Source: Tychonema sp. LEGE 06208 (GTDB lineage: Bacteria; Cyanobacteriota; Cyanobacteriia; Cyanobacteriales; Microcoleaceae). From it: a stretch of 64,000 bases of DNA. The stretch is taken from the NCBI RefSeq assembly GCF_015207505.1, contig NZ_JADEWT010000019.1:1-64000 (forward strand), given 5' to 3'. Positions 1-64,000 of this stretch are shown piece by piece. The position numbers and the translations under genes are program-made. How positions within the stretch are numbered: the first letter of the stretch is position 1; each line of letters opens with the position of its first letter. The notes under the pieces are model-generated. The model saw only the letters and a list, made by a program, of their open reading frames with translations. It did no database searches and was not told where the DNA came from.

Positions 1-124
1 ATAAGAGACAGCCCCAGTACCCACCCCGAACAAGACTCAAATAACAGAAGAGGCGGCGATCGCCAGCGGTACGGCCAAGTTAGCCGCCGTTAGTAGATCG
101 CCAGCGGTGCGGCGCAGATGCTAT

Positions 125-442
125 AGTTTGGCGGAACAGCAAGAGCTAGATTGCATAGAAGCAGAACGCGGCTGGGAAATTGCTACAATGGCGATCGCCA
201 GCGGCTAGTATAAAACTATCGTTCTCGACGAACTCAATCCCACAGTAGACTTAGAACTGCTGCCGGTAGAGCCGATCGTCCAAGCCCTGCTGCAGAAGCC
301 CCGCGATACTGAAATCATTATCACCGGGCGCTGTCACAAACCCCACGCTGACCATGACTTGGCAAGCGTACACTCCGAGGTATACTGTCACAAACACTAC
401 GGCGATCGGGGCGTAGAATTCAAACGGGGTGTAGACTTTTAA
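125..442 (+). pseudogene. Broken cobalamin adenosyltransferase-like C-terminal fragment
   Basis: One plus-strand frame reads as the last ~105 codons of a P-loop cob(I)alamin/corrinoid adenosyltransferase-like protein, including the stretches IVLDELNPTVDL, IITGRC and CHKHYGDRGVEFKRGVDF before a TAA. An in-frame TAG at 206-208 falls where a glutamate or similar residue would be expected, and upstream of 125 the frame is lost, with no P-loop visible. The homologous family normally has about 200 or more residues, so this is a decayed or truncated gene. The family call comes from recalled conserved motifs and could be wrong in detail. The evidence for decay (internal stop, missing N-terminus) is direct. 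Confidence 0.55.
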
Positions 443-1069
443 ACCCCAAAGTGGCGCGGAGTTCAATCCGAGCCAGTTATTTAAAAGCCAATACGCTTGA
501 GTTAACAGGGTTTGTTTCCAAAGAACTCCCTACTCGACCCCTACTCCCCAAAAAAAAGGGGAAGCAAGAGAAAACTCTTGTCACCCCCATTTTGAACGGA
601 AGCTAGGGAACAAGCTAAGGAGCGATCTTAATGAAACCGTATTGATTTAAAAACGGCCCTGCCTGAAAAACCGGAAATTGCCACAAAACCTTGTTACTAA
701 GTAACCAATCCCTGACTTTTCATTGTCTGGCGATCGCAGCGATCGACCGATCTTAATCTTGAATTTCCTCCCCCGGAGGCGATCCCCGACCGCAAATCCA
801 GAATGGAACATTAATAAAATGAGGTGCGTCTTCTTGAGCGTGAGCACCAGAGACAGCCCACAAGGATTATTAAAGGGTGAAGACATTGAAAATAAAAGCT
901 TACAAGCAAAAAGTCGGGGAGGGAGAAAGTCTAGACACGGTTAACGCCAGTAGGCTAGACTTGCGGCTGGCAAACAGGTTAAACTACAGCGGCATCCAAA
1001 CATTCGGTGTTCTAGGCAGTGTCTGTAGTCGCGAAAGCGATGACCAACAAGTATGAGGAGTGAAGCTGT
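443..1069. other. Non-coding leader region upstream of the RTX gene
   Basis: No convincing gene is visible in these 627 bases. The short open frames have no family features. A CCCC-A8-GGGG hairpin lies near 546-562. A GAGGAG Shine-Dalgarno sequence at 1055-1060 sits 9 bases before the ATG of the RTX gene. The unusually long leader probably carries that gene's promoter. Confidence 0.5.
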
Positions 1070-3028
1070 ATGACAACTTTAAGTGACGATCCTAATCAAT
1101 TAGATTTAAACCTTCCCGGACTAGGGCCCGATACAATATTCGCCGGAGCCGGAGCGGATTTCGTAAGAACTTCCACCCTCGGCGGCAGTTTAATATTTGG
1201 TCAAGGCGATAACGATACCTTGGTTTCCGTCGGCCCGAACGACACCATATACGGCGGCGAAGACGAAGATTCCATCAGATCCCAGCGCACTCCCGCCTTG
1301 CTGTTTGGCGACGGAGGCAATGACACGATAGTTGCTGAAGCCCGCGCTACGCTGTACGGCGGTGCGGGAGAAGACTTCCTGCAAGGTACTGTCGAAGCTA
1401 ACCTCATATTTGGTAATGAGGACGCGGATACGATCCTGGGAGGAGCGCAGAGAAGAGACTCGCTCTACGGCGGCAAGGGCAATGACGCGATCGGCTTTTT
1501 CACCGCTGGTGGTGGCAACAACCTTTCTTTACCCGGTGCCTTGGCTATTGGCTTCGCTGGCAACGAAGGCAGCAACTACTTGCGGGGCGACTTAGGCGAC
1601 GACTTGGTTGTAGGTATCAATCAGAGAGACAGTCTCTTCGGCGGTAAAGGCAACGACACACTGTATGGTGTGGCCAGCAGCAGCTACTTGTCCGGCGATC
1701 TTGACAACGATACTTTAGTTATTACCAACACTACCCAAACAAGCCCGTTTGCCCCGACGAGCGTCATCACGGTCGGTATTGAGAGAACGACCTTGCTCGG
1801 CGGTGGGGGCAACGATTCCCTCTACGGCGGGATCGGGGACTTTGGCAGCGGCAGAAACTTCTTTGACGGCGGCGACGGCAACGACAGGATCAGGGTTTTT
1901 GCCACGCAGGATACCGCCTTGGGAGGGGCAGGCGACGACATCATCACCTCGGAGCTGAGGCCTGGTGTGCTTTCGAGCCAAGGCGCCTCCAGTTCATTTC
2001 CCGGCTTTGCGGGTCGGAACTTGCTCGACGGCGGCGAGGGCAACGATACCATCGTGGCAGCTTTTTCGACTGACACAATGATCGGCGGCGGTGGCAATGA
2101 CAGCTTGAGCGGCTTCTTTACTCAAGCCTTCGGTGGAGATGGCGACGATACGATCGATGCTTCTTCTGCCGGTACTAATGCTCCGCTGATTACTCTCGAC
2201 GGCGGCCTGGGCAATGATGTCTTAAAGGGCAACAGCAGCCCCGGTGCCATCCGCAACTTCATGAACGGCGGTGAAGGAAATGACAACATCATTTTTGGCA
2301 CCACGGGCGATACATTAATTGGCACGCTTGGCGGTAACGACACCATATCCTACGCTGCCAATGTCAACTTTATCCCTGCCCAAACAGCCCCAAACGTCAT
2401 TACCGATAACTTAGGCAGCAACTTCATCACCGGCGGCAACGGCACTGATGTCATTACTACCGGTGCTGGCGACGACATCCTGTTCGGCGGCCCCACCAAT
2501 CTTGTTACCCCAGGAATTGACGGGAACGATACCTTAGATGCTGGCGGTGGAAACGACACGCTGTTGGGTGGCTTTGGGAACGACTATTTGATCGGAGGAG
2601 ACGGCAACGACTCTCTCGGCGGCGGGCCCGGTGCAGACACGCTGATTGGCGGCTTCGGCAGTGACAGCTTCTACTACCAGAACAGCACCGAGGGCTTCAG
2701 CGGTACTAACGCAGACCAGATCGGTGATTTTACTGCAGGCGTAGACAAAATCGTCTTGGATAGCAATGCCTTCGGCTTCGGTAAAGTGGATGGACCGAGC
2801 CGACCTGGTTCCCAACAGTTCTTAGTGATTGACGAAGGGGAATACAACGGTCAGGGCGGGCTAAATGGGCAATCACCACTCCTGATCTATGAAAATCGAC
2901 TGAACCTAAACGACAACACAGGTCGCTTGCTGTACGACCCTGACGGTTCAGGAGCGCTGCCAGCCGTTACACTGGCAAACCTCAACGGCAAACCGGGCTT
3001 GACGGTGACTGATATTCAGCTAATTTAA
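1070..3028 (+). CDS. RTX-type calcium-binding repeat protein
   Basis: A 652-residue protein built almost entirely from glycine/aspartate-rich nonapeptides of the GGxGxDxLx type (for example GGKGNDTLYG, GGDGNDRI, GGEGNDTIV), in clusters from about residue 50 to 540. In this family such repeats bind Ca2+ and fold into parallel beta-rolls outside the cell. The last ~100 residues (GSDSFYYQN, IGDFTAGVDKIVLDS) resemble the C-terminal region of serralysin/hemolysin-type proteins that carries the type I secretion signal, and there is no N-terminal signal peptide. No enzymatic domain is visible, so a surface or matrix role is more likely than a toxin. No type I transporter genes lie nearby. Start ATG is supported by GAGGAG. 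A strong hairpin terminator follows the stop. Confidence 0.85.
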   Translation: MTTLSDDPNQLDLNLPGLGPDTIFAGAGADFVRTSTLGGSLIFGQGDNDTLVSVGPNDTIYGGEDEDSIRSQRTPALLFGDGGNDTIVAEARATLYGGAGEDFLQGTVEANLIFGNEDADTILGGAQRRDSLYGGKGNDAIGFFTAGGGNNLSLPGALAIGFAGNEGSNYLRGDLGDDLVVGINQRDSLFGGKGNDTLYGVASSSYLSGDLDNDTLVITNTTQTSPFAPTSVITVGIERTTLLGGGGNDSLYGGIGDFGSGRNFFDGGDGNDRIRVFATQDTALGGAGDDIITSELRPGVLSSQGASSSFPGFAGRNLLDGGEGNDTIVAAFSTDTMIGGGGNDSLSGFFTQAFGGDGDDTIDASSAGTNAPLITLDGGLGNDVLKGNSSPGAIRNFMNGGEGNDNIIFGTTGDTLIGTLGGNDTISYAANVNFIPAQTAPNVITDNLGSNFITGGNGTDVITTGAGDDILFGGPTNLVTPGIDGNDTLDAGGGNDTLLGGFGNDYLIGGDGNDSLGGGPGADTLIGGFGSDSFYYQNSTEGFSGTNADQIGDFTAGVDKIVLDSNAFGFGKVDGPSRPGSQQFLVIDEGEYNGQGGLNGQSPLLIYENRLNLNDNTGRLLYDPDGSGALPAVTLANLNGKPGLTVTDIQLI

Positions 3029-3108
3029 TTTAGGTGGCAGCGGGTAAGGTGGGTTTGGAAAAAGCGATCGCCCGCGCCAACTCTAAAAACTAATTGTGCT
3101 ATGTTTCG

Positions 3109-3137
3109 AGCTAGGGATTGATATCCCTAGCTTTTTT
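3109..3137 (+). terminator. Rho-independent terminator after the RTX gene
   Basis: A perfect 9-bp stem (AGCTAGGGA / TCCCTAGCT) with a 6-base loop is followed directly by a T run. It lies 81 bases past the RTX stop codon. Confidence 0.85.
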
Positions 3138-3258
3138 ATTGGCAGCGATTTTGAGGGACTTGGCGGGTGTGTTAGTTTCTTGGTGTCGCGAGGTGTTCCC
3201 CTGACATTTGTGTCAACAAACACGTCTTATGTAGTAGCGGTCTACTGTTTGACTATTA

Positions 3259-3438
3259 GGCCAGATCCCCCCTAACCCCCCGGATAGTCGGGGGGGACAA
3301 GAGCATTTTGCGTCTCCCGTCACCCCCATCACAGTTGGGGAAGAGCATCTTGCTTCTCCGGTCACCCCCACATAGTCGCCGGGACAAGATTCTTCTCAAA
3401 GTCCCCCGACTATCCGGGGGATTTAGGGGGATATGGCC
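3259..3438. repeat. 180-bp MITE-like inverted-repeat element with C/G runs
   Basis: The ends are ~37-base near-perfect inverted repeats, from GGCCAGATCCCCCCTAACCC to GGGGGATTTAGGGGGATATGGCC, with the inner arms CCGGATAGTCGGGGG and CCCCCGACTATCCGG. The interior has a repeated motif (GTCACCCCCA). No ORF of interest. A related C-run/G-run core occurs at 62,165-62,275. This looks like a non-autonomous dispersed element. Confidence 0.7.
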
Positions 3439-3590
3439 TCAGCTAAAAGCGAGATTTATCAATGGTTTGACCTGTTTGTTGACACCAATGCCCCTTCACC
3501 AGTCCTACAAGTTTGCGCCAACAAAAAAAAGCCAGCAAACATATTGTTTGCTGGATTGAGTAGGCAGGAAAAATTTAGCAAATACTGTGA

Positions 3591-3779
3591 CTAAGCCTTA
3601 TCTACAATCTCTTTTGCTTTATCTTTGAGGTCTTCTTTCAGGTGCATTGCTGAGGCTTGGTCCTGCTTGGCTTGACCCTCTAATTTATCTTTTTGATCCC
3701 CTGTCACTTCGCTCACAGCTTCTTGGATTTTGCCTTCAATATTTTTAGCTGTAGCTTCCACTCTGTTTTCAATGTTCAT
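3591..3779 (-). CDS. CsbD-like small stress protein
   Basis: A 62-residue, highly charged protein rich in Lys, Glu, Asp and Gln, with the CsbD-family pattern: NRVEATAKNIEGKIQEA near the N-terminus, then GDQKDKLEGQAKQ. CsbD-type proteins are small helical general-stress proteins of unknown biochemistry, often multicopy in cyanobacteria. Length matches the family. It is monocistronic, with an AT-rich leader upstream and a repeat-rich gap downstream. Confidence 0.85.
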   Translation of the reverse strand: MNIENRVEATAKNIEGKIQEAVSEVTGDQKDKLEGQAKQDQASAMHLKEDLKDKAKEIVDKA

Positions 3780-4103
3780 GATTTTTTATATAAACTCTAC
3801 AATTACCAATATAGAATTTTAAAGTTGAGTCTGTATCAGTCTTGAGATAGATTTGCGGTTAATGCCTAGGGCGGAAAAGGCTAGCATTTCTAGGTGCAGA
3901 CGCGGTTCCAACCGCCGTCTGCATCTGGAATCTAGAAACCGTTGCGGCCCCAAATTACCATTGAAATTGAGAAGGAGAACAAAACTAGCACCGAAACCCA
4001 ACCGAGTGACAAAATATCCATAGCTATTTATTGAACTAACTGTACAAAGTGACTTCAACCCTTATGATAAGTCAATTTGAGCCATTTTTGAAATGAGGGC
4101 GCT
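3780..4103. other. Intergenic region between divergent genes
   Basis: Separates the minus-strand CsbD gene from the plus-strand membrane protein. It carries a copy of the dispersed CGCGGTTCCAACCGCCG palindrome (around 3900-3918). The 79-codon minus-strand frame here overlaps that repeat and shows no family features, so I do not call it. Confidence 0.4.
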
Positions 4104-4607
4104 GTGAAGGACTCGTCAAATTTTAGTTTCGCTGAACGGGTAGAATCTTTGAAAGCAGGGACTGTTGCTGCTTTGTCTTGTTTTTGTGGTTTTGGGGCGA
4201 TCGCCCTGGTTAACAGCTTAATCCTAGCCCGTTGGTGGGATTCTCTGGCGAGCTTGCAGGTAATGGCCGTTGACCTAAATTTTGCCTTCAGAGGAGTGAT
4301 GGTGCTTTTGGGCGGTTTCTTATTCGGCGTTACCTACCGCTACGCTATCCGGTGCGATACTAACCCGCACCTTAAGTCTGGTGTGGTGTTGGCTTTTGGG
4401 CTGGTGCGGGCTTTTGGACAGTTGGATGCGGGACTTTCTTTTGAGGCGGGGGAAATACCTGGTTTCCAGGAGTTATTGCCGTTTGCGGTTGGTGCGGTGG
4501 AGAGCGTGGTATTGTTTGCGATCGCGCGTTTGGTGTTGGATTGGGCGATCCTCTTCGAGGGCTTCGCTAACGGGCGATCGTTGATTAAACCCTTCGGGCG
4601 ATCGTAG
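4104..4607 (+). CDS. Multi-pass membrane protein of unknown function
   Basis: A 167-residue protein starting at GTG. Hydrophobic segments lie at about residues 16-40, 60-80, 92-106 and 124-150, suggesting four membrane helices. Conserved-looking polar pieces between them include YRYAIRCDTNPHLKSG, a pattern I associate with an unnamed cyanobacterial membrane protein, but I cannot name it. Near the C-terminus, residues 148-157 (ILFEGFANG) are encoded by a 28-bp dispersed repeat that recurs inside another gene at 15,352. The native C-terminus may therefore have been altered by a repeat insertion. Confidence 0.7.
   Translation: MKDSSNFSFAERVESLKAGTVAALSCFCGFGAIALVNSLILARWWDSLASLQVMAVDLNFAFRGVMVLLGGFLFGVTYRYAIRCDTNPHLKSGVVLAFGLVRAFGQLDAGLSFEAGEIPGFQELLPFAVGAVESVVLFAIARLVLDWAILFEGFANGRSLIKPFGRS
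4545..4572 (+). repeat. Dispersed repeat B, in frame inside a membrane-protein gene
   Basis: 28 bases starting GCGATCCTCTTCGAGGGC and ending TTCGCTAACG. The reverse complement is found at 15,352-15,380 inside the start of an antitoxin-like gene. The copy is read in frame, adding codons for ILFEGFANG. Confidence 0.75.
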
Positions 4608-4655
4608 ACAATATCATATCCGGTCGTGCGATCGCAAAAACAGTTCGATCGCGCG

Positions 4656-4697
4656 TGCGGACTTTAATCCGCTCCAATTTGCGGACTAAAGTCCGCA
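4656..4697. repeat. Palindromic GCGGACT repeat
   Basis: Contains TGCGGACTTTAATCCGC followed by the perfect palindrome TGCGGACT-AA-AGTCCGCA (4680-4697). It lies between convergent genes and may act as a bidirectional terminator, but it belongs to a dispersed repeat family (compare GAAGTCCGCCTCTGCGGACT near 10,737). Confidence 0.55.
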
Positions 4698-4716
4698 TTA
4701 CCAACTAATAGCCTTT

Positions 4717-5394
4717 TTATTTCAAACCTAATACCTCATATTCTAAATTGCCATAAACCATTTGCTTGTCTACCGCCGACAAAACCTTATTGTTAGCAGC
4801 ATCAGAAACTAAACACCGACAAACTAAATCCGCTACATCCGCCCGGTGAATCGTTCCCGCCACCCGAAAATCTTCCGTTAAAACACCGTTCCCCGTCGCC
4901 GGTTCCGATTTCAATCCGCCCGGACGAATCACAGTATAAATCATCCCGCTTGCTATCAAATGATTTTCCGCTTTTTCCTTTTCAATTAACACCGGGCGCA
5001 AAGTTTCTAAAGCTTGCGGCGGCAAAGCAGCAGCAGTGTTACCGCTGCCGATGGATGAAACTAAAATAAATTTTTGCACGCCTGCTTTAACAGCCGCATC
5101 AATCAAGTTTTTGTTGCCCAAATAATCGGCTCTTTCCCCATCCTTGGGCAAGCCGCCAACGGTGCTGATTGCGGCATGAATTGGTTCGCCGCCAGCCATT
5201 GCAGCTTCCACAGCCGCAGCGTCCAAAGCGTCGCCAGTCATGACTTTGATGCCCATTGCTTCTAATTCAGTGCGGTGGTTGGGCGATCGCAAAAGTGCAG
5301 TTACTTGCATCTTTTGTGCTACGAGACATTTTGCGATTTCTAAGCCAACGCCTCGGCTAGCACCTGCTAAAAAGATATGCAATTTCTCTGTCAT
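4717..5394 (-). CDS. NAD(P)-binding atypical short-chain dehydrogenase-like protein
   Basis: 225 residues with an N-terminal Rossmann motif GASRGVG (residues ~11-17), a VSTVGG-type strand (AAISTVGGLPKDG), ILVSSIGSG, and an IRPGGLKSEP segment typical of atypical SDR (NAD(P)H-binding, NmrA/SDR-a5-like) proteins. The usual YxxxK catalytic pair is not evident; an EKEKAE stretch lies where the lysine helix would be. The reaction cannot be assigned. The protein is probably cytosolic and monocistronic, with GAGGTAAT just before the ATG. Confidence 0.8.
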   Translation of the reverse strand: MTEKLHIFLAGASRGVGLEIAKCLVAQKMQVTALLRSPNHRTELEAMGIKVMTGDALDAAAVEAAMAGGEPIHAAISTVGGLPKDGERADYLGNKNLIDAAVKAGVQKFILVSSIGSGNTAAALPPQALETLRPVLIEKEKAENHLIASGMIYTVIRPGGLKSEPATGNGVLTEDFRVAGTIHRADVADLVCRCLVSDAANNKVLSAVDKQMVYGNLEYEVLGLK

Positions 5395-5652
5395 TATTTA
5401 TTACCTCGAATTCCTAACAATTTTTATTATACAGCAATTACTAAGATGATTTAGACACTTTTGATTAGATTCATTGCCGAAGTTTTTAATTGATATATCG
5501 ATCGCAGATGAAAGGCAGATGTAACGCAGACAAACGCAGAAATCTTGAAAATTGTTGAGAAATTAATTGAATGCAAGACAATGAATGAGGGCAGACTTTG
5601 CCGTTTTTTAGTTGTTTGTATCATATATTATTAGCTAAACACGCCCCTACAA

Positions 5653-5905
5653 AATACCCAATGCCCAATGCCCAATGACCAATGACTAATGACTAATGAC
5701 TAATGACCAATGACTAATGACTAATGACTAATGACTAATGACTAATGACTAATGACCAATGACTAATGACTAATGACTAATGACTAATGACTAATGACTA
5801 ATGACTAATGACTAATGACTAATGACTAATGACTAATGACCCAATGCCCAATACCCAATGCCCAATGACCAATGACTAATGACTAATGACTAATGACTAA
5901 TGACT
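5653..5905. repeat. Heptanucleotide tandem array (AATGACT/AATGCCC)
   Basis: About 36 consecutive 7-base units, mostly AATGACT with AATGACC, AATGCCC and AATACCC variants at both ends. This is a short tandemly repeated repetitive (STRR) array of the kind known in filamentous cyanobacteria. Its right end runs into the neighbouring methyltransferase gene and supplies that gene's stop codon. Confidence 0.95.
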
Positions 5906-6508
5906 TCTTCCGACCATTACTACCCAAGATTGAGCTTCGCGCGGTAAGCCGGGGGGGCGGTAGTAGTGGTTGAATATTGCAAATCCTGCTTGTTCTAAAC
6001 AAGGTGCTAAAGTTTCGTATTCCCATCCTGCAGTATAGCGTTTTCCGGTCGGTCGCTCGTCGTAGCCTTCCCAATTTCCCCGGCACATTGACATGACAAT
6101 TGCACCGCCCGCAACTAAGGCTTTTTGTAAGTTTTGCAGCACTTTTACCATCTCGTCGCTGGGAACGTGAATCAGGGAAGCATTGGCGAAAATACCGTCA
6201 AATTCTGCCTTTGGTAAGTCGAGATTCAGAAAAGATTGCTGCCAAACTTCGCAGCCGGATAACTTTTTTGCTATTTCTACAAAAGCCGGAGTTGCATCTA
6301 AGCCTACAACTGTGTGTCCTTGGCTTTTAAACGCGACTAAATCTCGTCCTGGGCCGCATCCTATATCGAGGATTTTACCGGGATTGCGGGGCATGGCAGC
6401 GGTGAGTGCAGATCGATTTTGGGATACGTCGTGATGCCATGTTCCTTGCAGGAAAGATTCGGCGGTTGCTTGGTATTCTGCGATTGTAATTTCTTCGCGT
6501 TTGTCCAC
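5897..6508 (-). CDS. Class I SAM-dependent methyltransferase
   Basis: About 203 residues with the SAM-binding motif ILDIGCGPGRD, the acidic motif II VVGLDAT, and the motif IV region FDGIFANASLIHVP. This places it among small-molecule Rossmann methyltransferases; the substrate is unknown. I choose the GTG at 6508 because AGAGGGG lies 6-7 bases upstream. A longer frame to an ATG at 6568 would add a low-complexity N-terminus encoded by AATCTAAAATC-type repeat sequence. The final Ser-His and the TAG stop are read from the adjacent heptamer array, so the C-terminus may have been set by repeat expansion. Confidence 0.8.
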   Translation of the reverse strand: MDKREEITIAEYQATAESFLQGTWHHDVSQNRSALTAAMPRNPGKILDIGCGPGRDLVAFKSQGHTVVGLDATPAFVEIAKKLSGCEVWQQSFLNLDLPKAEFDGIFANASLIHVPSDEMVKVLQNLQKALVAGGAIVMSMCRGNWEGYDERPTGKRYTAGWEYETLAPCLEQAGFAIFNHYYRPPGLPREAQSWVVMVGRSH

Positions 6509-6643
6509 AATTTTCCCCTCTTGTAGGATTTTAGATTTGAGATTGAAGAATCTCAACCGTAGAGACACGGCACTGCCGTGTCCTATTCTATTTAATCTGC
6601 CATTTCCTACTCTATTTCATCCGATTGAAAACTGCTATAATAG

Positions 6644-7687
6644 TTAAACAACCAGGGTTTTTTGTTCGGATTTGGTAACTGCTGAATCAACTTTTAAAAG
6701 AGAACCTTCGGGGGATTCGATCGCAAATCCTGCATCTCGAATCATATCCCAATCTTGATTGGCCGCTTGTCCGGGAGTAGTCAGATAATCGCCCACAAAA
6801 ATAGAATTAGCCGCGTAGAGTCCCAGGGGTTGCAAGGAACGCAAATGCACCTCCCGTCCCCCAGCAATCCGAATTTCTTGGCTGGGAAGCAAAAATCGGA
6901 ACATACAGAGAATTCGCAAACATTGGCGGGGATTTAATGTGTTTAAACCTGCAAAGGGCGTACCGGGAATCGGAATGAAAAAGTTGACGGGTACGCTAGT
7001 AACGCCCAATTTTCGCAGGGAAAGCGCTAAGTCTATCGCATCATCGTCCGATTCGCCCATCCCCAAAATTCCGCCGGAACAAGTTGTGATTCCCGCTGCT
7101 TTTACGTGTTCGACGGTTTCGACCCGATCGCCAAAAGTATGAGTTGTGCAGATGTCCGTGTGGTACGATTCGGAAGTATTGAGATTGTGATTTACGCGAT
7201 CGACTCCAGCTTTAGCCAAACGGTGAGTTTGTTCCTCGCTCAACAACCCCAAACAAGCGCAGATTTTTAGGTTATAATTTGCCTTCACAGTCTCGACAGC
7301 ATCCAAAACGCGATCGAAAGTAGATGCGTTGGGTTGGCGGCCAGAAATTACCAAACAAAACGTACCAGCTTTTAAATCTGCCGCGCGCCCGGCAGCCTCC
7401 AGAATTTTTTCCTTAGCTAAAAGCGGATATTTTTCTATTTCCGCAGTCGAGATTTTGGACTGAGAACAATAATGGCAATCTTCAGGACAAAGGCCACTTT
7501 GAGCGTTTAGCAAATAGTGCAATCTGACGCGGTTTCCCCAGTAATGGCGGCGCACCCGATAAGCTGCGTTTAGTTGTTCCAGCAAAACCTCATCCGGCGC
7601 GCGCAATACGGCTAAAGATTGCTCGCGAGAGAGACATTTGCCCGCCAGCGCGTCGTCAGCCAAATCGTTCCAATTGGGTAAATTCAT
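6644..7687 (-). CDS. bioB: Biotin synthase
   Basis: 347 residues. A radical-SAM enzyme that inserts sulfur into dethiobiotin, the last step of biotin synthesis. The radical-SAM cluster motif is CxxxCxxC with Cys67, Cys71 and Cys74 (LCPEDCHYC). Family-typical motifs follow, including [33 protein letters not shown] and [10 protein letters not shown]. The length is typical. It lies 17 bases downstream of bioA on the same strand, so the two form a bioAB operon. No BirA-type operator could be identified. Confidence 0.97.
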
Positions 7688-7704
7688 TACTAAAATTAAA
7701 GGGT

Positions 7705-9018
7705 TTACAGAGTATCCAAAACCTGACGAATCACCCGATAAATCGATTCTAATTCATCAGGAGAAATGCAGTAGGGAGGCATCAAGTAAAGCGTATTTCC
7801 CAAGGGGCGGAGCAAAAACCCCGCTTCGAGAAATCTGGCTTTCAATACAGGAGCAATGTCATTAAAATAACCGGAAACGCTTTCGGTTTTCACATCCATT
7901 GCTGCAATGGTGCCGCAAGTCCGAATCCGTTCGAGTTTAGGATGATTTATCAGCCATTGATTCAGGTATTTGCGGTGCAGTTTTTCCATCCCTTGGTACA
8001 CATTTGGGTTTTGCTCCAAAAGCTCCAAAGATGCTACACCCACCGCACAAGCTAACGGATTTCCGGTGTAAGAATGACCGTGATAAAAAGCTTTGTCCGA
8101 TTCATCTCGCCAGAAAGCTTGATAAATATCCTCCGAAGCCATTGTGACAGAAAGTGGCAAGCAGCCACCAGACAATCCCTTAGACAAACACATGATATCC
8201 GGTGCAGTTCCCGATTTAACCGAGGCAAACAGTTCGCCCGTGCGGCCAAAACCAGTCATTACTTCATCGTAAATCAACAATACATTATACTGACGGGCCA
8301 TTTGTGCGATCGCCCGCAAAAACTCAGGGCGGCACATTCGCATTCCCCCAGCACCTTGCACCAAAGGCTCAATAAAAATGCCCGCACAGCCGCCCTGCTG
8401 CAACAAAAACTCCAATTTATCCAAACTCTCCGCCTCCTTGCTTTCCACCTCCGCATCCCCGTCAAAAGTCGCAGGAAAAGGCACAACATCCCCAGGAAAC
8501 ATTAAAGGCGCAAAAGGTTCCCACCACAGCGAACTTCTGCCAGCAGACATCGCGCCCACAGTATCACCGTGATAACCTCCCTCAAAACTAATAAAGCTAG
8601 TGCGGTTAGTTTCTCCGACATTTAGCCAATATTGAAAAGCCATTTTCAGAGCAACTTCAACAGCAGTCGAACCATTATCCGAAAAAAAGATTCGCGTCAA
8701 AGAATCAGGCGTGTGGCCGATCAATTTATCAGCAAGTTTCTGTGCCGGTTCGTGAGTAAATCCCGCAAAAATTACGTGTTCTAAAGTTTGAGCTTGTTTG
8801 TAAAGAGCCTCAGCCAGAACCGGATGGCTGTGTCCGTGAATCGTCACCCACCAACTAGAAATACAGTCGAGAATTTGCCGCCCGTCTGCTAATTCCAACA
8901 GCGCTCCTTTACCGCGAACCACCTTCAGCGGCGCAGGAGCAGTTTTCATTTGCGTGAAGGGCTGCCAAATCGGTGAACTCGAAGAAATATGCTCCTGATT
9001 AGCCGTCATACTTACCAT
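7705..9018 (-). CDS. bioA: Adenosylmethionine-8-amino-7-oxononanoate aminotransferase
   Basis: 437 residues. A PLP class III aminotransferase that makes 7,8-diaminopelargonate using SAM as amino donor. Seen: IWQPFTQMK at the N-terminus and [13 protein letters not shown] (both characteristic of BioA), [12 protein letters not shown], the [11 protein letters not shown] motif, and the PLP lysine in CLSKGLSGG. First gene of the bioAB pair. The upstream ~180 bases contain a T-rich stretch and a dispersed CCTTAGCGTCCTTTGCGTCT-type repeat. The start could be ATG 9018 or the ATG three codons on. Confidence 0.97.
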
Positions 9019-9201
9019 CTAACTAACATCAACTCCCCTTGTAATATAGCAACTTTCACTCACTTATAAACTTTTTATTCCTTCTTCCTTCTTCTTCTCT
9101 TCCTTAGCGTCCTTTGCGTCTTCGCGGTTCGTTAAAAAAAATTAGTTTGTTGAAAATAGCTGGGCTGCAACCTTTCCAGCCATACCGCCTGCGGGCGACA
9201 G

Positions 9202-10614
9202 TTACAATTTTCTGCCCTTAAGCAAATAAGTCGTCATTGCCCCTTTACCTTTAACATTAATTTTACCGCGCTTTTCCAACAAATACTTATCGCACAGCAA
9301 CTCATAAGTTGAGCTGCTAACTTGAATTTTACCAGGAAGTCCCTGAGACTCCATGCGGCTTGCCGTATTCACAGCATCTCCCCACAAATCGTAAATAAAC
9401 TTTTTAGTACCGATGACACCTGCTACAACAGGCCCAGTATTAATGCCAATGCGGATATTAAGAGGTTTACCGCATTCGTCGCGGAATTTCATAATTTCTT
9501 GCTGCATTTCTAGGGCCATTTCGGCAATAGATTCGGCGTGATTTGTACAGGGCAGTGGCAAACCACCTGCTACCATATAATTGTCGCCGATGGTCTTAAT
9601 TTTTTCTAAGCCGTATTTTTCGCTCAAACAATCGAAGGCTGAAAATATTTTGTTAAGCAATTTGACTAATTCTTCAGGAGACGTGCGGGAGGATATTTCG
9701 GTAAAGCCTACAATATCGGCAAACAGTACCGTCACCTCGGCAAATCCATCTGCAATATTTATCTGGCCTTGTTTTAGGCGATCGGCAATCATTACGGGTA
9801 AAATATTTAGCAGTAAACGTTCCGACTTTTCTTGTTCGGCGCGCAATATTTCCTCAGCTTGTTTCCGCTGTGCGATTTCCTGGTAGACTCGGTGAAACAT
9901 TTGATTAAAAGCGACCATGACTTCTCCCAACTCGTCATCGCGCTTGACAGATAGAGAGTAGAAATCAGGTTTTTCTCGATCTTTGCTCAAAGCGTCTCCG
10001 GCAGCGATCAAGTCATCGCGCAATCTCAAAATAGGTGCAATTACTGTCACCCCTAAAAAGAACATAGTCACCGAAGTGACAAAGGCTGATATAATGATGA
10101 CTAGAACCGCAATCCGCCCGATAAATGCGTAGAGTTCCGGTTGAACGGTGGACGCATCGTGACGAACAATTAAGATGTAATCGCCTCCCAAATGTCGCTC
10201 CGTCCAAGCAATATCGTAGCGCTTGCCATCGAAATTGTGATGGTGAACTATACGAGCTTTTTTTAGTTGCTTTAAACTGATTTCTGGTGGTTCGCCAAGT
10301 GTATATATTAATTCACCGTTAGCTTGATAAATAGATAGTCCTAAGACTACTTGAGAATCCTTAGTAATATTTTTTACTTCTTCTTGAAACAAAGTGCGAT
10401 CGGAAACATCTTGTGCTAGCAAAAATTCGAGGGAATCAACAGTTGTCCGAGATAGCTGTTCCAGTTGAGTTAAAAGTTCATTTTCGCGCCGAAAATAAGA
10501 GGGGACTAAAATAATTCCCTCTATGACAAGAATGCTAGCAAATATCCACAAAGCTATTTGTCTGGACAAGCGAGATTTAAAAAAATCCAAAAATGATAAA
10601 ATGCGCGCTGACAT
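9202..10614 (-). CDS. Membrane adenylate cyclase with HAMP domain
   Basis: 470 residues: transmembrane helix (~18-38), extracytoplasmic sensor (~40-160), second helix (~165-190), HAMP (~190-245), coiled coil with a SERLLLNILP segment, then a class III nucleotidyl cyclase domain (~290-465). Metal-binding Asp is in LFADIVGF and in IGDNYM. The adenine-selecting Lys is in EKIKTIGD with Asp in LWGDAVN, so cAMP rather than cGMP is expected. NTASRME supplies the transition-state Asn/Arg. The sensor ligand is unknown. It is a paralogue of the next cyclase gene upstream. Confidence 0.93.
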   Translation of the reverse strand: MSARILSFLDFFKSRLSRQIALWIFASILVIEGIILVPSYFRRENELLTQLEQLSRTTVDSLEFLLAQDVSDRTLFQEEVKNITKDSQVVLGLSIYQANGELIYTLGEPPEISLKQLKKARIVHHHNFDGKRYDIAWTERHLGGDYILIVRHDASTVQPELYAFIGRIAVLVIIISAFVTSVTMFFLGVTVIAPILRLRDDLIAAGDALSKDREKPDFYSLSVKRDDELGEVMVAFNQMFHRVYQEIAQRKQAEEILRAEQEKSERLLLNILPVMIADRLKQGQINIADGFAEVTVLFADIVGFTEISSRTSPEELVKLLNKIFSAFDCLSEKYGLEKIKTIGDNYMVAGGLPLPCTNHAESIAEMALEMQQEIMKFRDECGKPLNIRIGINTGPVVAGVIGTKKFIYDLWGDAVNTASRMESQGLPGKIQVSSSTYELLCDKYLLEKRGKINVKGKGAMTTYLLKGRKL

Positions 10615-10707
10615 AAAATTTACTATTCTGCAAATGGCTAATTTAGGATATAGGAAAACAAACCCGGTTTATCGCCATAAATTTTGGGTTTTTCGACGAA
10701 GATAAGA

Positions 10708-10844
10708 CGGCGGTTGAAACCAGGTTTACACAAACGAAGTCCGCCTCTGCGGACTGAAGAAAGAAGATAACGTAATTTTAATCGCCCGCTCTTCAACCCG
10801 CGCACCATCCGGGTTTTGCTTGTGTAGAAGCGGTTTCAACCGCC
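10708..10844. repeat. Cluster of dispersed palindromic repeats
   Basis: Begins with CGGCGGTTGAAACC and ends with GCGGTTTCAACCGCC, with the inverted unit GAAGTCCGCCTCTGCGGACT between. The same units recur near 3,900, 13,622, 13,745 and 19,785. It lies between the two cyclase genes. Confidence 0.65.
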
Positions 10845-10898
10845 CGGTCTTCTGATCCCAAGCGTATTGGCTAGCCCCTGAATAATATAATAAACAAA

Positions 10899-12368
10899 TT
10901 AAACCAAAACTGCGCTGACTAACCTGCCTGCAAGCAGATAAGTATTCATATCGCCTTTGCCTTTGATGTGAATAACTCCTCTGTCTTCAAACTGATACTT
11001 ATTTTGCAAGATATTGTAAGTTGATTGTGTGACTTGAATCCTGCCGGCAATCCCGTGGGATTCCATGCGGGCTGCTGTATTGACGGCATCGCCCCAGAGG
11101 TCGTAAATGAATTTTTTGGTGCCAATAACTCCCGCAATGGCAGGCCCGGTATTGATGCCGATGCGAATGTTAATTTCTGCATGATGTTTGACATTAAATT
11201 TTGCTAGTTCCTCCTGCATATCTAAGGCCATTTCCGCAATCTTTTCGGCGTGGTTGGTGCTGGGATTTGGCAAACCTCCGACTACCATGTAAGCATCTCC
11301 AATTGTTTTGATTTTTTCCAATCCGTACTTTTCCGTCAGCCCATCGAAGGCTGAAAAAATTTCGTTGAGAAAAACGAGCAATTCTTCGGGAGATATTTGT
11401 GCTGATAGCACGGTAAAGCCCACGATATCCGCAAACAAAATCGTGACTTCTGCGAAGCCGTCAGCAATACTGCTTTGACCGTCTTTTAACCTAGCAGCAA
11501 TGGATTCGGGTAAAATATTGAGCAGCAGGCGATCGCACTTTTCCTGTTCTTTCAACAATTCTACATTAGTTTCTTGCAATTGTGCCGTCCGTTCCCTGAC
11601 GCGATGTTCTAATTGTTTAGCATTTTGGCGCAACCTGCTGATAGATAAAGTTAATCCTGCGATGCCTAAAACTGAAAGTCCTGCTAATAGTAAGAACAGA
11701 TTTTTGAGTCCATTGTGAGTTTTTTTAGTGATGGTTTCCAGAGGTTGAGTAATTTCTAATATCCCTCGGACATCTCCAATTTTCCAATCAGTTTTAGGAC
11801 TGTAGGGGTTAGTATTGTGACAGTCCACACAGCTAGGAGTTAGAATATCCGCCTCGGCATATCGAAAGGCTGGTTTGCCGCGAAATTCCTCTGTTCTGAA
11901 AAATTGTTTATTGGAATTTTGGGTTAAATAGGTAATAGCTTGACGTTCAAAATCGTCTCTAACTCCGCCTTCTTTTCGCCGCCAGGGAAACGGGTAGTCG
12001 CTGTAGAGGCGAACTGATACTTCGGGATTTTTGTTGGTGATATGGTTGCCCAGTTCTATTAAGAAGGTGGCCGGTACGGGAACTGTTACTTTGGTCGGGG
12101 TGTCATCGTAGGTAAAGTTAATCGCTTTAGCGGTTTTTAGAGGATTAACAACATCGGAACTGTAAAGGGTGCGGGCTTCTTTAATAGCTTGGGCGTAGAG
12201 GGTGGCATTTTGGAGGGCTTGCGATTCGATGAGGTTGGAGGAAAGACGAGACATATTTGCCATCGCTACTCCTACACCTACACAAAATAAAATTGTCACC
12301 GCAAGGAGAATTCGCTTGTAAATTAATTGGCTGATGGCAGCCAAACTGCGAGAGATTAACTGGCGCAT
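10899..12368 (-). CDS. Adenylate cyclase with DUF3365 heme-type sensor
   Basis: About 489 residues. An N-terminal membrane helix (~20-40) is followed by a DUF3365-like periplasmic sensor containing CVDCH (CxxCH, a covalent heme c attachment motif), a second helix (~220-242), a coiled coil with the same NILPESIA segment as its neighbour, and a class III cyclase domain (~290-480). Catalytic features are LFADIVGF, EKIKTIGDAYM, LWGDAVNTAARME; the Lys/Asp pair predicts adenylate cyclase. The start at 12368 is preferred because TTGAGG lies 5 bases before it; an ATG at 12422 lacks a ribosome site. The heme motif suggests redox or gas sensing. Confidence 0.92.
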   Translation of the reverse strand: MRQLISRSLAAISQLIYKRILLAVTILFCVGVGVAMANMSRLSSNLIESQALQNATLYAQAIKEARTLYSSDVVNPLKTAKAINFTYDDTPTKVTVPVPATFLIELGNHITNKNPEVSVRLYSDYPFPWRRKEGGVRDDFERQAITYLTQNSNKQFFRTEEFRGKPAFRYAEADILTPSCVDCHNTNPYSPKTDWKIGDVRGILEITQPLETITKKTHNGLKNLFLLLAGLSVLGIAGLTLSISRLRQNAKQLEHRVRERTAQLQETNVELLKEQEKCDRLLLNILPESIAARLKDGQSSIADGFAEVTILFADIVGFTVLSAQISPEELLVFLNEIFSAFDGLTEKYGLEKIKTIGDAYMVVGGLPNPSTNHAEKIAEMALDMQEELAKFNVKHHAEINIRIGINTGPAIAGVIGTKKFIYDLWGDAVNTAARMESHGIAGRIQVTQSTYNILQNKYQFEDRGVIHIKGKGDMNTYLLAGRLVSAVLV

Positions 12369-12757
12369 GGTATCCTCAAGTGTGAGGTTGAATCTTGATT
12401 TGATTTTATGCACTACTAACATAACACTGCTTTTTCAGACCAGGCCAAAAATGGATATAATTGCCCGCGAATTTTGTCGTGGAGAGCAATATTTTTTAGA
12501 CGAAAGTTTAAGTTCCCAGATTCATCTCATGTTGGAGTAAATCTAAAATCTAAAATCTAAAATTGAGTGAGTGTTTTGCTAGGGTCTGGGGTAAGCAAGA
12601 CTGGAGAGTACAAGGGATGGTTAATTATGATTTACCGCGATTTTTTCCCTTGTCCGTAAAAGTACGCATAAGTTTATAGTGGCGATTTCCTACGGGATAG
12701 CTGCGCTTCACTCACTTTTTGCTGTATCTACGTTAGGATTGCAATTGTAGTCTATGG
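12369..12757. other. Repeat-bearing intergenic region
   Basis: Divergent spacer between the heme-sensor cyclase and a methyltransferase gene. Contains three CTAAAAT heptamers near 12,543-12,563 and one copy of dispersed repeat A at 12,681-12,715. No gene seen. Confidence 0.5.
12681..12715 (+). repeat. Dispersed repeat A, intergenic copy 1
   Basis: GGCGATTTCCTACGGGATAG followed by CTGCGCTTCACTCAC. Closely matches the copies at 16,171 (intergenic), 48,984 and 52,561 (both inside NRPS genes). Confidence 0.8.
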
Positions 12758-13516
12758 TTGGCGATCGTGAATTCTGACTCTACTGTCTCAACTGCGAACA
12801 ACGAAATTTTTCCGGGAGAAGTTTTCGTCAATACTGCGGATTTTGATACTGGCATTCGGCGGCTTTTACCGAAATATGACGAAATGCTGGATGTATTAGT
12901 AGCCTGCATTGCTAACACAAACCAGCGGATTTTAGAACTCGGCTGCGGTACGGGGGAACTAAGTTTAAAAGTTCTGCAACGCTACCCGTCTGCGGAAATT
13001 GTTGCTGTGGATTATTCGCCGCGAATGCTGGATTTTGCCCGCGCCAAAATAGAGTCGGCAGGATATGCAGCCCGGTGGACTGGCATAGAATTGGATTTTG
13101 GAGAATGGGCGAATAATCCAAATTTTTCAGGTTTGGGCGATAAGTTTAATGCTGGCATTTCGTCTCTGGCAATTCACCATCTTGAGGATGAGATGAAGTT
13201 GAAATTGTTTCAACGGATTGGCGAAAGTTTAACTGCTGGCGGTTGTTTTTGGAATGCCGATCCTGTGGTGGCAGAATCGTCAGCAATGAAGGATATTTAT
13301 GGAGTGGCGCGGGAAGATTGGGCGCTAAGTCAGGGAGAAACTTTAGCACAAATTCGGGCAAAGGTGGGGACGAGTGTTTCTTACGGGTATTCTAATCCCG
13401 ATCGCCTAGCTACACTTGCGGCACAGTTGGAAATGCTGGCAAATGCGGGATTTGAGACTGTGGCGGTTCCTTGGAAGTATTACGGTATGGCGGTGTTTGG
13501 GGGATTTGTTAATTAA
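12758..13516 (+). CDS. Class I SAM-dependent methyltransferase
   Basis: 252 residues with motif I ILELGCGTGELS, acidic strand VAVDYSPRM, and the motif IV region AGISSLAIHHLED followed by GGCFWNADP. These are standard features of small-molecule SAM methyltransferases of the methyltransf_25/UbiE-like class; the substrate is unknown. The start is a TTG at 12758; a GTG three codons on is an alternative. No ATG gives this frame. Monocistronic, with tandem palindromic repeats downstream. Confidence 0.85.
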   Translation: MAIVNSDSTVSTANNEIFPGEVFVNTADFDTGIRRLLPKYDEMLDVLVACIANTNQRILELGCGTGELSLKVLQRYPSAEIVAVDYSPRMLDFARAKIESAGYAARWTGIELDFGEWANNPNFSGLGDKFNAGISSLAIHHLEDEMKLKLFQRIGESLTAGGCFWNADPVVAESSAMKDIYGVAREDWALSQGETLAQIRAKVGTSVSYGYSNPDRLATLAAQLEMLANAGFETVAVPWKYYGMAVFGGFVN

Positions 13517-13521
13517 GCTAT

Positions 13522-13623
13522 AACGACTAATTTTGGCGGTTTTAACTGCTGCTAGAACGACTAATTTCGGCGGTTTAAACCGCTGCTAGAACGACTAATT
13601 TGGGCGGTTTAAACCGCTGCTAC
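13522..13623. repeat. Three tandem 34-bp palindrome-containing units
   Basis: Three head-to-tail 34-base copies that begin AACGACTAATTT and include GGCGGTTTAAACCGCTGCTAG. Each unit has its own GCGGTTTAAACCGC hairpin. Located just after a methyltransferase stop codon, so it may end transcription. Related single palindromes are scattered through the window. Confidence 0.85.
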
Positions 13624-13781
13624 ATAAACGAAGTCCAAGCAGAGGGGGACTAAGACATTAAGATGAAAACTCGGCGGTTGATACCAAAGGGTTTGGGATA
13701 TTATTGATGAACCAGTGGCCTCCGGCCGACATCGTTTGACTTTCTGGCGGTTTCAACCGCCGAATCATCTAAGAAATCAAT

Positions 13782-14171
13782 TTAAGGGGCGGGGGCGGTA
13801 ATTTCTGTAGGTGCGATCGCCCCTTGTGATGGTGCTGTTGGTTTTTCCAGTAGTTGGCGCTGTTTGTTCCGAAATTCTGCGGCGGCATCGTTCAAATTTT
13901 GGCGCTGTTCGGTATTGAATTCTTCCATGCTGCGGCCGCCTCCCAATCGGGATCTGTGAATTAAGTCAAATATTCCGCTGCCGCTGCTGCGGCCGGAAAA
14001 AGGGTCGGTGTTGTCTTGAGTTTGAAAGTCTTGCAGCGGTTGGGCGTTATTATTATTTAAATTGCTGGCTTGAGCGAAGGTTGCTTGAGGCGATAAAATA
14101 GCACAGGTGGCGATCGCGCTTGCAGCAATCCGAATCATCAATTTTCCTGATTTAGAAGTTTTGGCTTTCAT
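13782..14171 (-). CDS. Small secreted protein of unknown function
   Basis: 129 residues with a clear signal peptide: a Lys-rich start (KAKTSKSGK), a hydrophobic core (IRIAASAIATCAIL) and a likely cleavage after ATFAQA at ~34. The mature part is Gln/Asn-rich, then has SGIFDLIHRSRLGGGRS and a helix (NTEQRQNLNDAAAEFRNKQ), ending in a Pro/Ala-rich tail. I do not recognise a named family. It is likely periplasmic or exported. Confidence 0.7.
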   Translation of the reverse strand: MKAKTSKSGKLMIRIAASAIATCAILSPQATFAQASNLNNNNAQPLQDFQTQDNTDPFSGRSSGSGIFDLIHRSRLGGGRSMEEFNTEQRQNLNDAAAEFRNKQRQLLEKPTAPSQGAIAPTEITAPAP

Positions 14172-14304
14172 AATTTATTAGTTTAACCTTCAAAAAAACA
14201 ATTGTATCTCAACAATATGCTGACTTGTGGCTAAATATTGTACCACTCAAAAGCTAGTCAAGGGCGGGCTACAAGCCCACCCCACAAAAATCGATCGCCC
14301 TTCC

Positions 14305-15195
14305 TCACGCAAACCGGCGGCGCAGCAGGGGTTGAATACTCAGCAGCGCTAGGACATCAAAGGCTAGCAAGACTAAGAGCGCTCCTCCAAAGGTAACATT
14401 ACCCCAAGGAGCGTCCATGACGACGCTAGCTAGCGACCAATCGCTGTGCAGGTATAAATAGCGGATGGGTTCGATCGCGTAACTCAGAGGATTGAGAGTC
14501 ACTACAACTTGCAGCCACTCTGGCATAAACGACAGCGGCGCGAGGGCGGTGCTGGCAAATAATAGGGGCAGGTTGGTAACAAAAATTACTGCGATTAATT
14601 CTACGTGGCCCGGAAGCGCGAAGGCTAAACCGAGACTGATGCCGGTGACTCCCAAAACTAACAGCAGGACTATTAGGGCGATCGCCCCGAGTCCGGCAAT
14701 TCCGGGGAATCCCGCGCCCAAAAACGCACCCGCTGTAACGATTGCGCCTGTTTGGATAAAGCTAAGGGTGACGATGAAAATCGCGGAAGCTAGGACGATC
14801 GAGAATCTGGAAGCTAGGGGCGCGACTAACAGGCGGTTGAGAAATCCGAATTCGCGATCGAACATAATCGGCAAACCAGCATTCAGCGCCCCGGCAAAGG
14901 CTGTAAAAACGATTACACCAGCGCCGAGAAATTGTCCGTAATTCTGGCTTTCGCCGAACAAGCCTGCGGGTGCATTTTCAAACAGAGCTCCGAACAAAAC
15001 CAACCACATCAGGGGCTGAATAATGCCTGCAACTAGCGTCGAGGGGCGGCGCTGCAATTGAATAAACAGGCGCTTGGTTAAGGCGAGGGTTTCTTGGATG
15101 AAGTCGCCCAGCAGGGAACTGGAAGTGTCAGCGGATGCTGTGGAGAGTGGCCGCTGCTGGTTGAGGTTGTTGGGGGATGTAACAGTACCGCTCAT
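14305..15195 (-). CDS. ABC-2 type transporter permease, DrrB-like
   Basis: 296 residues with about six membrane helices from residue 55 onward and the ABC-2 exporter signature region IVFTAFAGALNAGLPIMFDREFGFLNRLL, followed by hydrophobic helices and LNPLSYAIEPIRYLY near the end. This family forms exporters with a separate DrrA-type ATPase. A matching ATPase lies on the same strand at 19,883-20,905, but 4.7 kb of unrelated genes separates the two. In such systems the genes are usually adjacent. The substrate is unknown. Confidence 0.88.
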   Translation of the reverse strand: MSGTVTSPNNLNQQRPLSTASADTSSSLLGDFIQETLALTKRLFIQLQRRPSTLVAGIIQPLMWLVLFGALFENAPAGLFGESQNYGQFLGAGVIVFTAFAGALNAGLPIMFDREFGFLNRLLVAPLASRFSIVLASAIFIVTLSFIQTGAIVTAGAFLGAGFPGIAGLGAIALIVLLLVLGVTGISLGLAFALPGHVELIAVIFVTNLPLLFASTALAPLSFMPEWLQVVVTLNPLSYAIEPIRYLYLHSDWSLASVVMDAPWGNVTFGGALLVLLAFDVLALLSIQPLLRRRFA

Positions 15196-15339
15196 AATTG
15201 CTTGTTGATTAAATCTAACTATCTTTAGGGTAGCAAGTCTGGAGGTATTGGTGTGGTTGGGCGGGCGATCGGTCTAAAATTGAGAATAAGCTCATCAAAT
15301 ATGCTAAATAAAAACTTGATTTACTAGGAGGATTGGCTG

Positions 15340-15756
15340 ATGTCATCAAGGGCGTTAGCGAAGCCCTCGAAGAGGATCGCCACTTTGGTCAAAATGATGG
15401 AATCTTTGCCGGAAACTCTGCAAGATAGAGTCGTTGAACATTTGCGAGAATATCTTGAAGACTTGAGGGATGAAGAGCAGTGGAATGTATCTTTTCAGAA
15501 TACAGAACAATCGCTGATTGTGGCTGCAAAACGCGCCAAACAAGAAATTTTGGAAGGTAAAGCACAGCCATTAGATATTGATATAGGTTTGAAAATACCA
15601 ACACTAGCCGACTATCCCAGCCGCCGAGAATTTATGCAATTGCCGCTTGAAGAGAGGCGAAGTATTCTAGCAAAACAAGCTGAGGCAATGTTGCAACATT
15701 ACCGGGAAGATAGAGAATGGCAAGAATTAAAAGCAGGAGATTTAATTGACTGCTAA
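15340..15756 (+). CDS. Antitoxin-like protein, apparently two antitoxin segments joined
   Basis: 138 residues, start ATG with AGGAGG 7 bases upstream. Residues ~19-80 (ETLQDRVVEHLREYLEDL, AAKRAKQEILEGKAQPLDID) resemble one small cyanobacterial antitoxin. Residues ~85-138 (IPTLADYPSRREFMQLPLEE, HYREDREWQELKAGDLID) resemble another that normally precedes a MazF/PemK toxin. They appear fused in one frame. Residues 5-14 are encoded by dispersed repeat B. Directly downstream and overlapping is the stump of a MazF-like toxin. Family assignment is by pattern and context. Confidence 0.6.
   Translation: MSSRALAKPSKRIATLVKMMESLPETLQDRVVEHLREYLEDLRDEEQWNVSFQNTEQSLIVAAKRAKQEILEGKAQPLDIDIGLKIPTLADYPSRREFMQLPLEERRSILAKQAEAMLQHYREDREWQELKAGDLIDC
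15352..15380 (-). repeat. Dispersed repeat B, in frame near an antitoxin start
   Basis: Reverse complement of the repeat at 4545-4572 (GCGTTAGCGAAGCCCTCGAA then GAGGATCGC on this strand). It sits 12 bases after the start codon and is translated in frame as ALAKPSKRIA. Confidence 0.75.
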
Positions 15757-15859
15757 CTCTCCTTCTCCTAAATGGGGTGATATTTGGTTGACTAATTTTG
15801 ATCCAACAGTGGGAGCCGAAATTAAAAAAATCCGTCCGGCTGTAGTAGAGTATGAGTAG
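15746..15859 (+). pseudogene. Truncated MazF/PemK-type toxin
   Basis: The frame from TTG 15746 overlaps the end of the antitoxin gene and reads KWGDIWLTNFDPTVGAEIKK then IRPAVV, the conserved N-terminus of PemK/MazF endoribonucleases. It then departs and stops at TAG after only ~37 codons, while full toxins are ~110 residues. The rest of the toxin is absent from the following sequence. The gene is therefore a remnant and its antitoxin is orphaned. Confidence 0.75.
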
Positions 15860-15924
15860 TTACTTATTAAGGGCGATCGCAGTAGCTCGATCGATTAACC
15901 AGCAACTATCGGAGTGTTTGATTT

Positions 15925-16125
15925 ATGCTAATTGAGAAGATCGTTCAAGAACTACAAGACATTCCCGAAGACAAACTTGCAGAAATCTATGACTTGATTC
16001 ACTACTTTCGCCTCGGATTAGGACGAGAACAGCCACAGCCTCGCAGGCCTGGTTTACTGACAGGAAAACTGGGTGATACTTTTTTTGAGCCCCTACCATT
16101 CGAGGAACTCGAACAATGGGAATAA
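15925..16125 (+). CDS. VapB/DUF2281-type antitoxin
   Basis: 66 residues: LIEKIVQELQDIPEDKLAEI helix, then YDLIHYFRLGL, a Pro/Arg linker, and the tail LLTGKLGDTFFEPLPFEELE. This matches small DUF2281-like antitoxins that sit in front of PIN-domain VapC toxins. The last 10 bases overlap a VapC-like start codon, as in intact pairs, but that toxin is destroyed. Probably an orphan antitoxin. Confidence 0.7.
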   Translation: MLIEKIVQELQDIPEDKLAEIYDLIHYFRLGLGREQPQPRRPGLLTGKLGDTFFEPLPFEELEQWE

Positions 16126-16160
16126 GCTATCTCATTGACACCCACGAATCAAGAGCATGA
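16116..16160 (+). pseudogene. VapC toxin stump (14 codons)
   Basis: ATG at 16116, overlapping the antitoxin stop, encodes MGISYLIDTH, the start of PIN-domain VapC toxins including the first catalytic Asp. Then it reads ESRA and a TGA. The remaining ~110 codons of a normal VapC are missing, and repeat A follows within 11 bases of the break. Confidence 0.7.
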
Positions 16161-16170
16161 GCATGGAAAG

Positions 16171-16205
16171 GGCGATTCCCTACGGGATAGCTCCGCTTCA
16201 CGCAC
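16171..16205 (+). repeat. Dispersed repeat A, intergenic copy 2
   Basis: GGCGATTCCCTACGGGATAG then CTCCGCTTCACGCAC, next to the VapC stump. It may mark the deletion junction that removed the toxin. Confidence 0.8.
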
Positions 16206-16353
16206 TTTTGGGAATAAGGGCGAGCTCACTTTTTAGCGCTCGCATACGAAAGAGAGTTAATGGGGATGGGATAAGGGCGATCGGGCTTCAGGAAAATAAG
16301 GGCGATCGCTGACTTACAACTTAGCATTCCCAGGTTACGGAGTCAGAAGGCAA

Positions 16354-16884
16354 CTATGGTTTAGCAGCTTCAACCACATCCTTAACCATTGTAATTGCCT
16401 CTTTGATTGTCATTTGACCGCTTTCTACGGCCCTAATTAAATCCTGAGCGTCTTTCGGGCTAATTAAATTGAGCCTGACGGGTTCTTTCAACGAAACAAT
16501 AAATTTAGTTTTATCGCTGTCTTGCAGGTTAGAGGCTTTTTCTTTGGCTTCAATATCTCTTAGCTGTTCTTTTAAGTTTTTAAGTATTTCTGCTTTTTTT
16601 CCCTGGTCAGAAGTGCCATCAAATAACATTCGTTTTACCCCTACAAGAGCAGCAGCACCTAAAGCTGCACCGCCAACAACTAATCCTACGGGAGGTGCAA
16701 CGACCCACAACCCCAATAGAACTGGTACACCACCGAAAGCTGCCACCGCCGCACCAGCACCGGCAGCCCCCACCACACCAATGCCAATATCTGCTAAAAT
16801 CCCTAATTTATCATGTGGGTTTTTTTCCAGTTGCTCTATTGACTTCAGAATTTGCTCTTTGGTTGGTGTTTTATTTGCCGACAT
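16354..16884 (-). CDS. Glycine-rich membrane protein of unknown function
   Basis: About 176 residues. The N-terminal region (TPTKEQILKSIEQLEKNPHD) is helical and charged. Residues ~30-95 form a long Gly/Ala/Val hydrophobic block with glycine-zipper character (VVGAAGAGAAVAAFGG, VVGGAALGAAALVG), able to make two or three membrane helices. The C-terminal half is soluble and helical. ATG at 16884 is favoured because TTGAGG precedes it; a TTG four codons earlier is the alternative. It lies 33 bases downstream of another unknown membrane gene on the same strand, divergent from an NB-ARC gene. Confidence 0.65.
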   Translation of the reverse strand: MSANKTPTKEQILKSIEQLEKNPHDKLGILADIGIGVVGAAGAGAAVAAFGGVPVLLGLWVVAPPVGLVVGGAALGAAALVGVKRMLFDGTSDQGKKAEILKNLKEQLRDIEAKEKASNLQDSDKTKFIVSLKEPVRLNLISPKDAQDLIRAVESGQMTIKEAITMVKDVVEAAKP

Positions 16885-16917
16885 ATTCGACCTCAATTTT
16901 TTTGCTAATTTTGGCAG

Positions 16918-17430
16918 TTAAGCAGTGATGACGTTGCGGAAAATCGTATTGAAAACGTCTATCAGCAGTTGAAAAAATGCTTTGGCAATCTCAATAATGC
17001 TTTGAGCAATTCCAATAATTCCATCATCAGACACCTCTTTGCCTTGGGCGCGTTGATCGAGTCGGTGGCCGGCTATTGCACCAATTGGGATACCCAGCAC
17101 TGTTGCCAAAGGTGCTAATAAGGGGCCGACAAATGGTATCGAATTTGCCAAAATTCCTACAACGACGCCAACAGCAGCCCCGATCGCTAAATTAGGATGT
17201 GCTTTGACAAATTCTATGATTTTAATGAGGAGAATTTTGCCGATGAGTAAAACTTTGTTACCAGCTTTTTTCGTGTATGTGGCAAGTTCATGCAGCCGGA
17301 TCGAGACTTCATGCGGCAAGCCGGTATCATTTAACCACACATACAAGTCGCTGCTACTCATTGCATCAGCATCGACTTGCCAGAGAGCCATTTTTAAATT
17401 AGCTTGAGGTAGGGATAATGCACTAGACAT
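16918..17430 (-). CDS. Membrane protein of unknown function with Gly-rich core
   Basis: 170 residues. The N-terminal ~60 residues are soluble (LYVWLNDTGLPHEVSIRLHE), with a hydrophobic helix near 60-73. Residues ~80-120 form a Gly/Ala/Pro-rich hydrophobic block (AIGAAVGVVVGILANS, PLLAPLATVLGIPIGAIAG), and the tail is amphipathic (IIEIAKAFFQLLIDVFNTIF). The arrangement recalls small pore-forming or membrane-anchoring proteins, but I recognise no family. It is the first gene of a two-gene unit and shares a 233-bp divergent spacer with the NB-ARC gene. Confidence 0.65.
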   Translation of the reverse strand: MSSALSLPQANLKMALWQVDADAMSSSDLYVWLNDTGLPHEVSIRLHELATYTKKAGNKVLLIGKILLIKIIEFVKAHPNLAIGAAVGVVVGILANSIPFVGPLLAPLATVLGIPIGAIAGHRLDQRAQGKEVSDDGIIGIAQSIIEIAKAFFQLLIDVFNTIFRNVITA

Positions 17431-17663
17431 GATTTTTTATCCTATTGTAAATTACAAAATTTTTCCGAACATTTCACGAGTCTCAAAGCCCCTAATTTAA
17501 TTTTAAGTTAATTTTTATGTAGTGTAAAGTAGGATAATGTCACAAATTGCCAGTAGTTGATAAAATTAGCTAGCGGTTCAAAGTCATATTTTGCCCTCCT
17601 TAGTCAGAAAAAGTCAGAAAAAGTCTGATAGAATAGATAAAACCTCCTACACCTACCCAATCA

Positions 17664-19067
17664 ATGGATGTTCAAGAACTCTTAAAGTTTGCGGATGGCT
17701 TGGTGTTCACTAAGATCGGCAAACACCTAGACGATCTGCAACAGGCAGTAGTACGGGGAACTTGGCAAGGTAAAAGATACTCCGAAATTTCCAAAGAGGT
17801 TCATTGTACTGAACGCCATGTCAGAAATGTTGCCTCAAAGTTATGGCAAACTCTTTCAGAAATATTAGATGAAGATGTAATGAAATCAAATTTGCGCTCC
17901 ACAATGGAGAGGTATGAATTTTCTAAAATTTCAAATTCTGGTTATTTTAACCTTGTCCACAAAGGGAATATAAACGTTTGCACAGAAACGCCACACCCTC
18001 CAACAACTCCCCAAAACTCACCCCCAACACAAACCTCAACTGAAGACGACACCCAAGAGAAACCGCGACTCGATTTAAGAGACGCACCAGAGCTCAGAAC
18101 CTTCTACAACTACCCCAACTCACCCCTCACCACCCTCGAAAACTCGATCGCCCGCCAAAACTGCCGCCTCCTCACCATCACAGGCATGGCAGGCACCGGC
18201 AAAAGTGCGATCGCCCGTAACCTCATCCCCCAAATTCAATCTCAATTCGATCGCATCATCTGGCTCAGTCTCCGCACCTCCCCACCCCTAGAAACAACCC
18301 TAAAAAACCTCATTCAATTTCTCTCAAATCAACCAGAAATTAACATACCCGCCAACACCGACACTCAATTGTCAATCCTCATAGAAACATTGCGCGAAAA
18401 TCGTTGCCTGATCGTACTCGATGACGTGCAGCAAATTCTCAGCAGCGGGCAACTTGCAGGAAATTATAAACCCGGATATGAAAACTACGGAACCCTATTT
18501 AAACTCATCGGCGAAATTCCCCACAATAGCTGCTTAATTCTCAATAGTTGGGAACCTCCCTCAGACATCCTCACCTTCACCGACGATAATTCAGCAGTAC
18601 GTTTATTACAGTTAACCGGTTTAGGTGAAGCCGCAACCGAAATTCTGAGAGATAAAGGTTTATTGGATGAAGAACACTGGCCAGAATTGATTAACCTTTA
18701 TCAAGGCAATCCCCTATGGTTAAAATTAGTCGCTCAAACCATTAACAACTTATTTAACCGCAGAGTTTCTAAATATTTAAGCTATCAATCAGTATTTTTA
18801 GGTGACGAATTGACACCGATATTGCAGCAGCACTATCAGCGGTTGTCGGAAATAGAAAAACAGGCGATTTCGCAACTTAGCAATGAAATCGAGCCTGTTT
18901 CGTTTACCCAATGGATGGCAAAATGTCAAGGCTCACAAGGCGAATTATGTAAAGCTATTCAATCTTTAGCCCGACGGGGAATGATCGAAAAATTGAGCTA
19001 TGAATCTGAAACAGTTTTCACGATTCCACCTGTGTTAAAACAGTATGTTAAAATGGTTGCAGAATAG
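17664..19067 (+). CDS. vMAP-like HTH plus NB-ARC STAND NTPase without sensor repeats
   Basis: 467 residues. The N-terminal ~85 residues resemble the vMAP-type winged/helix-turn-helix domain of cyanobacterial signalling ATPases (GTWQGKRYSEISKEVHCTER then HVRNVASKLW). A Pro/Thr linker follows. An NB-ARC NTPase starts at ~150, with Walker A GMAGTGKS (~174-181), Walker B CLIVLDDVQ (~247-255), the ARC region GLGEAATEIL, and a C-terminal winged helix ending at TIPPVLKQYVKMV. Related proteins usually continue into WD40 or TPR sensor repeats; this one stops. It may be a switch that works with separate partners. A Uma2 nuclease gene begins 31 bases downstream. Confidence 0.8.
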   Translation: MDVQELLKFADGLVFTKIGKHLDDLQQAVVRGTWQGKRYSEISKEVHCTERHVRNVASKLWQTLSEILDEDVMKSNLRSTMERYEFSKISNSGYFNLVHKGNINVCTETPHPPTTPQNSPPTQTSTEDDTQEKPRLDLRDAPELRTFYNYPNSPLTTLENSIARQNCRLLTITGMAGTGKSAIARNLIPQIQSQFDRIIWLSLRTSPPLETTLKNLIQFLSNQPEINIPANTDTQLSILIETLRENRCLIVLDDVQQILSSGQLAGNYKPGYENYGTLFKLIGEIPHNSCLILNSWEPPSDILTFTDDNSAVRLLQLTGLGEAATEILRDKGLLDEEHWPELINLYQGNPLWLKLVAQTINNLFNRRVSKYLSYQSVFLGDELTPILQQHYQRLSEIEKQAISQLSNEIEPVSFTQWMAKCQGSQGELCKAIQSLARRGMIEKLSYESETVFTIPPVLKQYVKMVAE

Positions 19068-19098
19068 TCTTAAATATCTAGCTAAATGAGATAAAACA

Positions 19099-19713
19099 AT
19101 GACCGCAACTCCTACCCAACCTAAGCAGATGCTCAGTTTCGAGCAATTTGTAAAGCAACTTCCCGATGAAGAGGGCCGCTATGAACTTGTGAATGGAGAA
19201 ATTGTGAAAATATTACCAATCAGACTGCATGAGGATGTTGCCGATTTTCTAATCAAACAATTTGATAGAGAGGTCGATCGCGTCCCCCTCAATTACAGGG
19301 TATCTGGCAGATTTATGCTGAGGACATTAACCCCGAATGGTAAAGAACAAGGCCGCCATCCTGATGTTACAGTAGTAGACAAAACCCTCTGGGAATCGCA
19401 GCCCTTCGCCCTTTCAGCCCTAACTGAACCACCACAATTAGTTGTAGAAGTTGTCTCAACAAATTGGGAAGATGATTATATCGACAAGCTGGATGAATAT
19501 CAGCGGCTGGGAATTTCTGAATATTGGATTGTCGATTATTTAGTTTTGGGTAGCAGAAACTATTTGGGCAACCCGAAAGAACCGACTGTTTTTGTTTATC
19601 TACTTGATGAAAATAGGGTTTATCAAATGACTGCTTACCGAGGCACTGAGCGAATTATATCTAGAACTTTCCCAGAATTAGCGCTGACAGCAGAGCAAGT
19701 GTTAGATGTATGA
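19099..19713 (+). CDS. Uma2-family (DUF820) endonuclease-like protein
   Basis: 204 residues. N-terminal FEQFVKQLPDEEGRYELVNGEI is the standard Uma2 start. The PD-(D/E)xK core is GRHPDVTVVD, LVVEVVS and YIDKLDEYQRLGISEYWIVD. These proteins are multicopy in filamentous cyanobacteria and structurally nuclease-like, with unknown biological role. The catalytic Asp, Glu and Lys positions appear intact. Same strand and 31 bases after the NB-ARC gene, so probably co-transcribed. Confidence 0.85.
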   Translation: MTATPTQPKQMLSFEQFVKQLPDEEGRYELVNGEIVKILPIRLHEDVADFLIKQFDREVDRVPLNYRVSGRFMLRTLTPNGKEQGRHPDVTVVDKTLWESQPFALSALTEPPQLVVEVVSTNWEDDYIDKLDEYQRLGISEYWIVDYLVLGSRNYLGNPKEPTVFVYLLDENRVYQMTAYRGTERIISRTFPELALTAEQVLDV

Positions 19714-19811
19714 TATCAAATCCAGCTTAAATATCGGTTTATCTCTTAGTCTCGCGTTGCGCGGACTTCGTTTCTGTAGACGCGGTTTCAACCGCCCAAA
19801 TAATTATTTCT

Positions 19812-19878
19812 GAACAGGCTTTTCGGCCTGTTCCACCAGAAAATTTACTCTTTGTGGAACAGGCCGGAAAGCCTGTTT
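19812..19878. terminator. Large inverted repeat, bidirectional terminator
   Basis: 24-base arms (AACAGGCTTTTCGGCCTGTT on the left; its near-exact inverse on the right, one mismatch) around a 17-base spacer. Each arm can also fold on itself. Located between the convergent Uma2 and ABC ATPase genes. Confidence 0.7.
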
Positions 19879-19882
19879 AAAA

Positions 19883-20905
19883 TTACGATCGCATCGCCGC
19901 CTTTTGCTCGGCCTTCAAATCGCGGTTGCTAGCAGCAGCCAACTCCGCATCCAACAGCGTCTTACCAGTCGCCGCCAAATACACATCGTCCAAACTCGGC
20001 CGAGATTGAGCAATCCCAAACGCAGGCAATCCGGCATCTTTCAAAGCTTGCTGAATGCTCACCAGCGCATCGCTTTGGGCACTCACTACCAAATTGAGAG
20101 AATTTCCTTGAGCGCTGTTGATAATTACTTCCTGTACAAAAGGCAGAGATTGCATTAAAGCTTGGGCTTTTTGGGCTTCTTCGATCGGCGAAAACTCCCG
20201 AATCCGCAAAGTCACCCGATCGCCCCCAACCCGATTTTTCAACTCCTGCGGCGTGCCCTGTGCAATCACCGTACCCTTGTCAATAATCGCCACGCGATCG
20301 GCCAAAGCGTCAACTTCTTCGAGATAGTGACTCGTAATCAAAACCGTCGTACCTTCCTCCCGCAAGCGCCGCAGGAAATCCCACACCACCACCCGACTTT
20401 CAATATCGAGCCCGACAGTCGGTTCGTCTAACACCAAAACATCCGGCTGGTGAAGCAACCCAGCAGCCAAATCCAAGCGCTTGCGGATACCGCCAGAATA
20501 CGTACCCGTCTTTTTATTTTCCCACTCCTCCAAACCGAGGAGTTTCACCATTTCGTCAATCCGCCCTTTAATTGTATTGCGGGGTAAATGGTAAAGGGCT
20601 GCTTGCAGTTGCAGGAGTTCCCGGCCCGTCAACACCTTATCCAGAGCAACTTCTTGGGCGACATAGCCGAGTCTTTGTCTGGCAATTCTTGGCTGGCTGA
20701 CTGCAGAAATGCCAGACACTTCAATGCGTCCGCTGTCTGGCGATGTTAAAGTACAAAGTACCCGCAGGGTAGTGGTTTTACCAGCACCGTTGGGCCCTAG
20801 CAAACCAAATATTTCCCCCGGTTCTACCTTGAAGGAAACATCTTTAACGGCTTCTACAGTGCCGTAGCGTTTCTGAAGATTTTCAATTAAAACGGCGGGA
20901 GCCAT
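19883..20905 (-). CDS. ABC transporter ATPase, DrrA-like
   Basis: 340 residues with Walker A GPNGAGKTTT, Q-loop region YVAQEVALDKVLTGRE, ABC signature YSGGIRKRLDLAAG, Walker B VLVLDEPTVGLD and switch His in ITSHYLEEV. A ~100-residue C-terminal extension is typical of the DrrA/DUF4162 group. It powers export through a separate ABC-2 permease, whose likely partner is the DrrB-like protein at 14,305-15,195 on the same strand. The substrate is unknown. Confidence 0.92.
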   Translation of the reverse strand: MAPAVLIENLQKRYGTVEAVKDVSFKVEPGEIFGLLGPNGAGKTTTLRVLCTLTSPDSGRIEVSGISAVSQPRIARQRLGYVAQEVALDKVLTGRELLQLQAALYHLPRNTIKGRIDEMVKLLGLEEWENKKTGTYSGGIRKRLDLAAGLLHQPDVLVLDEPTVGLDIESRVVVWDFLRRLREEGTTVLITSHYLEEVDALADRVAIIDKGTVIAQGTPQELKNRVGGDRVTLRIREFSPIEEAQKAQALMQSLPFVQEVIINSAQGNSLNLVVSAQSDALVSIQQALKDAGLPAFGIAQSRPSLDDVYLAATGKTLLDAELAAASNRDLKAEQKAAMRS

Positions 20906-20993
20906 ATATTTTAAGGATGAACTGGTTGTTAATATTTTGACACTTCTGGGCTTGATTTGCCGGAATCTCGAAATTCAAAGCCCAAGTCTCCAT

Positions 20994-21163
20994 AGAAACC
21001 GGGTTTTTTGGCGAACCCGCGCATCTCAACCTTTAATCCCTCTCCACAACCCAATTTGTTTAAGATTGATGCGCCGAGGCAGAAACCGGGTTTTTTTAAC
21101 GAACCCGCGCATCTCAACCTTTAATCCCTGTCCAAAACCCGGTTTCTTTAATATTGATGCGCC
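20994..21163. repeat. Two tandem ~82-bp copies of a dispersed repeat
   Basis: Copies at 20,994-21,075 and 21,081-21,163 share AGAAACCGGGTTTTTT, GAACCCGCGCATCTCAACCT and a GATGCGCC end. No coding potential. Located upstream of the ABC ATPase gene, close to the IS element. Confidence 0.8.
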
Positions 21164-21233
21164 AGTTCTGATTTCTTTTCTCGGTTATTGATGTTTTTAT
21201 CATAAAAAATGGAGTTAACTATAACTTCTTATA

Positions 21234-22336
21234 CCATTTTTATAAAGTTATGATAGATTTATAAAAAGTCAAGGAGAACATTAAAATGTCTGGTCTTCCT
21301 CATATAAAGATTGCCGAATCTGTAGAAGTATTGCTAAAGATTAGGAAGCAACAAAAAAGAATTTTAGCATATGATAAAGTTCAAAGGCTTTATTTCAATC
21401 AAAAAAAGTAGAAACAGTCCGAGAAGTATCGTCGGTTTTGGGTAAAAGTGAAACCACAATTCATCGCTGGCTCTTTCAATATAAAGAGGGTGGTCTGGAA
21501 AACTTGTTAAAAAATCGGCATATTTTTGGCAGACCCAAGAATTTTTCAGTTGACGTAGCGGCTGCATTACAACAAGAATTGAGAGACCCCGAAGGATTTT
21601 TCAGTTATAAAGAAGCTCATCTCTGGCTCAGGTTGATCGAAGAGATACCTTGTTTAAAGGGGAGTTTAAAAGTAAATTAAAAATCCCAATACCCCGCAGT
21701 AGGGAACAAAAGACAACGGCAATCAATGAATTCAATAATAGCCTACCTTAACAAATCAAAGCCTTGCTGGATCGAAATCCTGACCAAGTAAAGAAATACA
21801 AGAAAGTTCTGTTTTGGTGTAGTGACGAAACTCGATTAGGACTACATACAATTCAGAGACGAAGGATAACACTACGGGGTGTAAAGCCCGTAGGAGAACC
21901 TCAAGGAAAATTTAAATGTTTCTGGCATTAGGTCGCCGTATCCCCATCTACGGGAATAAGTTTTTTTTGGGAGTTTTCCCCTTGAGATAAAGTTTGTTTT
22001 CAAGCATATTTGCAACAATTTTAGCTTGAATATCCCGATGAATTGCATATTATTCAAGTCGATAATGCTCCCGGTCATCTTTTAAGCACATCTGAATTGC
22101 CAGACAATATTATTTTACTATTTCAGCCTCCTCATTGTCCTGAAGTAAATCCAACAGAAAGAGTGTGGGAATACATCAAAGAATTTTAAGCGAAAGTTAG
22201 TTTTTAGTAATCTTGACGAACTCCGCGTAAAAGTTCAGGAAATCTTAGCATCTTTAACGAATCATGTCATTGGTTTTCTCACAGGATGGTCTTGAATTTT
22301 ACATTCTTTATCTCTAGCACATCTTTAAAAAAATGG
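21234..22336 (+). mobile_element. Decayed IS630-type insertion sequence
   Basis: A ~1.1-kb element bounded by terminal inverted repeats (left CCATTTTTATAAAG, right CTTTAAAAAAATGG), each flanked by TA, the target dinucleotide duplicated by IS630/Tc1-type elements. The interior is a frameshifted transposase. It has inserted between the ABC ATPase and the end of the siderophore cluster. Confidence 0.85.
21286..22295 (+). pseudogene. IS630-family transposase, multiply frameshifted
   Basis: Fragments in different frames give an N-terminal helix-turn-helix (SSVLGKSETTIHRWLFQYKE), a DDE-region start (WCSDETRLGLHTIQRRRIT), a central catalytic region (QVDNAPGH, from one frame), and the C-terminal FQPPHCPEVNPTERVWEYIK that precedes the last acidic residue. 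Several internal stops and frame changes prevent a single product. ATG 21286 is preceded by AAGGAGA. The original protein would have been about 330 residues. Confidence 0.85.
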
Positions 22337-22367
22337 TATTAGTTTGGCATGGCAAGTAAGGAAGAGC

Positions 22368-23741
22368 CTAAACAACTTCTGCTTGGGGATGAGAAGAAAC
22401 CGGGAAAAAGCCTCCTTCGCGCATTTCTTGAATACTCTCTTTAACGGCCTGAATGATGCGATCGATGTCTTCATTAGTGTGAGCGGTGGAGAGAAAGCAG
22501 CTACGACCTTCGCCTATGAAAATACGCTTTTCAAGTAAGTGAAAAAGTAGCGGATCTATCTCAACCGAGGCAGCAGCGCGAAATTGCGATCCGAAATTTA
22601 CAAGCCAGACAGAGACTTCATTTTCTTTGAAATAAGCATTCAGGGTTTCAACTAGGTGTGAAGTGCGCTGATTCAACTGCTGCTGAAGGGCTGGGCCTTG
22701 ACTTTTAAGATAGCGCAGCACGGAACGCGCAGCAGCCAGAGCAAGTGGGTGCTTGCAAAAAGTGCCGGCAAAAATTGTTGTTTTTACCTGGGGGGAGGAA
22801 TCATCGCCGTAGTTCCACAAACCGCCGTCAATTTTATCCATATAAGCAGCTTTTCCAGCGATAATTCCAATGGGCATACCGCCCCCGACAATTTTACCGT
22901 AAGTTGCAATATCTGCCTCAATGCCAAACCACCCCTGCGCCCCGCCTTGATGAATTCGGAAACCAGTAACCATTTCATCAAAAATCAGCGCAATTTCTGA
23001 TTCTTTTGTTAATTGTCTGAGTTGGTGGAGAAATTCTTTGGGTTGTAAATCGAGACGGCGGCTTTGCACCGGCTCCACGAGAACCGCCGCTAATTCGTGC
23101 TGATGAGCTTTGATAATTTCCAGCGCGTGAGGGCTGCCGTAATCCAAAACTAAAACATCTTCAATAAAATTAGCGAGAATTCCTGGCGCTTTTGGAATGG
23201 TGCATAAATCGCCATCGATCTTTTTTAGAACTGCGAGAGTTCCGTCAAAATGACCGTGATAAGAACCAGAAAATAAAGCAATTTTATTGCGTTTAGTTGC
23301 CGCTCTAGCTAATCGTAAAGCTGCCATCACCGCTTCCGTGCCCGTATTAGAAAAAGCGACGCGCTCCATTCCCGTTAATTCGCAGATTAATTCCGCAACT
23401 TCTCCGGCAATTTCTGCTTGAGGGCCAATTTGTACACCGCGATCGAGTTGCTCTAATAGGGCTTCTTTAATAAAGGTCGGATTATGACCGAAAAGATTGA
23501 TGCCAAATCCCATCGTGATATCGATGTATTCGTTGCCATCAACATCCCATATTTTAGAGCCAAGCGAGCGATCGGCGACAATGGGATAAAACATCTCCTT
23601 AACGGGAAGGCGAAACCCATCAGAAGCCCGATTATCAGCCAGAACCGGACGGTATTTTTGCGCGAAATTCTTAGATGTCTTTGTGCGATCGGTGTAGCGC
23701 TCTATGAGCGCTTTCATGTGTCTTTGCTGCAATTCGTTCAT
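22368..23741 (-). CDS. Class III PLP aminotransferase of the siderophore cluster
   Basis: 457 residues, related to glutamate-1-semialdehyde aminomutase and to aminotransferase domains embedded in NRPS/PKS proteins (YRPVLADNRAS near the N-terminus). Motifs: SNTGTEAVMAALRLAR, GSYHGHFDG, IFDEMVTGFR, and the PLP lysine in ATYGKIVGGGMPIG. Last gene of the minus-strand cluster, 59 bases after the NRPS that ends in a reductase domain. In myxochelin B synthesis a similar stand-alone enzyme (MxcL) transaminates the aldehyde released by a terminal reductase. I infer the same here, giving a primary amine on the last residue. Confidence 0.88.
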   Translation of the reverse strand: MNELQQRHMKALIERYTDRTKTSKNFAQKYRPVLADNRASDGFRLPVKEMFYPIVADRSLGSKIWDVDGNEYIDITMGFGINLFGHNPTFIKEALLEQLDRGVQIGPQAEIAGEVAELICELTGMERVAFSNTGTEAVMAALRLARAATKRNKIALFSGSYHGHFDGTLAVLKKIDGDLCTIPKAPGILANFIEDVLVLDYGSPHALEIIKAHQHELAAVLVEPVQSRRLDLQPKEFLHQLRQLTKESEIALIFDEMVTGFRIHQGGAQGWFGIEADIATYGKIVGGGMPIGIIAGKAAYMDKIDGGLWNYGDDSSPQVKTTIFAGTFCKHPLALAAARSVLRYLKSQGPALQQQLNQRTSHLVETLNAYFKENEVSVWLVNFGSQFRAAASVEIDPLLFHLLEKRIFIGEGRSCFLSTAHTNEDIDRIIQAVKESIQEMREGGFFPVSSHPQAEVV

Positions 23742-23800
23742 TTTGAAGTCTCCAGAGATTGAGGGAGGTAGGGACGCAATGCTTTGCGCCCTTATAGGTT

Positions 23801-26800
23801 TTAATTGTGGCTACCTATCAAGCCACAATCGGCGAGATAGGAAAGGTAAGTGCGAAACAGATTCGCATCTGCTTGCGGACAGGTGATGGCAGTGGTAGCA
23901 AGTCCATCTAGTGTATTTTTGCAATCGAACTGTAGCGTTCCTGATTGTGACATTTCCGTTTCAGAAACTTTTTCTGAAAAAAGACCGACAAGCGGGTACA
24001 AAGCATTTTCTGGAGAATTTCCAGCCCGATTCACAATTTCTGCTTGCCAAGTCTCATAACAAACCCGCTCGATTGGATAACCGCTTGAGCGAATCCAGCC
24101 CACCAATTCACTTAGGTAGAAAGAATGAGGGTTGACTAAGTGAAAATTTTTCCCGATCGATTCTTTTTGCCTCGACAAGTGAACGATCGCTCGGCTCACA
24201 TAGTCCACTGGCGCTACATTCATCATCCAGTTTCCGTCTGGTACGCATCCTAATTGCACGCAACCGGCAAGCAATCGGTACAGTGAATCGCTGGAATTAC
24301 AAGCACCCGTTTGGCTGTGTCCTGAAATGCGTCCTGGTCGGTAAATGCTAACAGGAATTCCGCGATAGCGCGCGATTTCAACTAACTTTTCTGCTACCCA
24401 TTTACTCTGGGGGTAAGCGCCTTTGAGAACTTCTCCCGGCGTTAGTTCGTCTTGCTCTCCCACAACCTTCACCCCAGATTCCCCCGCTGATGAGAAAACG
24501 GATATAGTAGAAACAAAATGCACGGGTTTGAGCTTAATTTGACTCGCCAGTCGCAGAATTTCTTGAGTTCCCAAAACATTAGAAAGCTTGAGAACCGAAT
24601 AGGGATAAGTGAACTTGACAAACGCGCCATTGTGATAAATGACATCAATTTGGCTTGCCAATTCTCGAAACTGCTCCTCTGAAAGCCCCAAAAGTGGCTG
24701 AGCTAAATCTCCTGCAATCGGGATAATTCGGTAGTGAAGATGCTCGTCGCAAATCGAATAATATTCAAGGCTACTTTGGATGCGCTTCTTGGCTGATTCA
24801 GCATTGTCCGAGCGTACCAAGCAATAAATTTGTGCTTGAGTTTGTAGCAGTAATTCGCGGAGTAAAAAGGCTCCCAGAAATCCTGTTGCTCCCGTTAACA
24901 AGATACGAGTGGGTTCAGCCGTCGGCTCAAAAATTGCAGTTTCAGGGCGGATGACTGGGTCTAGGATAGCTTCAGCATTAATATCGAAATTCGAGGGGCG
25001 ATCGCCCGCTGTGTTGCCCCCTTGTTGCATTTCGATTTTTTCAGCTAAACCCGCTACAGTAGGAGCTTCAAACAAAACGCGCAAAGGCAATTCCACCTGA
25101 AAAGATTCTCGCACTTTGGCTAACAACTGAGTAATCAGTAATGAGTGTCCCCCCAAGTCAAAGAAATTATCGTGAATTCCTACCTTTTTAAGGTTGAGAA
25201 GCTGGCTCCAAATTCCGGCAAGAATCTCCTCACCGGGAGTGCGAGGGCCTACAAACGTATCTGTAAAATTGGCTGCTATGGACGGTGCAGGAAGCGCTTG
25301 AGGGTCTATTTTGCCATTGGGAGTCAGTGGCAGCGCTTTCAGAACCACAAAAGCAGAAGGTATCATGTATTCGGGCAGTTGTTCTTTGAGGAATGAACGG
25401 AGGTTTTCAATCAGTTGTGAGTCCTGAAGGCTGAGTTTTGAGTGAGCAACGATATAGGCGACTAAACGCTGATTTCCCGGTTCATTTTCCTGAAGTACAA
25501 CGACTGCCTCGCGTACAGAGGGATGATGAGACAGCCCCGCCTCAATTTCCCCCAATTCAATGCGGAAACCTCGCAGCTTTACTTGGCGATCGACGCGATC
25601 GATAAATTCTATATTTCCGTCTGGCAAATAGCGAGCTAAGTCGCCAGTTTTGTAAAGTCGAGTTTTCGGTTCCTGAGTCAATGAATTGCAAAGGAATTTT
25701 TCTGCGGTGAGTTCTGGTTGGTTTAGATAGCCGCGAGCCAATCCCGCACCAGCAATATATAATTCACCGGCCACCCCTACAGGAACCGGCTGCAAGTGCG
25801 AATCGAGCAAATAAATCTGCGTGTTGGGTAGCGGGCGACCTAAAGGAACTGTCTGGGAAATGCGATCGCCTTGCATTTTTACCTGATAAGTCAGCACGCC
25901 TACAGTTGTTTCTGTCGGCCCGTAATGGTTGAATATCGAGCAGTCTGGATTGTATTTCTGAATTGTTTCAATTAAATTCCACATCAAAGGCTCACCGCCG
26001 AGAATTAATCGCTTTTTCGGTAAGATTTGCGAGGCGTTAGAATCGCTCAACAAAGCTTTTAAGTGAGAGGGAACAATTTTAAGGCAGTCGATAGAATGTT
26101 GCTGAAAATAAGCGGCAATTGCTTGAGGATCTGTTGCGCGTTCTTGAGAGATGATGTGGAGGCACCCGCCCGAACACAAAGCGGGGAAAATAACAGTGTG
26201 TCCTAAGTCTGCTGCGAAGGTGGAAACGGTGGCAAAATTGGCAGTCGGTGGCAGGTTTAATTTTTCCTGAATGCCGTGCAGGTAATTGAGCAGTTGCCGG
26301 TGTTCAATGGCGACTCCTTTGGGTGTGCCGGTGGAACCGGAAGTGTAAATGACATAAGCTAAATTTTCAGGAGAGAGAGGGGGAGAGGGAGAGGGGGAGA
26401 CAGAGGGAATTTCTGCGTCTAAGCAGACGATCTGTGCTTGAGTTTCAGGCAAATTTTTGAGGAGATGCTGTTGGGTTAACAGCACTGGAGTCCGAGCATT
26501 TTGCAACATCAATGCTAGGCGCTCTTTGGGCATGGCTGGGTCGATCGGTAGGTAGGCGCCACCTGCTTTGAGGATGCCTAGAATTCCAGCGATCGCCTCT
26601 AAAGAGCGATCGACGCAAATGCCGACAATCACCTCTGGTTTTATCCCTAATTGTTGCAAATAATGGGCGATTTGGTTGGCGCGGGCGTTGAGTTCGCTGT
26701 AGGTAATTTGCTGATTTTCACAAACAGCAGCTATCCGGTTCGGCGATCGCTCTGCTTGTTCCTCAAATAGGTGGTGAACGCACTTATCGAGCTGGTAATC

Positions 26801-28141
26801 TGCTGTTGTGCTGTTGAATTCTACTAATAATTGATGTCGGGCGCGATCGCTCAGCATTTCCAGATCCCTGATTGCGGTTTGTGGGTTGCTGGCTGCACTT
26901 TGCACTAAGGCGTAAAATTGCTCTGCCAAGCACCGGATACTTTTGTCTGCAAGGAAGATAGGATCGTAGTGAAACTCAGCGGCGAGCGAGTCATTTTGGC
27001 GGTGGCAAGAGAGTTTAACTTTGAAGCGATCGCCGCACGCATACTGCTTGTCAATTGAAAAAAATACGCCACTAGCCGAATGCTTTTCGAGCTGTTCCTC
27101 AAACTCGAAACCAAATGGAAAGCCGGAAGAGTTGCCTAAATATTCGTGGGAAAAATATTCTTGATACTTGTATGCCTCGCATTCTTCCTGCTGAATTTGC
27201 TGCCAGGTTTCCGCGAAGGAAAAGTTTTCTGTTAGTTGGCTCGACAGCGGTAAAAATTTGGCAAACAGCCCCAGCGCTGGCTCTAGTTCTTCGTATTTTC
27301 GACCGTCGAATGCCACGCCAACAGTGAGCTCTGATTGGCCAATCAGCCGCCAGAGCAAAATTTTCCAGCAAGCGAGCAAGAATGTAGAAAGTGAGGTGTT
27401 GTACTGGCGGGCGATCGCTTCCACTTTTTTTAGCAAAGCTAACTCTAACTTGACCTCAAAAGCTTGGGGAGTAAATTGAGATGGCGCGTTGATTAATCTA
27501 TTTTCAAACGGCAACCTTAAACTCGCTAGCGCCGATAAATCTTGTCTAGTCCAGTATTCTTTGCCCTCCGCCGCTTCCTCATCTTCGAGCAATTCATTTT
27601 GCCATTCGGAAAATTGAACGTATTGTACAACTTCATCGGAAAGTTCTTCGCCGTGAAGGGAGGCAGCATAGCACTGGCTGAGTTCTCGAACCAGATTTTT
27701 TAGTGTGCGACTATCGGCGCACAGTGCTGGTAAACTGACTAGCAAAATATGCCTCTCAGATGAAAGTGTAATTAAAGACAAGCGCCAAACAGGATTGCCC
27801 TCGAAGTTGAATAAAGCGCTCTTTTCTTGCTGAAAAATATCTTCAAGTTTGGCTTCTTGCTCCTGGGGAGTCACTTCACTCAAGTTAACCCAGTTCCACG
27901 AAACAAAGCTATGTTCTGAAATAACTTGTATAGGAATTTTTAGCCCTGGCCTTCGCTGAAAACTGGTTCGGATAATTTCGTGACGCTTACTCACTTTTTC
28001 TAAAGCTTTCTTTAGGTTATCAGTTTGAAGACTTCCCTCGATCAAAATAGCGGATTGAATGCGATAAGCCGGGCTGTCTTGCTGCAACATCCACAGATAT
28101 TTTTGCTGGGGTGAAAGCCGAAATCCATTAATTGTTTGCAT
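23801..28141 (-). CDS. NRPS: Interface-A(Asp)-T-reductase (terminal module)
   Basis: 1446 residues. An N-terminal condensation-fold domain (~1-430) has SLPALCADS where HHxxxDG should be, so it lacks the catalytic histidines; this matches the interface domains known to recruit Asp beta-hydroxylases in siderophore NRPSs. The adenylation domain (~460-950; TSGSTGTPKG at ~604) has pocket residues D-L-T-K-I-G-H-V-G, the aspartate code. The T domain follows (FFDLGGHSLL, ~995). The C-terminal reductase (~1080-1440) has GATGFLG and YPQSK (Tyr/Lys), releasing the chain as an aldehyde (or alcohol). No thioesterase is present. The module is expected to load Asp, have it hydroxylated by the TauD domain of the preceding protein, and terminate synthesis. 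Confidence 0.92.
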   Translation of the reverse strand: MQTINGFRLSPQQKYLWMLQQDSPAYRIQSAILIEGSLQTDNLKKALEKVSKRHEIIRTSFQRRPGLKIPIQVISEHSFVSWNWVNLSEVTPQEQEAKLEDIFQQEKSALFNFEGNPVWRLSLITLSSERHILLVSLPALCADSRTLKNLVRELSQCYAASLHGEELSDEVVQYVQFSEWQNELLEDEEAAEGKEYWTRQDLSALASLRLPFENRLINAPSQFTPQAFEVKLELALLKKVEAIARQYNTSLSTFLLACWKILLWRLIGQSELTVGVAFDGRKYEELEPALGLFAKFLPLSSQLTENFSFAETWQQIQQEECEAYKYQEYFSHEYLGNSSGFPFGFEFEEQLEKHSASGVFFSIDKQYACGDRFKVKLSCHRQNDSLAAEFHYDPIFLADKSIRCLAEQFYALVQSAASNPQTAIRDLEMLSDRARHQLLVEFNSTTADYQLDKCVHHLFEEQAERSPNRIAAVCENQQITYSELNARANQIAHYLQQLGIKPEVIVGICVDRSLEAIAGILGILKAGGAYLPIDPAMPKERLALMLQNARTPVLLTQQHLLKNLPETQAQIVCLDAEIPSVSPSPSPPLSPENLAYVIYTSGSTGTPKGVAIEHRQLLNYLHGIQEKLNLPPTANFATVSTFAADLGHTVIFPALCSGGCLHIISQERATDPQAIAAYFQQHSIDCLKIVPSHLKALLSDSNASQILPKKRLILGGEPLMWNLIETIQKYNPDCSIFNHYGPTETTVGVLTYQVKMQGDRISQTVPLGRPLPNTQIYLLDSHLQPVPVGVAGELYIAGAGLARGYLNQPELTAEKFLCNSLTQEPKTRLYKTGDLARYLPDGNIEFIDRVDRQVKLRGFRIELGEIEAGLSHHPSVREAVVVLQENEPGNQRLVAYIVAHSKLSLQDSQLIENLRSFLKEQLPEYMIPSAFVVLKALPLTPNGKIDPQALPAPSIAANFTDTFVGPRTPGEEILAGIWSQLLNLKKVGIHDNFFDLGGHSLLITQLLAKVRESFQVELPLRVLFEAPTVAGLAEKIEMQQGGNTAGDRPSNFDINAEAILDPVIRPETAIFEPTAEPTRILLTGATGFLGAFLLRELLLQTQAQIYCLVRSDNAESAKKRIQSSLEYYSICDEHLHYRIIPIAGDLAQPLLGLSEEQFRELASQIDVIYHNGAFVKFTYPYSVLKLSNVLGTQEILRLASQIKLKPVHFVSTISVFSSAGESGVKVVGEQDELTPGEVLKGAYPQSKWVAEKLVEIARYRGIPVSIYRPGRISGHSQTGACNSSDSLYRLLAGCVQLGCVPDGNWMMNVAPVDYVSRAIVHLSRQKESIGKNFHLVNPHSFYLSELVGWIRSSGYPIERVCYETWQAEIVNRAGNSPENALYPLVGLFSEKVSETEMSQSGTLQFDCKNTLDGLATTAITCPQADANLFRTYLSYLADCGLIGSHN

Positions 28142-28209
28142 TGTTTTTATTTCTCAAAGCACTACTTTATTCTCGTTTCCAGGTTCTGCGTGGCAGAGAT
28201 GAGAGGGAA

Positions 28210-31200
28210 TTAAATTCCTAATTCAGGAATCATTTCGCCCATCGCTACAACAATTTTTCGCGAACCTATAAATGGATTGCGACTGTGAGCGACAAGCATA
28301 TTATCTAGCATTAAGATGTCTCCTGCTTGCCAGGGAAAACTAACAGCAGCTTGCGCGTACACTGCTTGAATTTCTTCCATTACCGAATCTTCAATAGGAG
28401 TGCCGTCACCGTAATAGACATTGCGGGGGAGATTCTCTTCTCCAAAAACAGAGAGCAAGGAAGCGCGGGTTGCCGCATCTAAGCAGGAAATGTGGTGCAA
28501 GGGAAGTTGGTTAAAAAATACCATCTCTCCAGTTTTTTGGTGCTTGGCAATTGCGGGGCGAATTTTGCGAGTTCTCAAATTATTTCCTGCTTTCCACTCA
28601 AATTTCATCCCAGCTTGCCGGCAGTATTCCTCAACCACCGATTTGTCTTCCGTTTTGAAAAAATCTTTCCAGCTTACATCCAGTCCGTCTGTGTAGTTAC
28701 GGACGTACATAATTTGCTTTTGGGCAAATTTTTCTCTGAGTTTCGGGTCTAGCAACTGGTAAATTTTACGGCAGTCAACAATCGGCGTTTCTCCGCCTTG
28801 TTGCGCTGGCTGAACGCAGAAAAACCAGATTTTCATCGGCCAGCGGTGCAGGTGCGAACTCTCGCTGTGAAACAAGATAGCTTGATCTGCGGGGTAAGGA
28901 GTTGAACCGTAAACTTTTGGGCTAACTCCTTCCCGGGGCAAATCCCCGTACTCCCCAAATAATTCAGGACAAATTGCGTGAGCAAACTGCTCGAAAGCAG
29001 AAACCACAGGCTCAATGAATCCTCGAAACAGAATTGCTCCGTGCTGTAGCAATTTTGCTTCTATCAATTCGCGGTTGTTCTTTGCCCAGTCTGCAAGATC
29101 GACATTGTTAATAGCGGGTTTGATGACTAAGGGGAATAGTTCCCCAGGCTGGAGAAGCTCGGTTTTTATCAATTCGCCTTCAGGCAGAGCAACCTCTTTC
29201 GGTTTAATGCTCTTAAACTTGCTAAAATTTAGTTTTTCGCGCTTTAGTTCTTGCATGGTTTGTTTTTGTTTTTCAGCTTCCGTGAGAATTTCCAAGTTTT
29301 TTAACCGAGTTTCTGGCTGCGCTACAATGCTGCTGAGGAGGGTTTCAAAGCGATTTGACATTTGCTCGATGGTGGCGCAGTCGAAAAGACCTGCATTATA
29401 TTTCCAACTACCGGCAATTCCCCGCTCGGTTTCCCCCACGAAGAGAACTAAATCAAATTTGGCAATTTCGCTGTCAACTTCTATGGGAGTCAAAGTTAAA
29501 TTGCCCAGCTTTAAAGCAGGCATCGGCATATTTTGCATGACGAATAAAACTTGAAAGATTGGTGTCTGATTTAGACTGCGATCGGGGCGCAATTCCTCCA
29601 CTAATTTGTCGAAGGGTAAATCTTGATGAGCGTAGGCTTTTAAAGTGACTTCGCGCACCCTTGCGAGCAATTCGCAAAAAGTGGGATTGCCACTCAAATC
29701 AGTCCGCAAAACGAGGATATTGACAAAGAAGCCTATTAAAGCTTCTGTCTCAATTTGGGTGCGATTTGCCAGGTCTGTGCCGACAATGATGTCATCCTGA
29801 TTTGTATAGCGATATAGCAGCGTTTCTAAAGCGGCTAGCATCGTCATAAATAGGGTGGCATTTTCTTGACGACTCAGCTTATTGAGGGCTTGCGAAAGGG
29901 TTGGGGAAAGCTGGAACGGTTGAAGGGCAGCCCGATAGGTAGAAACATTAGAGCGCGGTTGTTTGGTAGGCAGTTGCAGCACTGGCAAAGGATTGCCTAA
30001 GTGTTGCTTCCAATAGGCAAGTTTTGTTTCTAAAACTTCCCCAGAAAGCCAGTTTCGCTGCCAGACGGCATAATCGACGTATTGAAGGGGAAGTTCGGAA
30101 AGTGGGGAAGCTTTGCCAGCACAAAAAGCTTCGTAGAGTGCAGCCATTTCCCGCACTATTACCCCTAGGGACCAGCCATCTGCAACGATGTGATGAATGG
30201 TTAGCAATAATATAGATTCTGTCTCGTTTAACTGTAGCAAAGTGACGCGCATTAATGGCCATTTTGCTAAGTCAAAAGGTTGTCGCGCTTCTTCAAGAGC
30301 GAGTCGCATCGCTTCGGTTTCCCGCTGCGAGTGAGGGAATTCCTGCAAATCTATGACTGAAAGCGCGAAAGTCGGGGAGGAAATAATCGTTTGAATCGAT
30401 CGCCCTTCCACTGTGTTAAAAATTGTCCGCAAGGCTTCGTGGCGATCGATAATTGTTTGGAAACTGCGCTGTAATGCTGTCACGTCGATCGCACCTTTCA
30501 AGCGCACGGCGGCTGGAATATTGTACGCTGGATCGCCCGGTTGCAATTGATCGACGAACCAGAGCCGCTGTTGTGCAAAGGAAAGGGGCAATTCTCCCTC
30601 CCGCGATGCGCGATCGATGGGGGGTGCTTTCAGTGTTTGCTCGGCGCGATATTGCAAGAGGCTTTCGGTGACAGTTGCGACGGTAGGCGATTCAAAAAGA
30701 GAGCGCAAAGGTACTTCAACTTGAAAAGCTTCTCGCAGGCGGGCGATCGCCTGAGTAGCCAGCAATGAATGACCTCCTAATTCAAAGAAGTTATCGTGAA
30801 TGCCAACTCGCTCTAAACCGAGAACTTCCGCCCAAATTTCTGCTATTAATTGCTCCTCGGGAGTTCGAGGATCGGTAAAATTGCTCTCGAATTCCGCTGT
30901 GTTTGTGTCAGGTGCTCTTAGCGATCGCCGATCGATTTTTCCATTAGGCGTTAAAGGCATGGCTTCCAGCAGCACAAACGCTGACGGTATCATGTACTGC
31001 GGCAGTTTTTGTTTGAGAAAGACGCGCAAGTGATTAATAAATTCTGAATTCGTAGGAGCAGTGTCCCCCTGTCCGCCCCGGAGTGCTGAGTTAACAACGA
31101 TATAAGCTACTAAACGCTTGTCGCCCGGATTGTCCTCTCGAACGAGTGCGATCGCTTCTCGCACGGCTGGGTATTGGCTGAGTACCGCTTCAATTTCGCC

Positions 31201-33966
31201 TAATTCGATGCGAAATCCGCGAACTTTCACCTGGTGGTCGCTGCGCCCCATAAATTCAATGTTTCCATCTGGGAGATAGCGAGCCAAGTCCCCGGTTTTA
31301 TAGAGGCGTTCTGAAAGAATAAACGATGAAGAATTAAGGATGAATGAAGCATAAATTTCGTTCTTTGTAAAGGGGTTAGAAATAAACTTTTCTGCGGTTA
31401 GTTCCGGTCGGTTTAGGTAGCCTCTAGATAAGCCGGCACCGCCGATGTGCAGTTCGCCAAATACGCCAACGGGAACCGGCATTAAATAGCGGTCTAATAT
31501 GAAAATTTGAGTGTTAGCGATCGGGCGACCGATGGAAACTGATTCATCTTTGCGATCGACCTGATAGAGAGTTGACCAGATAGTGGTTTCTGTAGGGCCG
31601 TATAAATTCCACACAGCAGCGCCACGCAAAAGCAACTGATTGGCGAGCTGTCGGGGTAAAGCTTCTCCCCCGCACAGTATTTTTAATTGATTGTTTCCCG
31701 GCCATCCTGCTGCTAAAAGCATTTTCCAACTGGCTGGAGTAGCTTGCATAATGGTTGTGCCAGAATTTGTTAATGTTTCTAACAGCTTTTCCCCGTTAGA
31801 TGTTACTTCTCGGCTGGCTACAACGACGCGAGAACCTGTTGTAATAGGCAGGAACAGTTCCAGCGCTGCAATGTCAAAAGATAAGGATGTTACTGCTAGC
31901 CAAACATCTCGGTCTGCGATCGCGAGTTGTTGGCGCATAGAACTCAAGAAGTTAACGGCAGAGGCGTGGGAAATTTGCACTCCTTTGGGTTGACCTGTTG
32001 AGCCTGAAGTATAGATGACATAGGCTAAATTTGAGGAATTTTGTAAACCCACGACTGGCTCGTCGCAGCTCGATATGCCTTCCCTATCTGCATCCAGAAA
32101 CACGATAGAGGCGCTATTTTTTGGCAGTGTTTCTAATAGTTTTTGCTGAGTGAGTAACACTGAAATTTGCGCGTCTTCTAGCATGAATGCAAGGCGCTCT
32201 GGCGGATATGCTGGATCGAGGGGAACGTAAGCACCACCGGCTTTGAGGATGCCGAGAAGCCCTACCACCATGTCTAGGGAGCGATCGACATAAATTCCTA
32301 CCAAAAATTCTGGATTGACACCAATTTTTTGCAAGTAACTTGCGAGGTTATTTGCTTTTTTGTTCAGATCCCGGTAAGTCAGATATTCATTTTCAAAGAC
32401 GACAGCGATCGCATCTGGTGTCAGTTCTGCCTGGGCTTCAAATAGTTCATGTATGCACTTATCTTGCGGAAAATTAGATTGAGTATTGTTCCACTCGAAC
32501 AGCAGTTGCTGCTGTTCAGGTTTTGTCAAGATTGGCAAATTTGAAAGGCGCTGTTCGGGATTGGTAGCTATACTTTCTAGTAAGGTAATAAAATGTCCGG
32601 CTATCCGTCGTGCAGTGCTAGCGTCAAACAAATCTTCGCTATACTCAAGCGTTCCATTAATACCCTCTAATCCTTCCTCCAGGTCAAGCGCTAAATCAAA
32701 TCTCGCGGTTTTTCGTTCTATTTCTAAATTGCTCAACATCACTCCTGGCAATTTTATCTGCGGTGTCCGAACATTTCGCAGAGAGAACAACACCTGAAAT
32801 AGCGGATTATGACTTAAATCTCGTTCGTGGTGTAGGATTTCTACCAGTTTCTCGAATGGTAAATCCTGGTGGTTATACGCGCCGAGAGCTACTTCTCGCA
32901 CGCTAGCCAGTAACTCTTTAAAAGTTGGGTTGCTCGACAGATTGGTTCGGAAAACTAAAGTGTTAGCAAATAAGCCAATTAATTCCTCGATTTCGCGTCG
33001 GTTGCGGTTAGCAATGGGGGAGCCGACCAAAATATCTTCTTGCCCGGTGTAGCGATAAAGTAATGTTTTAAACGCTGCCAATAGGGTCATAAATAAAGTA
33101 GCTTTTTCCCGCTGGCTCAATTGGACGATTTCCTCTGCGATTGCCTTGGGAATAGTAAATTTATGCACCGCACCTCGGAAGGTTTGTACTGCCGAGCGGG
33201 GGCGATCTGTTGGCAAATTTAGTACAGGAAGATTGCCTCCGAGCTGTTTTTTCCAGTAAGCAAGCTGCGTCTCTAAAACTTCTCCTTGCAACCACTGGCG
33301 CTGCCAACTTGCAAAGTCTGCGTACTGTACCGACAGTTCGGGAAGGGGAGAAGGTTTGCCAGTGCAAAAGGCTTGATAAAACGTGGCCAGTTCCTGAATG
33401 AATATTCCCATTGACCAGGCATCGAAAATGATGTGGTGCGTACTCAATAGCAGCACCCAGTTTGAATCGCTCAATTGCAGCAATTTGGCACGCAATAAGG
33501 GTGCTTGTGACAAATCGAAAGCTTGCTTTGCTTCTGCGGCGATCAACCGTTCAACTTCGCGAGATCGTTCAGTTTCAGGAAGCGATCGCAAATCTATTTC
33601 TAAAATTTTCAATTCCAGATTTGAAGCGATCGCCTGAATGGGTTGCCCATTTATTGTCTTAAAAGCCGTTCGCAAAACTTCATGACGCTTGACAAGTTCG
33701 TTGAGACTGCGATCGAGGGATCTCGCGTCGAGTGTGCCCGTCAAACGCACGCCGGCGACGATGTGATAGGTAAAGTTGCCGGGATTTAGTTGCTCAAAAA
33801 ACCACAACCGCTGTTGAGCAAATGACAGAGGAAAAGTGTTAGAATCTCGACTTTGAGGCAGAATTTTTGCTAGCGAAACGCTTTCTTTTTTATGGTTGAG
33901 TCGCTGCAACAGCAACTCGCGCTTTTGGGGAGAAAGACCCGCGATGCGTTCAATTAAATCACTCAT
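28210..33966 (-). CDS. NRPS: C-A(Gly)-T-C-TauD hydroxylase
   Basis: 1918 residues. N-terminal docking-like helix (SPQKRELLLQRL), then C1 (~45-480) with HHIIFDAW, i.e. Ala in place of the last Gly of HHxxxDG. The A domain (~500-1020; TSGSTGQPKG ~654) has code D-I-L-Q-L-G-L-I-W, the glycine signature. T domain (FFELGGHSLL ~1064). C2 (~1100-1530) has a normal HHIVADG. The C-terminal TauD/SyrP-like Fe(II)/2-oxoglutarate oxygenase (~1590-1918) has HSE (~1699) and a distal His in VAHSRNPF (~1894), an HxE...H triad as in AsnO/SyrP-type enzymes. C2 would join Gly to Asp on the next protein. The ATG overlaps the upstream stop by 4 bases (ATGA). Confidence 0.92.
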   Translation of the reverse strand: MSDLIERIAGLSPQKRELLLQRLNHKKESVSLAKILPQSRDSNTFPLSFAQQRLWFFEQLNPGNFTYHIVAGVRLTGTLDARSLDRSLNELVKRHEVLRTAFKTINGQPIQAIASNLELKILEIDLRSLPETERSREVERLIAAEAKQAFDLSQAPLLRAKLLQLSDSNWVLLLSTHHIIFDAWSMGIFIQELATFYQAFCTGKPSPLPELSVQYADFASWQRQWLQGEVLETQLAYWKKQLGGNLPVLNLPTDRPRSAVQTFRGAVHKFTIPKAIAEEIVQLSQREKATLFMTLLAAFKTLLYRYTGQEDILVGSPIANRNRREIEELIGLFANTLVFRTNLSSNPTFKELLASVREVALGAYNHQDLPFEKLVEILHHERDLSHNPLFQVLFSLRNVRTPQIKLPGVMLSNLEIERKTARFDLALDLEEGLEGINGTLEYSEDLFDASTARRIAGHFITLLESIATNPEQRLSNLPILTKPEQQQLLFEWNNTQSNFPQDKCIHELFEAQAELTPDAIAVVFENEYLTYRDLNKKANNLASYLQKIGVNPEFLVGIYVDRSLDMVVGLLGILKAGGAYVPLDPAYPPERLAFMLEDAQISVLLTQQKLLETLPKNSASIVFLDADREGISSCDEPVVGLQNSSNLAYVIYTSGSTGQPKGVQISHASAVNFLSSMRQQLAIADRDVWLAVTSLSFDIAALELFLPITTGSRVVVASREVTSNGEKLLETLTNSGTTIMQATPASWKMLLAAGWPGNNQLKILCGGEALPRQLANQLLLRGAAVWNLYGPTETTIWSTLYQVDRKDESVSIGRPIANTQIFILDRYLMPVPVGVFGELHIGGAGLSRGYLNRPELTAEKFISNPFTKNEIYASFILNSSSFILSERLYKTGDLARYLPDGNIEFMGRSDHQVKVRGFRIELGEIEAVLSQYPAVREAIALVREDNPGDKRLVAYIVVNSALRGGQGDTAPTNSEFINHLRVFLKQKLPQYMIPSAFVLLEAMPLTPNGKIDRRSLRAPDTNTAEFESNFTDPRTPEEQLIAEIWAEVLGLERVGIHDNFFELGGHSLLATQAIARLREAFQVEVPLRSLFESPTVATVTESLLQYRAEQTLKAPPIDRASREGELPLSFAQQRLWFVDQLQPGDPAYNIPAAVRLKGAIDVTALQRSFQTIIDRHEALRTIFNTVEGRSIQTIISSPTFALSVIDLQEFPHSQRETEAMRLALEEARQPFDLAKWPLMRVTLLQLNETESILLLTIHHIVADGWSLGVIVREMAALYEAFCAGKASPLSELPLQYVDYAVWQRNWLSGEVLETKLAYWKQHLGNPLPVLQLPTKQPRSNVSTYRAALQPFQLSPTLSQALNKLSRQENATLFMTMLAALETLLYRYTNQDDIIVGTDLANRTQIETEALIGFFVNILVLRTDLSGNPTFCELLARVREVTLKAYAHQDLPFDKLVEELRPDRSLNQTPIFQVLFVMQNMPMPALKLGNLTLTPIEVDSEIAKFDLVLFVGETERGIAGSWKYNAGLFDCATIEQMSNRFETLLSSIVAQPETRLKNLEILTEAEKQKQTMQELKREKLNFSKFKSIKPKEVALPEGELIKTELLQPGELFPLVIKPAINNVDLADWAKNNRELIEAKLLQHGAILFRGFIEPVVSAFEQFAHAICPELFGEYGDLPREGVSPKVYGSTPYPADQAILFHSESSHLHRWPMKIWFFCVQPAQQGGETPIVDCRKIYQLLDPKLREKFAQKQIMYVRNYTDGLDVSWKDFFKTEDKSVVEEYCRQAGMKFEWKAGNNLRTRKIRPAIAKHQKTGEMVFFNQLPLHHISCLDAATRASLLSVFGEENLPRNVYYGDGTPIEDSVMEEIQAVYAQAAVSFPWQAGDILMLDNMLVAHSRNPFIGSRKIVVAMGEMIPELGI

Positions 33967-36900
33967 TTGCTGACTCCTTGCTGGGCGAGAATTTCCTGAA
34001 TTTGTGCTTCTGAAAGTTGATCGAGGTCTGCTAACACCCTCGCTAGCATTTCACTGTCTGTTTGTTCGACTTGCTTTTGCGCGATCGCTACAGCAAAATC
34101 GGCGACAGTCGCAGACTCAAATAAACGGTGCAAAGGCAAATCGACCTGAAATGCTTGGCGCACTCTGGAAATTACTTGAGTGGCTAATAGGGAATGCCCT
34201 CCTAATTCAAAAAAGTTGTCGTAAATACCGACTTTTTCAAGTTTGAGAACTTCAGCCCAGATAGCGGCTAAAACTTCCTCGATATTTGTGCGAGGCGCGA
34301 CAAAGTTTTCTGTCAACTCCGGCCGCATTTCGTCAGGTTCTGGGAGCGATCGCCAATCGATCTTTCCGTTAGGAGTTAAAGGCAAACTTTTGAGCGTTAC
34401 AAAAGCCCAAGGCACCATGTAATCAGGCAATTTTGGCGCTAAAAAACGGCGAATTTCGCTGCTGCTTGGTGCTTGTTTCTGATTAGAAACTAAATAAGCC
34501 ACCAGGCGCTTTTCACCAGGCACATCTTCCCGCGCCACCACTACAGCCTGCGCGATATCTGGATGCTGCCCTAACGCTGCTTCAATTTCTCCCAATTCAA
34601 TGCGGAAGCCCCGGATTTTTACTTGATTGTCAATTCGCCCGATGAATTCGATGTTTCCGTCTGGCAAATAACGAGCCAAATCACCCGTTTTATAAAGATG
34701 TGCCTGCGCGTCAAATGGATGGCGAATAAATTTTTCTGCGGTCAATTCGGGGCGGTTGAGATAGCCCCGCGCCAGACTGCTGCCGCCGATGTGCAGTTCC
34801 CCAGGTACGCCTACTGGCACTGGCTGCAAATGGGAATCCAGTAGATAAATCTGGGTATTTGCTAGAGGTTGGCCGAGTGGAACTGTCTCGGAAATTCCTT
34901 TCAATTCCTCGCCATACACTTGATAGGTGAGTACGCCCACCGTCGCTTCTGTTGGCCCGTAGTGATTGAAAATAAGGCAATCTGGATTGATTTTACGAAT
35001 CTTTTCAATCAATTCCCAGCTTGCAGCTTCACCGCCTAAAATTAGCCGTCTTCGTGGCAAAATAGATTCGGCGACAGAAGAAGTTAAAAGAGCAGCAAGG
35101 TGCGAGGGAACAATCTTGAGGCAATCGATAGAATGGCGGCGGAAATATTGGGCCAGTGCTTCTGGATCGGTGGCGCGTTCTTGGGATACTATATGGAGGC
35201 ATCCACCCGAACAAAGTGCCGGGAAAATCGCTGTGTTTCCTAAGTCTGCGGCGAAGGTAGAAACGGTGGCAAAACTAGCACCTGATGGCAGGTTTAATCT
35301 TTCCTCAATAGCGTACAGGTAATTGAGCAGTTGCCGGTGTTCGATCGCTACTCCTTTGGGCGTGCCAGTGGAACCGGAAGTATAGATGACGTAAGCTAAA
35401 TTGTCGGCAGAAACACGGGGCGTGTAAGTGGTACAAAGTGTGGGAATTTCTGTATCGATGCAAACAATATTTGCGTGAGTTTTCGGCAAGCTTTCGACGA
35501 GTTTCTGTTGCGTTAGCAGCACCTGCACTCGGGCATCTTCTAGCATCAGTGCCTTGCGATCTGCTGGGGTTGCTGGATCTATGGGTAAATACGCGGCACC
35601 TGCTTTGAGAATGCCCAGAATTCCCACAATTGTTTCTAAAGAACGATCGGCGCAAATGCCGACAATTGCCTCTGGTTCAACTCCCAATTTTTGCAGGTGA
35701 TGGGCGAGTTTATTGGCGCGATCGTTGAGTTCTCGGTAGGTGATTTGTTCGCTTTCAGAGACGACGGCAATGCTGTCTGGTGTGCGTTCTGCTTGTTCTT
35801 CAAAAAGCTGGTGAACGCACTTGTCTGTCGGGTAATCTTTCTGGGTTTGGTTGAACTCGACGAGAAGCTGGTGGCGATCGCGATCGCTCAGTATATTTAA
35901 TTGACTGATGGGTATTTGTGGATTTTTTAAGGCACTTTCTAACACAGCCTGGAAGTGTTGTGACAAGCGCTTGACATCTTCAGCTTCAAATAAAGCCGAA
36001 TCGTAGCGAAACTCGGCGATTAAGCAATTACCTCGTGAAAGGCAGGAAAGTTTAAGTTTGAAGGGTTCTACGCAGGCATCTTGCCGATCGAGAAAAAATG
36101 AAACGCCAGACTCGCCATATTTCTCTGGCTCTGTTTCATACTCAAAGCAGATGGGCAAAAAAGCGTTACTTTTATCGGATTCTAGAGTTTCTTCCCAGGT
36201 AAAATATTCTTGCCAAGTGTGAATATCTTTGAGATTTAGCTCAACTTGCTGCCAAATTTGGGCAAAACTGAATTCGTCTTGCAAGTCGCAATGTAGTGGT
36301 AAATAGGTACTCAACAGCCCCAGCGATCGCTCTAATTCTTCATATTTCCTGCCGTTTCCAGTTACGCCGACGATCGGGTTTGGCTGTCTGGTAAGCCGCC
36401 CAATCAGAATTTGCCAGCAAGTCAGCAGGAAGGCAGAAATATCGCTGTGGTGTTTTTGGGCGATCGCTTCCAGGCTGTTCAACAAATCACCCCGAATTTC
36501 CACCCTTTCTACTTGTGGCTGAAATTCCGCTTCTCGATTCTTCTTTTCCCAAGGAAGCGTTAATAAATCCAAAGCTTCAATGTTCAGCTTTCGCCAGTAT
36601 TCTTTGCCAATTGCCGTTTCTTCTGATTCGAGTAACTCATTTTGCCATTCAGCAATATCGGCATATTGCATTGACTCATCAGAGAACTCTTCCCCGCACG
36701 CGCAGGCTGAGTAGGAAAGACTTAGTTCGCGGGTGAAATTTTTCAGGGTGGCACTATCTGCAATTAAGGCAGAGAAGTTCGCCAGCAATAGGTGCTTGTC
36801 TTGGGCCAGAGTGACTAAAGAGAGATGCCAAAGTGGGCCGCGCTCAAAATCAAAAGCAAGCAGGTTTAGTTGCTGAAAAAGCGCTTCAATTTTAGCTTCT

Positions 36901-37196
36901 TGTTCTTCGGGAGACAAACAAATCAGATTGTATTCCGAGATAGGAATTTCACCAGTGCGGGCGATCGCTTGCAGGGGTAGTGTCATCCCAGGTAAGCAGT
37001 GAAAGCTAGTCCGCAGGATTTCGTGCCGATTCACGACATTTTGCAGCGCACTTTTAAGAATCTCGCGATCGAGATTTCCGGTAATTAAAATTGCACCTCG
37101 AACGCGATAGATTTGTTTAGGATTATTTTGCTGTAATTCCCACAGATGCCGTTGCTGTGGAGAGAGTCTAAACCCTTCGATTGTTTCGTTTTGCAT
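33963..37196 (-). CDS. NRPS: Interface-A(Asp)-T
   Basis: About 1077 residues. The N-terminal condensation-like domain has FSALIADS in place of HHxxxDG, so it is non-catalytic and interface-like. It is clearly the paralogue of the N-terminus of the terminal NRPS (shared RLSPQQ start, GRKYEELE). The A domain has TSGSTGTPKG and code D-L-T-K-I-G-H-V-G (aspartate). The T domain (FFELGGHSLLATQ) ends the protein. I set the start at 37,196 because AAAGGA lies ~9 bases upstream and the homologous protein begins at the same point; a longer frame to 37,262 overlaps the preceding gene. Expected role: load Asp and dock the stand-alone hydroxylase encoded just upstream. Confidence 0.9.
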   Translation of the reverse strand: MQNETIEGFRLSPQQRHLWELQQNNPKQIYRVRGAILITGNLDREILKSALQNVVNRHEILRTSFHCLPGMTLPLQAIARTGEIPISEYNLICLSPEEQEAKIEALFQQLNLLAFDFERGPLWHLSLVTLAQDKHLLLANFSALIADSATLKNFTRELSLSYSACACGEEFSDESMQYADIAEWQNELLESEETAIGKEYWRKLNIEALDLLTLPWEKKNREAEFQPQVERVEIRGDLLNSLEAIAQKHHSDISAFLLTCWQILIGRLTRQPNPIVGVTGNGRKYEELERSLGLLSTYLPLHCDLQDEFSFAQIWQQVELNLKDIHTWQEYFTWEETLESDKSNAFLPICFEYETEPEKYGESGVSFFLDRQDACVEPFKLKLSCLSRGNCLIAEFRYDSALFEAEDVKRLSQHFQAVLESALKNPQIPISQLNILSDRDRHQLLVEFNQTQKDYPTDKCVHQLFEEQAERTPDSIAVVSESEQITYRELNDRANKLAHHLQKLGVEPEAIVGICADRSLETIVGILGILKAGAAYLPIDPATPADRKALMLEDARVQVLLTQQKLVESLPKTHANIVCIDTEIPTLCTTYTPRVSADNLAYVIYTSGSTGTPKGVAIEHRQLLNYLYAIEERLNLPSGASFATVSTFAADLGNTAIFPALCSGGCLHIVSQERATDPEALAQYFRRHSIDCLKIVPSHLAALLTSSVAESILPRRRLILGGEAASWELIEKIRKINPDCLIFNHYGPTEATVGVLTYQVYGEELKGISETVPLGQPLANTQIYLLDSHLQPVPVGVPGELHIGGSSLARGYLNRPELTAEKFIRHPFDAQAHLYKTGDLARYLPDGNIEFIGRIDNQVKIRGFRIELGEIEAALGQHPDIAQAVVVAREDVPGEKRLVAYLVSNQKQAPSSSEIRRFLAPKLPDYMVPWAFVTLKSLPLTPNGKIDWRSLPEPDEMRPELTENFVAPRTNIEEVLAAIWAEVLKLEKVGIYDNFFELGGHSLLATQVISRVRQAFQVDLPLHRLFESATVADFAVAIAQKQVEQTDSEMLARVLADLDQLSEAQIQEILAQQGVSK

Positions 37197-37218
37197 TTCT
37201 AAAGTTCCTTTAATAAGC

Positions 37219-38268
37219 CTAAATATCTTGACAGCTAAACGCTTCTGCCATCCCGACAACAACCCGACGCGAACCAGAAAATGGGGTGCGTCCGTGCGCG
37301 GCTAGCATATTATCTAACAGCAAGACATCTCCTTCTTCCCAAGGGAAAACAATCGTTTCTTGCTGATAGCAGCGACGAATTTCGTCTAATATAAAATCTT
37401 CAATGGGCGAGCCATCGCCGTAATAAGCATTGCGGGGTAAATCTTCCTGCTTAAAAGAAGTTAAAAGCTCTTTGCGAACGACGGGTTCGAGATTGGAAAT
37501 GTGGAAGAGGTGAGCTTGATTAAACCACACCATTTCCTGCGTTTGTGGGTGCCGGGCGACAGCTTGACATATTTGCCGAGTTCTCAAGCGATCGTCACTT
37601 TTCCACTGTAACTCAATTCCAGCTTTTTGGCAATAGTTTTCTACCTCAATTTTGCTATCAGTATTGAAGACATTTTGCCAGGATAAATCTACGCCACCGC
37701 CGTAATTTCGCACATACATAACTTTTTTTTGGGCAAACTTTTCTCTAATCTTTGAATCCAGGCTTTCAAACACTTTGCGGCTGTTAGCGATCGGAGTTTC
37801 TCCTCCTTGTTCGGCTTTTTTAACGCAGAAAAAAGCAATTTTCAGTGGCCAATTGCGAGAATAAGCCATTTCATTGTGCAACGGGATGAATTGCTCGGCA
37901 GGATACTCGGTGGAAGTGTAGATATTTCCGCTCACTTGGCTACGGGGAGTTGAGCGAAAAGAATATTCCAACAAGTCGCCAGCAAGAGTTTGAATAAACT
38001 GCTCGAAACCATTCACACCGCCGACTTCAAAGCCTCGAAAAAGTATTCCTCCATGCTTCCATAACTGCGTTTCAATTGATGAGCGATTGTTCGCAGCCCA
38101 ACCCGCGAGATTTAATTTTTCTACTGTTGGCTGAACAACTAAAGGTAGAAGGTTTTGGGGCTGGAGATAGGCGGTTTTGACTAATTCCTCTGAGGACAGG
38201 CTGACGGCTTTGCGCCTAACTGATCCTAACTTTTGGAAATTGAGATTTTTTGTTTCTGTATTTGTCAT
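37219..38268 (-). CDS. Stand-alone TauD/SyrP-like aspartate beta-hydroxylase
   Basis: 349 residues, a non-heme Fe(II)/2-oxoglutarate oxygenase. Iron ligands: HNE in IPLHNEMAYSRNW and the distal His in AAHGRTPFSGSRR. The 2-oxoglutarate-binding Arg is probably in that last segment. It is closely similar along its length to the TauD domain fused to the Gly-module NRPS (shared GGILFRGF/GAILFRGF, EQGGETPI, YGDGSPIED). Family members hydroxylate carrier-bound Asp at the beta carbon, making the alpha-hydroxycarboxylate iron ligand of many siderophores. It is followed after 22 bases by the interface-A(Asp)-T gene it likely serves. Confidence 0.9.
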   Translation of the reverse strand: MTNTETKNLNFQKLGSVRRKAVSLSSEELVKTAYLQPQNLLPLVVQPTVEKLNLAGWAANNRSSIETQLWKHGGILFRGFEVGGVNGFEQFIQTLAGDLLEYSFRSTPRSQVSGNIYTSTEYPAEQFIPLHNEMAYSRNWPLKIAFFCVKKAEQGGETPIANSRKVFESLDSKIREKFAQKKVMYVRNYGGGVDLSWQNVFNTDSKIEVENYCQKAGIELQWKSDDRLRTRQICQAVARHPQTQEMVWFNQAHLFHISNLEPVVRKELLTSFKQEDLPRNAYYGDGSPIEDFILDEIRRCYQQETIVFPWEEGDVLLLDNMLAAHGRTPFSGSRRVVVGMAEAFSCQDI

Positions 38269-38332
38269 GATTTTGGCAAATTGGGTGAAAAATTTATCCC
38301 TTTTTTTCGAGAAAACATGAGAGATTGAGCCA

Positions 38333-39883
38333 TCAATTCACACTTTTCATAACTTGGCGTTTAGCCATTTTTAATTTGTGAATCCCCGAACTATGAATTT
38401 GTTTTTCCTGCTCGATTTGGTGCTGCCTTTCGACTTCGGCAAGAATTTTAGCCAAGTCGTCCATCTTGATATCTGGCTGGATGACTACCTGGTTGAGGAG
38501 GGTTTGGAAACCTCTCACCATTCGGGCAATAGTCGCAGCCTCAAATAAGTCGGTTTTGTACTCAAATAAGCCTTGAATTCCTTCTGAAACCTCCCAGAGA
38601 GTGAGGCTTAAGTCGTGTCTCGACATACCGACATCGAATTCCAGAATGCTCAAGGTCAAATCGCCTAATTTCAGGGGGGGTATGGGTGCATTCTGGAGAA
38701 CAAACCACACTTGAAATAGCGGGTTATAGCTGAGATTTCGCTCCGGCTGTAATTCCTCCACGAGCTTTTCAAAAGGAACATCGGGGTGAGCGTAAGCTGC
38801 TAACGCTACCTCCCGTGTTCGACGGAGTAGTTCGCGGAAAGTTGGATTCCCTGCCGTGTCAACTCGTAGCACTAAAGTATTGACAAAAAAACCAATTAAT
38901 TCCTCTAATTCAAGGAGGTTGCGGTTGGCAATGGGAGAGCCAATAGCGAGATTTTCCTGCTTTATTTGGCAAGATAGCAAGGATTGAAATGCTGCCAACA
39001 ACGTCATAAATAGGGTGACATCTTGTTTCTGGGTGAGGGTTTTTAGCCTTTCAGTTAAAGAAGCAGAAATCACAAAAGATTGCTGCGACCCTCGGAAACT
39101 TGGCACGGGAGAGCGCTGCTTATCTGTTGACAGCACAGCTAAAGTGCCACCCAATTGCTGTTTCCAATAAGCCAGTTGTTTTTCTAATTTTTCTCCCTGG
39201 AAATGCTGCCGCTGCCAACTGGCGAAGTCGGCATACTGTACGGGAAGTTCATGCAGCCCAGAGGGTTTGTCAGTGGAAAAAGCTTCATAAAGTGCGGCCA
39301 CTTCTCGCACCAACACCCCCATAGACCAACCATCAGAAATAATGTGGTGTATCGTCAGCAGCAACACATATTCTGCCGCACCAAGTTGCAGGAGAGTGGC
39401 CCGCAGTAAGGGCGATCGCGTTAAATCAAAGGGGCGTTGGGCTTCTTCAAGAGTACGCTGCTCAATTTCAGCTTGCTGCTGAGTTTCTGGTAAATGTTGC
39501 AAGTTTACCACCGACAAAGCGAAATTTAAGGAAGAAGAAATCTGTTGGACAGGTTGCTCGTCTACTTCTGCAAAAGCAGTCCGTAAAACTTCGTGACGCC
39601 GGACAATTTCATTGAGTGTTTGTTGCAGTGCTGACAAATTCAATTGCCCTTGCAAACGCACAGCAGCAGGAAGGTTGTAGGCAGGGTTTTCGGGAGACAA
39701 TCGATCGAGAAACCACAGCCGTTGTTGGGCAAAAGAAAGGGGAGCAGAATCTTGCTGCGATCGCCTGGGAATACGCTTAGATTGCTCGGCTTGTACTGCC
39801 TCTTTGCCCAATGCTTTGAGGAGGAGCGCTCGCTTCTGGGGCGAAAGGTTTTTCAGTCGTTCTGAACGATTAGTAGACATCAT
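38333..39883 (-). CDS. Stand-alone NRPS condensation domain
   Basis: 516 residues: a docking-like N-terminal helix (SPQKRALLLKALGKE) then a single C domain (~50-475) with an intact HHIISDGWS. The C-terminal tail (~475-516; VERQHQIEQEKQIHSSGIH) is charged and corresponds to the linker that joins C2 to TauD in the neighbouring fused NRPS. It should make the beta-Ala to Asp bond, acting between the beta-Ala module and the interface-A(Asp)-T protein. Its start overlaps the decarboxylase gene by 14 bases, implying translational coupling. The 64-base gap to the hydroxylase gene looks non-coding, so this is a real split. Confidence 0.88.
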   Translation of the reverse strand: MMSTNRSERLKNLSPQKRALLLKALGKEAVQAEQSKRIPRRSQQDSAPLSFAQQRLWFLDRLSPENPAYNLPAAVRLQGQLNLSALQQTLNEIVRRHEVLRTAFAEVDEQPVQQISSSLNFALSVVNLQHLPETQQQAEIEQRTLEEAQRPFDLTRSPLLRATLLQLGAAEYVLLLTIHHIISDGWSMGVLVREVAALYEAFSTDKPSGLHELPVQYADFASWQRQHFQGEKLEKQLAYWKQQLGGTLAVLSTDKQRSPVPSFRGSQQSFVISASLTERLKTLTQKQDVTLFMTLLAAFQSLLSCQIKQENLAIGSPIANRNLLELEELIGFFVNTLVLRVDTAGNPTFRELLRRTREVALAAYAHPDVPFEKLVEELQPERNLSYNPLFQVWFVLQNAPIPPLKLGDLTLSILEFDVGMSRHDLSLTLWEVSEGIQGLFEYKTDLFEAATIARMVRGFQTLLNQVVIQPDIKMDDLAKILAEVERQHQIEQEKQIHSSGIHKLKMAKRQVMKSVN

Positions 39884-41558
39884 AATTCACCTCCTCGTAG
39901 TTGTCGCTGTTTGCGATCGTTAAGGAAAGCTTTGCTGCTATTTTGAGCTGGTCGTTTAAAACAAAGTTGATATCTGCTTCAGTGGTGAGGGGGTTGGCAA
40001 GGACGACTCGAAAAGCAACAATGGGAATGGTTTTGCCATAACAGGTGTTTTGCAGGGTTGTTCGCGATACGAAGGTGTAACCGGCTCGCCGCTGGGCCTC
40101 CTGAAGGCGCTCGTTAAATTGATTAATGAAGTGGTTGTCTGCTTCGGTTAGTTGTTTTTTGGCTGCTTTTTCCCTGAAGATTTCTGGAATGTAGCGGTAT
40201 AAAAGAATATTAATTTCTGGTTCAAGCAGCAATTCAAAGGCTGGATTTTCCCTAATTAAATTGGCCAAGTGCTGCGTTTTATGGATGCCTCCATCTATCA
40301 AAAACTCATAGCCTTGATGGCCGATGATATTCAACGCTGCTTGTAAGAACAAACTCGCACCCGATCGAGAGCCTTCGAGAGATCGCTTGCCTAGATCGAT
40401 GGAGTCTTTTCGCACCGTGTAGGGCGCGTGTTTTTCAATAACTTTGGCGGTTTGGGGATTGCGGAATAAAACCATGCCGATTCCCATTGGCAAATACATT
40501 TGTTTGTGTCCATCTATGGTGACGGAATCTGCTAGTTGAATGCCTGCTAATTTGTGCCGATGACGTTGGGAAAAAAGCACGGGGCCGCCCCACGCGGCAT
40601 CGACGTGAAAGTGAGCGTTTGCGGATTGCGCGATCGCCGCTATTTCTGGCAGCGGATCGATACTTCCCGAATCGGTGCTGCCTGCAATACCGATAATTGC
40701 CAGAATGTGCAGGTTGCGATCGCGACATTCGGCTACAGTTTGACGCAGCGCTGCCAAATCCATGCGGTGATTGGAATCGGTTGGAACTTTTATGAGACTG
40801 CGATCGCCAATGCCTAATAAACCGGCAGCCTTTTCAAAAGAATAGTGCATCAAACTGGAGCCGATTATCACCATTCCCTTGTTACCGTAAAACTCTAAAG
40901 CTGCGTACAAGCCTTCTTTTTCAATGCCACCAAAGTCATTTTTTGGGCCTAAAGAAGCGTTGCGAGCGCACCACAAAGCGGTGATATTAGCTAGGGTGCC
41001 GCCCGTTGTCATGATACCGAGCGTGCTGTCACTTTTTTGAATGTGCTGGTTATAAAAATCCTCAGAAAAATCGTAAATTAATCGGTGCATCATTGCCAAA
41101 GTCTGGCGCTCGCAGGGGCTTAAAACTTTGGCAGTTTCCATCTTGACTAAATTTTGATTCATCGCGGTTAACAGCTTCGCGATCGGGCGCACAAAATAGG
41201 GAAGTGCGCTCGTCATGTGACCGATATATCGGGGGGAAGAGGTGTGGATGGAATGAGCAACAAGGGTTTGGGTCAAATCATCGATATAATTCCCAACATC
41301 TGTAGGAAGGGCGGGAATTTTGTTTTCCTTAAACTGCTGAATAATTAACTCTAAGTCAATATCTGTACTAGCGGTTTTTGCGTACAAAAAGTCTTGAACT
41401 AAGGCAGAAATTCGCTCCTCCATTGCTTCTTCTGCCAAAAATGACTTTTCTGAGGCACTGAATAGCTCCATTAACTTTTCTTCAAGTGGGGTAACAGAGG
41501 CTTTTAATTGCTCCATTATATCTTGAGAATTTTGGGGTTTTACTGTTTGTTGAATCAT
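39870..41558 (-). CDS. PLP-dependent aspartate 1-decarboxylase, PanP-like (beta-alanine supply)
   Basis: 562 residues of the glutamate-decarboxylase fold. Motifs: HTSSPRYIGHMTSALPYFV and NQNLVKMETAK, which I recall as typical of the PanP-type aspartate decarboxylases of marine gammaproteobacteria; GIMTTGGTLANITALW; DAAWGGP; and the PLP lysine in IDGHKQMYLP. PanP makes beta-alanine from L-aspartate. The gene immediately upstream (98 bases away) encodes an A domain with the beta-alanine code, which supports this substrate. 2,4-diaminobutyrate decarboxylation is the main alternative, since that enzyme belongs to the same fold family. Confidence 0.85.
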   Translation of the reverse strand: MIQQTVKPQNSQDIMEQLKASVTPLEEKLMELFSASEKSFLAEEAMEERISALVQDFLYAKTASTDIDLELIIQQFKENKIPALPTDVGNYIDDLTQTLVAHSIHTSSPRYIGHMTSALPYFVRPIAKLLTAMNQNLVKMETAKVLSPCERQTLAMMHRLIYDFSEDFYNQHIQKSDSTLGIMTTGGTLANITALWCARNASLGPKNDFGGIEKEGLYAALEFYGNKGMVIIGSSLMHYSFEKAAGLLGIGDRSLIKVPTDSNHRMDLAALRQTVAECRDRNLHILAIIGIAGSTDSGSIDPLPEIAAIAQSANAHFHVDAAWGGPVLFSQRHRHKLAGIQLADSVTIDGHKQMYLPMGIGMVLFRNPQTAKVIEKHAPYTVRKDSIDLGKRSLEGSRSGASLFLQAALNIIGHQGYEFLIDGGIHKTQHLANLIRENPAFELLLEPEINILLYRYIPEIFREKAAKKQLTEADNHFINQFNERLQEAQRRAGYTFVSRTTLQNTCYGKTIPIVAFRVVLANPLTTEADINFVLNDQLKIAAKLSLTIANSDNYEEVNYDVY

Positions 41559-41656
41559 CCCGAATTACTCCTGTTAAATTGCCTTTTTTCATCTCCTTTT
41601 CCCCACCGAAGCCTTAAGGGAAAAAGAGCTCTTTGTGTTTTTTTGCCACCCGATAT

Positions 41657-44600
41657 TTACTCAGTCAGCATCACAGTTTGTGCTGACTCTCCCTCACTCT
41701 TTTCTAAAAAATCGAGCAATTTATCTATCTGGTTAGCATCGGCCTTTGCCAGAATTTCTTCCTCGATTAGTTCAGCTAAATTCTGAATGGTGGGAGCGGC
41801 AAAAAAATCGCACATCGCTAACTCTACCCCAAAGCACGATCGCACTCGCGAGATTAACTGTGTTGCCATCAGAGAGTGACCGCCTAAGTCAAAAAAGTTT
41901 TGGTTAGTCCCTACTTTTTCTAGCCCTAAAAGAGCAGTCCAAATCTCAGCAATTTCTTTCTCTGTGGGCGTTTGTGGCTCAGTGAAGGCTGTTTCATCAC
42001 AAACGTAATCGCACTTTTGAGATAAGGCGAGGCGGTCAATTTTTCCGTTGGGTGTTAGTGGCAACGCATCTAATAGCACAAAAGCGGAAGGCACCATGTA
42101 ATCGGGCAGTTTGTGCTTCAAAAATGAACGCAGTTCGGAAACAAGTTCTGGGTGCTGATTTCTGAACTCTGAGTTAGGAACTAGGTAAGCGACTAAGCGT
42201 TGACTGCCCGGTGTATTTTCCTGAAGCAAAACAGCAGCGGTGGACACAGAAGAATGTTGAGAAAGTGCTGCCTCTATTTCTCCGAGTTCGATGCGGAAAC
42301 CGCGAATTTTTACTTGGGAATCGCCACGGCCCAGAAATTCTATATTACCATTCGGCAGGTAACAACCGATATCCCCTGTTTTGAACAAAACTTTTTGATG
42401 AGAATTGCCGAGAAAATTTAATTTTTCTTGCCCAAACGGATTAGAAATGAATTTCTCCGAGGTTAATTCGGGGCGGTTTAAGTAGCCCTGGGCTAATCCA
42501 TCGCCGCCGACGTAAATCTCGCCGGGAATTCCTATGGGAACGGGTTGCAAATTGCGATCGAGCAGGTAAATTTGCGTGTTGGCGATCGGGCGACCGATTG
42601 GAACTTTCTCGACACAGTGAGTTGCATCGTACCACGTCACGTCCGCAGCTACTTCAGAAGAGCCATAAAGATTGATTAATACCCGCTGGGGCATCTGCTC
42701 TCGAAATTGCTGGCCTAGTTCCAGCGGCAGAGTTTCTCCGCTGCAAATCCAATATTTTAATTGAGGCAAACGCCTGTCTAAATCAGGGAAGGAATCTAAG
42801 ATAGCGCGCAACAAAGAAGGAACTAGCACCAGTCTGGTTACATTTTGCTTTGATAAGGTTTGAAGGAATTGGTTAATATCTTTGACGGCTCGATCGCGAA
42901 TAATGACAGTGGGCAACCCATGCAGCAAAGGAGCAAAGATTTCCCAAACCGAATCGACAAAATTTAAGGACGTTTTTTGACAGCAAATATCTGCTTCGAT
43001 AAAAGGGTAGGGGTTCCAAAAACAGCGATTGACTGTGCCTCGGTGGGTGCCGAGTACGCCTTTGGGAGTACCTGTCGAGCCGGAAGTGTAGAGGACGTAA
43101 GCGAGGTTTTCGGCTGGCACTTTAACAGCGGGGTTGCGATCGCTCTCGCGGGAAATTTCCTGCCATTCGGCGTCGATACAGACGACTTTAGCGCTGTGTT
43201 CGGGGAGGGTTTCTAGGAGGTTTTTTTGAGTCAAAAGCACCGGAACTTTTGCGTCGGCCAGCATGAAGGATCGGCGTTCTTGGGGATAAGCAGGATCGAG
43301 AGGAACGTAAGCGGCACCGACTTTTAAAATGCCCAAAATTGCCACCAGCATCGACAGCGATCGCTCTAAACAAATTCCCACCAAAACTTCGGGTTTTACA
43401 CCTAGAGATTGCAGGTAATGCGCGATTTGGTTGGCTTTGGCATTCAATTCGCGGTAAGTCAATTGTTCATTTTCGCAAATTGCAGCCACTGCATCTGGGG
43501 TTCGCTCTGTTTGTGCTGCAAATAATTCGTGAATTGAGGCATTTTTGGGGTAATCCGCTTGAGTGTCATTCCACTTAACAAGTAATTGTTGTTGTTCGGT
43601 AGCGCTCAATAAGGATAAATTGGATAGTTTTTGGTGAGGATTGGCAGCCATTCCTTCCAGTAAAGTTTGCAGGTGTCCGAGCATCCGCGCTATCGCACTG
43701 TCCTCAAAGCAGCTACGATCGAAAATAATTTTCAGCGTCAATGCCGCACCGGGCATCGCCATCACCGTTAGAGGATAATTCGTTGTTTCCAAGGAGCGAA
43801 TATTCTCTACTTTTAAGTTTTCAATCTTCTCCTGCAAAGAAGCATCCGAGGGATAATTCTCAAAAACGACGAAACTCTCAAATAAAGGTAAACTCCGAGG
43901 AACTTCGCTCCACCCCTGCACCTCAATGAGGGGGCTGTACTCATACTGCCGCGCCTCAACTTGTTGCGATTGGAGTTGTTTTAAGCAGGATAAAATAACA
44001 TCCTGTGGGTCAATTTTTACGCGCACTGGCAGAGGATTTACGAACAGCCCCACTACCGATTCCGCACCCATTAAATCTGGCGGTCGCCCGGAGACAACCG
44101 TACCAAAAACCACATCTTCCTCGCCGCTGTATCGGCTCAAAAGTAGCGCCCAAGCTGCCTGTACGAGGGTATTTAATGTTAGCTGATGCTGCCGCGCGGC
44201 AGATTGCAGTGCGGCGGTGGCTGTTGCAGAAAATATCACCTGCTGTTCGCCACTACTTTCTAAACGGTTTCGCGCGACAATATTGCCCCGGGCGATCGCA
44301 GTTGGAGCTGCAAAACCTTTGAGAGTTTGCCGCCAAAATGACTTAGCCGCAGATAAATCTTGCTGGTGCAGCCACGCGATGTAATCCCGATAAGGGCGAG
44401 GGCGTTTGAGGTGCAATTCCTCGCCCTGGCAAAACGCTTGATAAAATGCAAAAACTTCCTCAAGCACGATCGCCAGCGACCACCCATCTAAAACTAAGTG
44501 GTGGTGGCTCAAAATAAACTGAAAAGTATCTGTTTCTAACTGCGCCAGTGCAATGCGAATTAAGGGAGCTGATGTCAAGTCAAAGCCCTGAGCGCGATCG

Positions 44601-44929
44601 GCTTTTAGGAACGTTTCTAGCTGCTCTTGTTGTTCGGAGACCGAGAGCGATCGCCAGTCCATCTGCTGCCAAGATAATGCAGCCTGCTTACGCACTGCTT
44701 GCACGGGTTCTTTCAAATTTTCCCACACGAAACAAGTCCGCAAAATGGGATGTCGCTCTACAACTTTTTGCCAACTATTTCTAAACGCAGAAACATTGAG
44801 ATCGCCGCGCAAGACGCATAGCAGTTGCCCGAAATATACGCCTGATTCTGGCTGGTAAAGCGAATGAAAGAGAATGCCCTGCTGCGCTGGGGAGAGGGGA
44901 TAAAAATCTTCGATATTGCCATTGATCAT
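41657..44929 (-). CDS. NRPS: C-A(beta-Ala)-T
   Basis: 1090 residues. The C domain (~1-440) begins FYPLSPAQQGILFHSLY and has HHLVLDG (~145). This subtype often follows an epimerase module and accepts a D-configured donor, fitting the E domain in the previous protein. The A domain (~460-970; TSGSTGTPKG ~616) has V235-D236 instead of the usual D235 (FVDSVWE) and the full code V-D-W-V-I-S-L-A-D, the known beta-alanine signature. Loss of Asp235 is expected for a substrate without an alpha-amino group. T domain FFDLGGHSLMATQ (~1016). Starts 1 base after the upstream NRPS stop. Confidence 0.9.
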   Translation of the reverse strand: MINGNIEDFYPLSPAQQGILFHSLYQPESGVYFGQLLCVLRGDLNVSAFRNSWQKVVERHPILRTCFVWENLKEPVQAVRKQAALSWQQMDWRSLSVSEQQEQLETFLKADRAQGFDLTSAPLIRIALAQLETDTFQFILSHHHLVLDGWSLAIVLEEVFAFYQAFCQGEELHLKRPRPYRDYIAWLHQQDLSAAKSFWRQTLKGFAAPTAIARGNIVARNRLESSGEQQVIFSATATAALQSAARQHQLTLNTLVQAAWALLLSRYSGEEDVVFGTVVSGRPPDLMGAESVVGLFVNPLPVRVKIDPQDVILSCLKQLQSQQVEARQYEYSPLIEVQGWSEVPRSLPLFESFVVFENYPSDASLQEKIENLKVENIRSLETTNYPLTVMAMPGAALTLKIIFDRSCFEDSAIARMLGHLQTLLEGMAANPHQKLSNLSLLSATEQQQLLVKWNDTQADYPKNASIHELFAAQTERTPDAVAAICENEQLTYRELNAKANQIAHYLQSLGVKPEVLVGICLERSLSMLVAILGILKVGAAYVPLDPAYPQERRSFMLADAKVPVLLTQKNLLETLPEHSAKVVCIDAEWQEISRESDRNPAVKVPAENLAYVLYTSGSTGTPKGVLGTHRGTVNRCFWNPYPFIEADICCQKTSLNFVDSVWEIFAPLLHGLPTVIIRDRAVKDINQFLQTLSKQNVTRLVLVPSLLRAILDSFPDLDRRLPQLKYWICSGETLPLELGQQFREQMPQRVLINLYGSSEVAADVTWYDATHCVEKVPIGRPIANTQIYLLDRNLQPVPIGIPGEIYVGGDGLAQGYLNRPELTSEKFISNPFGQEKLNFLGNSHQKVLFKTGDIGCYLPNGNIEFLGRGDSQVKIRGFRIELGEIEAALSQHSSVSTAAVLLQENTPGSQRLVAYLVPNSEFRNQHPELVSELRSFLKHKLPDYMVPSAFVLLDALPLTPNGKIDRLALSQKCDYVCDETAFTEPQTPTEKEIAEIWTALLGLEKVGTNQNFFDLGGHSLMATQLISRVRSCFGVELAMCDFFAAPTIQNLAELIEEEILAKADANQIDKLLDFLEKSEGESAQTVMLTE

Positions 44930-44930
44930 A

Positions 44931-47900
44931 TTAAAGCTCTCCCAAAATTGCGGTAATGTTGTCTAAATCGTCCTGGCCCCACTGGCTCCACTTAAACTCT
45001 GCAAAGTCAGAAGGAGTGCAGCCGCCTGCGTCGGGGGACTGACAGTATTGAATTAGCGATCGCAGCGATTCTATAAAGCCCGTTGCCAAATTTTCAATGC
45101 TTTCTCGTCGGTGAATATTTTCGCTGTACGTCCAATCTAATTGCAGCTTGCCGCTGGCAATAAATCCGTTAATTTCCAGCAGGTAACGCCGATTTCCGCG
45201 TGGGCTGCGAATGGGGCTACTAGGCTCGGAGGACAGCATGAATAAAGAAGATTTCGGCAGCACTTGGTCAAACTGTCCGAGATAGTTAAAGCTTACCTCA
45301 GCTTGCGGCAATTTGTGGAAATTTTTAGCAATTTCTGGGTTTAAATATCGTTGGACACCGCAGCCAATACCGCGATTTGGCACTGCGCGTAATTCCTCTT
45401 TCACTAATTTGATGGCAGCCCCTAGATCGGAAGGATTTTTTAAATTTAACAGAACAGGAAAAACTGCTGTAAACCAGCCGATTGTGCGCGACAAATCTAC
45501 TCCTTCAAATATATCTTCGCGCCCGTGACCTTCTAAGTCAAGTAAAAGTGAGTTATTGCCAGTCCAGTGTGCAAATGCTTGACCTAAAGCAGTTAGCAAT
45601 ACATCGTTAATTTGAGTGCGGTAAACGGCAGGTACTTCTTGTAAGAGCAGTTTTGTTTCTTCAACACTCAAAGCAACGGATACTGTCTTTTCAGATGCAA
45701 CTAAATTGGCTGCTGTGGGGAAATCCACCGGCAAGCGAGAAGTTGGTTGGTGAGAAAGGGCGAACCAGTAATCGAACTCTCCCTGCAATTCTGGCGATCG
45801 CGCCCACTCATGCAAGCGTTCTGCCCACTGCTTAAATGAGGTTGTTTTGGGCGGCAGCGCGACTGTTTCACCCCGGCTAATCTGCCCATAAGCTGTCTGG
45901 AAATCCTCAATTAAAATTCGCCAAGAAACCCCATCAACCGCTAAGTGATGAATGGCTAATAACAAGCGATTTGGCTGATGTTTGCCCAAGTCAAATAAGG
46001 CAGCGCGAAGTAATGGCCCCTCTGACAAATTCAAACTGCCTTGCAATTGAGTGGCGGCGGTTTGGAAAGCGGCTTCTCGCTTTTCTGAAGGTAGCGACGA
46101 CAAATCAATGCAGGTAAAGGTCGCAACCTCGTCGGGATTGGCGAGATCCTGCTGCCAGCCAGATTCTCCTCGCACAAAACGCAGGCGCAGCGCGTCGTGG
46201 TGCTTCAGCAATTCTTGCAAAACTGACTCAATTAATGCAGGTTCGAGAGGTTGCCGCAACTCTAAAAGCACCGCCTGATTCCAGTGATGCGGATCGGAGA
46301 GATTTTGCTCGAAAAACCAGTGCTGAATCGGTGTCAGCGGAACTTCGCCAATGATTAATCCTTGTTCGGATTGTTGGGTTCCTGCTGTATCGGCGATGGC
46401 TGCTAACTGTGCAATGGTTTGGTGTTGAAACAGTTGTTTAGGAGTGAGCCGCAACCCCGCTTGATTGGCTTTAGAAATGACTTGAATGCTGAGGATAGAA
46501 TCGCCGCCCAATTCAAAGAAATTGTCGTCAATTCCCACTTGTTCTAACCCCAATACTTGCGCCCAAATTTCTGCCAAATTTTTCTCAATACCCGTGCTTG
46601 GGGCGGCGAATGCCTCTTCGAGTTCTGGCCGATCGCGATCCGGTGCGGGTAGTGCCTTGCGATCGACTTTACCGTTGTTTGTTAAAGGCAGCGCCTCCAG
46701 TGTCACAAAAGCAGCAGGTATCATGTATTCCGGCAATTTTCCTTTCAGAAAGCAGCGTAGTTCGTGAATCAGTATAGAATGCTTATTTTGTGCTGCTGAA
46801 TTAGCAATTATATAAGCTATCAATCGCTTATCTCCTGGTACATCTTCTCGCACTATAACTACAGCCTGCAACACATCGGAATGCTGTCCTAGTGCTGCTT
46901 CAATTTCTCCTAATTCGATGCGAAAACCACGCACTTTTACTTGGTGATCAATTCGTCCCAAGTATTGAATGTCGCCATTCGGTAGGTAGCGAGCTAAGTC
47001 TCCCGATTTGTACAACCGCGCTTTCAAACTGTCATTAAAGGGATTGGAAATAAACCGCTGGGCCGTTAATTCTGGCTGATTGAGATAGCCCCGCGCGACC
47101 CCAGCGCCACCAACGTAAATTTCCCCAGGAATGCCGATCGGAACGGGTTGACAGTTGCGATCGAGCAGGTAAACTTGCAAGTCAGGAATTGGACGGCCAA
47201 TAAGGCTGGCATTTTCACTTAAATCAGCGACAGTCAGCGGCTGATAGGTGACGTGGACTGTGGTTTCTGTAATGCCATACATATTGACAAGTAGGGGATG
47301 TCGATCGCCGTGCCGGTCGAACCAAGGTTTTAAGCTTTGCAAGTCTAAAGCTTCCCCGCCAAAAATTACTAAGCGCAGGCTTAAATCTTCGCCAATTCCA
47401 ACAGATTCATCTGTCTGGATCAACTGGTAAAATGCAGAAGGAGTTTGGTTGAGAACTGTTACCTTTTCTTTGCATAGCAAGTTGTAAAATTCTTGGGGCG
47501 ATCGGCTGACTGAATAAGGCACGATCGCGAGTCGCCCGCCGTATAGCAAAGCGCCCCAAATTTCCCAGACTGAGAAATCAAAGGCATAAGAGTGAAACAG
47601 CGTCCACACATCTTGCTCGTTGAAGTTGTACCACGACTGGGTAGCAGCAAACAGGCGGAGGACGTTTGAGTGAGAAACTAAAACGCCTTTGGGGATGCCA
47701 GTTGAGCCAGAAGTGTAGATAATATAGGCGAGATTTTCGGCAGTGGTGGCGCTGGCGGGATTTTCTTTGCTGTGTTGGGAGAAAGCACTTTGATCGGCAT
47801 CGAGACAAAGGATTTTGGCGCTGGATTTAGGCAGATTTGGCAACAAATTTTTCTCACTCAGCAGCACATTTACCTGTGCGTCTTCGAGTATAAAAGCAAG

Positions 47901-49643
47901 GCGATCGCGCGGGTTGGCTGGATCGAGCGGCACGTAAGCGCCCCCGGCTTTGAGAATGCCGAGAATGCCGACAATTGTATCGATCGCTCGCTCGACACAA
48001 ATCCCTACCAAAACTTCTGGTTTTACGCCGAGTTTTTGCAGGTAGTGCGCGACTTGGTTGGCTCGTTCATTCAGCTCGCGGTAGGTGAGTTTTTGGTCTT
48101 CAAATACAACTGCAATGGCATCGGGAGTTCGCTCGACCTGCGCTTCAAATAATTGATGAATGCAGCGATCGCTCGAATAATCGACGCGGGTGTCATTCCA
48201 CTCTACCAACAACTGATGCCGCTCTTTTTCCCCCAGCAACGGCAACTCTTCAATCCGCCGATCTGGGTTGGCAGCTATGCCCTCCAGCAACGTGAGAAAA
48301 TGCCCCGCCATCCGATTGATTGTGGCTGCATCAAATAAATCGGTACTGTATTCAAACTGACCGCTAATTTCTTCCTGCTTTTCTTCTAAATACAGCGTTA
48401 AGTCTACTTTTGCTGTCTGATTCTCAACATCTAAAAGAGTGAGATTGAGTCCGGCTATTGATTCCGCAGCAACAGGTGCAGTTTGCAAAACAAAAGCAAC
48501 TTGGAACAGTGGATTGTAGCTCAAATTTCGATCGGGTTGCAACTCTTCAACCAGTTTCTCAAACGGCAAATCCTGGTGAGCGTAAGCTTCTAAACTCACC
48601 TCCCGAATGCGATCGAGCAACTGCCGAAAAGTGCGATCGCCTGACAAATCAGTTCGCAATACCAAAGTATTGACAAAAAACCCGATTAGCCCTTGAATTT
48701 CCGCTCTGTTGCGGTTGGCGATGGGAGAGCCAACGGGGATATCTGCCTGTCCTGTATAGCGATAGAGCAACGTTTTAAAGGCTGCTAGCAGGGTCATAAA
48801 CAGGGTGGCATTTTCCTGGCGGCTGAGCTTTTTGAGGGCTGACCTTAGCGTTTTCGGGATGAGAAATGATTCTTTCGCACCCCGATAGGTTTGCACCGGG
48901 GGACGGGGGCGATCGGCTGGCAATTCCAGCAAGGGGGGAAGGCCACTAAGCTGCTTTTTCCAGTAGTTAAGTTGAGTTTGCAGGCGTGAAGCGTAGCTAT
49001 CCCGCAGGGAATCGCCCGCAAGCCATTCCCGCTGCCAAATAGCAAAATCGGCGTACTGGATGGGAAGTTCGGGAAGTGGGGATGGTTTGCCAATCGAAAA
49101 CGCTTCATAAAGTGCTGCTAATTCTTGCAGAAAGACTCCGATTGACCAGCCATCAAAAATAATGTGGTGCAGCGTCAGCAGCAAGACATATTCCTCAGCA
49201 TCTAACTGTAGCAAATTAGCTCGCAACAGCGGCCCTTTGGTTAAATCAAAAGGTTTGCTAGCTTCTTCGGCAGCCAGTTGTTTTACTTTTTCTTCTCGCT
49301 CAGTTTTCGCCAATTGTTGCAGGTCTAAAACTTGCAGCCCGAAATTAAATTTCTGACCAACCACCTGCATGGGTTGACCGTCTACAGTGGCAAATGTCGT
49401 CCGCAAAGCTTCGTGACGGCGCACAATTTCCTGGAAACTTAGCTCTAGCACTACTACATTTAGCCTGCCTTTTAGTAACACAGCCGCCGGAAGGTTGTAA
49501 AAAGGGTTTCCCGGTTCAAATTGGTCAATAAACCACAGTCTTTGCTGGGCAAAAGAGGTGGGAAATGCAAATACTTCTTCTTCGGAAGCATTCGCCGAGT
49601 CGCGAGTATCTGTTGGAAGTTTTTCGGAAAAATGCACCGTCAT
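44931..49643 (-). CDS. NRPS: C-A(Thr)-T-E
   Basis: 1570 residues. C domain (~30-470) with HHIIFDGWS (~161). A domain (~490-1000; TSGSTGIPKG ~646) with code D-F-W-N-I-G-M-V-H, the canonical threonine signature. T domain FFELGGDSILSIQ (~1044), the GGDS form typical in front of epimerases. The epimerization domain (~1085-1550) has HHLAVDGVSW. The expected product is D-(allo-)Thr handed to the beta-Ala module. In the C domain, 11 codons (reading DSLRDSYASR) come from a dispersed repeat at 48,984-49,016 and lie in the loop after WQREWLAG, where homologous C domains here have only a short linker. Confidence 0.92.
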   Translation of the reverse strand: MTVHFSEKLPTDTRDSANASEEEVFAFPTSFAQQRLWFIDQFEPGNPFYNLPAAVLLKGRLNVVVLELSFQEIVRRHEALRTTFATVDGQPMQVVGQKFNFGLQVLDLQQLAKTEREEKVKQLAAEEASKPFDLTKGPLLRANLLQLDAEEYVLLLTLHHIIFDGWSIGVFLQELAALYEAFSIGKPSPLPELPIQYADFAIWQREWLAGDSLRDSYASRLQTQLNYWKKQLSGLPPLLELPADRPRPPVQTYRGAKESFLIPKTLRSALKKLSRQENATLFMTLLAAFKTLLYRYTGQADIPVGSPIANRNRAEIQGLIGFFVNTLVLRTDLSGDRTFRQLLDRIREVSLEAYAHQDLPFEKLVEELQPDRNLSYNPLFQVAFVLQTAPVAAESIAGLNLTLLDVENQTAKVDLTLYLEEKQEEISGQFEYSTDLFDAATINRMAGHFLTLLEGIAANPDRRIEELPLLGEKERHQLLVEWNDTRVDYSSDRCIHQLFEAQVERTPDAIAVVFEDQKLTYRELNERANQVAHYLQKLGVKPEVLVGICVERAIDTIVGILGILKAGGAYVPLDPANPRDRLAFILEDAQVNVLLSEKNLLPNLPKSSAKILCLDADQSAFSQHSKENPASATTAENLAYIIYTSGSTGIPKGVLVSHSNVLRLFAATQSWYNFNEQDVWTLFHSYAFDFSVWEIWGALLYGGRLAIVPYSVSRSPQEFYNLLCKEKVTVLNQTPSAFYQLIQTDESVGIGEDLSLRLVIFGGEALDLQSLKPWFDRHGDRHPLLVNMYGITETTVHVTYQPLTVADLSENASLIGRPIPDLQVYLLDRNCQPVPIGIPGEIYVGGAGVARGYLNQPELTAQRFISNPFNDSLKARLYKSGDLARYLPNGDIQYLGRIDHQVKVRGFRIELGEIEAALGQHSDVLQAVVIVREDVPGDKRLIAYIIANSAAQNKHSILIHELRCFLKGKLPEYMIPAAFVTLEALPLTNNGKVDRKALPAPDRDRPELEEAFAAPSTGIEKNLAEIWAQVLGLEQVGIDDNFFELGGDSILSIQVISKANQAGLRLTPKQLFQHQTIAQLAAIADTAGTQQSEQGLIIGEVPLTPIQHWFFEQNLSDPHHWNQAVLLELRQPLEPALIESVLQELLKHHDALRLRFVRGESGWQQDLANPDEVATFTCIDLSSLPSEKREAAFQTAATQLQGSLNLSEGPLLRAALFDLGKHQPNRLLLAIHHLAVDGVSWRILIEDFQTAYGQISRGETVALPPKTTSFKQWAERLHEWARSPELQGEFDYWFALSHQPTSRLPVDFPTAANLVASEKTVSVALSVEETKLLLQEVPAVYRTQINDVLLTALGQAFAHWTGNNSLLLDLEGHGREDIFEGVDLSRTIGWFTAVFPVLLNLKNPSDLGAAIKLVKEELRAVPNRGIGCGVQRYLNPEIAKNFHKLPQAEVSFNYLGQFDQVLPKSSLFMLSSEPSSPIRSPRGNRRYLLEINGFIASGKLQLDWTYSENIHRRESIENLATGFIESLRSLIQYCQSPDAGGCTPSDFAEFKWSQWGQDDLDNITAILGEL
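48984..49016 (-). repeat. Dispersed repeat A, in frame inside the Thr-module C domain
   Basis: 33 bases; on the minus strand GGCGATTCCCTGCGGGATAG then CTACGCTTCACGC. Exactly 11 codons, keeping the NRPS frame. Same orientation relative to transcription as the 52,561 copy, but a different reading frame. Confidence 0.85.
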
Positions 49644-49847
49644 TGGATTAGTAACTGGTAATTGGTAATTGGAATTGCCGCCGATATTTGGGGATTGGTT
49701 ATGAGGTAATATCTTGGGCGGGGCGGGTTTACGAGATTTATCGTTTTTAGTAAAGATATTGGCGAACCCGCCCCTACAGGAATAACGGTCAATCGAACAG
49801 ACATGATATTATTGGCTGCTAACTCATGACTCATCACTGATTTGTGG
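49644..49847. other. Repeat-bearing gap inside the NRPS operon
   Basis: 204 bases between the FAAL-NRPS stop and the Thr-module start, much longer than the other gaps in the cluster. Holds GGTAATTGGTAATTGG short repeats and an inverted pair (GGCGGGGCGGGTTTACGAGA and GCGAACCCGCCCC). Nothing coding seen. It could hold an internal promoter or attenuate readthrough. Confidence 0.5.
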
Positions 49848-52800
49848 TTAGCGCAAAGATGACAGTGACCTGCGGTACGCCGATCGCGAAACGGGAACGA
49901 TCGCGGGTTCTTCAACGGCCGCATTTTTGTTCTTGGCATCATTAATCTTTTCTGCAAGTACAGCGAGCGATCGTCCTGCAAAAATATCGCACAAAGGCAA
50001 TTCTATCTGACAAGATTCTCGGATCTTTGCTGTTAATTGAATTGCCAGCAGCGAATTTCCTCCTAGTTCAAAAAAGTTATCGGTAATACTTAACTGCTCA
50101 ATGCCGAGAACCTCACAGCAAATTCTCGCTAACATTTCCTCAATAGGAGTGCGAGGCGCGACAAAAATCTTTGCTTCTGGAATTGCGGCATTCGGTGCGG
50201 GCAGAGCCTTACGGTTAACTTTGCCGTTCGCCGAAAGTGGCAGCGCGTCCAGAATTATCAATGCAGACGGCACCATATAATCGGGCAGTTTTTCTCTCAG
50301 GAATTGGCGCAATTCTTCAACCGCAGGGGCAGCCTTTTGTTGTGGAACGATATACCCTACTAAGCGCTTTTGACTGTGATTTTCTCCGAATGCGGTGACA
50401 ATGGATGCTTTGACTGCTGGGTGCTCGTTCAAACCAGCTTCAATTTCTCCTGCTTCGATGCGGAATCCTCGAATTTTAAGGCGGAAATCTTCTCGCCCTA
50501 AAAATTCGATATTGCCGTCAGGGAGGAAGCGCCCTAAATCTCCCGTTCGGTACAAGCGATCGCCCGTGACGGGGTGCGTGAGGCAACTGGCGCGAGTTTT
50601 TTCTTCATTCCGCCAGTATCCTTTTGTCAGTCCAACTCCGGCACAGCACATCTCGCCGGCCACCCAGACGGGACAGTCTTCGAGCCTTTCATTCAAAATG
50701 TAATAGCGTGTATTGGCGATCGGCTTGCCGTAGGGAATGCTTTTCCAAGAAGAATCAACAGTTTCTACCGGATACCAAATATTCCAAAGGGTAGTTTCGG
50801 TTGGCCCGCCGACACTGACAACGCGACATTCACGGACGATCGCCCTTAACCTCTCAGGGAGCGTTATCGGTATCCAATCTCCACCGAGAAACGCCCAGCG
50901 CAAACACTCCGGCAACACTTCAGAACGTCCTGCAGCGTAATCGAGCAGCATTTCCATCATCGGGGGAACCGAGTTCCAAATGGTGACGCGCTCTTTTACC
51001 ATCAATTGCGCCCAGTGAGCGGGGTCTAGCCGTTGTGCGGCATCGGGAATGACGATCGCTCCCCCGGCTGCTAGGATGCCGAAAATATCGTAAACGGACA
51101 TATCGTGGTGCAGTGCGGTGACTGCGATCGCGCGATCGCACTCGGCCACATTAAACACTTGGTTGGTCTGAGCGATCGCATTGACTGCACCTCGGTGCGC
51201 GATCGCCACGCCTTTCGGCAAACCAGTTGAGCCAGAAGTATAAATCACATAAGCTAAATCTTCCGGTTGCTGAACTGATTCCAAAGCTTCGTTGCTTTCG
51301 GCCACCAATTCCTCAGTATCGAGACAAATTCGCCGCACATTTTCCGGCCATTCCAATCGCTGATTTAACTGAGATTGCGTCAAAACAATCTCAACTTCGC
51401 CATTTTCCAGCAAATACCACAGCCGCTCTTTTGGCAGCGCCGCATCTACGGGCAAATAAGCTGCCCCGGATGCGAGAATGCCCAGCACAGCGACGATTTG
51501 CTCCCATCCTTTTTCCATGACGACGGCAACCAACTGGTTAGGGCGAGCTCCCAGCTTCCGCAATCGGTGAGCGACTTGATTCGATCGCAGATACAATTCT
51601 TGATAACTCAGAGTGCGCGTTGAAGTAATGATGGCGGGTTCGTGCGATCGCGACGCGACTTTCTCAGCAAACAATTCGTGCAGCAATACATCAGGAATGG
51701 GTGCCTCAATGCTGTTAGTAAAGGCTTGCTGAAACTGCACCGTTTTCTGCCAAGTTTCCTCTTCATTGGCGAGGCGTTGCAACAGGCGGCAATAGGCGTC
51801 AAACATATCGTCAATCATCCCTGGCGGGAAGAGTTCTTCCACTGCATCCCAGCTAAAAGAAAGCCCCTGGGCGGTTTCGGTAAATTGCGCGTCGATCCAA
51901 ACTTGCGGAGTTTGACCGATAATGTGCACCAATTCTCCCAATTCTTGAATGAGTGAAAAGATAGAAGTATCTTCCCCTGGCGCGTTTTGCGGATCGATCG
52001 TAAATACAACTGGCATCAACGCTGCCGTTGTACCTTGCGCTTGGGCGAGTTCTCGCAAAACGCGCACGCCGCTGACATATTGGTGTTCTAAATCTTGCCA
52101 AAGTTGTTCTTGCAATCGCTTGGCTCGTACTTCAAAACTTTCTCGCTTGGAGTTATCTATTTCTAGCAGAGTAAATGACGCAAATTCTCCGATAATTTCC
52201 TCAACTTGAGGATGGAGGGGAAGGCGATTAAAGCGCGGCACGTTGAGGGTAAACCGAGGTGTTTTGCTCCACAGGGAAAGCACCTCTGCATAGGCGGCGA
52301 GCAATAAACCCGTAGGAGTGAGGCTGGCGCGAGCTATGCGCGTTTTGAGTCGCTGCCAAGTTGAGAAATCTAAGCGATCGCTCCAACGTTTAAATCGCGG
52401 CTGCGTTAAGGAATTCGGGTGTTTGGCGAGGGGCAATTCCGGCGCTGGTGGCAGGGTTTTGAGGCGATTGCGCCAGTAATCTAAGGATTGCTGGTAAAAT
52501 GGGGAGTTTTCTAAGGCGATCGCAGCTAACACGCAGTCGCGGAAAGACAGTTGCAAGGGCGCGTGAAGCGGAGCTATCCCGTAGGGAATCGCAGTATTGG
52601 GATTGCGGTAAAGTTTTACCAAATCGCCAAACAAAATTTGAAAACTCCAGCCGTCTATGCACAAGGCGTCAATGCTGATGTGGAGGCGGATGCGGCGATC
52701 GCTTATTTGCGAAGCGCAAATCTCAAACAGCGGCCAGCGATCGAGCGGCAGCACTTGGTGAGAAAGGCGATCGCGAATTGCTTCGAGTTGTTCGCCGGCA

Positions 52801-55800
52801 ACTTTTGGATCGAGCGATCGCAAATCCAAAACCTCAATTTTATAAGCGGGCACGTTTTCCAGAATTTGCTGCTGTCCGTTCGGAAGTACGATCGCCCGCA
52901 GCATATCGTGACGCTCTACAACTCGCTGCCATGCGAGGCTAAACCGCTCTAAATCTAACTCGTCGCTCTCAATTTCTACATAACCGTGAATCGCAACATT
53001 GCCCATTTCAAAGAAGCTATTTCTCCCGATCCAGTACGCCTGCTGCATTTCGTTGAGCGGAAAGGGTTGGTAGCGATTTTGAGCATCGGGGGCGATTGTC
53101 GGCAGTAATTTAATAGGTTCTTGATATGGCTCGCTTTTAGTTTCCGCGATCGCAACTGCCAAACTGGCGACAGTGGGGGATTGAAACAAGCAGCGCAGCG
53201 ATAGCTCGACTTGAAAGCGATCGCGCACCTTGGCAATCAGTTGAGTTGCCAGCAAAGAGTGACCTCCCAACTCAAAGAAATTGTCATTGATTCCCACCTG
53301 TTTTAAACCCAGAACCTCCGCCCAAATCTCCGCTAATACTTGTTCTTCTAAAGTCTGAGGAGCGATAAAATCCGCATCTGAACTGTTAGTTTCCGGTGCG
53401 GGAAGTGCCTTAAAATCCACCTTGCCGTTTGGCGTCAGTGGCATCGCTTCTAAAAACATGAAACTGGCAGGAACCATATAATCTGGCAGTTTTTTCTGGA
53501 GAAAAGAGCGCAGATTTTTAATCAGTGCAGAGTTGCCAATGCTGAGTGCTGAATTTAAAACGAGGTAGGCGATTAAGCGCTTTCCGGCTGAATCTTCGTC
53601 ACGCGCCAAAATGACGGCTTCTTGCACGTCTGGATGTTGGCTGAGTGCAGATTCGATTTCTCCCAACTCTATGCGGAAACCGCGAATTTTTACTTGGCGA
53701 TCGGTGCGATCGAGAAATTCTAAGTTGCCATCGGGGAGATAGCGGACTAAATCGCCTGTTTTGTAAAGGCGATCGCCTTGCACTTTGCTAAAAAGATCGG
53801 GAATAAATTTTTCTCGATTCAACTCTGAACGGTTAATATATCCTCTCGCAACCCCTGCACCCCCGATATAAAGTTCGCCGGGAACTCCGATCGGAACAGG
53901 TTGCAAATTAGCATCGAGTACATAGGTGCGGGCATTTGGAATTGGACGACCAATCGGCAGAGATTTTGCAGTAGAAATATTTGCCGATAACTGGCACCAC
54001 GTCGCGGAAATCGTTGTTTCTGTGGGGCCATAAGCATTAACAAGCCGCACTTTTTCTGATACGCACTTTTGCCACCGATCTAGCGACGCTGGAAGCGCTG
54101 CTTCTCCACCAATAATTGTCAAGCGCACTGACGGGGGAAATTCTTGGGTTTTGGTACTGAGCATGGCTGTGAATTCGTGCCAGTAAGCTGTCGGCAAATT
54201 CAGGACGGTGATTTCCCACTCCCGGCACTTTTGTAGGAAGGAAGAAATACTGTCTGACATGGAATTTTCGCGCAGTACCAGAGTTGCGCCTCGCGTTAAA
54301 CAGGGATAAATTTCTTCAGCACTGACATCGAAGCTGAGGGAAGCAAATTGAAGAATGCGATCGTTCGCTTCAATGCCATATTCGACACTTGCAGCCTGCG
54401 TATAATTCGCCAAAGAGTGATGCTGCACCATAACCCCTTTTGGCTTGCCAGTAGACCCGGATGTATAGATAATATAAGCGAGGTTTTCTGGCCCAACGAC
54501 GCTATCAGGATTTGACTGATGTTGTGGAGAAATTTTCTCCCATTCTGCATCCAAGCAAATCACAGTAATCTTCTGCGCAGGTAAGTTTGCTGCTAATTGT
54601 GTTTGCGTTAGCAGTACCTGAACTCCAGCGTCTTCTAACATGAAATTAAGACGTTCTTTGGAATAATTCGGATCGAGAGGTAAATAAGCGCCACCTGCTT
54701 TTAATACGCCTAAGATTCCGACGATCGCATCGAGCGATCGCTCCAGATAAACGCCGACTATGGCATCGGGTTTTACGCCGAAAGAGTGCAGGTAATGTGC
54801 GAGTTGATTCGCGCGATTATTTAATTCTTGGTAAGTCAAACTTTGACATTCAAATTGCACCGCAACAGCATCAGGGGTTTTCGCAGCCTGCGCTTCAAAC
54901 AAACGGTGAACGCACCCATTTTGGGAGTAATTTATCCCAGTATTATTCCACTCAAAGAGTAGTTGCTGGCGTTCTGCTTCTGCAAGCATGGGCAAATCTG
55001 ACAGTCGTGCGGAAGAATTGGCAACGATACTTTCTAATAAGTTCTGAAAGTGTCCTGCCATTCGCGCAATAGTGGTCGGTGAAAATAAGTCTATGCTGTA
55101 TTCAAACCACCCTCTAATACCTGTTGCTGTCGCTTCTAATTCCAGCGTTAAATCGAAATTGGCTGTGCCGCTGTGAATCTGTTGGCAGTTCAGGCTTAAA
55201 CCCGGCAATTCTAAGGCGAATTCAGAGGCATTTTGAAAGGCAAACATCACCTGAAATAAAGGCGAGTGACTTAAATCTCGATTCGGCTGCAATTCTTCTA
55301 CCAACTTCTCAAACGGTACATCTTGATGCGCGTAAGCGCCTAATGCAACCTCTCGCACTCGACTCAGCAACTCTCGAAAAGTGGGATTTCCATTTAAGTC
55401 AGTCCGCAGGACTAAAGTATTGACAAAAAATCCAATTAATGATTCGGTTTCGCTGCTGTTGCGGTTGGCAATTGGTGAACCGACGAGGATATCTTCTTGC
55501 CCCGTGTAGCGGTAAAGCAGTGTTTTGAATGCTGCCAGCAATGTCATAAAGAAAGTAGTTTTTTCGCGGCGACTCAATTGTCTAATTGCCTCGGTTAAGT
55601 GCTCTGGCAATTCAAATAATTGCCGACCTCCCTTGTAGCTTTGAACAGCGGGACGAGAAAAGTCTGTTGGTAAATTTAGAACCGCTGCGCTGCCACTTAA
55701 CTGCTGTTTCCAGTAAGTAAGTTGAGTTTCTAATATTTCTCCCTGCATTTGTTGGCGCTGCCAAGTTGCAAAGTCTGCATACTGAATTGGCAGCGGTGGA

Positions 55801-58388
55801 ATCGCGACTAAATTCTTATTAGATAATCCTTCATAAAATGCAGCTATTTCCCGTAAAAATACGCCCAAAGACCACCCGTCAAAAATGATATGATGGGCGG
55901 ACAAGAGCAGGGTATGTTCTATTTCAGATAGGTGCAGAAGCTTGGCGCGGAGCAGATTTGGCTGAGTCAAATCAAAGGGCGATTGTGCTTCTTGCAACGA
56001 CAGTTCTTGCGCTGCTTTTTCGCGTTTCTCCGGGGAGCAATAGCTCAAATCTATCAGCGGTAATGGGAAACTTTTTGCATCAGAAATAATTTGTACTTGG
56101 GCTTTTTCTCCACCAGCAAACGCAGTTCTTAAAATCTCGTGTCGCTCGATAATTTTCTCAATACTTTGTCTGAGCGTTTCTGCATTGAGTTGTCCTGTAA
56201 TCCGAACTGCACCGCAGAGGTTATAGAAGGGGTTTCCTGGTTCCAATTGGTCAAAGAACCATAAGCGCTCTTGGGCAAAAGAAAGGGGGATGTTTTGTAG
56301 GCGAGAAACTGCCTGAATAGACTCAAGTGTCGGCGCTTCTGCCAATTTTTCTAAAATTTTGGCTGTTAGTTGAGCAAGGCTTAATTTCTCGAATAAGTCT
56401 TCTATTGATAAAGCAATTTTGAGATCCGTTTCGAGCTGATTTTTTAATTCAAATACCGCCAATGAATCGAAACCCAAGTTACTAAAATCCTGTGCCGATG
56501 GGATTTGGGAAACGCTGACTTTCAGCACCCTCGCTACCTGCTGTCGCAAATAGGTTTCTAACTGTGCCTGCCGTTGTTCTAACTCGGCTGTCAGCAGATT
56601 TTCTCGCGTCAGGCGATTCTCTATTTCAACAAAATTAGATATCTCTAAAATGCTACTGGCGACAACTTCCAATTTGTTAGCTAGAAAGTCAGCACAGGCG
56701 GCGCGACGTTGAATTTTACCGCTGGTCGTTTTGGGAATGCTTCCGGGCTTAATCAGCACTACTCCATAGGCTTGTATTTCATATTCGATCGCAATGCGGG
56801 ATCGGATGGCGCTGATAATTTCCTCGCTATTGGTCGGTGTTTTGCGAGATTCTATTTCTTGGACAATAAGGAGTTGTTCAATGCCTGCAATTTTTACGGA
56901 AAATGCCGCGATCGCCCCTAGCCGCAAACTGGGATGGCTCCGTTCTGCTGTTCTTTCTAGATCTTGGGGATAAAGATTGCGACCTCGGATGATAATCAAA
57001 TCTTTGAGTCGCCCTGTAATAAACAGTTCTCCGTCGCGTAAAAAGCCTAAATCTCCGGTTCGCAAAAATGGCCCTTCGCTGGTATCTGAAAGATATGCTT
57101 GAAAGGTTTTTTCTGTCTCTTCTGGGCGATTCCAATAGCCTCGCGCAACTGTGAGGCCGGCTACCCAAATTTCTCCGACTTCCTGCGGCTGGCATGGCGT
57201 CAGAGTTTCGGGATTGACGATCGCAACTTTAGTCCCAAATTCAGGGAAACCGCAGCCGACTAAAGTTCTCGCGCCCCCTTCGCCTGTTGATGCTTCTACA
57301 ATATGATTATTTTCCAGCGCCCCAGCATCAACAGCTAAGAAAGTCGGTGTTGTCCCGCTGCGAACCGTGGCAATTTTTAGCGTGGTTTCTGCCATTCCGT
57401 AAGCAGGACAAAAGGCATCCGCCTGAAAACCGCAGGGTTCAAAAGCTTTGGTAAATCGTTCTAGGGTTTCTTTGTGAATCGGTTCTGCGCCGTTATAGGC
57501 CACGCGCCAACTACTCAAGTCGAGCATTTTTTGGCCATCGCCCAAGATTTTGCTAGCACACAAATCGTAAGCAAAATTTGGCCCGCCGCTGTGGGTAGCT
57601 TTGTAGTGTGAAATCGCTTCCAACCAGCACATCGGGTTCTGAATAAACGCGGCTGGCGGCATGAAGTAAGAGGGAATTCCCAGATACAAAGGTTTGAGCA
57701 ATCCGTCAATTAACCCCATGTCGTGAAAGGGGGGAAGCCACGTTACCGCAACGCTTTCGGCATCGTGGTGAAAGCCTCGGTGAATGTATTCGATGTTGTA
57801 CAAAACGTTGGCGTGGCTCACCATGACGCCTTTGGGGGTGGAGGTTGAGCCGGAAGTGTACTGAAGATAAGCCACTTCGTCGGGATGGATGGCTGGCTGC
57901 TGCCACTTTTCGCCGTCATCGGAAAGCGCCTCTGCACTCAGCCAGTGCATCGCTTTGAGTTCCGGGGCTTGCTCGCACAGTTGCTCTAAATTTTCTAGGT
58001 GTCGTGTGGGAGCGATCGCAACTGTTGCTCCTGCGTCTTTGGCGATGGCGCTAATTTTCCCTAAATTCCGTTTCCGCTTCGGCGGATAGAGGGGAACGGC
58101 GATAACTTTGGCGTACAAACATCCGAAAAAGGCGGCGAGATAGTCCAATCCTGGCGGGAAAAGCAGTAAGGCTCGTTCGCCAGTCAGCCCCAATTTCTGA
58201 AGTCGCACGGCGTGCGATCGGGCGATCGCATCTAACTGTCGATAAGTCAAACTGGCGGTTTCAGTTTTTCCGTCTAACAGAAATGTATATTTCTGCTCTG
58301 GTTGGTGTAGCGCTCTGTTTTGTAGGAGTTCCACCAAATTGGTACAACTTTCGGTGAGTTGGTTTCCCTTAATGCTTGCGTCACTCAT
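49848..58388 (-). CDS. FAAL-ACP-C-A-T-Cy-A(Cys-like)-T initiating NRPS
   Basis: About 2846 residues. A fatty acyl-AMP ligase (~1-600) has YTSGSTSTPKGVMVSHAN, WLPPFHDMGLIDG and RGRNLYPQDLE. ACP (LGFDSLAVFEL, ~640). C1 with HHIIFDGWS (~832). A1 (TSGSTGKPKG ~1311) with pocket code D-V-E-N-I-G-A-I-S, which I cannot assign; Glu at the third position hints at a basic side chain. T1 (FFELGGHSLLATQ ~1706). A heterocyclization domain opens PFPLNEMQQAYWIGR and has DALCIDGWS (DxxxxDxxS, ~1911). A2 has code D-M-Y-N-F-G-V-L-W, close to the Cys code D-L-Y-N-L-S-L-I-W. T2 (FFELGGNSLLAIQ ~2776). It acylates residue 1 and forms a thiazoline (oxazoline if Ser). I use ATG 58388; a TTG at 58442 extends the frame. 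Confidence 0.92.
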   Translation of the reverse strand: MSDASIKGNQLTESCTNLVELLQNRALHQPEQKYTFLLDGKTETASLTYRQLDAIARSHAVRLQKLGLTGERALLLFPPGLDYLAAFFGCLYAKVIAVPLYPPKRKRNLGKISAIAKDAGATVAIAPTRHLENLEQLCEQAPELKAMHWLSAEALSDDGEKWQQPAIHPDEVAYLQYTSGSTSTPKGVMVSHANVLYNIEYIHRGFHHDAESVAVTWLPPFHDMGLIDGLLKPLYLGIPSYFMPPAAFIQNPMCWLEAISHYKATHSGGPNFAYDLCASKILGDGQKMLDLSSWRVAYNGAEPIHKETLERFTKAFEPCGFQADAFCPAYGMAETTLKIATVRSGTTPTFLAVDAGALENNHIVEASTGEGGARTLVGCGFPEFGTKVAIVNPETLTPCQPQEVGEIWVAGLTVARGYWNRPEETEKTFQAYLSDTSEGPFLRTGDLGFLRDGELFITGRLKDLIIIRGRNLYPQDLERTAERSHPSLRLGAIAAFSVKIAGIEQLLIVQEIESRKTPTNSEEIISAIRSRIAIEYEIQAYGVVLIKPGSIPKTTSGKIQRRAACADFLANKLEVVASSILEISNFVEIENRLTRENLLTAELEQRQAQLETYLRQQVARVLKVSVSQIPSAQDFSNLGFDSLAVFELKNQLETDLKIALSIEDLFEKLSLAQLTAKILEKLAEAPTLESIQAVSRLQNIPLSFAQERLWFFDQLEPGNPFYNLCGAVRITGQLNAETLRQSIEKIIERHEILRTAFAGGEKAQVQIISDAKSFPLPLIDLSYCSPEKREKAAQELSLQEAQSPFDLTQPNLLRAKLLHLSEIEHTLLLSAHHIIFDGWSLGVFLREIAAFYEGLSNKNLVAIPPLPIQYADFATWQRQQMQGEILETQLTYWKQQLSGSAAVLNLPTDFSRPAVQSYKGGRQLFELPEHLTEAIRQLSRREKTTFFMTLLAAFKTLLYRYTGQEDILVGSPIANRNSSETESLIGFFVNTLVLRTDLNGNPTFRELLSRVREVALGAYAHQDVPFEKLVEELQPNRDLSHSPLFQVMFAFQNASEFALELPGLSLNCQQIHSGTANFDLTLELEATATGIRGWFEYSIDLFSPTTIARMAGHFQNLLESIVANSSARLSDLPMLAEAERQQLLFEWNNTGINYSQNGCVHRLFEAQAAKTPDAVAVQFECQSLTYQELNNRANQLAHYLHSFGVKPDAIVGVYLERSLDAIVGILGVLKAGGAYLPLDPNYSKERLNFMLEDAGVQVLLTQTQLAANLPAQKITVICLDAEWEKISPQHQSNPDSVVGPENLAYIIYTSGSTGKPKGVMVQHHSLANYTQAASVEYGIEANDRILQFASLSFDVSAEEIYPCLTRGATLVLRENSMSDSISSFLQKCREWEITVLNLPTAYWHEFTAMLSTKTQEFPPSVRLTIIGGEAALPASLDRWQKCVSEKVRLVNAYGPTETTISATWCQLSANISTAKSLPIGRPIPNARTYVLDANLQPVPIGVPGELYIGGAGVARGYINRSELNREKFIPDLFSKVQGDRLYKTGDLVRYLPDGNLEFLDRTDRQVKIRGFRIELGEIESALSQHPDVQEAVILARDEDSAGKRLIAYLVLNSALSIGNSALIKNLRSFLQKKLPDYMVPASFMFLEAMPLTPNGKVDFKALPAPETNSSDADFIAPQTLEEQVLAEIWAEVLGLKQVGINDNFFELGGHSLLATQLIAKVRDRFQVELSLRCLFQSPTVASLAVAIAETKSEPYQEPIKLLPTIAPDAQNRYQPFPLNEMQQAYWIGRNSFFEMGNVAIHGYVEIESDELDLERFSLAWQRVVERHDMLRAIVLPNGQQQILENVPAYKIEVLDLRSLDPKVAGEQLEAIRDRLSHQVLPLDRWPLFEICASQISDRRIRLHISIDALCIDGWSFQILFGDLVKLYRNPNTAIPYGIAPLHAPLQLSFRDCVLAAIALENSPFYQQSLDYWRNRLKTLPPAPELPLAKHPNSLTQPRFKRWSDRLDFSTWQRLKTRIARASLTPTGLLLAAYAEVLSLWSKTPRFTLNVPRFNRLPLHPQVEEIIGEFASFTLLEIDNSKRESFEVRAKRLQEQLWQDLEHQYVSGVRVLRELAQAQGTTAALMPVVFTIDPQNAPGEDTSIFSLIQELGELVHIIGQTPQVWIDAQFTETAQGLSFSWDAVEELFPPGMIDDMFDAYCRLLQRLANEEETWQKTVQFQQAFTNSIEAPIPDVLLHELFAEKVASRSHEPAIITSTRTLSYQELYLRSNQVAHRLRKLGARPNQLVAVVMEKGWEQIVAVLGILASGAAYLPVDAALPKERLWYLLENGEVEIVLTQSQLNQRLEWPENVRRICLDTEELVAESNEALESVQQPEDLAYVIYTSGSTGLPKGVAIAHRGAVNAIAQTNQVFNVAECDRAIAVTALHHDMSVYDIFGILAAGGAIVIPDAAQRLDPAHWAQLMVKERVTIWNSVPPMMEMLLDYAAGRSEVLPECLRWAFLGGDWIPITLPERLRAIVRECRVVSVGGPTETTLWNIWYPVETVDSSWKSIPYGKPIANTRYYILNERLEDCPVWVAGEMCCAGVGLTKGYWRNEEKTRASCLTHPVTGDRLYRTGDLGRFLPDGNIEFLGREDFRLKIRGFRIEAGEIEAGLNEHPAVKASIVTAFGENHSQKRLVGYIVPQQKAAPAVEELRQFLREKLPDYMVPSALIILDALPLSANGKVNRKALPAPNAAIPEAKIFVAPRTPIEEMLARICCEVLGIEQLSITDNFFELGGNSLLAIQLTAKIRESCQIELPLCDIFAGRSLAVLAEKINDAKNKNAAVEEPAIVPVSRSAYRRSLSSLR
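52561..52592 (-). repeat. Dispersed repeat A, in frame inside the Cy domain
   Basis: Minus strand reads GCGATTCCCTACGGGATAGC then TCCGCTTCACGC. Translated as AIPYGIAPLHA just before the conserved LQLSFRDCVLAA segment of the heterocyclization domain. Nearly identical to the intergenic copy at 16,171. Confidence 0.85.
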
Positions 58389-58835
58389 CGATTCTTTTTT
58401 ACCTATAAATCTTGTTTGCAGTACGCCAACCAGTTCCGCCAAATTCTTGCCACATATACTTTCTGTGAACAGTTGTCAGGCGTTACCAGTCTCCCATCAG
58501 CGCGTTTTAGTCTTCAATTCGGGTGATTAACGCTTGTTTTCACGTTTTGTGGTCGATCGCCCTGTTCGGCAATGGCTCTGGGGCAATTTTCAGTCCGAGC
58601 CAGCTTCGACATCAGCTTCAGGGACTTTACGACTATCGACTTTAAGGATAGTAGACTAGATGATATCAATTGTCAAGAGTGCTTGAGGTATTTTATTGAC
58701 TCCTGTCATTTCCTATATGAGAATTTTTTCTAACTCTTGCCATAGCATTTTAGGCGCTCGTTTGTCAAGATCTTACCATTAACCATAATAGGCAAGTAGT
58801 CCCCAACTAGATAGAAGGGTCGCATACCAATCTAA

Positions 58836-58854
58836 AATGCAATTAATTTGCATT
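58836..58854. promoter_or_regulatory. Palindromic candidate operator (Fur-like)
   Basis: 19 bases, AATGCAA-TTAAT-TTGCATT, with perfect 7-base arms. Compared with the 7-1-7 Fur model (TGATAATnATTATCA) 9 of 14 positions agree, so the match is only moderate; another dimeric regulator is possible. It lies in the AT-rich part of the divergent promoter region. Confidence 0.4.
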
Positions 58855-58892
58855 AGTTAGCTCTTGACAGATGCAAGGACTCTGTTATCTAA

Positions 58893-59172
58893 TTAAGGCA
58901 CTTTCTCATTAAGTGTCCAGCGACTACTGCCTTTAACCGAGGAACGCGCCCACTGTGCCAACTCGCCCAAAGGCGCCACCGGACTGAGGCTTTTGTCCTC
59001 ACGCACCTCCTGCATTCCCAGACAAATCCCCTAGGGACGGGAGAATCGGCTCGAAATGCGCCCGAAAACTGGGCAGGATCTTCGGCAAGTCAGTTTCAAT
59101 AGCCAGAGAAAAGCAGCCACGCTGCCACAAATCAGGTTGTGCAAGCAACGCCAACCACATATCCGAAGTTCC
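58893..59172 (-). pseudogene. Decayed unrecognised protein fragment
   Basis: Two adjoining minus-strand frames look protein-like. 59,172 to 58,999 includes TSDMWLALLAQPDLWQRGC and ILPSFRAHFEPILPSLGDL. 59,015 to 58,893 includes QEVREDKSLSPVAPLGELAQ and ends at TAA. One frameshift near 59,015-59,020 would join them. No start codon or further upstream coding was found. I do not recognise the family; its position suggests a former siderophore-related gene. Confidence 0.45.
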
Positions 59173-59194
59173 ATTAATTGTTGATTCAAGAGTA

Positions 59195-61990
59195 ATGAAC
59201 AGATCGCAGAAATTATTAAGCAGCCTCGGGCTGGCAGGAGTCGTGCCAGCGTTAATCGCTCAGTCGGCGTGCGCTTCCACCATCGCGCAGGTGACGGGCG
59301 TTCGCCTCAACCCCACGTCAGAAGGCATCGAAATCATCCTAGACACTGAAGATGGAAGACCCCTGCAAGTCTTCAGCACCAGCTTTGGCAAAACTTTACA
59401 AGCTGATGTCATCACCGCTCAACTGCGACTACCGGGGGGAAATGAGTTTCGTCAAGACAAACCGGCTGCGGGAATTGCTTCTGTCACCGTTACTCCTTTA
59501 GATAACAACACCATCCGCATCAAAGTGATTGGCGAGAGGGGTCAACCAGTAGCACGGGTGATTCCTAACACTGCGGGTCTGATTCTGGGCTTAAAACCCA
59601 GCTCGGAGATGACTGCTCGCCCGCCTGCACCGGCTCCTACAACACAGCGGCCGGGGACACCCGCAGCACCCTTACCACCGACAGGGCAGCCGGTAGAGAT
59701 ACCCGCAGAACCTTTACCGCCGACAGCGCAGCCATCAGCAACGCCCACAGAACCCTTACCGCCGACAGCGCAGCCGCCAGCAACGCCCACAGAACCCTTA
59801 CCGCCGACAGCACAGCCACTAGGAACACCAACAGAACCCTTACCGCCGACAGCACAGCCACCAGGAACACCAACACAGCCACCCGCTATAACGCCACAGG
59901 TGGGGAGAGACTCGATTGAAATCGTCGTTACTGCAACGCGAACCGCAGAAAGAGTGACAAACGTGCCGCGCTCTATAACAGTTGTAGACTCAGAAGAACT
60001 TCAGCAGCAGGTAGGGCAATCGAGAAATATCGGGGAAGCTCTGGCAAATCAGGTTCCTGGTTTCGCGCCTCCGACTCAACAAAGTAGCACTTATGGACAA
60101 ACTTTGCGGGGGCGCGACGTTTCCGTTCTGATTGACGGCGTGCCGCAAACGACCAATCTTCAATCTTTTGGCAGAGAATTTAGAAACATCGATCCCAGTG
60201 CGATCGAACGCATTGAGGTAGTGCGGGGGTCTACCGCAATCTACGGTTCTCAGGCTACGGGTGGCGTGATTAATATTATTACTCGCCGGCCAACTGAGGA
60301 AAGGCTAACTGCTGTTACTGAAGTTGGCGTCGGTAGCGCTTTAACAAATACAGAAGATGCTCTAGGCTTTAACGCTCAGCAGACGATTTCTGGCCGAAGT
60401 GGCAATTTCGATTTCACCGGCACTGTCTCGATCGCCAGAAGTGGAGCTTTTTACGATGCCAAAGGCGATCGTATTCCCTTTTTTGAACTCGGCGGAGATA
60501 GCAGCACCCTCTTCAACGTGATGGGCAAAGTCGGGGTAGATTTGGACACCCAACAGCGGCTGCAACTAACTGTCAATCACTATCGGGAAACCCAAGATCC
60601 CAATGTGATCCAAGATTTTAGCGTTGACGATCGGGAAGGACGACAAAAAGCCCGGGCCATCCGCACCGGAAATTTGGATATCGACGGGGAAACACCGGGA
60701 AATAAAAGTACACAGCTCAACCTAAGTTACACCAACCAAAACCTTTTTGGCAGCAGCCTTCAAAGTCAAATCTACTATCGAACTAATTCCAATGTAGGTG
60801 TTCCCTCTGATTACCGCACGTCCGATTTCTTTGGGCCATTTCTCGGCGTTACTCGATCGCGAGGCGAGAACGAACAGATAGGAGGTAGATTGGCGATCGT
60901 CACTCCTTTATCCCGTGCCGAAAATCTGCGATTAACTTGGGGTTCTGACTATGTTACTGAAGATAGCAGACAGCGTTTCGACCTGTACGACCCGGAGAGA
61001 TTTGACACAAGTGGCGGCCGGGTTTACCGGAAAATCTCCGAGCGTCCTTTCGTTCCTCCTTACACTTACAACAGCCTTGGCCTTTTCGGTCAAGTGGAAT
61101 GGAATATTGACGATATCGTCATTCTAAGTGGCGGGATACGTCACGAACGCATCGGGTTAGAAGTCAATGATTATACGACTTTTAACGATCGCCAGATCCA
61201 AGGAGGCGATCGCAAATTTAACGCCACTTTATTTAATACAGGAGCTGTCTATAAACTAAATAACAACTTCAACGTATTTGGCAACTTTTCTCAAGGTTTC
61301 TCAGTTCCCGATTTCGGTCGCATCCTCCGCCAACCCCCCGACGATTTTGTCGGAATTGAATCTTCGTTAGAAGTAACTCAACCGCAAAAAGTCAACAACT
61401 ACGAAATTGGCATTCGAGGAGGATGGCAATCGGTGCAAATGTCGCTGGCTGCTTTTTACAATACCTCCGATTTAGGAGTGAATTTTCAACCAGTTGGCAA
61501 CACAGGCCGCCTGGAACTAATCCGCGCCCCAGAACGTATTTACGGCTTAGAAGGAACTGTGGATTGGCAACCTGCACCAGCATGGTCGCTCGGCGGTACT
61601 GCTACTTATATTCAAGGTGAATATGAGGACGACAATGGCCGTTCTCTCGCCCTCGATAGCAGCCGAATTCCACCGCTCAAGCTAACAGCTTATCTGCAAA
61701 ATGAAACTTTGCCGGGATGGAACAATCGGTTACAGTTATTATATTCTGGAAATCGCGATCTAGCATTCAAAGACGGCTCGGATGGCGGCCCGATTAGCAG
61801 CTATCTCACGTTGGATTACATCAGCTCGGTGAAAATTGGATTGGGCGAACTACAAGTCAAAGTTGAGAATTTATTGAACAATCAATATTTTCCTGTGCTG
61901 TCGCAATACTTAGCTGGATTTGGCTCAGACAGCTCTAATTATGCAGCGAGAGGTTTAACTCTCAGTGTTAATTACCGCCTTAACTGGTAA
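59195..61990 (+). CDS. TonB-dependent siderophore receptor with AMIN domain
   Basis: 931 residues. Signal peptide (~1-30, cleavage near ACAS/TIAQ). AMIN domain (~33-130; VTGVRLNPTSEGIEIILDT) as in many cyanobacterial outer-membrane receptors. A Pro-rich linker (~145-225) has five 12-residue repeats of the form TPTEPLPPTAQP. TonB-box-like IEIVVTATR (~233), plug domain (~250-360; VSVLIDGVPQT, IERIEVVRGSTAIYGSQATG), and a 22-strand-type barrel ending with an aromatic residue (LNW), as needed for outer-membrane insertion. Divergent from the NRPS operon, so it likely imports the ferric form of that product. TonB/ExbBD are not in the window. Confidence 0.93.
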   Translation: MNRSQKLLSSLGLAGVVPALIAQSACASTIAQVTGVRLNPTSEGIEIILDTEDGRPLQVFSTSFGKTLQADVITAQLRLPGGNEFRQDKPAAGIASVTVTPLDNNTIRIKVIGERGQPVARVIPNTAGLILGLKPSSEMTARPPAPAPTTQRPGTPAAPLPPTGQPVEIPAEPLPPTAQPSATPTEPLPPTAQPPATPTEPLPPTAQPLGTPTEPLPPTAQPPGTPTQPPAITPQVGRDSIEIVVTATRTAERVTNVPRSITVVDSEELQQQVGQSRNIGEALANQVPGFAPPTQQSSTYGQTLRGRDVSVLIDGVPQTTNLQSFGREFRNIDPSAIERIEVVRGSTAIYGSQATGGVINIITRRPTEERLTAVTEVGVGSALTNTEDALGFNAQQTISGRSGNFDFTGTVSIARSGAFYDAKGDRIPFFELGGDSSTLFNVMGKVGVDLDTQQRLQLTVNHYRETQDPNVIQDFSVDDREGRQKARAIRTGNLDIDGETPGNKSTQLNLSYTNQNLFGSSLQSQIYYRTNSNVGVPSDYRTSDFFGPFLGVTRSRGENEQIGGRLAIVTPLSRAENLRLTWGSDYVTEDSRQRFDLYDPERFDTSGGRVYRKISERPFVPPYTYNSLGLFGQVEWNIDDIVILSGGIRHERIGLEVNDYTTFNDRQIQGGDRKFNATLFNTGAVYKLNNNFNVFGNFSQGFSVPDFGRILRQPPDDFVGIESSLEVTQPQKVNNYEIGIRGGWQSVQMSLAAFYNTSDLGVNFQPVGNTGRLELIRAPERIYGLEGTVDWQPAPAWSLGGTATYIQGEYEDDNGRSLALDSSRIPPLKLTAYLQNETLPGWNNRLQLLYSGNRDLAFKDGSDGGPISSYLTLDYISSVKIGLGELQVKVENLLNNQYFPVLSQYLAGFGSDSSNYAARGLTLSVNYRLNW

Positions 61991-62147
61991 TTACAGCAGA
62001 TTGCAGGTTTATGAGGTAGTTTAGTATCCCCCGTAGGGACACTCCAAGAACCCAAGGCGTGTCAATTTAAGCTGTTAGTCTGCCAGTCCTCGCACCCGCT
62101 AGTCCGCCAGGGGTTGAAACTCCCTGTCTAATAGCTAAAGTCCTCTT

Positions 62148-62294
62148 ATACCAATTTTTTATGAGGCTGCATAGAATCCGATCCCCCCTAGCCCCCCTTA
62201 GTAAGGGGGGGACAAGATTCCGATCAAAGTCCCCCTTGCTTTCGGGGGATGCGAGGGGGATCGAGATATGTGCAACTTCACATTAAATTGGTAT
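62148..62294. repeat. 147-bp MITE-like element
   Basis: Ends are ATACCAATTT (left) and AAATTGGTAT (right), with further matching inward (GATCCCCCCTAGCC against GAGGGGGATCGAG). A TA sits at each tip, as for Tc1/IS630-derived miniature elements. No coding capacity. Confidence 0.7.
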
Positions 62295-62300
62295 TACATA

Positions 62301-62466
62301 GGACTAATGAGTTGAAAAGTGTTGGGAGCATCTCACTTTTGCAGCCAAGCTAGAAATTGGAGGTAGGAGGCAGGAGACAGGAGACAGGAGGAAAGAGGAA
62401 GAAAGAAGGAGTCAAAAGAAGTCTTTTTACAAATATGAGATGCTCCCAAAGTGTTTTTCTCAGTCC
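62301..62466. repeat. 166-bp element with ~33-bp inverted ends
   Basis: Left end GGACTAATGAG...GGGAGCATCTCA and right end TGAGATGCTCCC...CTCAGTCC are inverted copies with small gaps. The interior is purine-rich and non-coding. Confidence 0.65.
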
Positions 62467-62532
62467 TAATAGCGAGGACTTTAGCTTTGAGACAGGGAAT
62501 TCATTCCCTGTCGGACTATCGGTTTTACCTTA

Positions 62533-63714
62533 ATGAGAACAGTTAACGGCTTTGAGAAAAATTTCCAGATGAAGTTCCGCAAACTCGCATTTAAACTGCA
62601 CTTGTATTTGGGGTTGGTGGTAGGAATATTTTTAGCAGTAATTGCTTTAACGGGTAGCTTGCTGGTTTTCAGTCCCGAAATCGAGCGGTTCTTCAATCCC
62701 CAACTCCTGCAAGTAATTCCTCAAGCCGAACGGATACCGCTGGAAAATGTCCTGCAACTTGTCGAAAAAGCTTATCCGCAAAATCAGGCTCTTAGTATCT
62801 TGCTACCGCGATCGGCGAAGGAAGTTTGCCAAGTTTCGATGCTTTCAAAGAGTGAGGAAGTAGTTAACGTTTATGTCAATCCTTACAGCGGAGAAATTAC
62901 GGGTACGCACTTTGAAAAAGAAACTTTTACAGGTTTTGTTTTTACGTTACACGCGGAATTAGCTGGAGGAGAATTCGGTCATTTTGTTGTGGGTATTTGC
63001 GGTTTGGTAATGCTAGGAATAATTTTTACGGGCTTGGTATTGTGGACTGGTTGGCGTAATTTGGGTCGCGGATTTTCGATTAATTGGAAAGCTCATTGGC
63101 AGCGGACTGTCTTTGATTTACATAACGTTTCTGGGATTGTATCGGTCGCTTTTCTAATCCTCATTTCTGCTACAGGGACAGCGATAATTTTTTACGTGCC
63201 GGTTGAATCTACTCTGTATTGGCTAACCAATGAAAAGCCCCAGCCAGCATTGACTTCTCATCCCAATTCTAGCAGTTCGAGGCAAAGCCTTGATGAAATA
63301 TTACAGCAAGTTAGTATTGTTTGGCCGGAAGCTAAAACCACTTTTATTTCTTTGCCTTTGACACCTGAAGCAACTTTTAAAGTCAGGAAGAAATTTCCTA
63401 ATGACCCGCACCCAAACGGGATTAGCACGATTTCTATCGACCAATACAGTGGCGAAATATTGCAGGCTGACAGTGTAAATTCGGCTTCTGTCGCAAATCG
63501 AATTCTCAACTCGCTTTATCCGCTACATATTGGCAGCTATGGCGGAATTTACTTGCGGCTGGTACACGCGATCGCAGGATTAGCACCCATTGTACTGTTT
63601 GTGACGGGCGTAATGATGTGGCGGCAGCGGCATTTGGCGAAATTTTACCGCAAGGAGGCGAGGCAGCAATATGAAGAATTATCTCCACTTAGTCAACAAT
63701 GGCCTTGGTTTTAA
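62533..63714 (+). CDS. PepSY-domain, iron-regulated-type membrane protein
   Basis: 393 residues. Motifs of the PepSY-TM family: KLHLYLGLVVGIFLAVIALT in the first helix, SLLVFSPEIERFF, HAELAGGEFGHFVVGICG, WRNLGRGFSINWKAHWQR with FDLHNVSG, and a last helix AGLAPIVLFVTGVMMW. Four membrane helices (~24-46, ~145-170, ~205-228, ~340-362) with PepSY domains between. Such proteins are often encoded next to TonB receptors and induced by iron limitation; some act in ferric-siderophore reduction or transfer. ATG 62533 or the Met 12 codons later (MKFRKLAFKLHL) could be the start. Confidence 0.88.
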   Translation: MRTVNGFEKNFQMKFRKLAFKLHLYLGLVVGIFLAVIALTGSLLVFSPEIERFFNPQLLQVIPQAERIPLENVLQLVEKAYPQNQALSILLPRSAKEVCQVSMLSKSEEVVNVYVNPYSGEITGTHFEKETFTGFVFTLHAELAGGEFGHFVVGICGLVMLGIIFTGLVLWTGWRNLGRGFSINWKAHWQRTVFDLHNVSGIVSVAFLILISATGTAIIFYVPVESTLYWLTNEKPQPALTSHPNSSSSRQSLDEILQQVSIVWPEAKTTFISLPLTPEATFKVRKKFPNDPHPNGISTISIDQYSGEILQADSVNSASVANRILNSLYPLHIGSYGGIYLRLVHAIAGLAPIVLFVTGVMMWRQRHLAKFYRKEARQQYEELSPLSQQWPWF

Positions 63715-63748
63715 TGAGAGTGGCGTGCGGTTTGATGCGGGTGTCATA

Positions 63749-63807
63749 TCATTTCCGGTAACACCGGAATGATGTTGACTGTTGACTGTTCACTGTTAAC
63801 AGTCAAC
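63749..63807. promoter_or_regulatory. Two hairpins ahead of the MFS gene
   Basis: First hairpin 63,749-63,772 (TCATTTCCGGTAACACCGGA...). Second 63,781-63,807 with perfect 10-base arms GTTGACTGTT/AACAGTCAAC. Neither has a T tract. They could be mRNA-stabilising or weak terminators between the PepSY and MFS genes; the second is a dispersed repeat type. Confidence 0.45.
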
Positions 63808-63911
63808 AGCGAACTCGAATTTACTATTCCGATGAAGAGAGGATTTGATATCATTCTCCTGTCTAAAAAACCCTATCCTCAGAATTTTAAATCCTATCAA
63901 TTGTCTATTTA

Positions 63912-64000
63912 ATGCAAAAATTTATTCTACTTTGGCTTGGACAAACTGCTTCGATGATTGGCAGCGCTATGTCCGGGTTTGCGCTGACTATTTGGATTTG
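63912..64000 (+). CDS. MFS transporter, N-terminal fragment (cut by window end)
   Basis: ATG 63912 begins QKFILLWLGQTASMIGSAMS then GFALTIWI, the first membrane helix pattern of major facilitator (MFS_3/enterobactin exporter-like) transporters. Only about 29 codons are in the window. Next to receptor and PepSY genes, it is a candidate exporter of the siderophore, by context only. Confidence 0.65.
   Translation, partial: MQKFILLWLGQTASMIGSAMSGFALTIWI

Follow-up and report, generated by a model that had tools for sequence, protein, structure and literature searches.

The window, that is, the whole stretch of 64,000 nucleotides that was analysed, carries a seven-module collinear nonribosomal peptide synthetase (NRPS) line on the minus strand. 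Pfam scans and domain mapping place it between 58442 and 23801; a class-III aminotransferase gene comes next and runs to 22368. The contig extends past the window to 71174, and genes of that extension are listed with those of the window.

22368-23741, minus strand: class-III aminotransferase, predicted to aminate the released aldehyde (nearest solved relative, the mycosubtilin synthase subunit A aminotransferase)
23801-28141, minus strand: NRPS P6, interface-type domain-A7(Asp)-T-thioester reductase, the reductase at about 23822-24904 (Pfam, domain mapping)
26825-28117, minus strand: C-like domain of Asp module 7, interface-type, reading PALCADS with HHxxxDG gone
28210-33966, minus strand: NRPS P5, C-A6(Gly)-T-C-TauD (Pfam, domain mapping)
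28237-29169, minus strand: fused TauD-type Asp beta-hydroxylase (Pfam, motif check)
29257-30594, minus strand: the other C domain of P5, which keeps HHxxxDG and would condense Gly with the final beta-hydroxyaspartate (OHAsp) (motif table)
33963-37262, minus strand: NRPS P4, interface-type C-like domain-A5(Asp)-T (Pfam, domain mapping, motif table)
35862-37166, minus strand: C-like domain of Asp module 5, interface-type, reading SALIADS with HHxxxDG gone
37219-38268, minus strand: stand-alone TauD-type Asp beta-hydroxylase that keeps the HxE...H and Arg motifs
38333-39883, minus strand: stand-alone C domain, intact HHxxxDG, predicted to form the beta-Ala-OHAsp bond (Pfam, motif table)
39870-41558, minus strand: PanP-type aspartate 1-decarboxylase (PLP), beta-alanine supply (NCBIfam TIGR03799)
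41657-44929, minus strand: NRPS P3, C-A4(beta-Ala)-T (Pfam, domain mapping)
44931-49643, minus strand: NRPS P2, C-A3(Thr)-T-E (Pfam, domain mapping, motif table)
49848-58442, minus strand: NRPS P1, FAAL-ACP-C-A1-T-Cy-A2-T, ATG start likely near 58388 (Pfam, domain mapping)
50223-51770, minus strand: A2, Cys-type variant (code DMYNFGVLWK)
51813-53090, minus strand: heterocyclization (Cy) domain, DALCIDGWS replacing HHxxxDG
53373-54899, minus strand: A1, ApnA-A1-type pocket (Arg, Tyr, Lys), from alignment with the nearest solved pocket and Table 2 of PMC5311044
56658-58343, minus strand: FAAL domain, predicted to load a fatty acyl group onto the next ACP (Pfam; solved relatives FadD32, FadD23 and FadD28)
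58838-58852, no strand: AT-rich inverted repeat TGCAATTAATTTGCA, lying between the divergently transcribed genes; similar repeats with altered arms occur in relatives
59195-61990, plus strand: TonB-dependent receptor with AMIN domain (Pfam)
62533-63714, plus strand: PepSY_TM protein (Pfam)
63912-65198, beyond the window: MFS protein, next after the PepSY gene
65608-67695, minus strand, beyond the window: penicillin-amidase-family acylase
67791-68876, beyond the window (G000:C109 of the same genome): MORN-repeat gene beside the acylase

The initial annotation had described an intact acylated-heptapeptide line, and its seven modules, FAAL, E domain, two TauD hydroxylases, terminal reductase and divergent TonB and PepSY genes were all recovered by Pfam and domain mapping. 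That inventory was correct but omitted three genes within 22368-58388: the aminotransferase, the decarboxylase and the gene for the stand-alone C domain. The best solved entries for the FAAL domain carry the labels polyketide synthase (7r7g) and saframycin Mx1 synthetase B. No ketosynthase was matched by Pfam in the line, including the interval between FAAL-ACP and C-A1, and the acyl chain should therefore be amide-linked to residue 1. No tRNA was found within the window. Downstream of the cluster, an NB-ARC ATPase gene adjoins a Uma2-type nuclease gene (17664-19713); the window also contains likely biotin genes (5897-9018; a methyltransferase, a radical SAM protein with a BATS domain and a class-III aminotransferase) and two neighbouring adenylate/guanylate cyclase genes, one of them encoding a Tll0287-like sensor domain (9202-12422).

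Specificity codes of the adenylation domains were read by alignment columns, yielding DVENIGAISK for A1, the Cys-type variant DMYNFGVLWK for A2, DFWNIGMVHK for A3, VDWVISLADK for A4, DILQLGLIWK for A6 and the identical code DLTKIGHVGK for A5 and A7. An A4 reading with residues 330/331 taken by eye, VDWVISLDVK, was replaced by the alignment-column code. Following code tables, we take these codes to mean Thr (A3), beta-Ala (A4), Asp (A5 and A7), Gly (A6) and a Cys-type residue (A2). For A1 and A2 the code is a variant that has no exact counterpart, and among six same-genus clusters the position-2 code is DLYNLSLIWK in three and that of the window in the other three. The identical procedure, applied to the cyanochelin B cluster (AP017310), returned Cys-Phe-Gly-Asp-Ser-Asp-Gly, which matches the published order of residues as given in the accessible text of PMC12628792; because these codes reproduce that order, the Cys, Gly and Asp readings are experimentally anchored.

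The nearest solved pocket to A1 is that of ApnA A1, from the anabaenopeptin synthetase, with which it shares the pattern DVE-[DSN]-IGA-I. In Table 2 of PMC5311044, DVEDIGAIEK is listed for Arg, DVESIGAIAK for Arg and Tyr, and DVEDIGGVEK for Arg and Lys, and the same source ties positions 278 and 331 to bispecificity. The window's code differs from DVEDIGAIEK and DVESIGAIAK at precisely these two positions, where it has the combination of N at 278 and S at 331 that is absent from that table. Our best guess from the pocket is that X1 is Arg, perhaps also Tyr or Lys, so that the residue originally left unassigned now has a candidate pocket. Thr is predicted to be the D isomer because P2 contains an E domain. 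Codes, Cy and E domains and the two hydroxylases thus back the order proposed in the initial annotation from Cys onward, and they support a predicted peptide X1-Cys(thiazoline)-D-Thr-beta-Ala-OHAsp-Gly-OHAsp.

Both Asp modules open with a C-like domain that has lost HHxxxDG. An interface domain, reportedly described by Reitz et al. in 2019, is said to be a C-like domain without HHxxxDG that sits beside an amino-acid beta-hydroxylase. When the motif was surveyed in 87 C-superfamily domains of nine clusters, HH was lost in all 18 of the Asp-module openers and kept in 61 domains, the remaining eight being Cy domains with their own D-x4-D motif. By motif, all 18 openers are HH-less C-like domains beside a hydroxylase, and the window's Asp-module C-like domains fit the interface type. 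Among the 18 are the two from the cyanochelin B cluster, in which both Asp modules are known to produce OHAsp. The opposite assignment, with the stand-alone C gene and P5's second C as the interface domains, was dropped because both keep HHxxxDG. As the Asp-module C-like domains have lost HH, these two intact domains likely form the peptide bonds: in each Asp module the HH-less domain would dock the hydroxylase and the intact upstream C domain would carry out condensation.

The hydroxylases are conserved at their active sites, with H-x-E, the distal His and Arg kept in all 61 hydroxylase domains inspected. In the hydroxylase tree, 23 of the 26 fused enzymes, including those of the window and of NIES-3755 (the cyanochelin B producer), fall in one supported set; the three outside it come from Nostoc carneum and two Rhizonema. 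A split with support 97/98 places the stand-alone enzymes of the window and NIES-3755 on the same side, apart from the fused ones, the NIES-3755 enzyme being a long branch whose exact placement is unsure. According to the accessible text of PMC12628792, fused hydroxylases give 3S and stand-alone hydroxylases 3R products. From this rule, and because neither Asp module here has an E domain, we predict the first OHAsp to be 2S,3R and the second, before reduction, 2S,3S.

The beta-alanine spacer appears to have its own supply. The PanP gene scores 637.6 bits against the curated TIGR03799 cut-off of 606.1 and so belongs to this family; the cluster's own PanP can provide beta-Ala. Across 14 clusters with a readable row of modules, a beta-Ala code and a PanP gene are both present in eight (the window, G002, G011, G012, G018, G020, G078 and G068) and both absent from six (G077, G071, G091, G095, G074 and NIES-3755), PanP having been looked for within cluster regions; six of the eight positive clusters belong to one genus, and these rows are not independent. 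The count excludes G042, in which some modules are PKS and the row was read in part, the fragments G003, G015, G032, G072 and G075, and also G050, G060 and G083.

The closest characterized pathway is that of cyanochelin B (Leptolyngbya sp. NIES-3755 plasmid 2, AP017310.1). Both lines begin with a FAAL, specify a thiazoline, pair a fused with a stand-alone hydroxylase for their two OHAsp units, end in a reductase and have a TonB receptor gene facing the other way; the best matches are 39-58% identical, and both follow the register thiazoline-x-x-OHAsp-x-OHAsp. The fatty acyl start and the two Asp modules with one beta-hydroxylase each, spaced as in cyanochelin B, bear out the class assignment made in the initial annotation. 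Cyanochelin B differs, as described in the accessible text of PMC12628792, in its PKS-built, carbon-linked tail, its Phe-Gly and Ser spacers and its ethanolamine end, and its cluster has an E domain in the second Asp module. The window instead specifies an amide-linked tail, an extra residue X1, a D-Thr-beta-Ala spacer, Gly between the OHAsp units and an OHAsp that is itself reduced, with an aminotransferase present and an acylase nearby. A PKS-built tail is lacking here and may not be class-defining.

The cluster is not unique to the window's genome. A search of that genome for ribosomal RNA gave no match, and its genus is assigned through named relatives. Relatives are found in M. vaginatus HSN003 (G020), Microcoleus sp. 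FACHB-61 (G012) and FACHB-DQ6 (G002), and further in G011 and G018; in these five same-genus genomes the hydroxylase is 95-97% identical and the gene order is that of the window, which argues against a chance assembly of genes. All share with the window the beta-Ala, both OHAsp, the Cys-type A2 with Cy, PanP, the receptor, PepSY, MFS and the acylase; they differ in residues 1, 3 and 6 and in having an aminotransferase or an aldo-keto reductase as the end enzyme. The six clusters together encode six distinct peptides, in which the Cys-type code with Cy at position 2, beta-Ala at position 4 and Asp at positions 5 and 7 are constant, and position 1 has five codes, position 3 three and position 6 two. 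The change of residue is local: in G002 and G018 the domain that stands in for the Gly-type A6 (58% identity) is flanked by a C domain with 96% and a T domain with 97-98% identity. Separately, HSN003 has a methyltransferase inserted in Thr module 3 (L037 7927-13872), which may give N-methyl-Thr.

Uptake and export genes follow on the other side of the line. The receptor scores 220.2 bits against the TonB-siderophore model, slightly below its cut-off of 223.5, and the PepSY_TM protein is perhaps a ferric reductase or transport helper. Past the PepSY gene the order is MFS, acylase, MORN-repeat gene and TonB gene. Receptor, PepSY and MFS keep their order in all six Microcoleus clusters, with the acylase behind them in the five read that far (in G002 it lies just beyond the sequence read), and the MORN-repeat gene is kept in 5/5 Microcoleus clusters where the stretch was read. 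Export would fall to the MFS protein, and handling of the iron complex to the receptor together with the PepSY protein. The inverted repeat at 58838-58852 is a weak candidate for a Fur-like regulator site.

The acylase raises the question of whether the product keeps its tail. Its nearest relatives are cephalosporin acylases (630 bits), followed by PvdQ (200 bits), and its score of 227.7 bits against the curated PvdQ model, with a cut-off of 950, places it outside that family. In a motif-directed search of 14 regions, every acylase showed GSN[GA]WAIAP, the motif of the Ntn serine; the N-terminus is hydrophobic by eye and the protein secreted-looking, which we counted as the Ntn serine and exported precursor known from PvdQ. 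In the pyoverdine pathway, synthesis begins with an acyl start on PvdL and PvdQ deacylates the product. The present pathway resembles it in having an amide-linked acyl start and an acylase from that Ntn superfamily; peptide and chelators are unrelated, and the acylase here lies below the PvdQ cut-off. By this analogy the secreted-looking acylase would cut off the fatty tail after export, at about even odds, the tail serving as an export or membrane handle that is later removed as by PvdQ. The word acylated in the initial annotation may thus apply to the precursor only.

That the tail is instead retained, as in an ordinary acylated cyanochelin, with the acylase a quorum-quenching enzyme (acting on acyl-homoserine lactones) or a housekeeping neighbour, has in our judgement somewhat less than an even chance. 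We counted genomes by two matches, a hydroxylase above 300 bits and an acylase with 42% identity or more, whether across most of its length or in fragments. Among 98 genomes, 17 had both, eight the hydroxylase only, seven the acylase only and 66 neither, figures whose significance is inflated by shared descent and linkage; the acylase is thus missing from 8 of the 25 genomes with a strong hydroxylase match and present in 7 of the 73 others. Within the genus it occurs in 7/9 genomes with a strong hydroxylase and in 0/20 of the rest. A strict link, suggested by an acylase in 14/14 cluster genomes against 0/7 others, came from a hand-picked set and was given up for the weaker 98-genome count. Hydroxylase-bearing genomes in which no acylase was found include G003 (74% complete), G032 (85% complete), G019, G046, G058 and G062. 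None was found in G050 either, where the line starts with a FAAL gene followed by a KS-AT-T-aminotransferase-methyltransferase-C protein, and G060, which carries a like-sized aminotransferase-bearing ORF, has only a 29% homologue.

The acylase lies near the NRPS, on changing sides, in G077, G078, G068, G095, G042, G074, G071 and G072, and its persistence near the cluster across several genera despite changes of side and strand speaks against an unrelated neighbour. So does G083, where acylase and MFS genes adjoin a FAAL NRPS with an amide-linked start and the search for a hydroxylase had no match. (The ORF next to the FAAL NRPS in G083:C59 stays open for 10,835 residues and extends past the sequence read.) The acylase is far from the cluster, about 21 kb, in G091; acylase and hydroxylase are on separate contigs in G100-G103 and G104, and on another replicon or megabases apart in Nostoc carneum (G105). 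Because the acylase lies away from the hydroxylase genes in these six additional genomes, we gave more weight to retention of the tail, which is also favoured by the similarity to cephalosporin acylases over PvdQ and by cyanochelin B, which keeps its tail according to the accessible text of PMC12628792. The tail of cyanochelin B is, however, carbon-linked, and an acylase could not cut it; none was found on its plasmid, the replicon that was searched. The acylase thus goes with amide-linked FAAL starts in most cases but not in all.

Removal of the tail could have a further consequence for iron binding. Beside the two OHAsp units, a third iron-binding pair is not obvious, because residue 1 varies freely. 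Bacitracin has an aminothiazoline end that binds metal. In a tentative proposal, which we consider rather unlikely, the tail is a removable mask: once the acylase has exposed the amine of residue 1, this amine and the adjacent thiazoline nitrogen would form the third bidentate ligand. An amine-thiazoline ligand would explain why Cy and Cys are constant at position 2 and why residue 1, whose side chain would not be needed, is free to change, even to Gly. If true, the siderophore would stay at the membrane, incomplete as long as it is inside the cell, and trimming would complete the chelator. Such unmasking cannot be the acylase's only role, since the starts read in the acylase-bearing clusters G068, G071, G091, G095 and G074 are not X1-thiazoline.

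At the end of the line, the initial annotation was right about the last Asp and its hydroxylase, but the OHAsp would not be left as such, since a thioester reductase and then an aminotransferase come after it. The aminotransferase adjoins the reductase in four of eight genomes searched whole (the window, G002, G020 and G077) and directly follows it also in G071, G068 and G074. In G011, G012, G018 and G042 an aldo-keto reductase takes its place and no aminotransferase is found there; these are the four of 14 genomes searched that have the enzyme, always at the post-reductase place. D-Y-K-H is the catalytic set of aldo-keto reductases, and it is visible by eye in the three Microcoleus enzymes. 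No cluster read holds both genes. In G078, G095 and NIES-3755 the reductase has neither gene beside it, and G091 gave no match to a reductase. The reductase would free an aldehyde, which the adjacent aminotransferase would convert to a primary amine and, in the relatives, the aldo-keto reductase to an alcohol; the last carboxyl would thus be reduced and probably end as an amine here and an alcohol there. Some reductases may go further unaided, because cyanochelin B has an alcohol end with neither neighbour gene. In G068 the last module (G068:C2 13250-19024) has the code DSALIAEVWK, which we take to be His-type, with an upstream hydroxylase, E domain, reductase and aminotransferase, perhaps giving a reduced beta-hydroxyhistidine end.

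It is improbable that the aminotransferase makes a precursor, such as a diamino acid, or a mycosubtilin-like beta-amino fatty acid instead of acting on the aldehyde. Its nearest solved relative is indeed the mycosubtilin synthase enzyme, and in G050 an aminotransferase domain lies within the ketosynthase-bearing protein that follows the FAAL gene; the window's line, however, has no matched ketosynthase, and its aminotransferase gene stands directly after the reductase module, where relatives exchange it for an aldo-keto reductase. G011 and the window's own genome each have, besides distant class-III enzymes, an extra homologue (51-52%) within a larger ORF elsewhere. Amination of the released aldehyde accordingly remains our preferred reading of the aminotransferase. 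Softer metals favour a thiazoline with an adjacent nitrogen donor, an arrangement that the product may offer. A metallophore for Cu or Zn, not mainly Fe(III), is nevertheless quite unlikely: the cyanobacterial lusichelins chelate copper and iron in the accessible account of PMC12210259, but two OHAsp units, a receptor near the siderophore-model cut-off and the cyanochelin B register favour iron.

We therefore regard the window, with a probability of roughly 0.75, as a complete cyanochelin-class siderophore pathway including tailoring, end-group and uptake steps as proposed, with tail removal at about even odds. We infer the chemistry, residue identities, deacylation and iron binding of its product from the observed genes and domains, specificity codes, lost motifs, exchanged genes and co-occurrence. 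FAAL would load a fatty acid that is then amide-linked to X1, Cys would be cyclised to the thiazoline, and D-Thr, beta-Ala from the cluster's PanP, OHAsp, Gly and OHAsp would follow. The compound class is already known as cyanochelins. A GTDB-wide scan already uses such cyanobacterial Asp hydroxylases as markers, according to the accessible text of PMC12971057, and similar clusters have therefore probably been detected automatically. No published description of the scaffold, of the exchange between aminotransferase and aldo-keto reductase or of the acylase link was found in the siderophore, cyanochelin, interface-domain, Microcoleus and PvdQ literature, covered mostly as titles and the beginnings of abstracts, with many journals outside that coverage.

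Whether an aminotransferase or an aldo-keto reductase follows the reductase seems to set the end group of these siderophores. The six same-genus clusters form a natural residue-exchange set in which the thiazoline, the beta-Ala spacer and both OHAsp are fixed. In soil-crust cyanobacteria, two putative siderophore clusters are transcribed at night according to the accessible text of PMC8602731. Microcoleus builds desert soil crusts, and light-driven release of iron from such a siderophore could affect the whole community.
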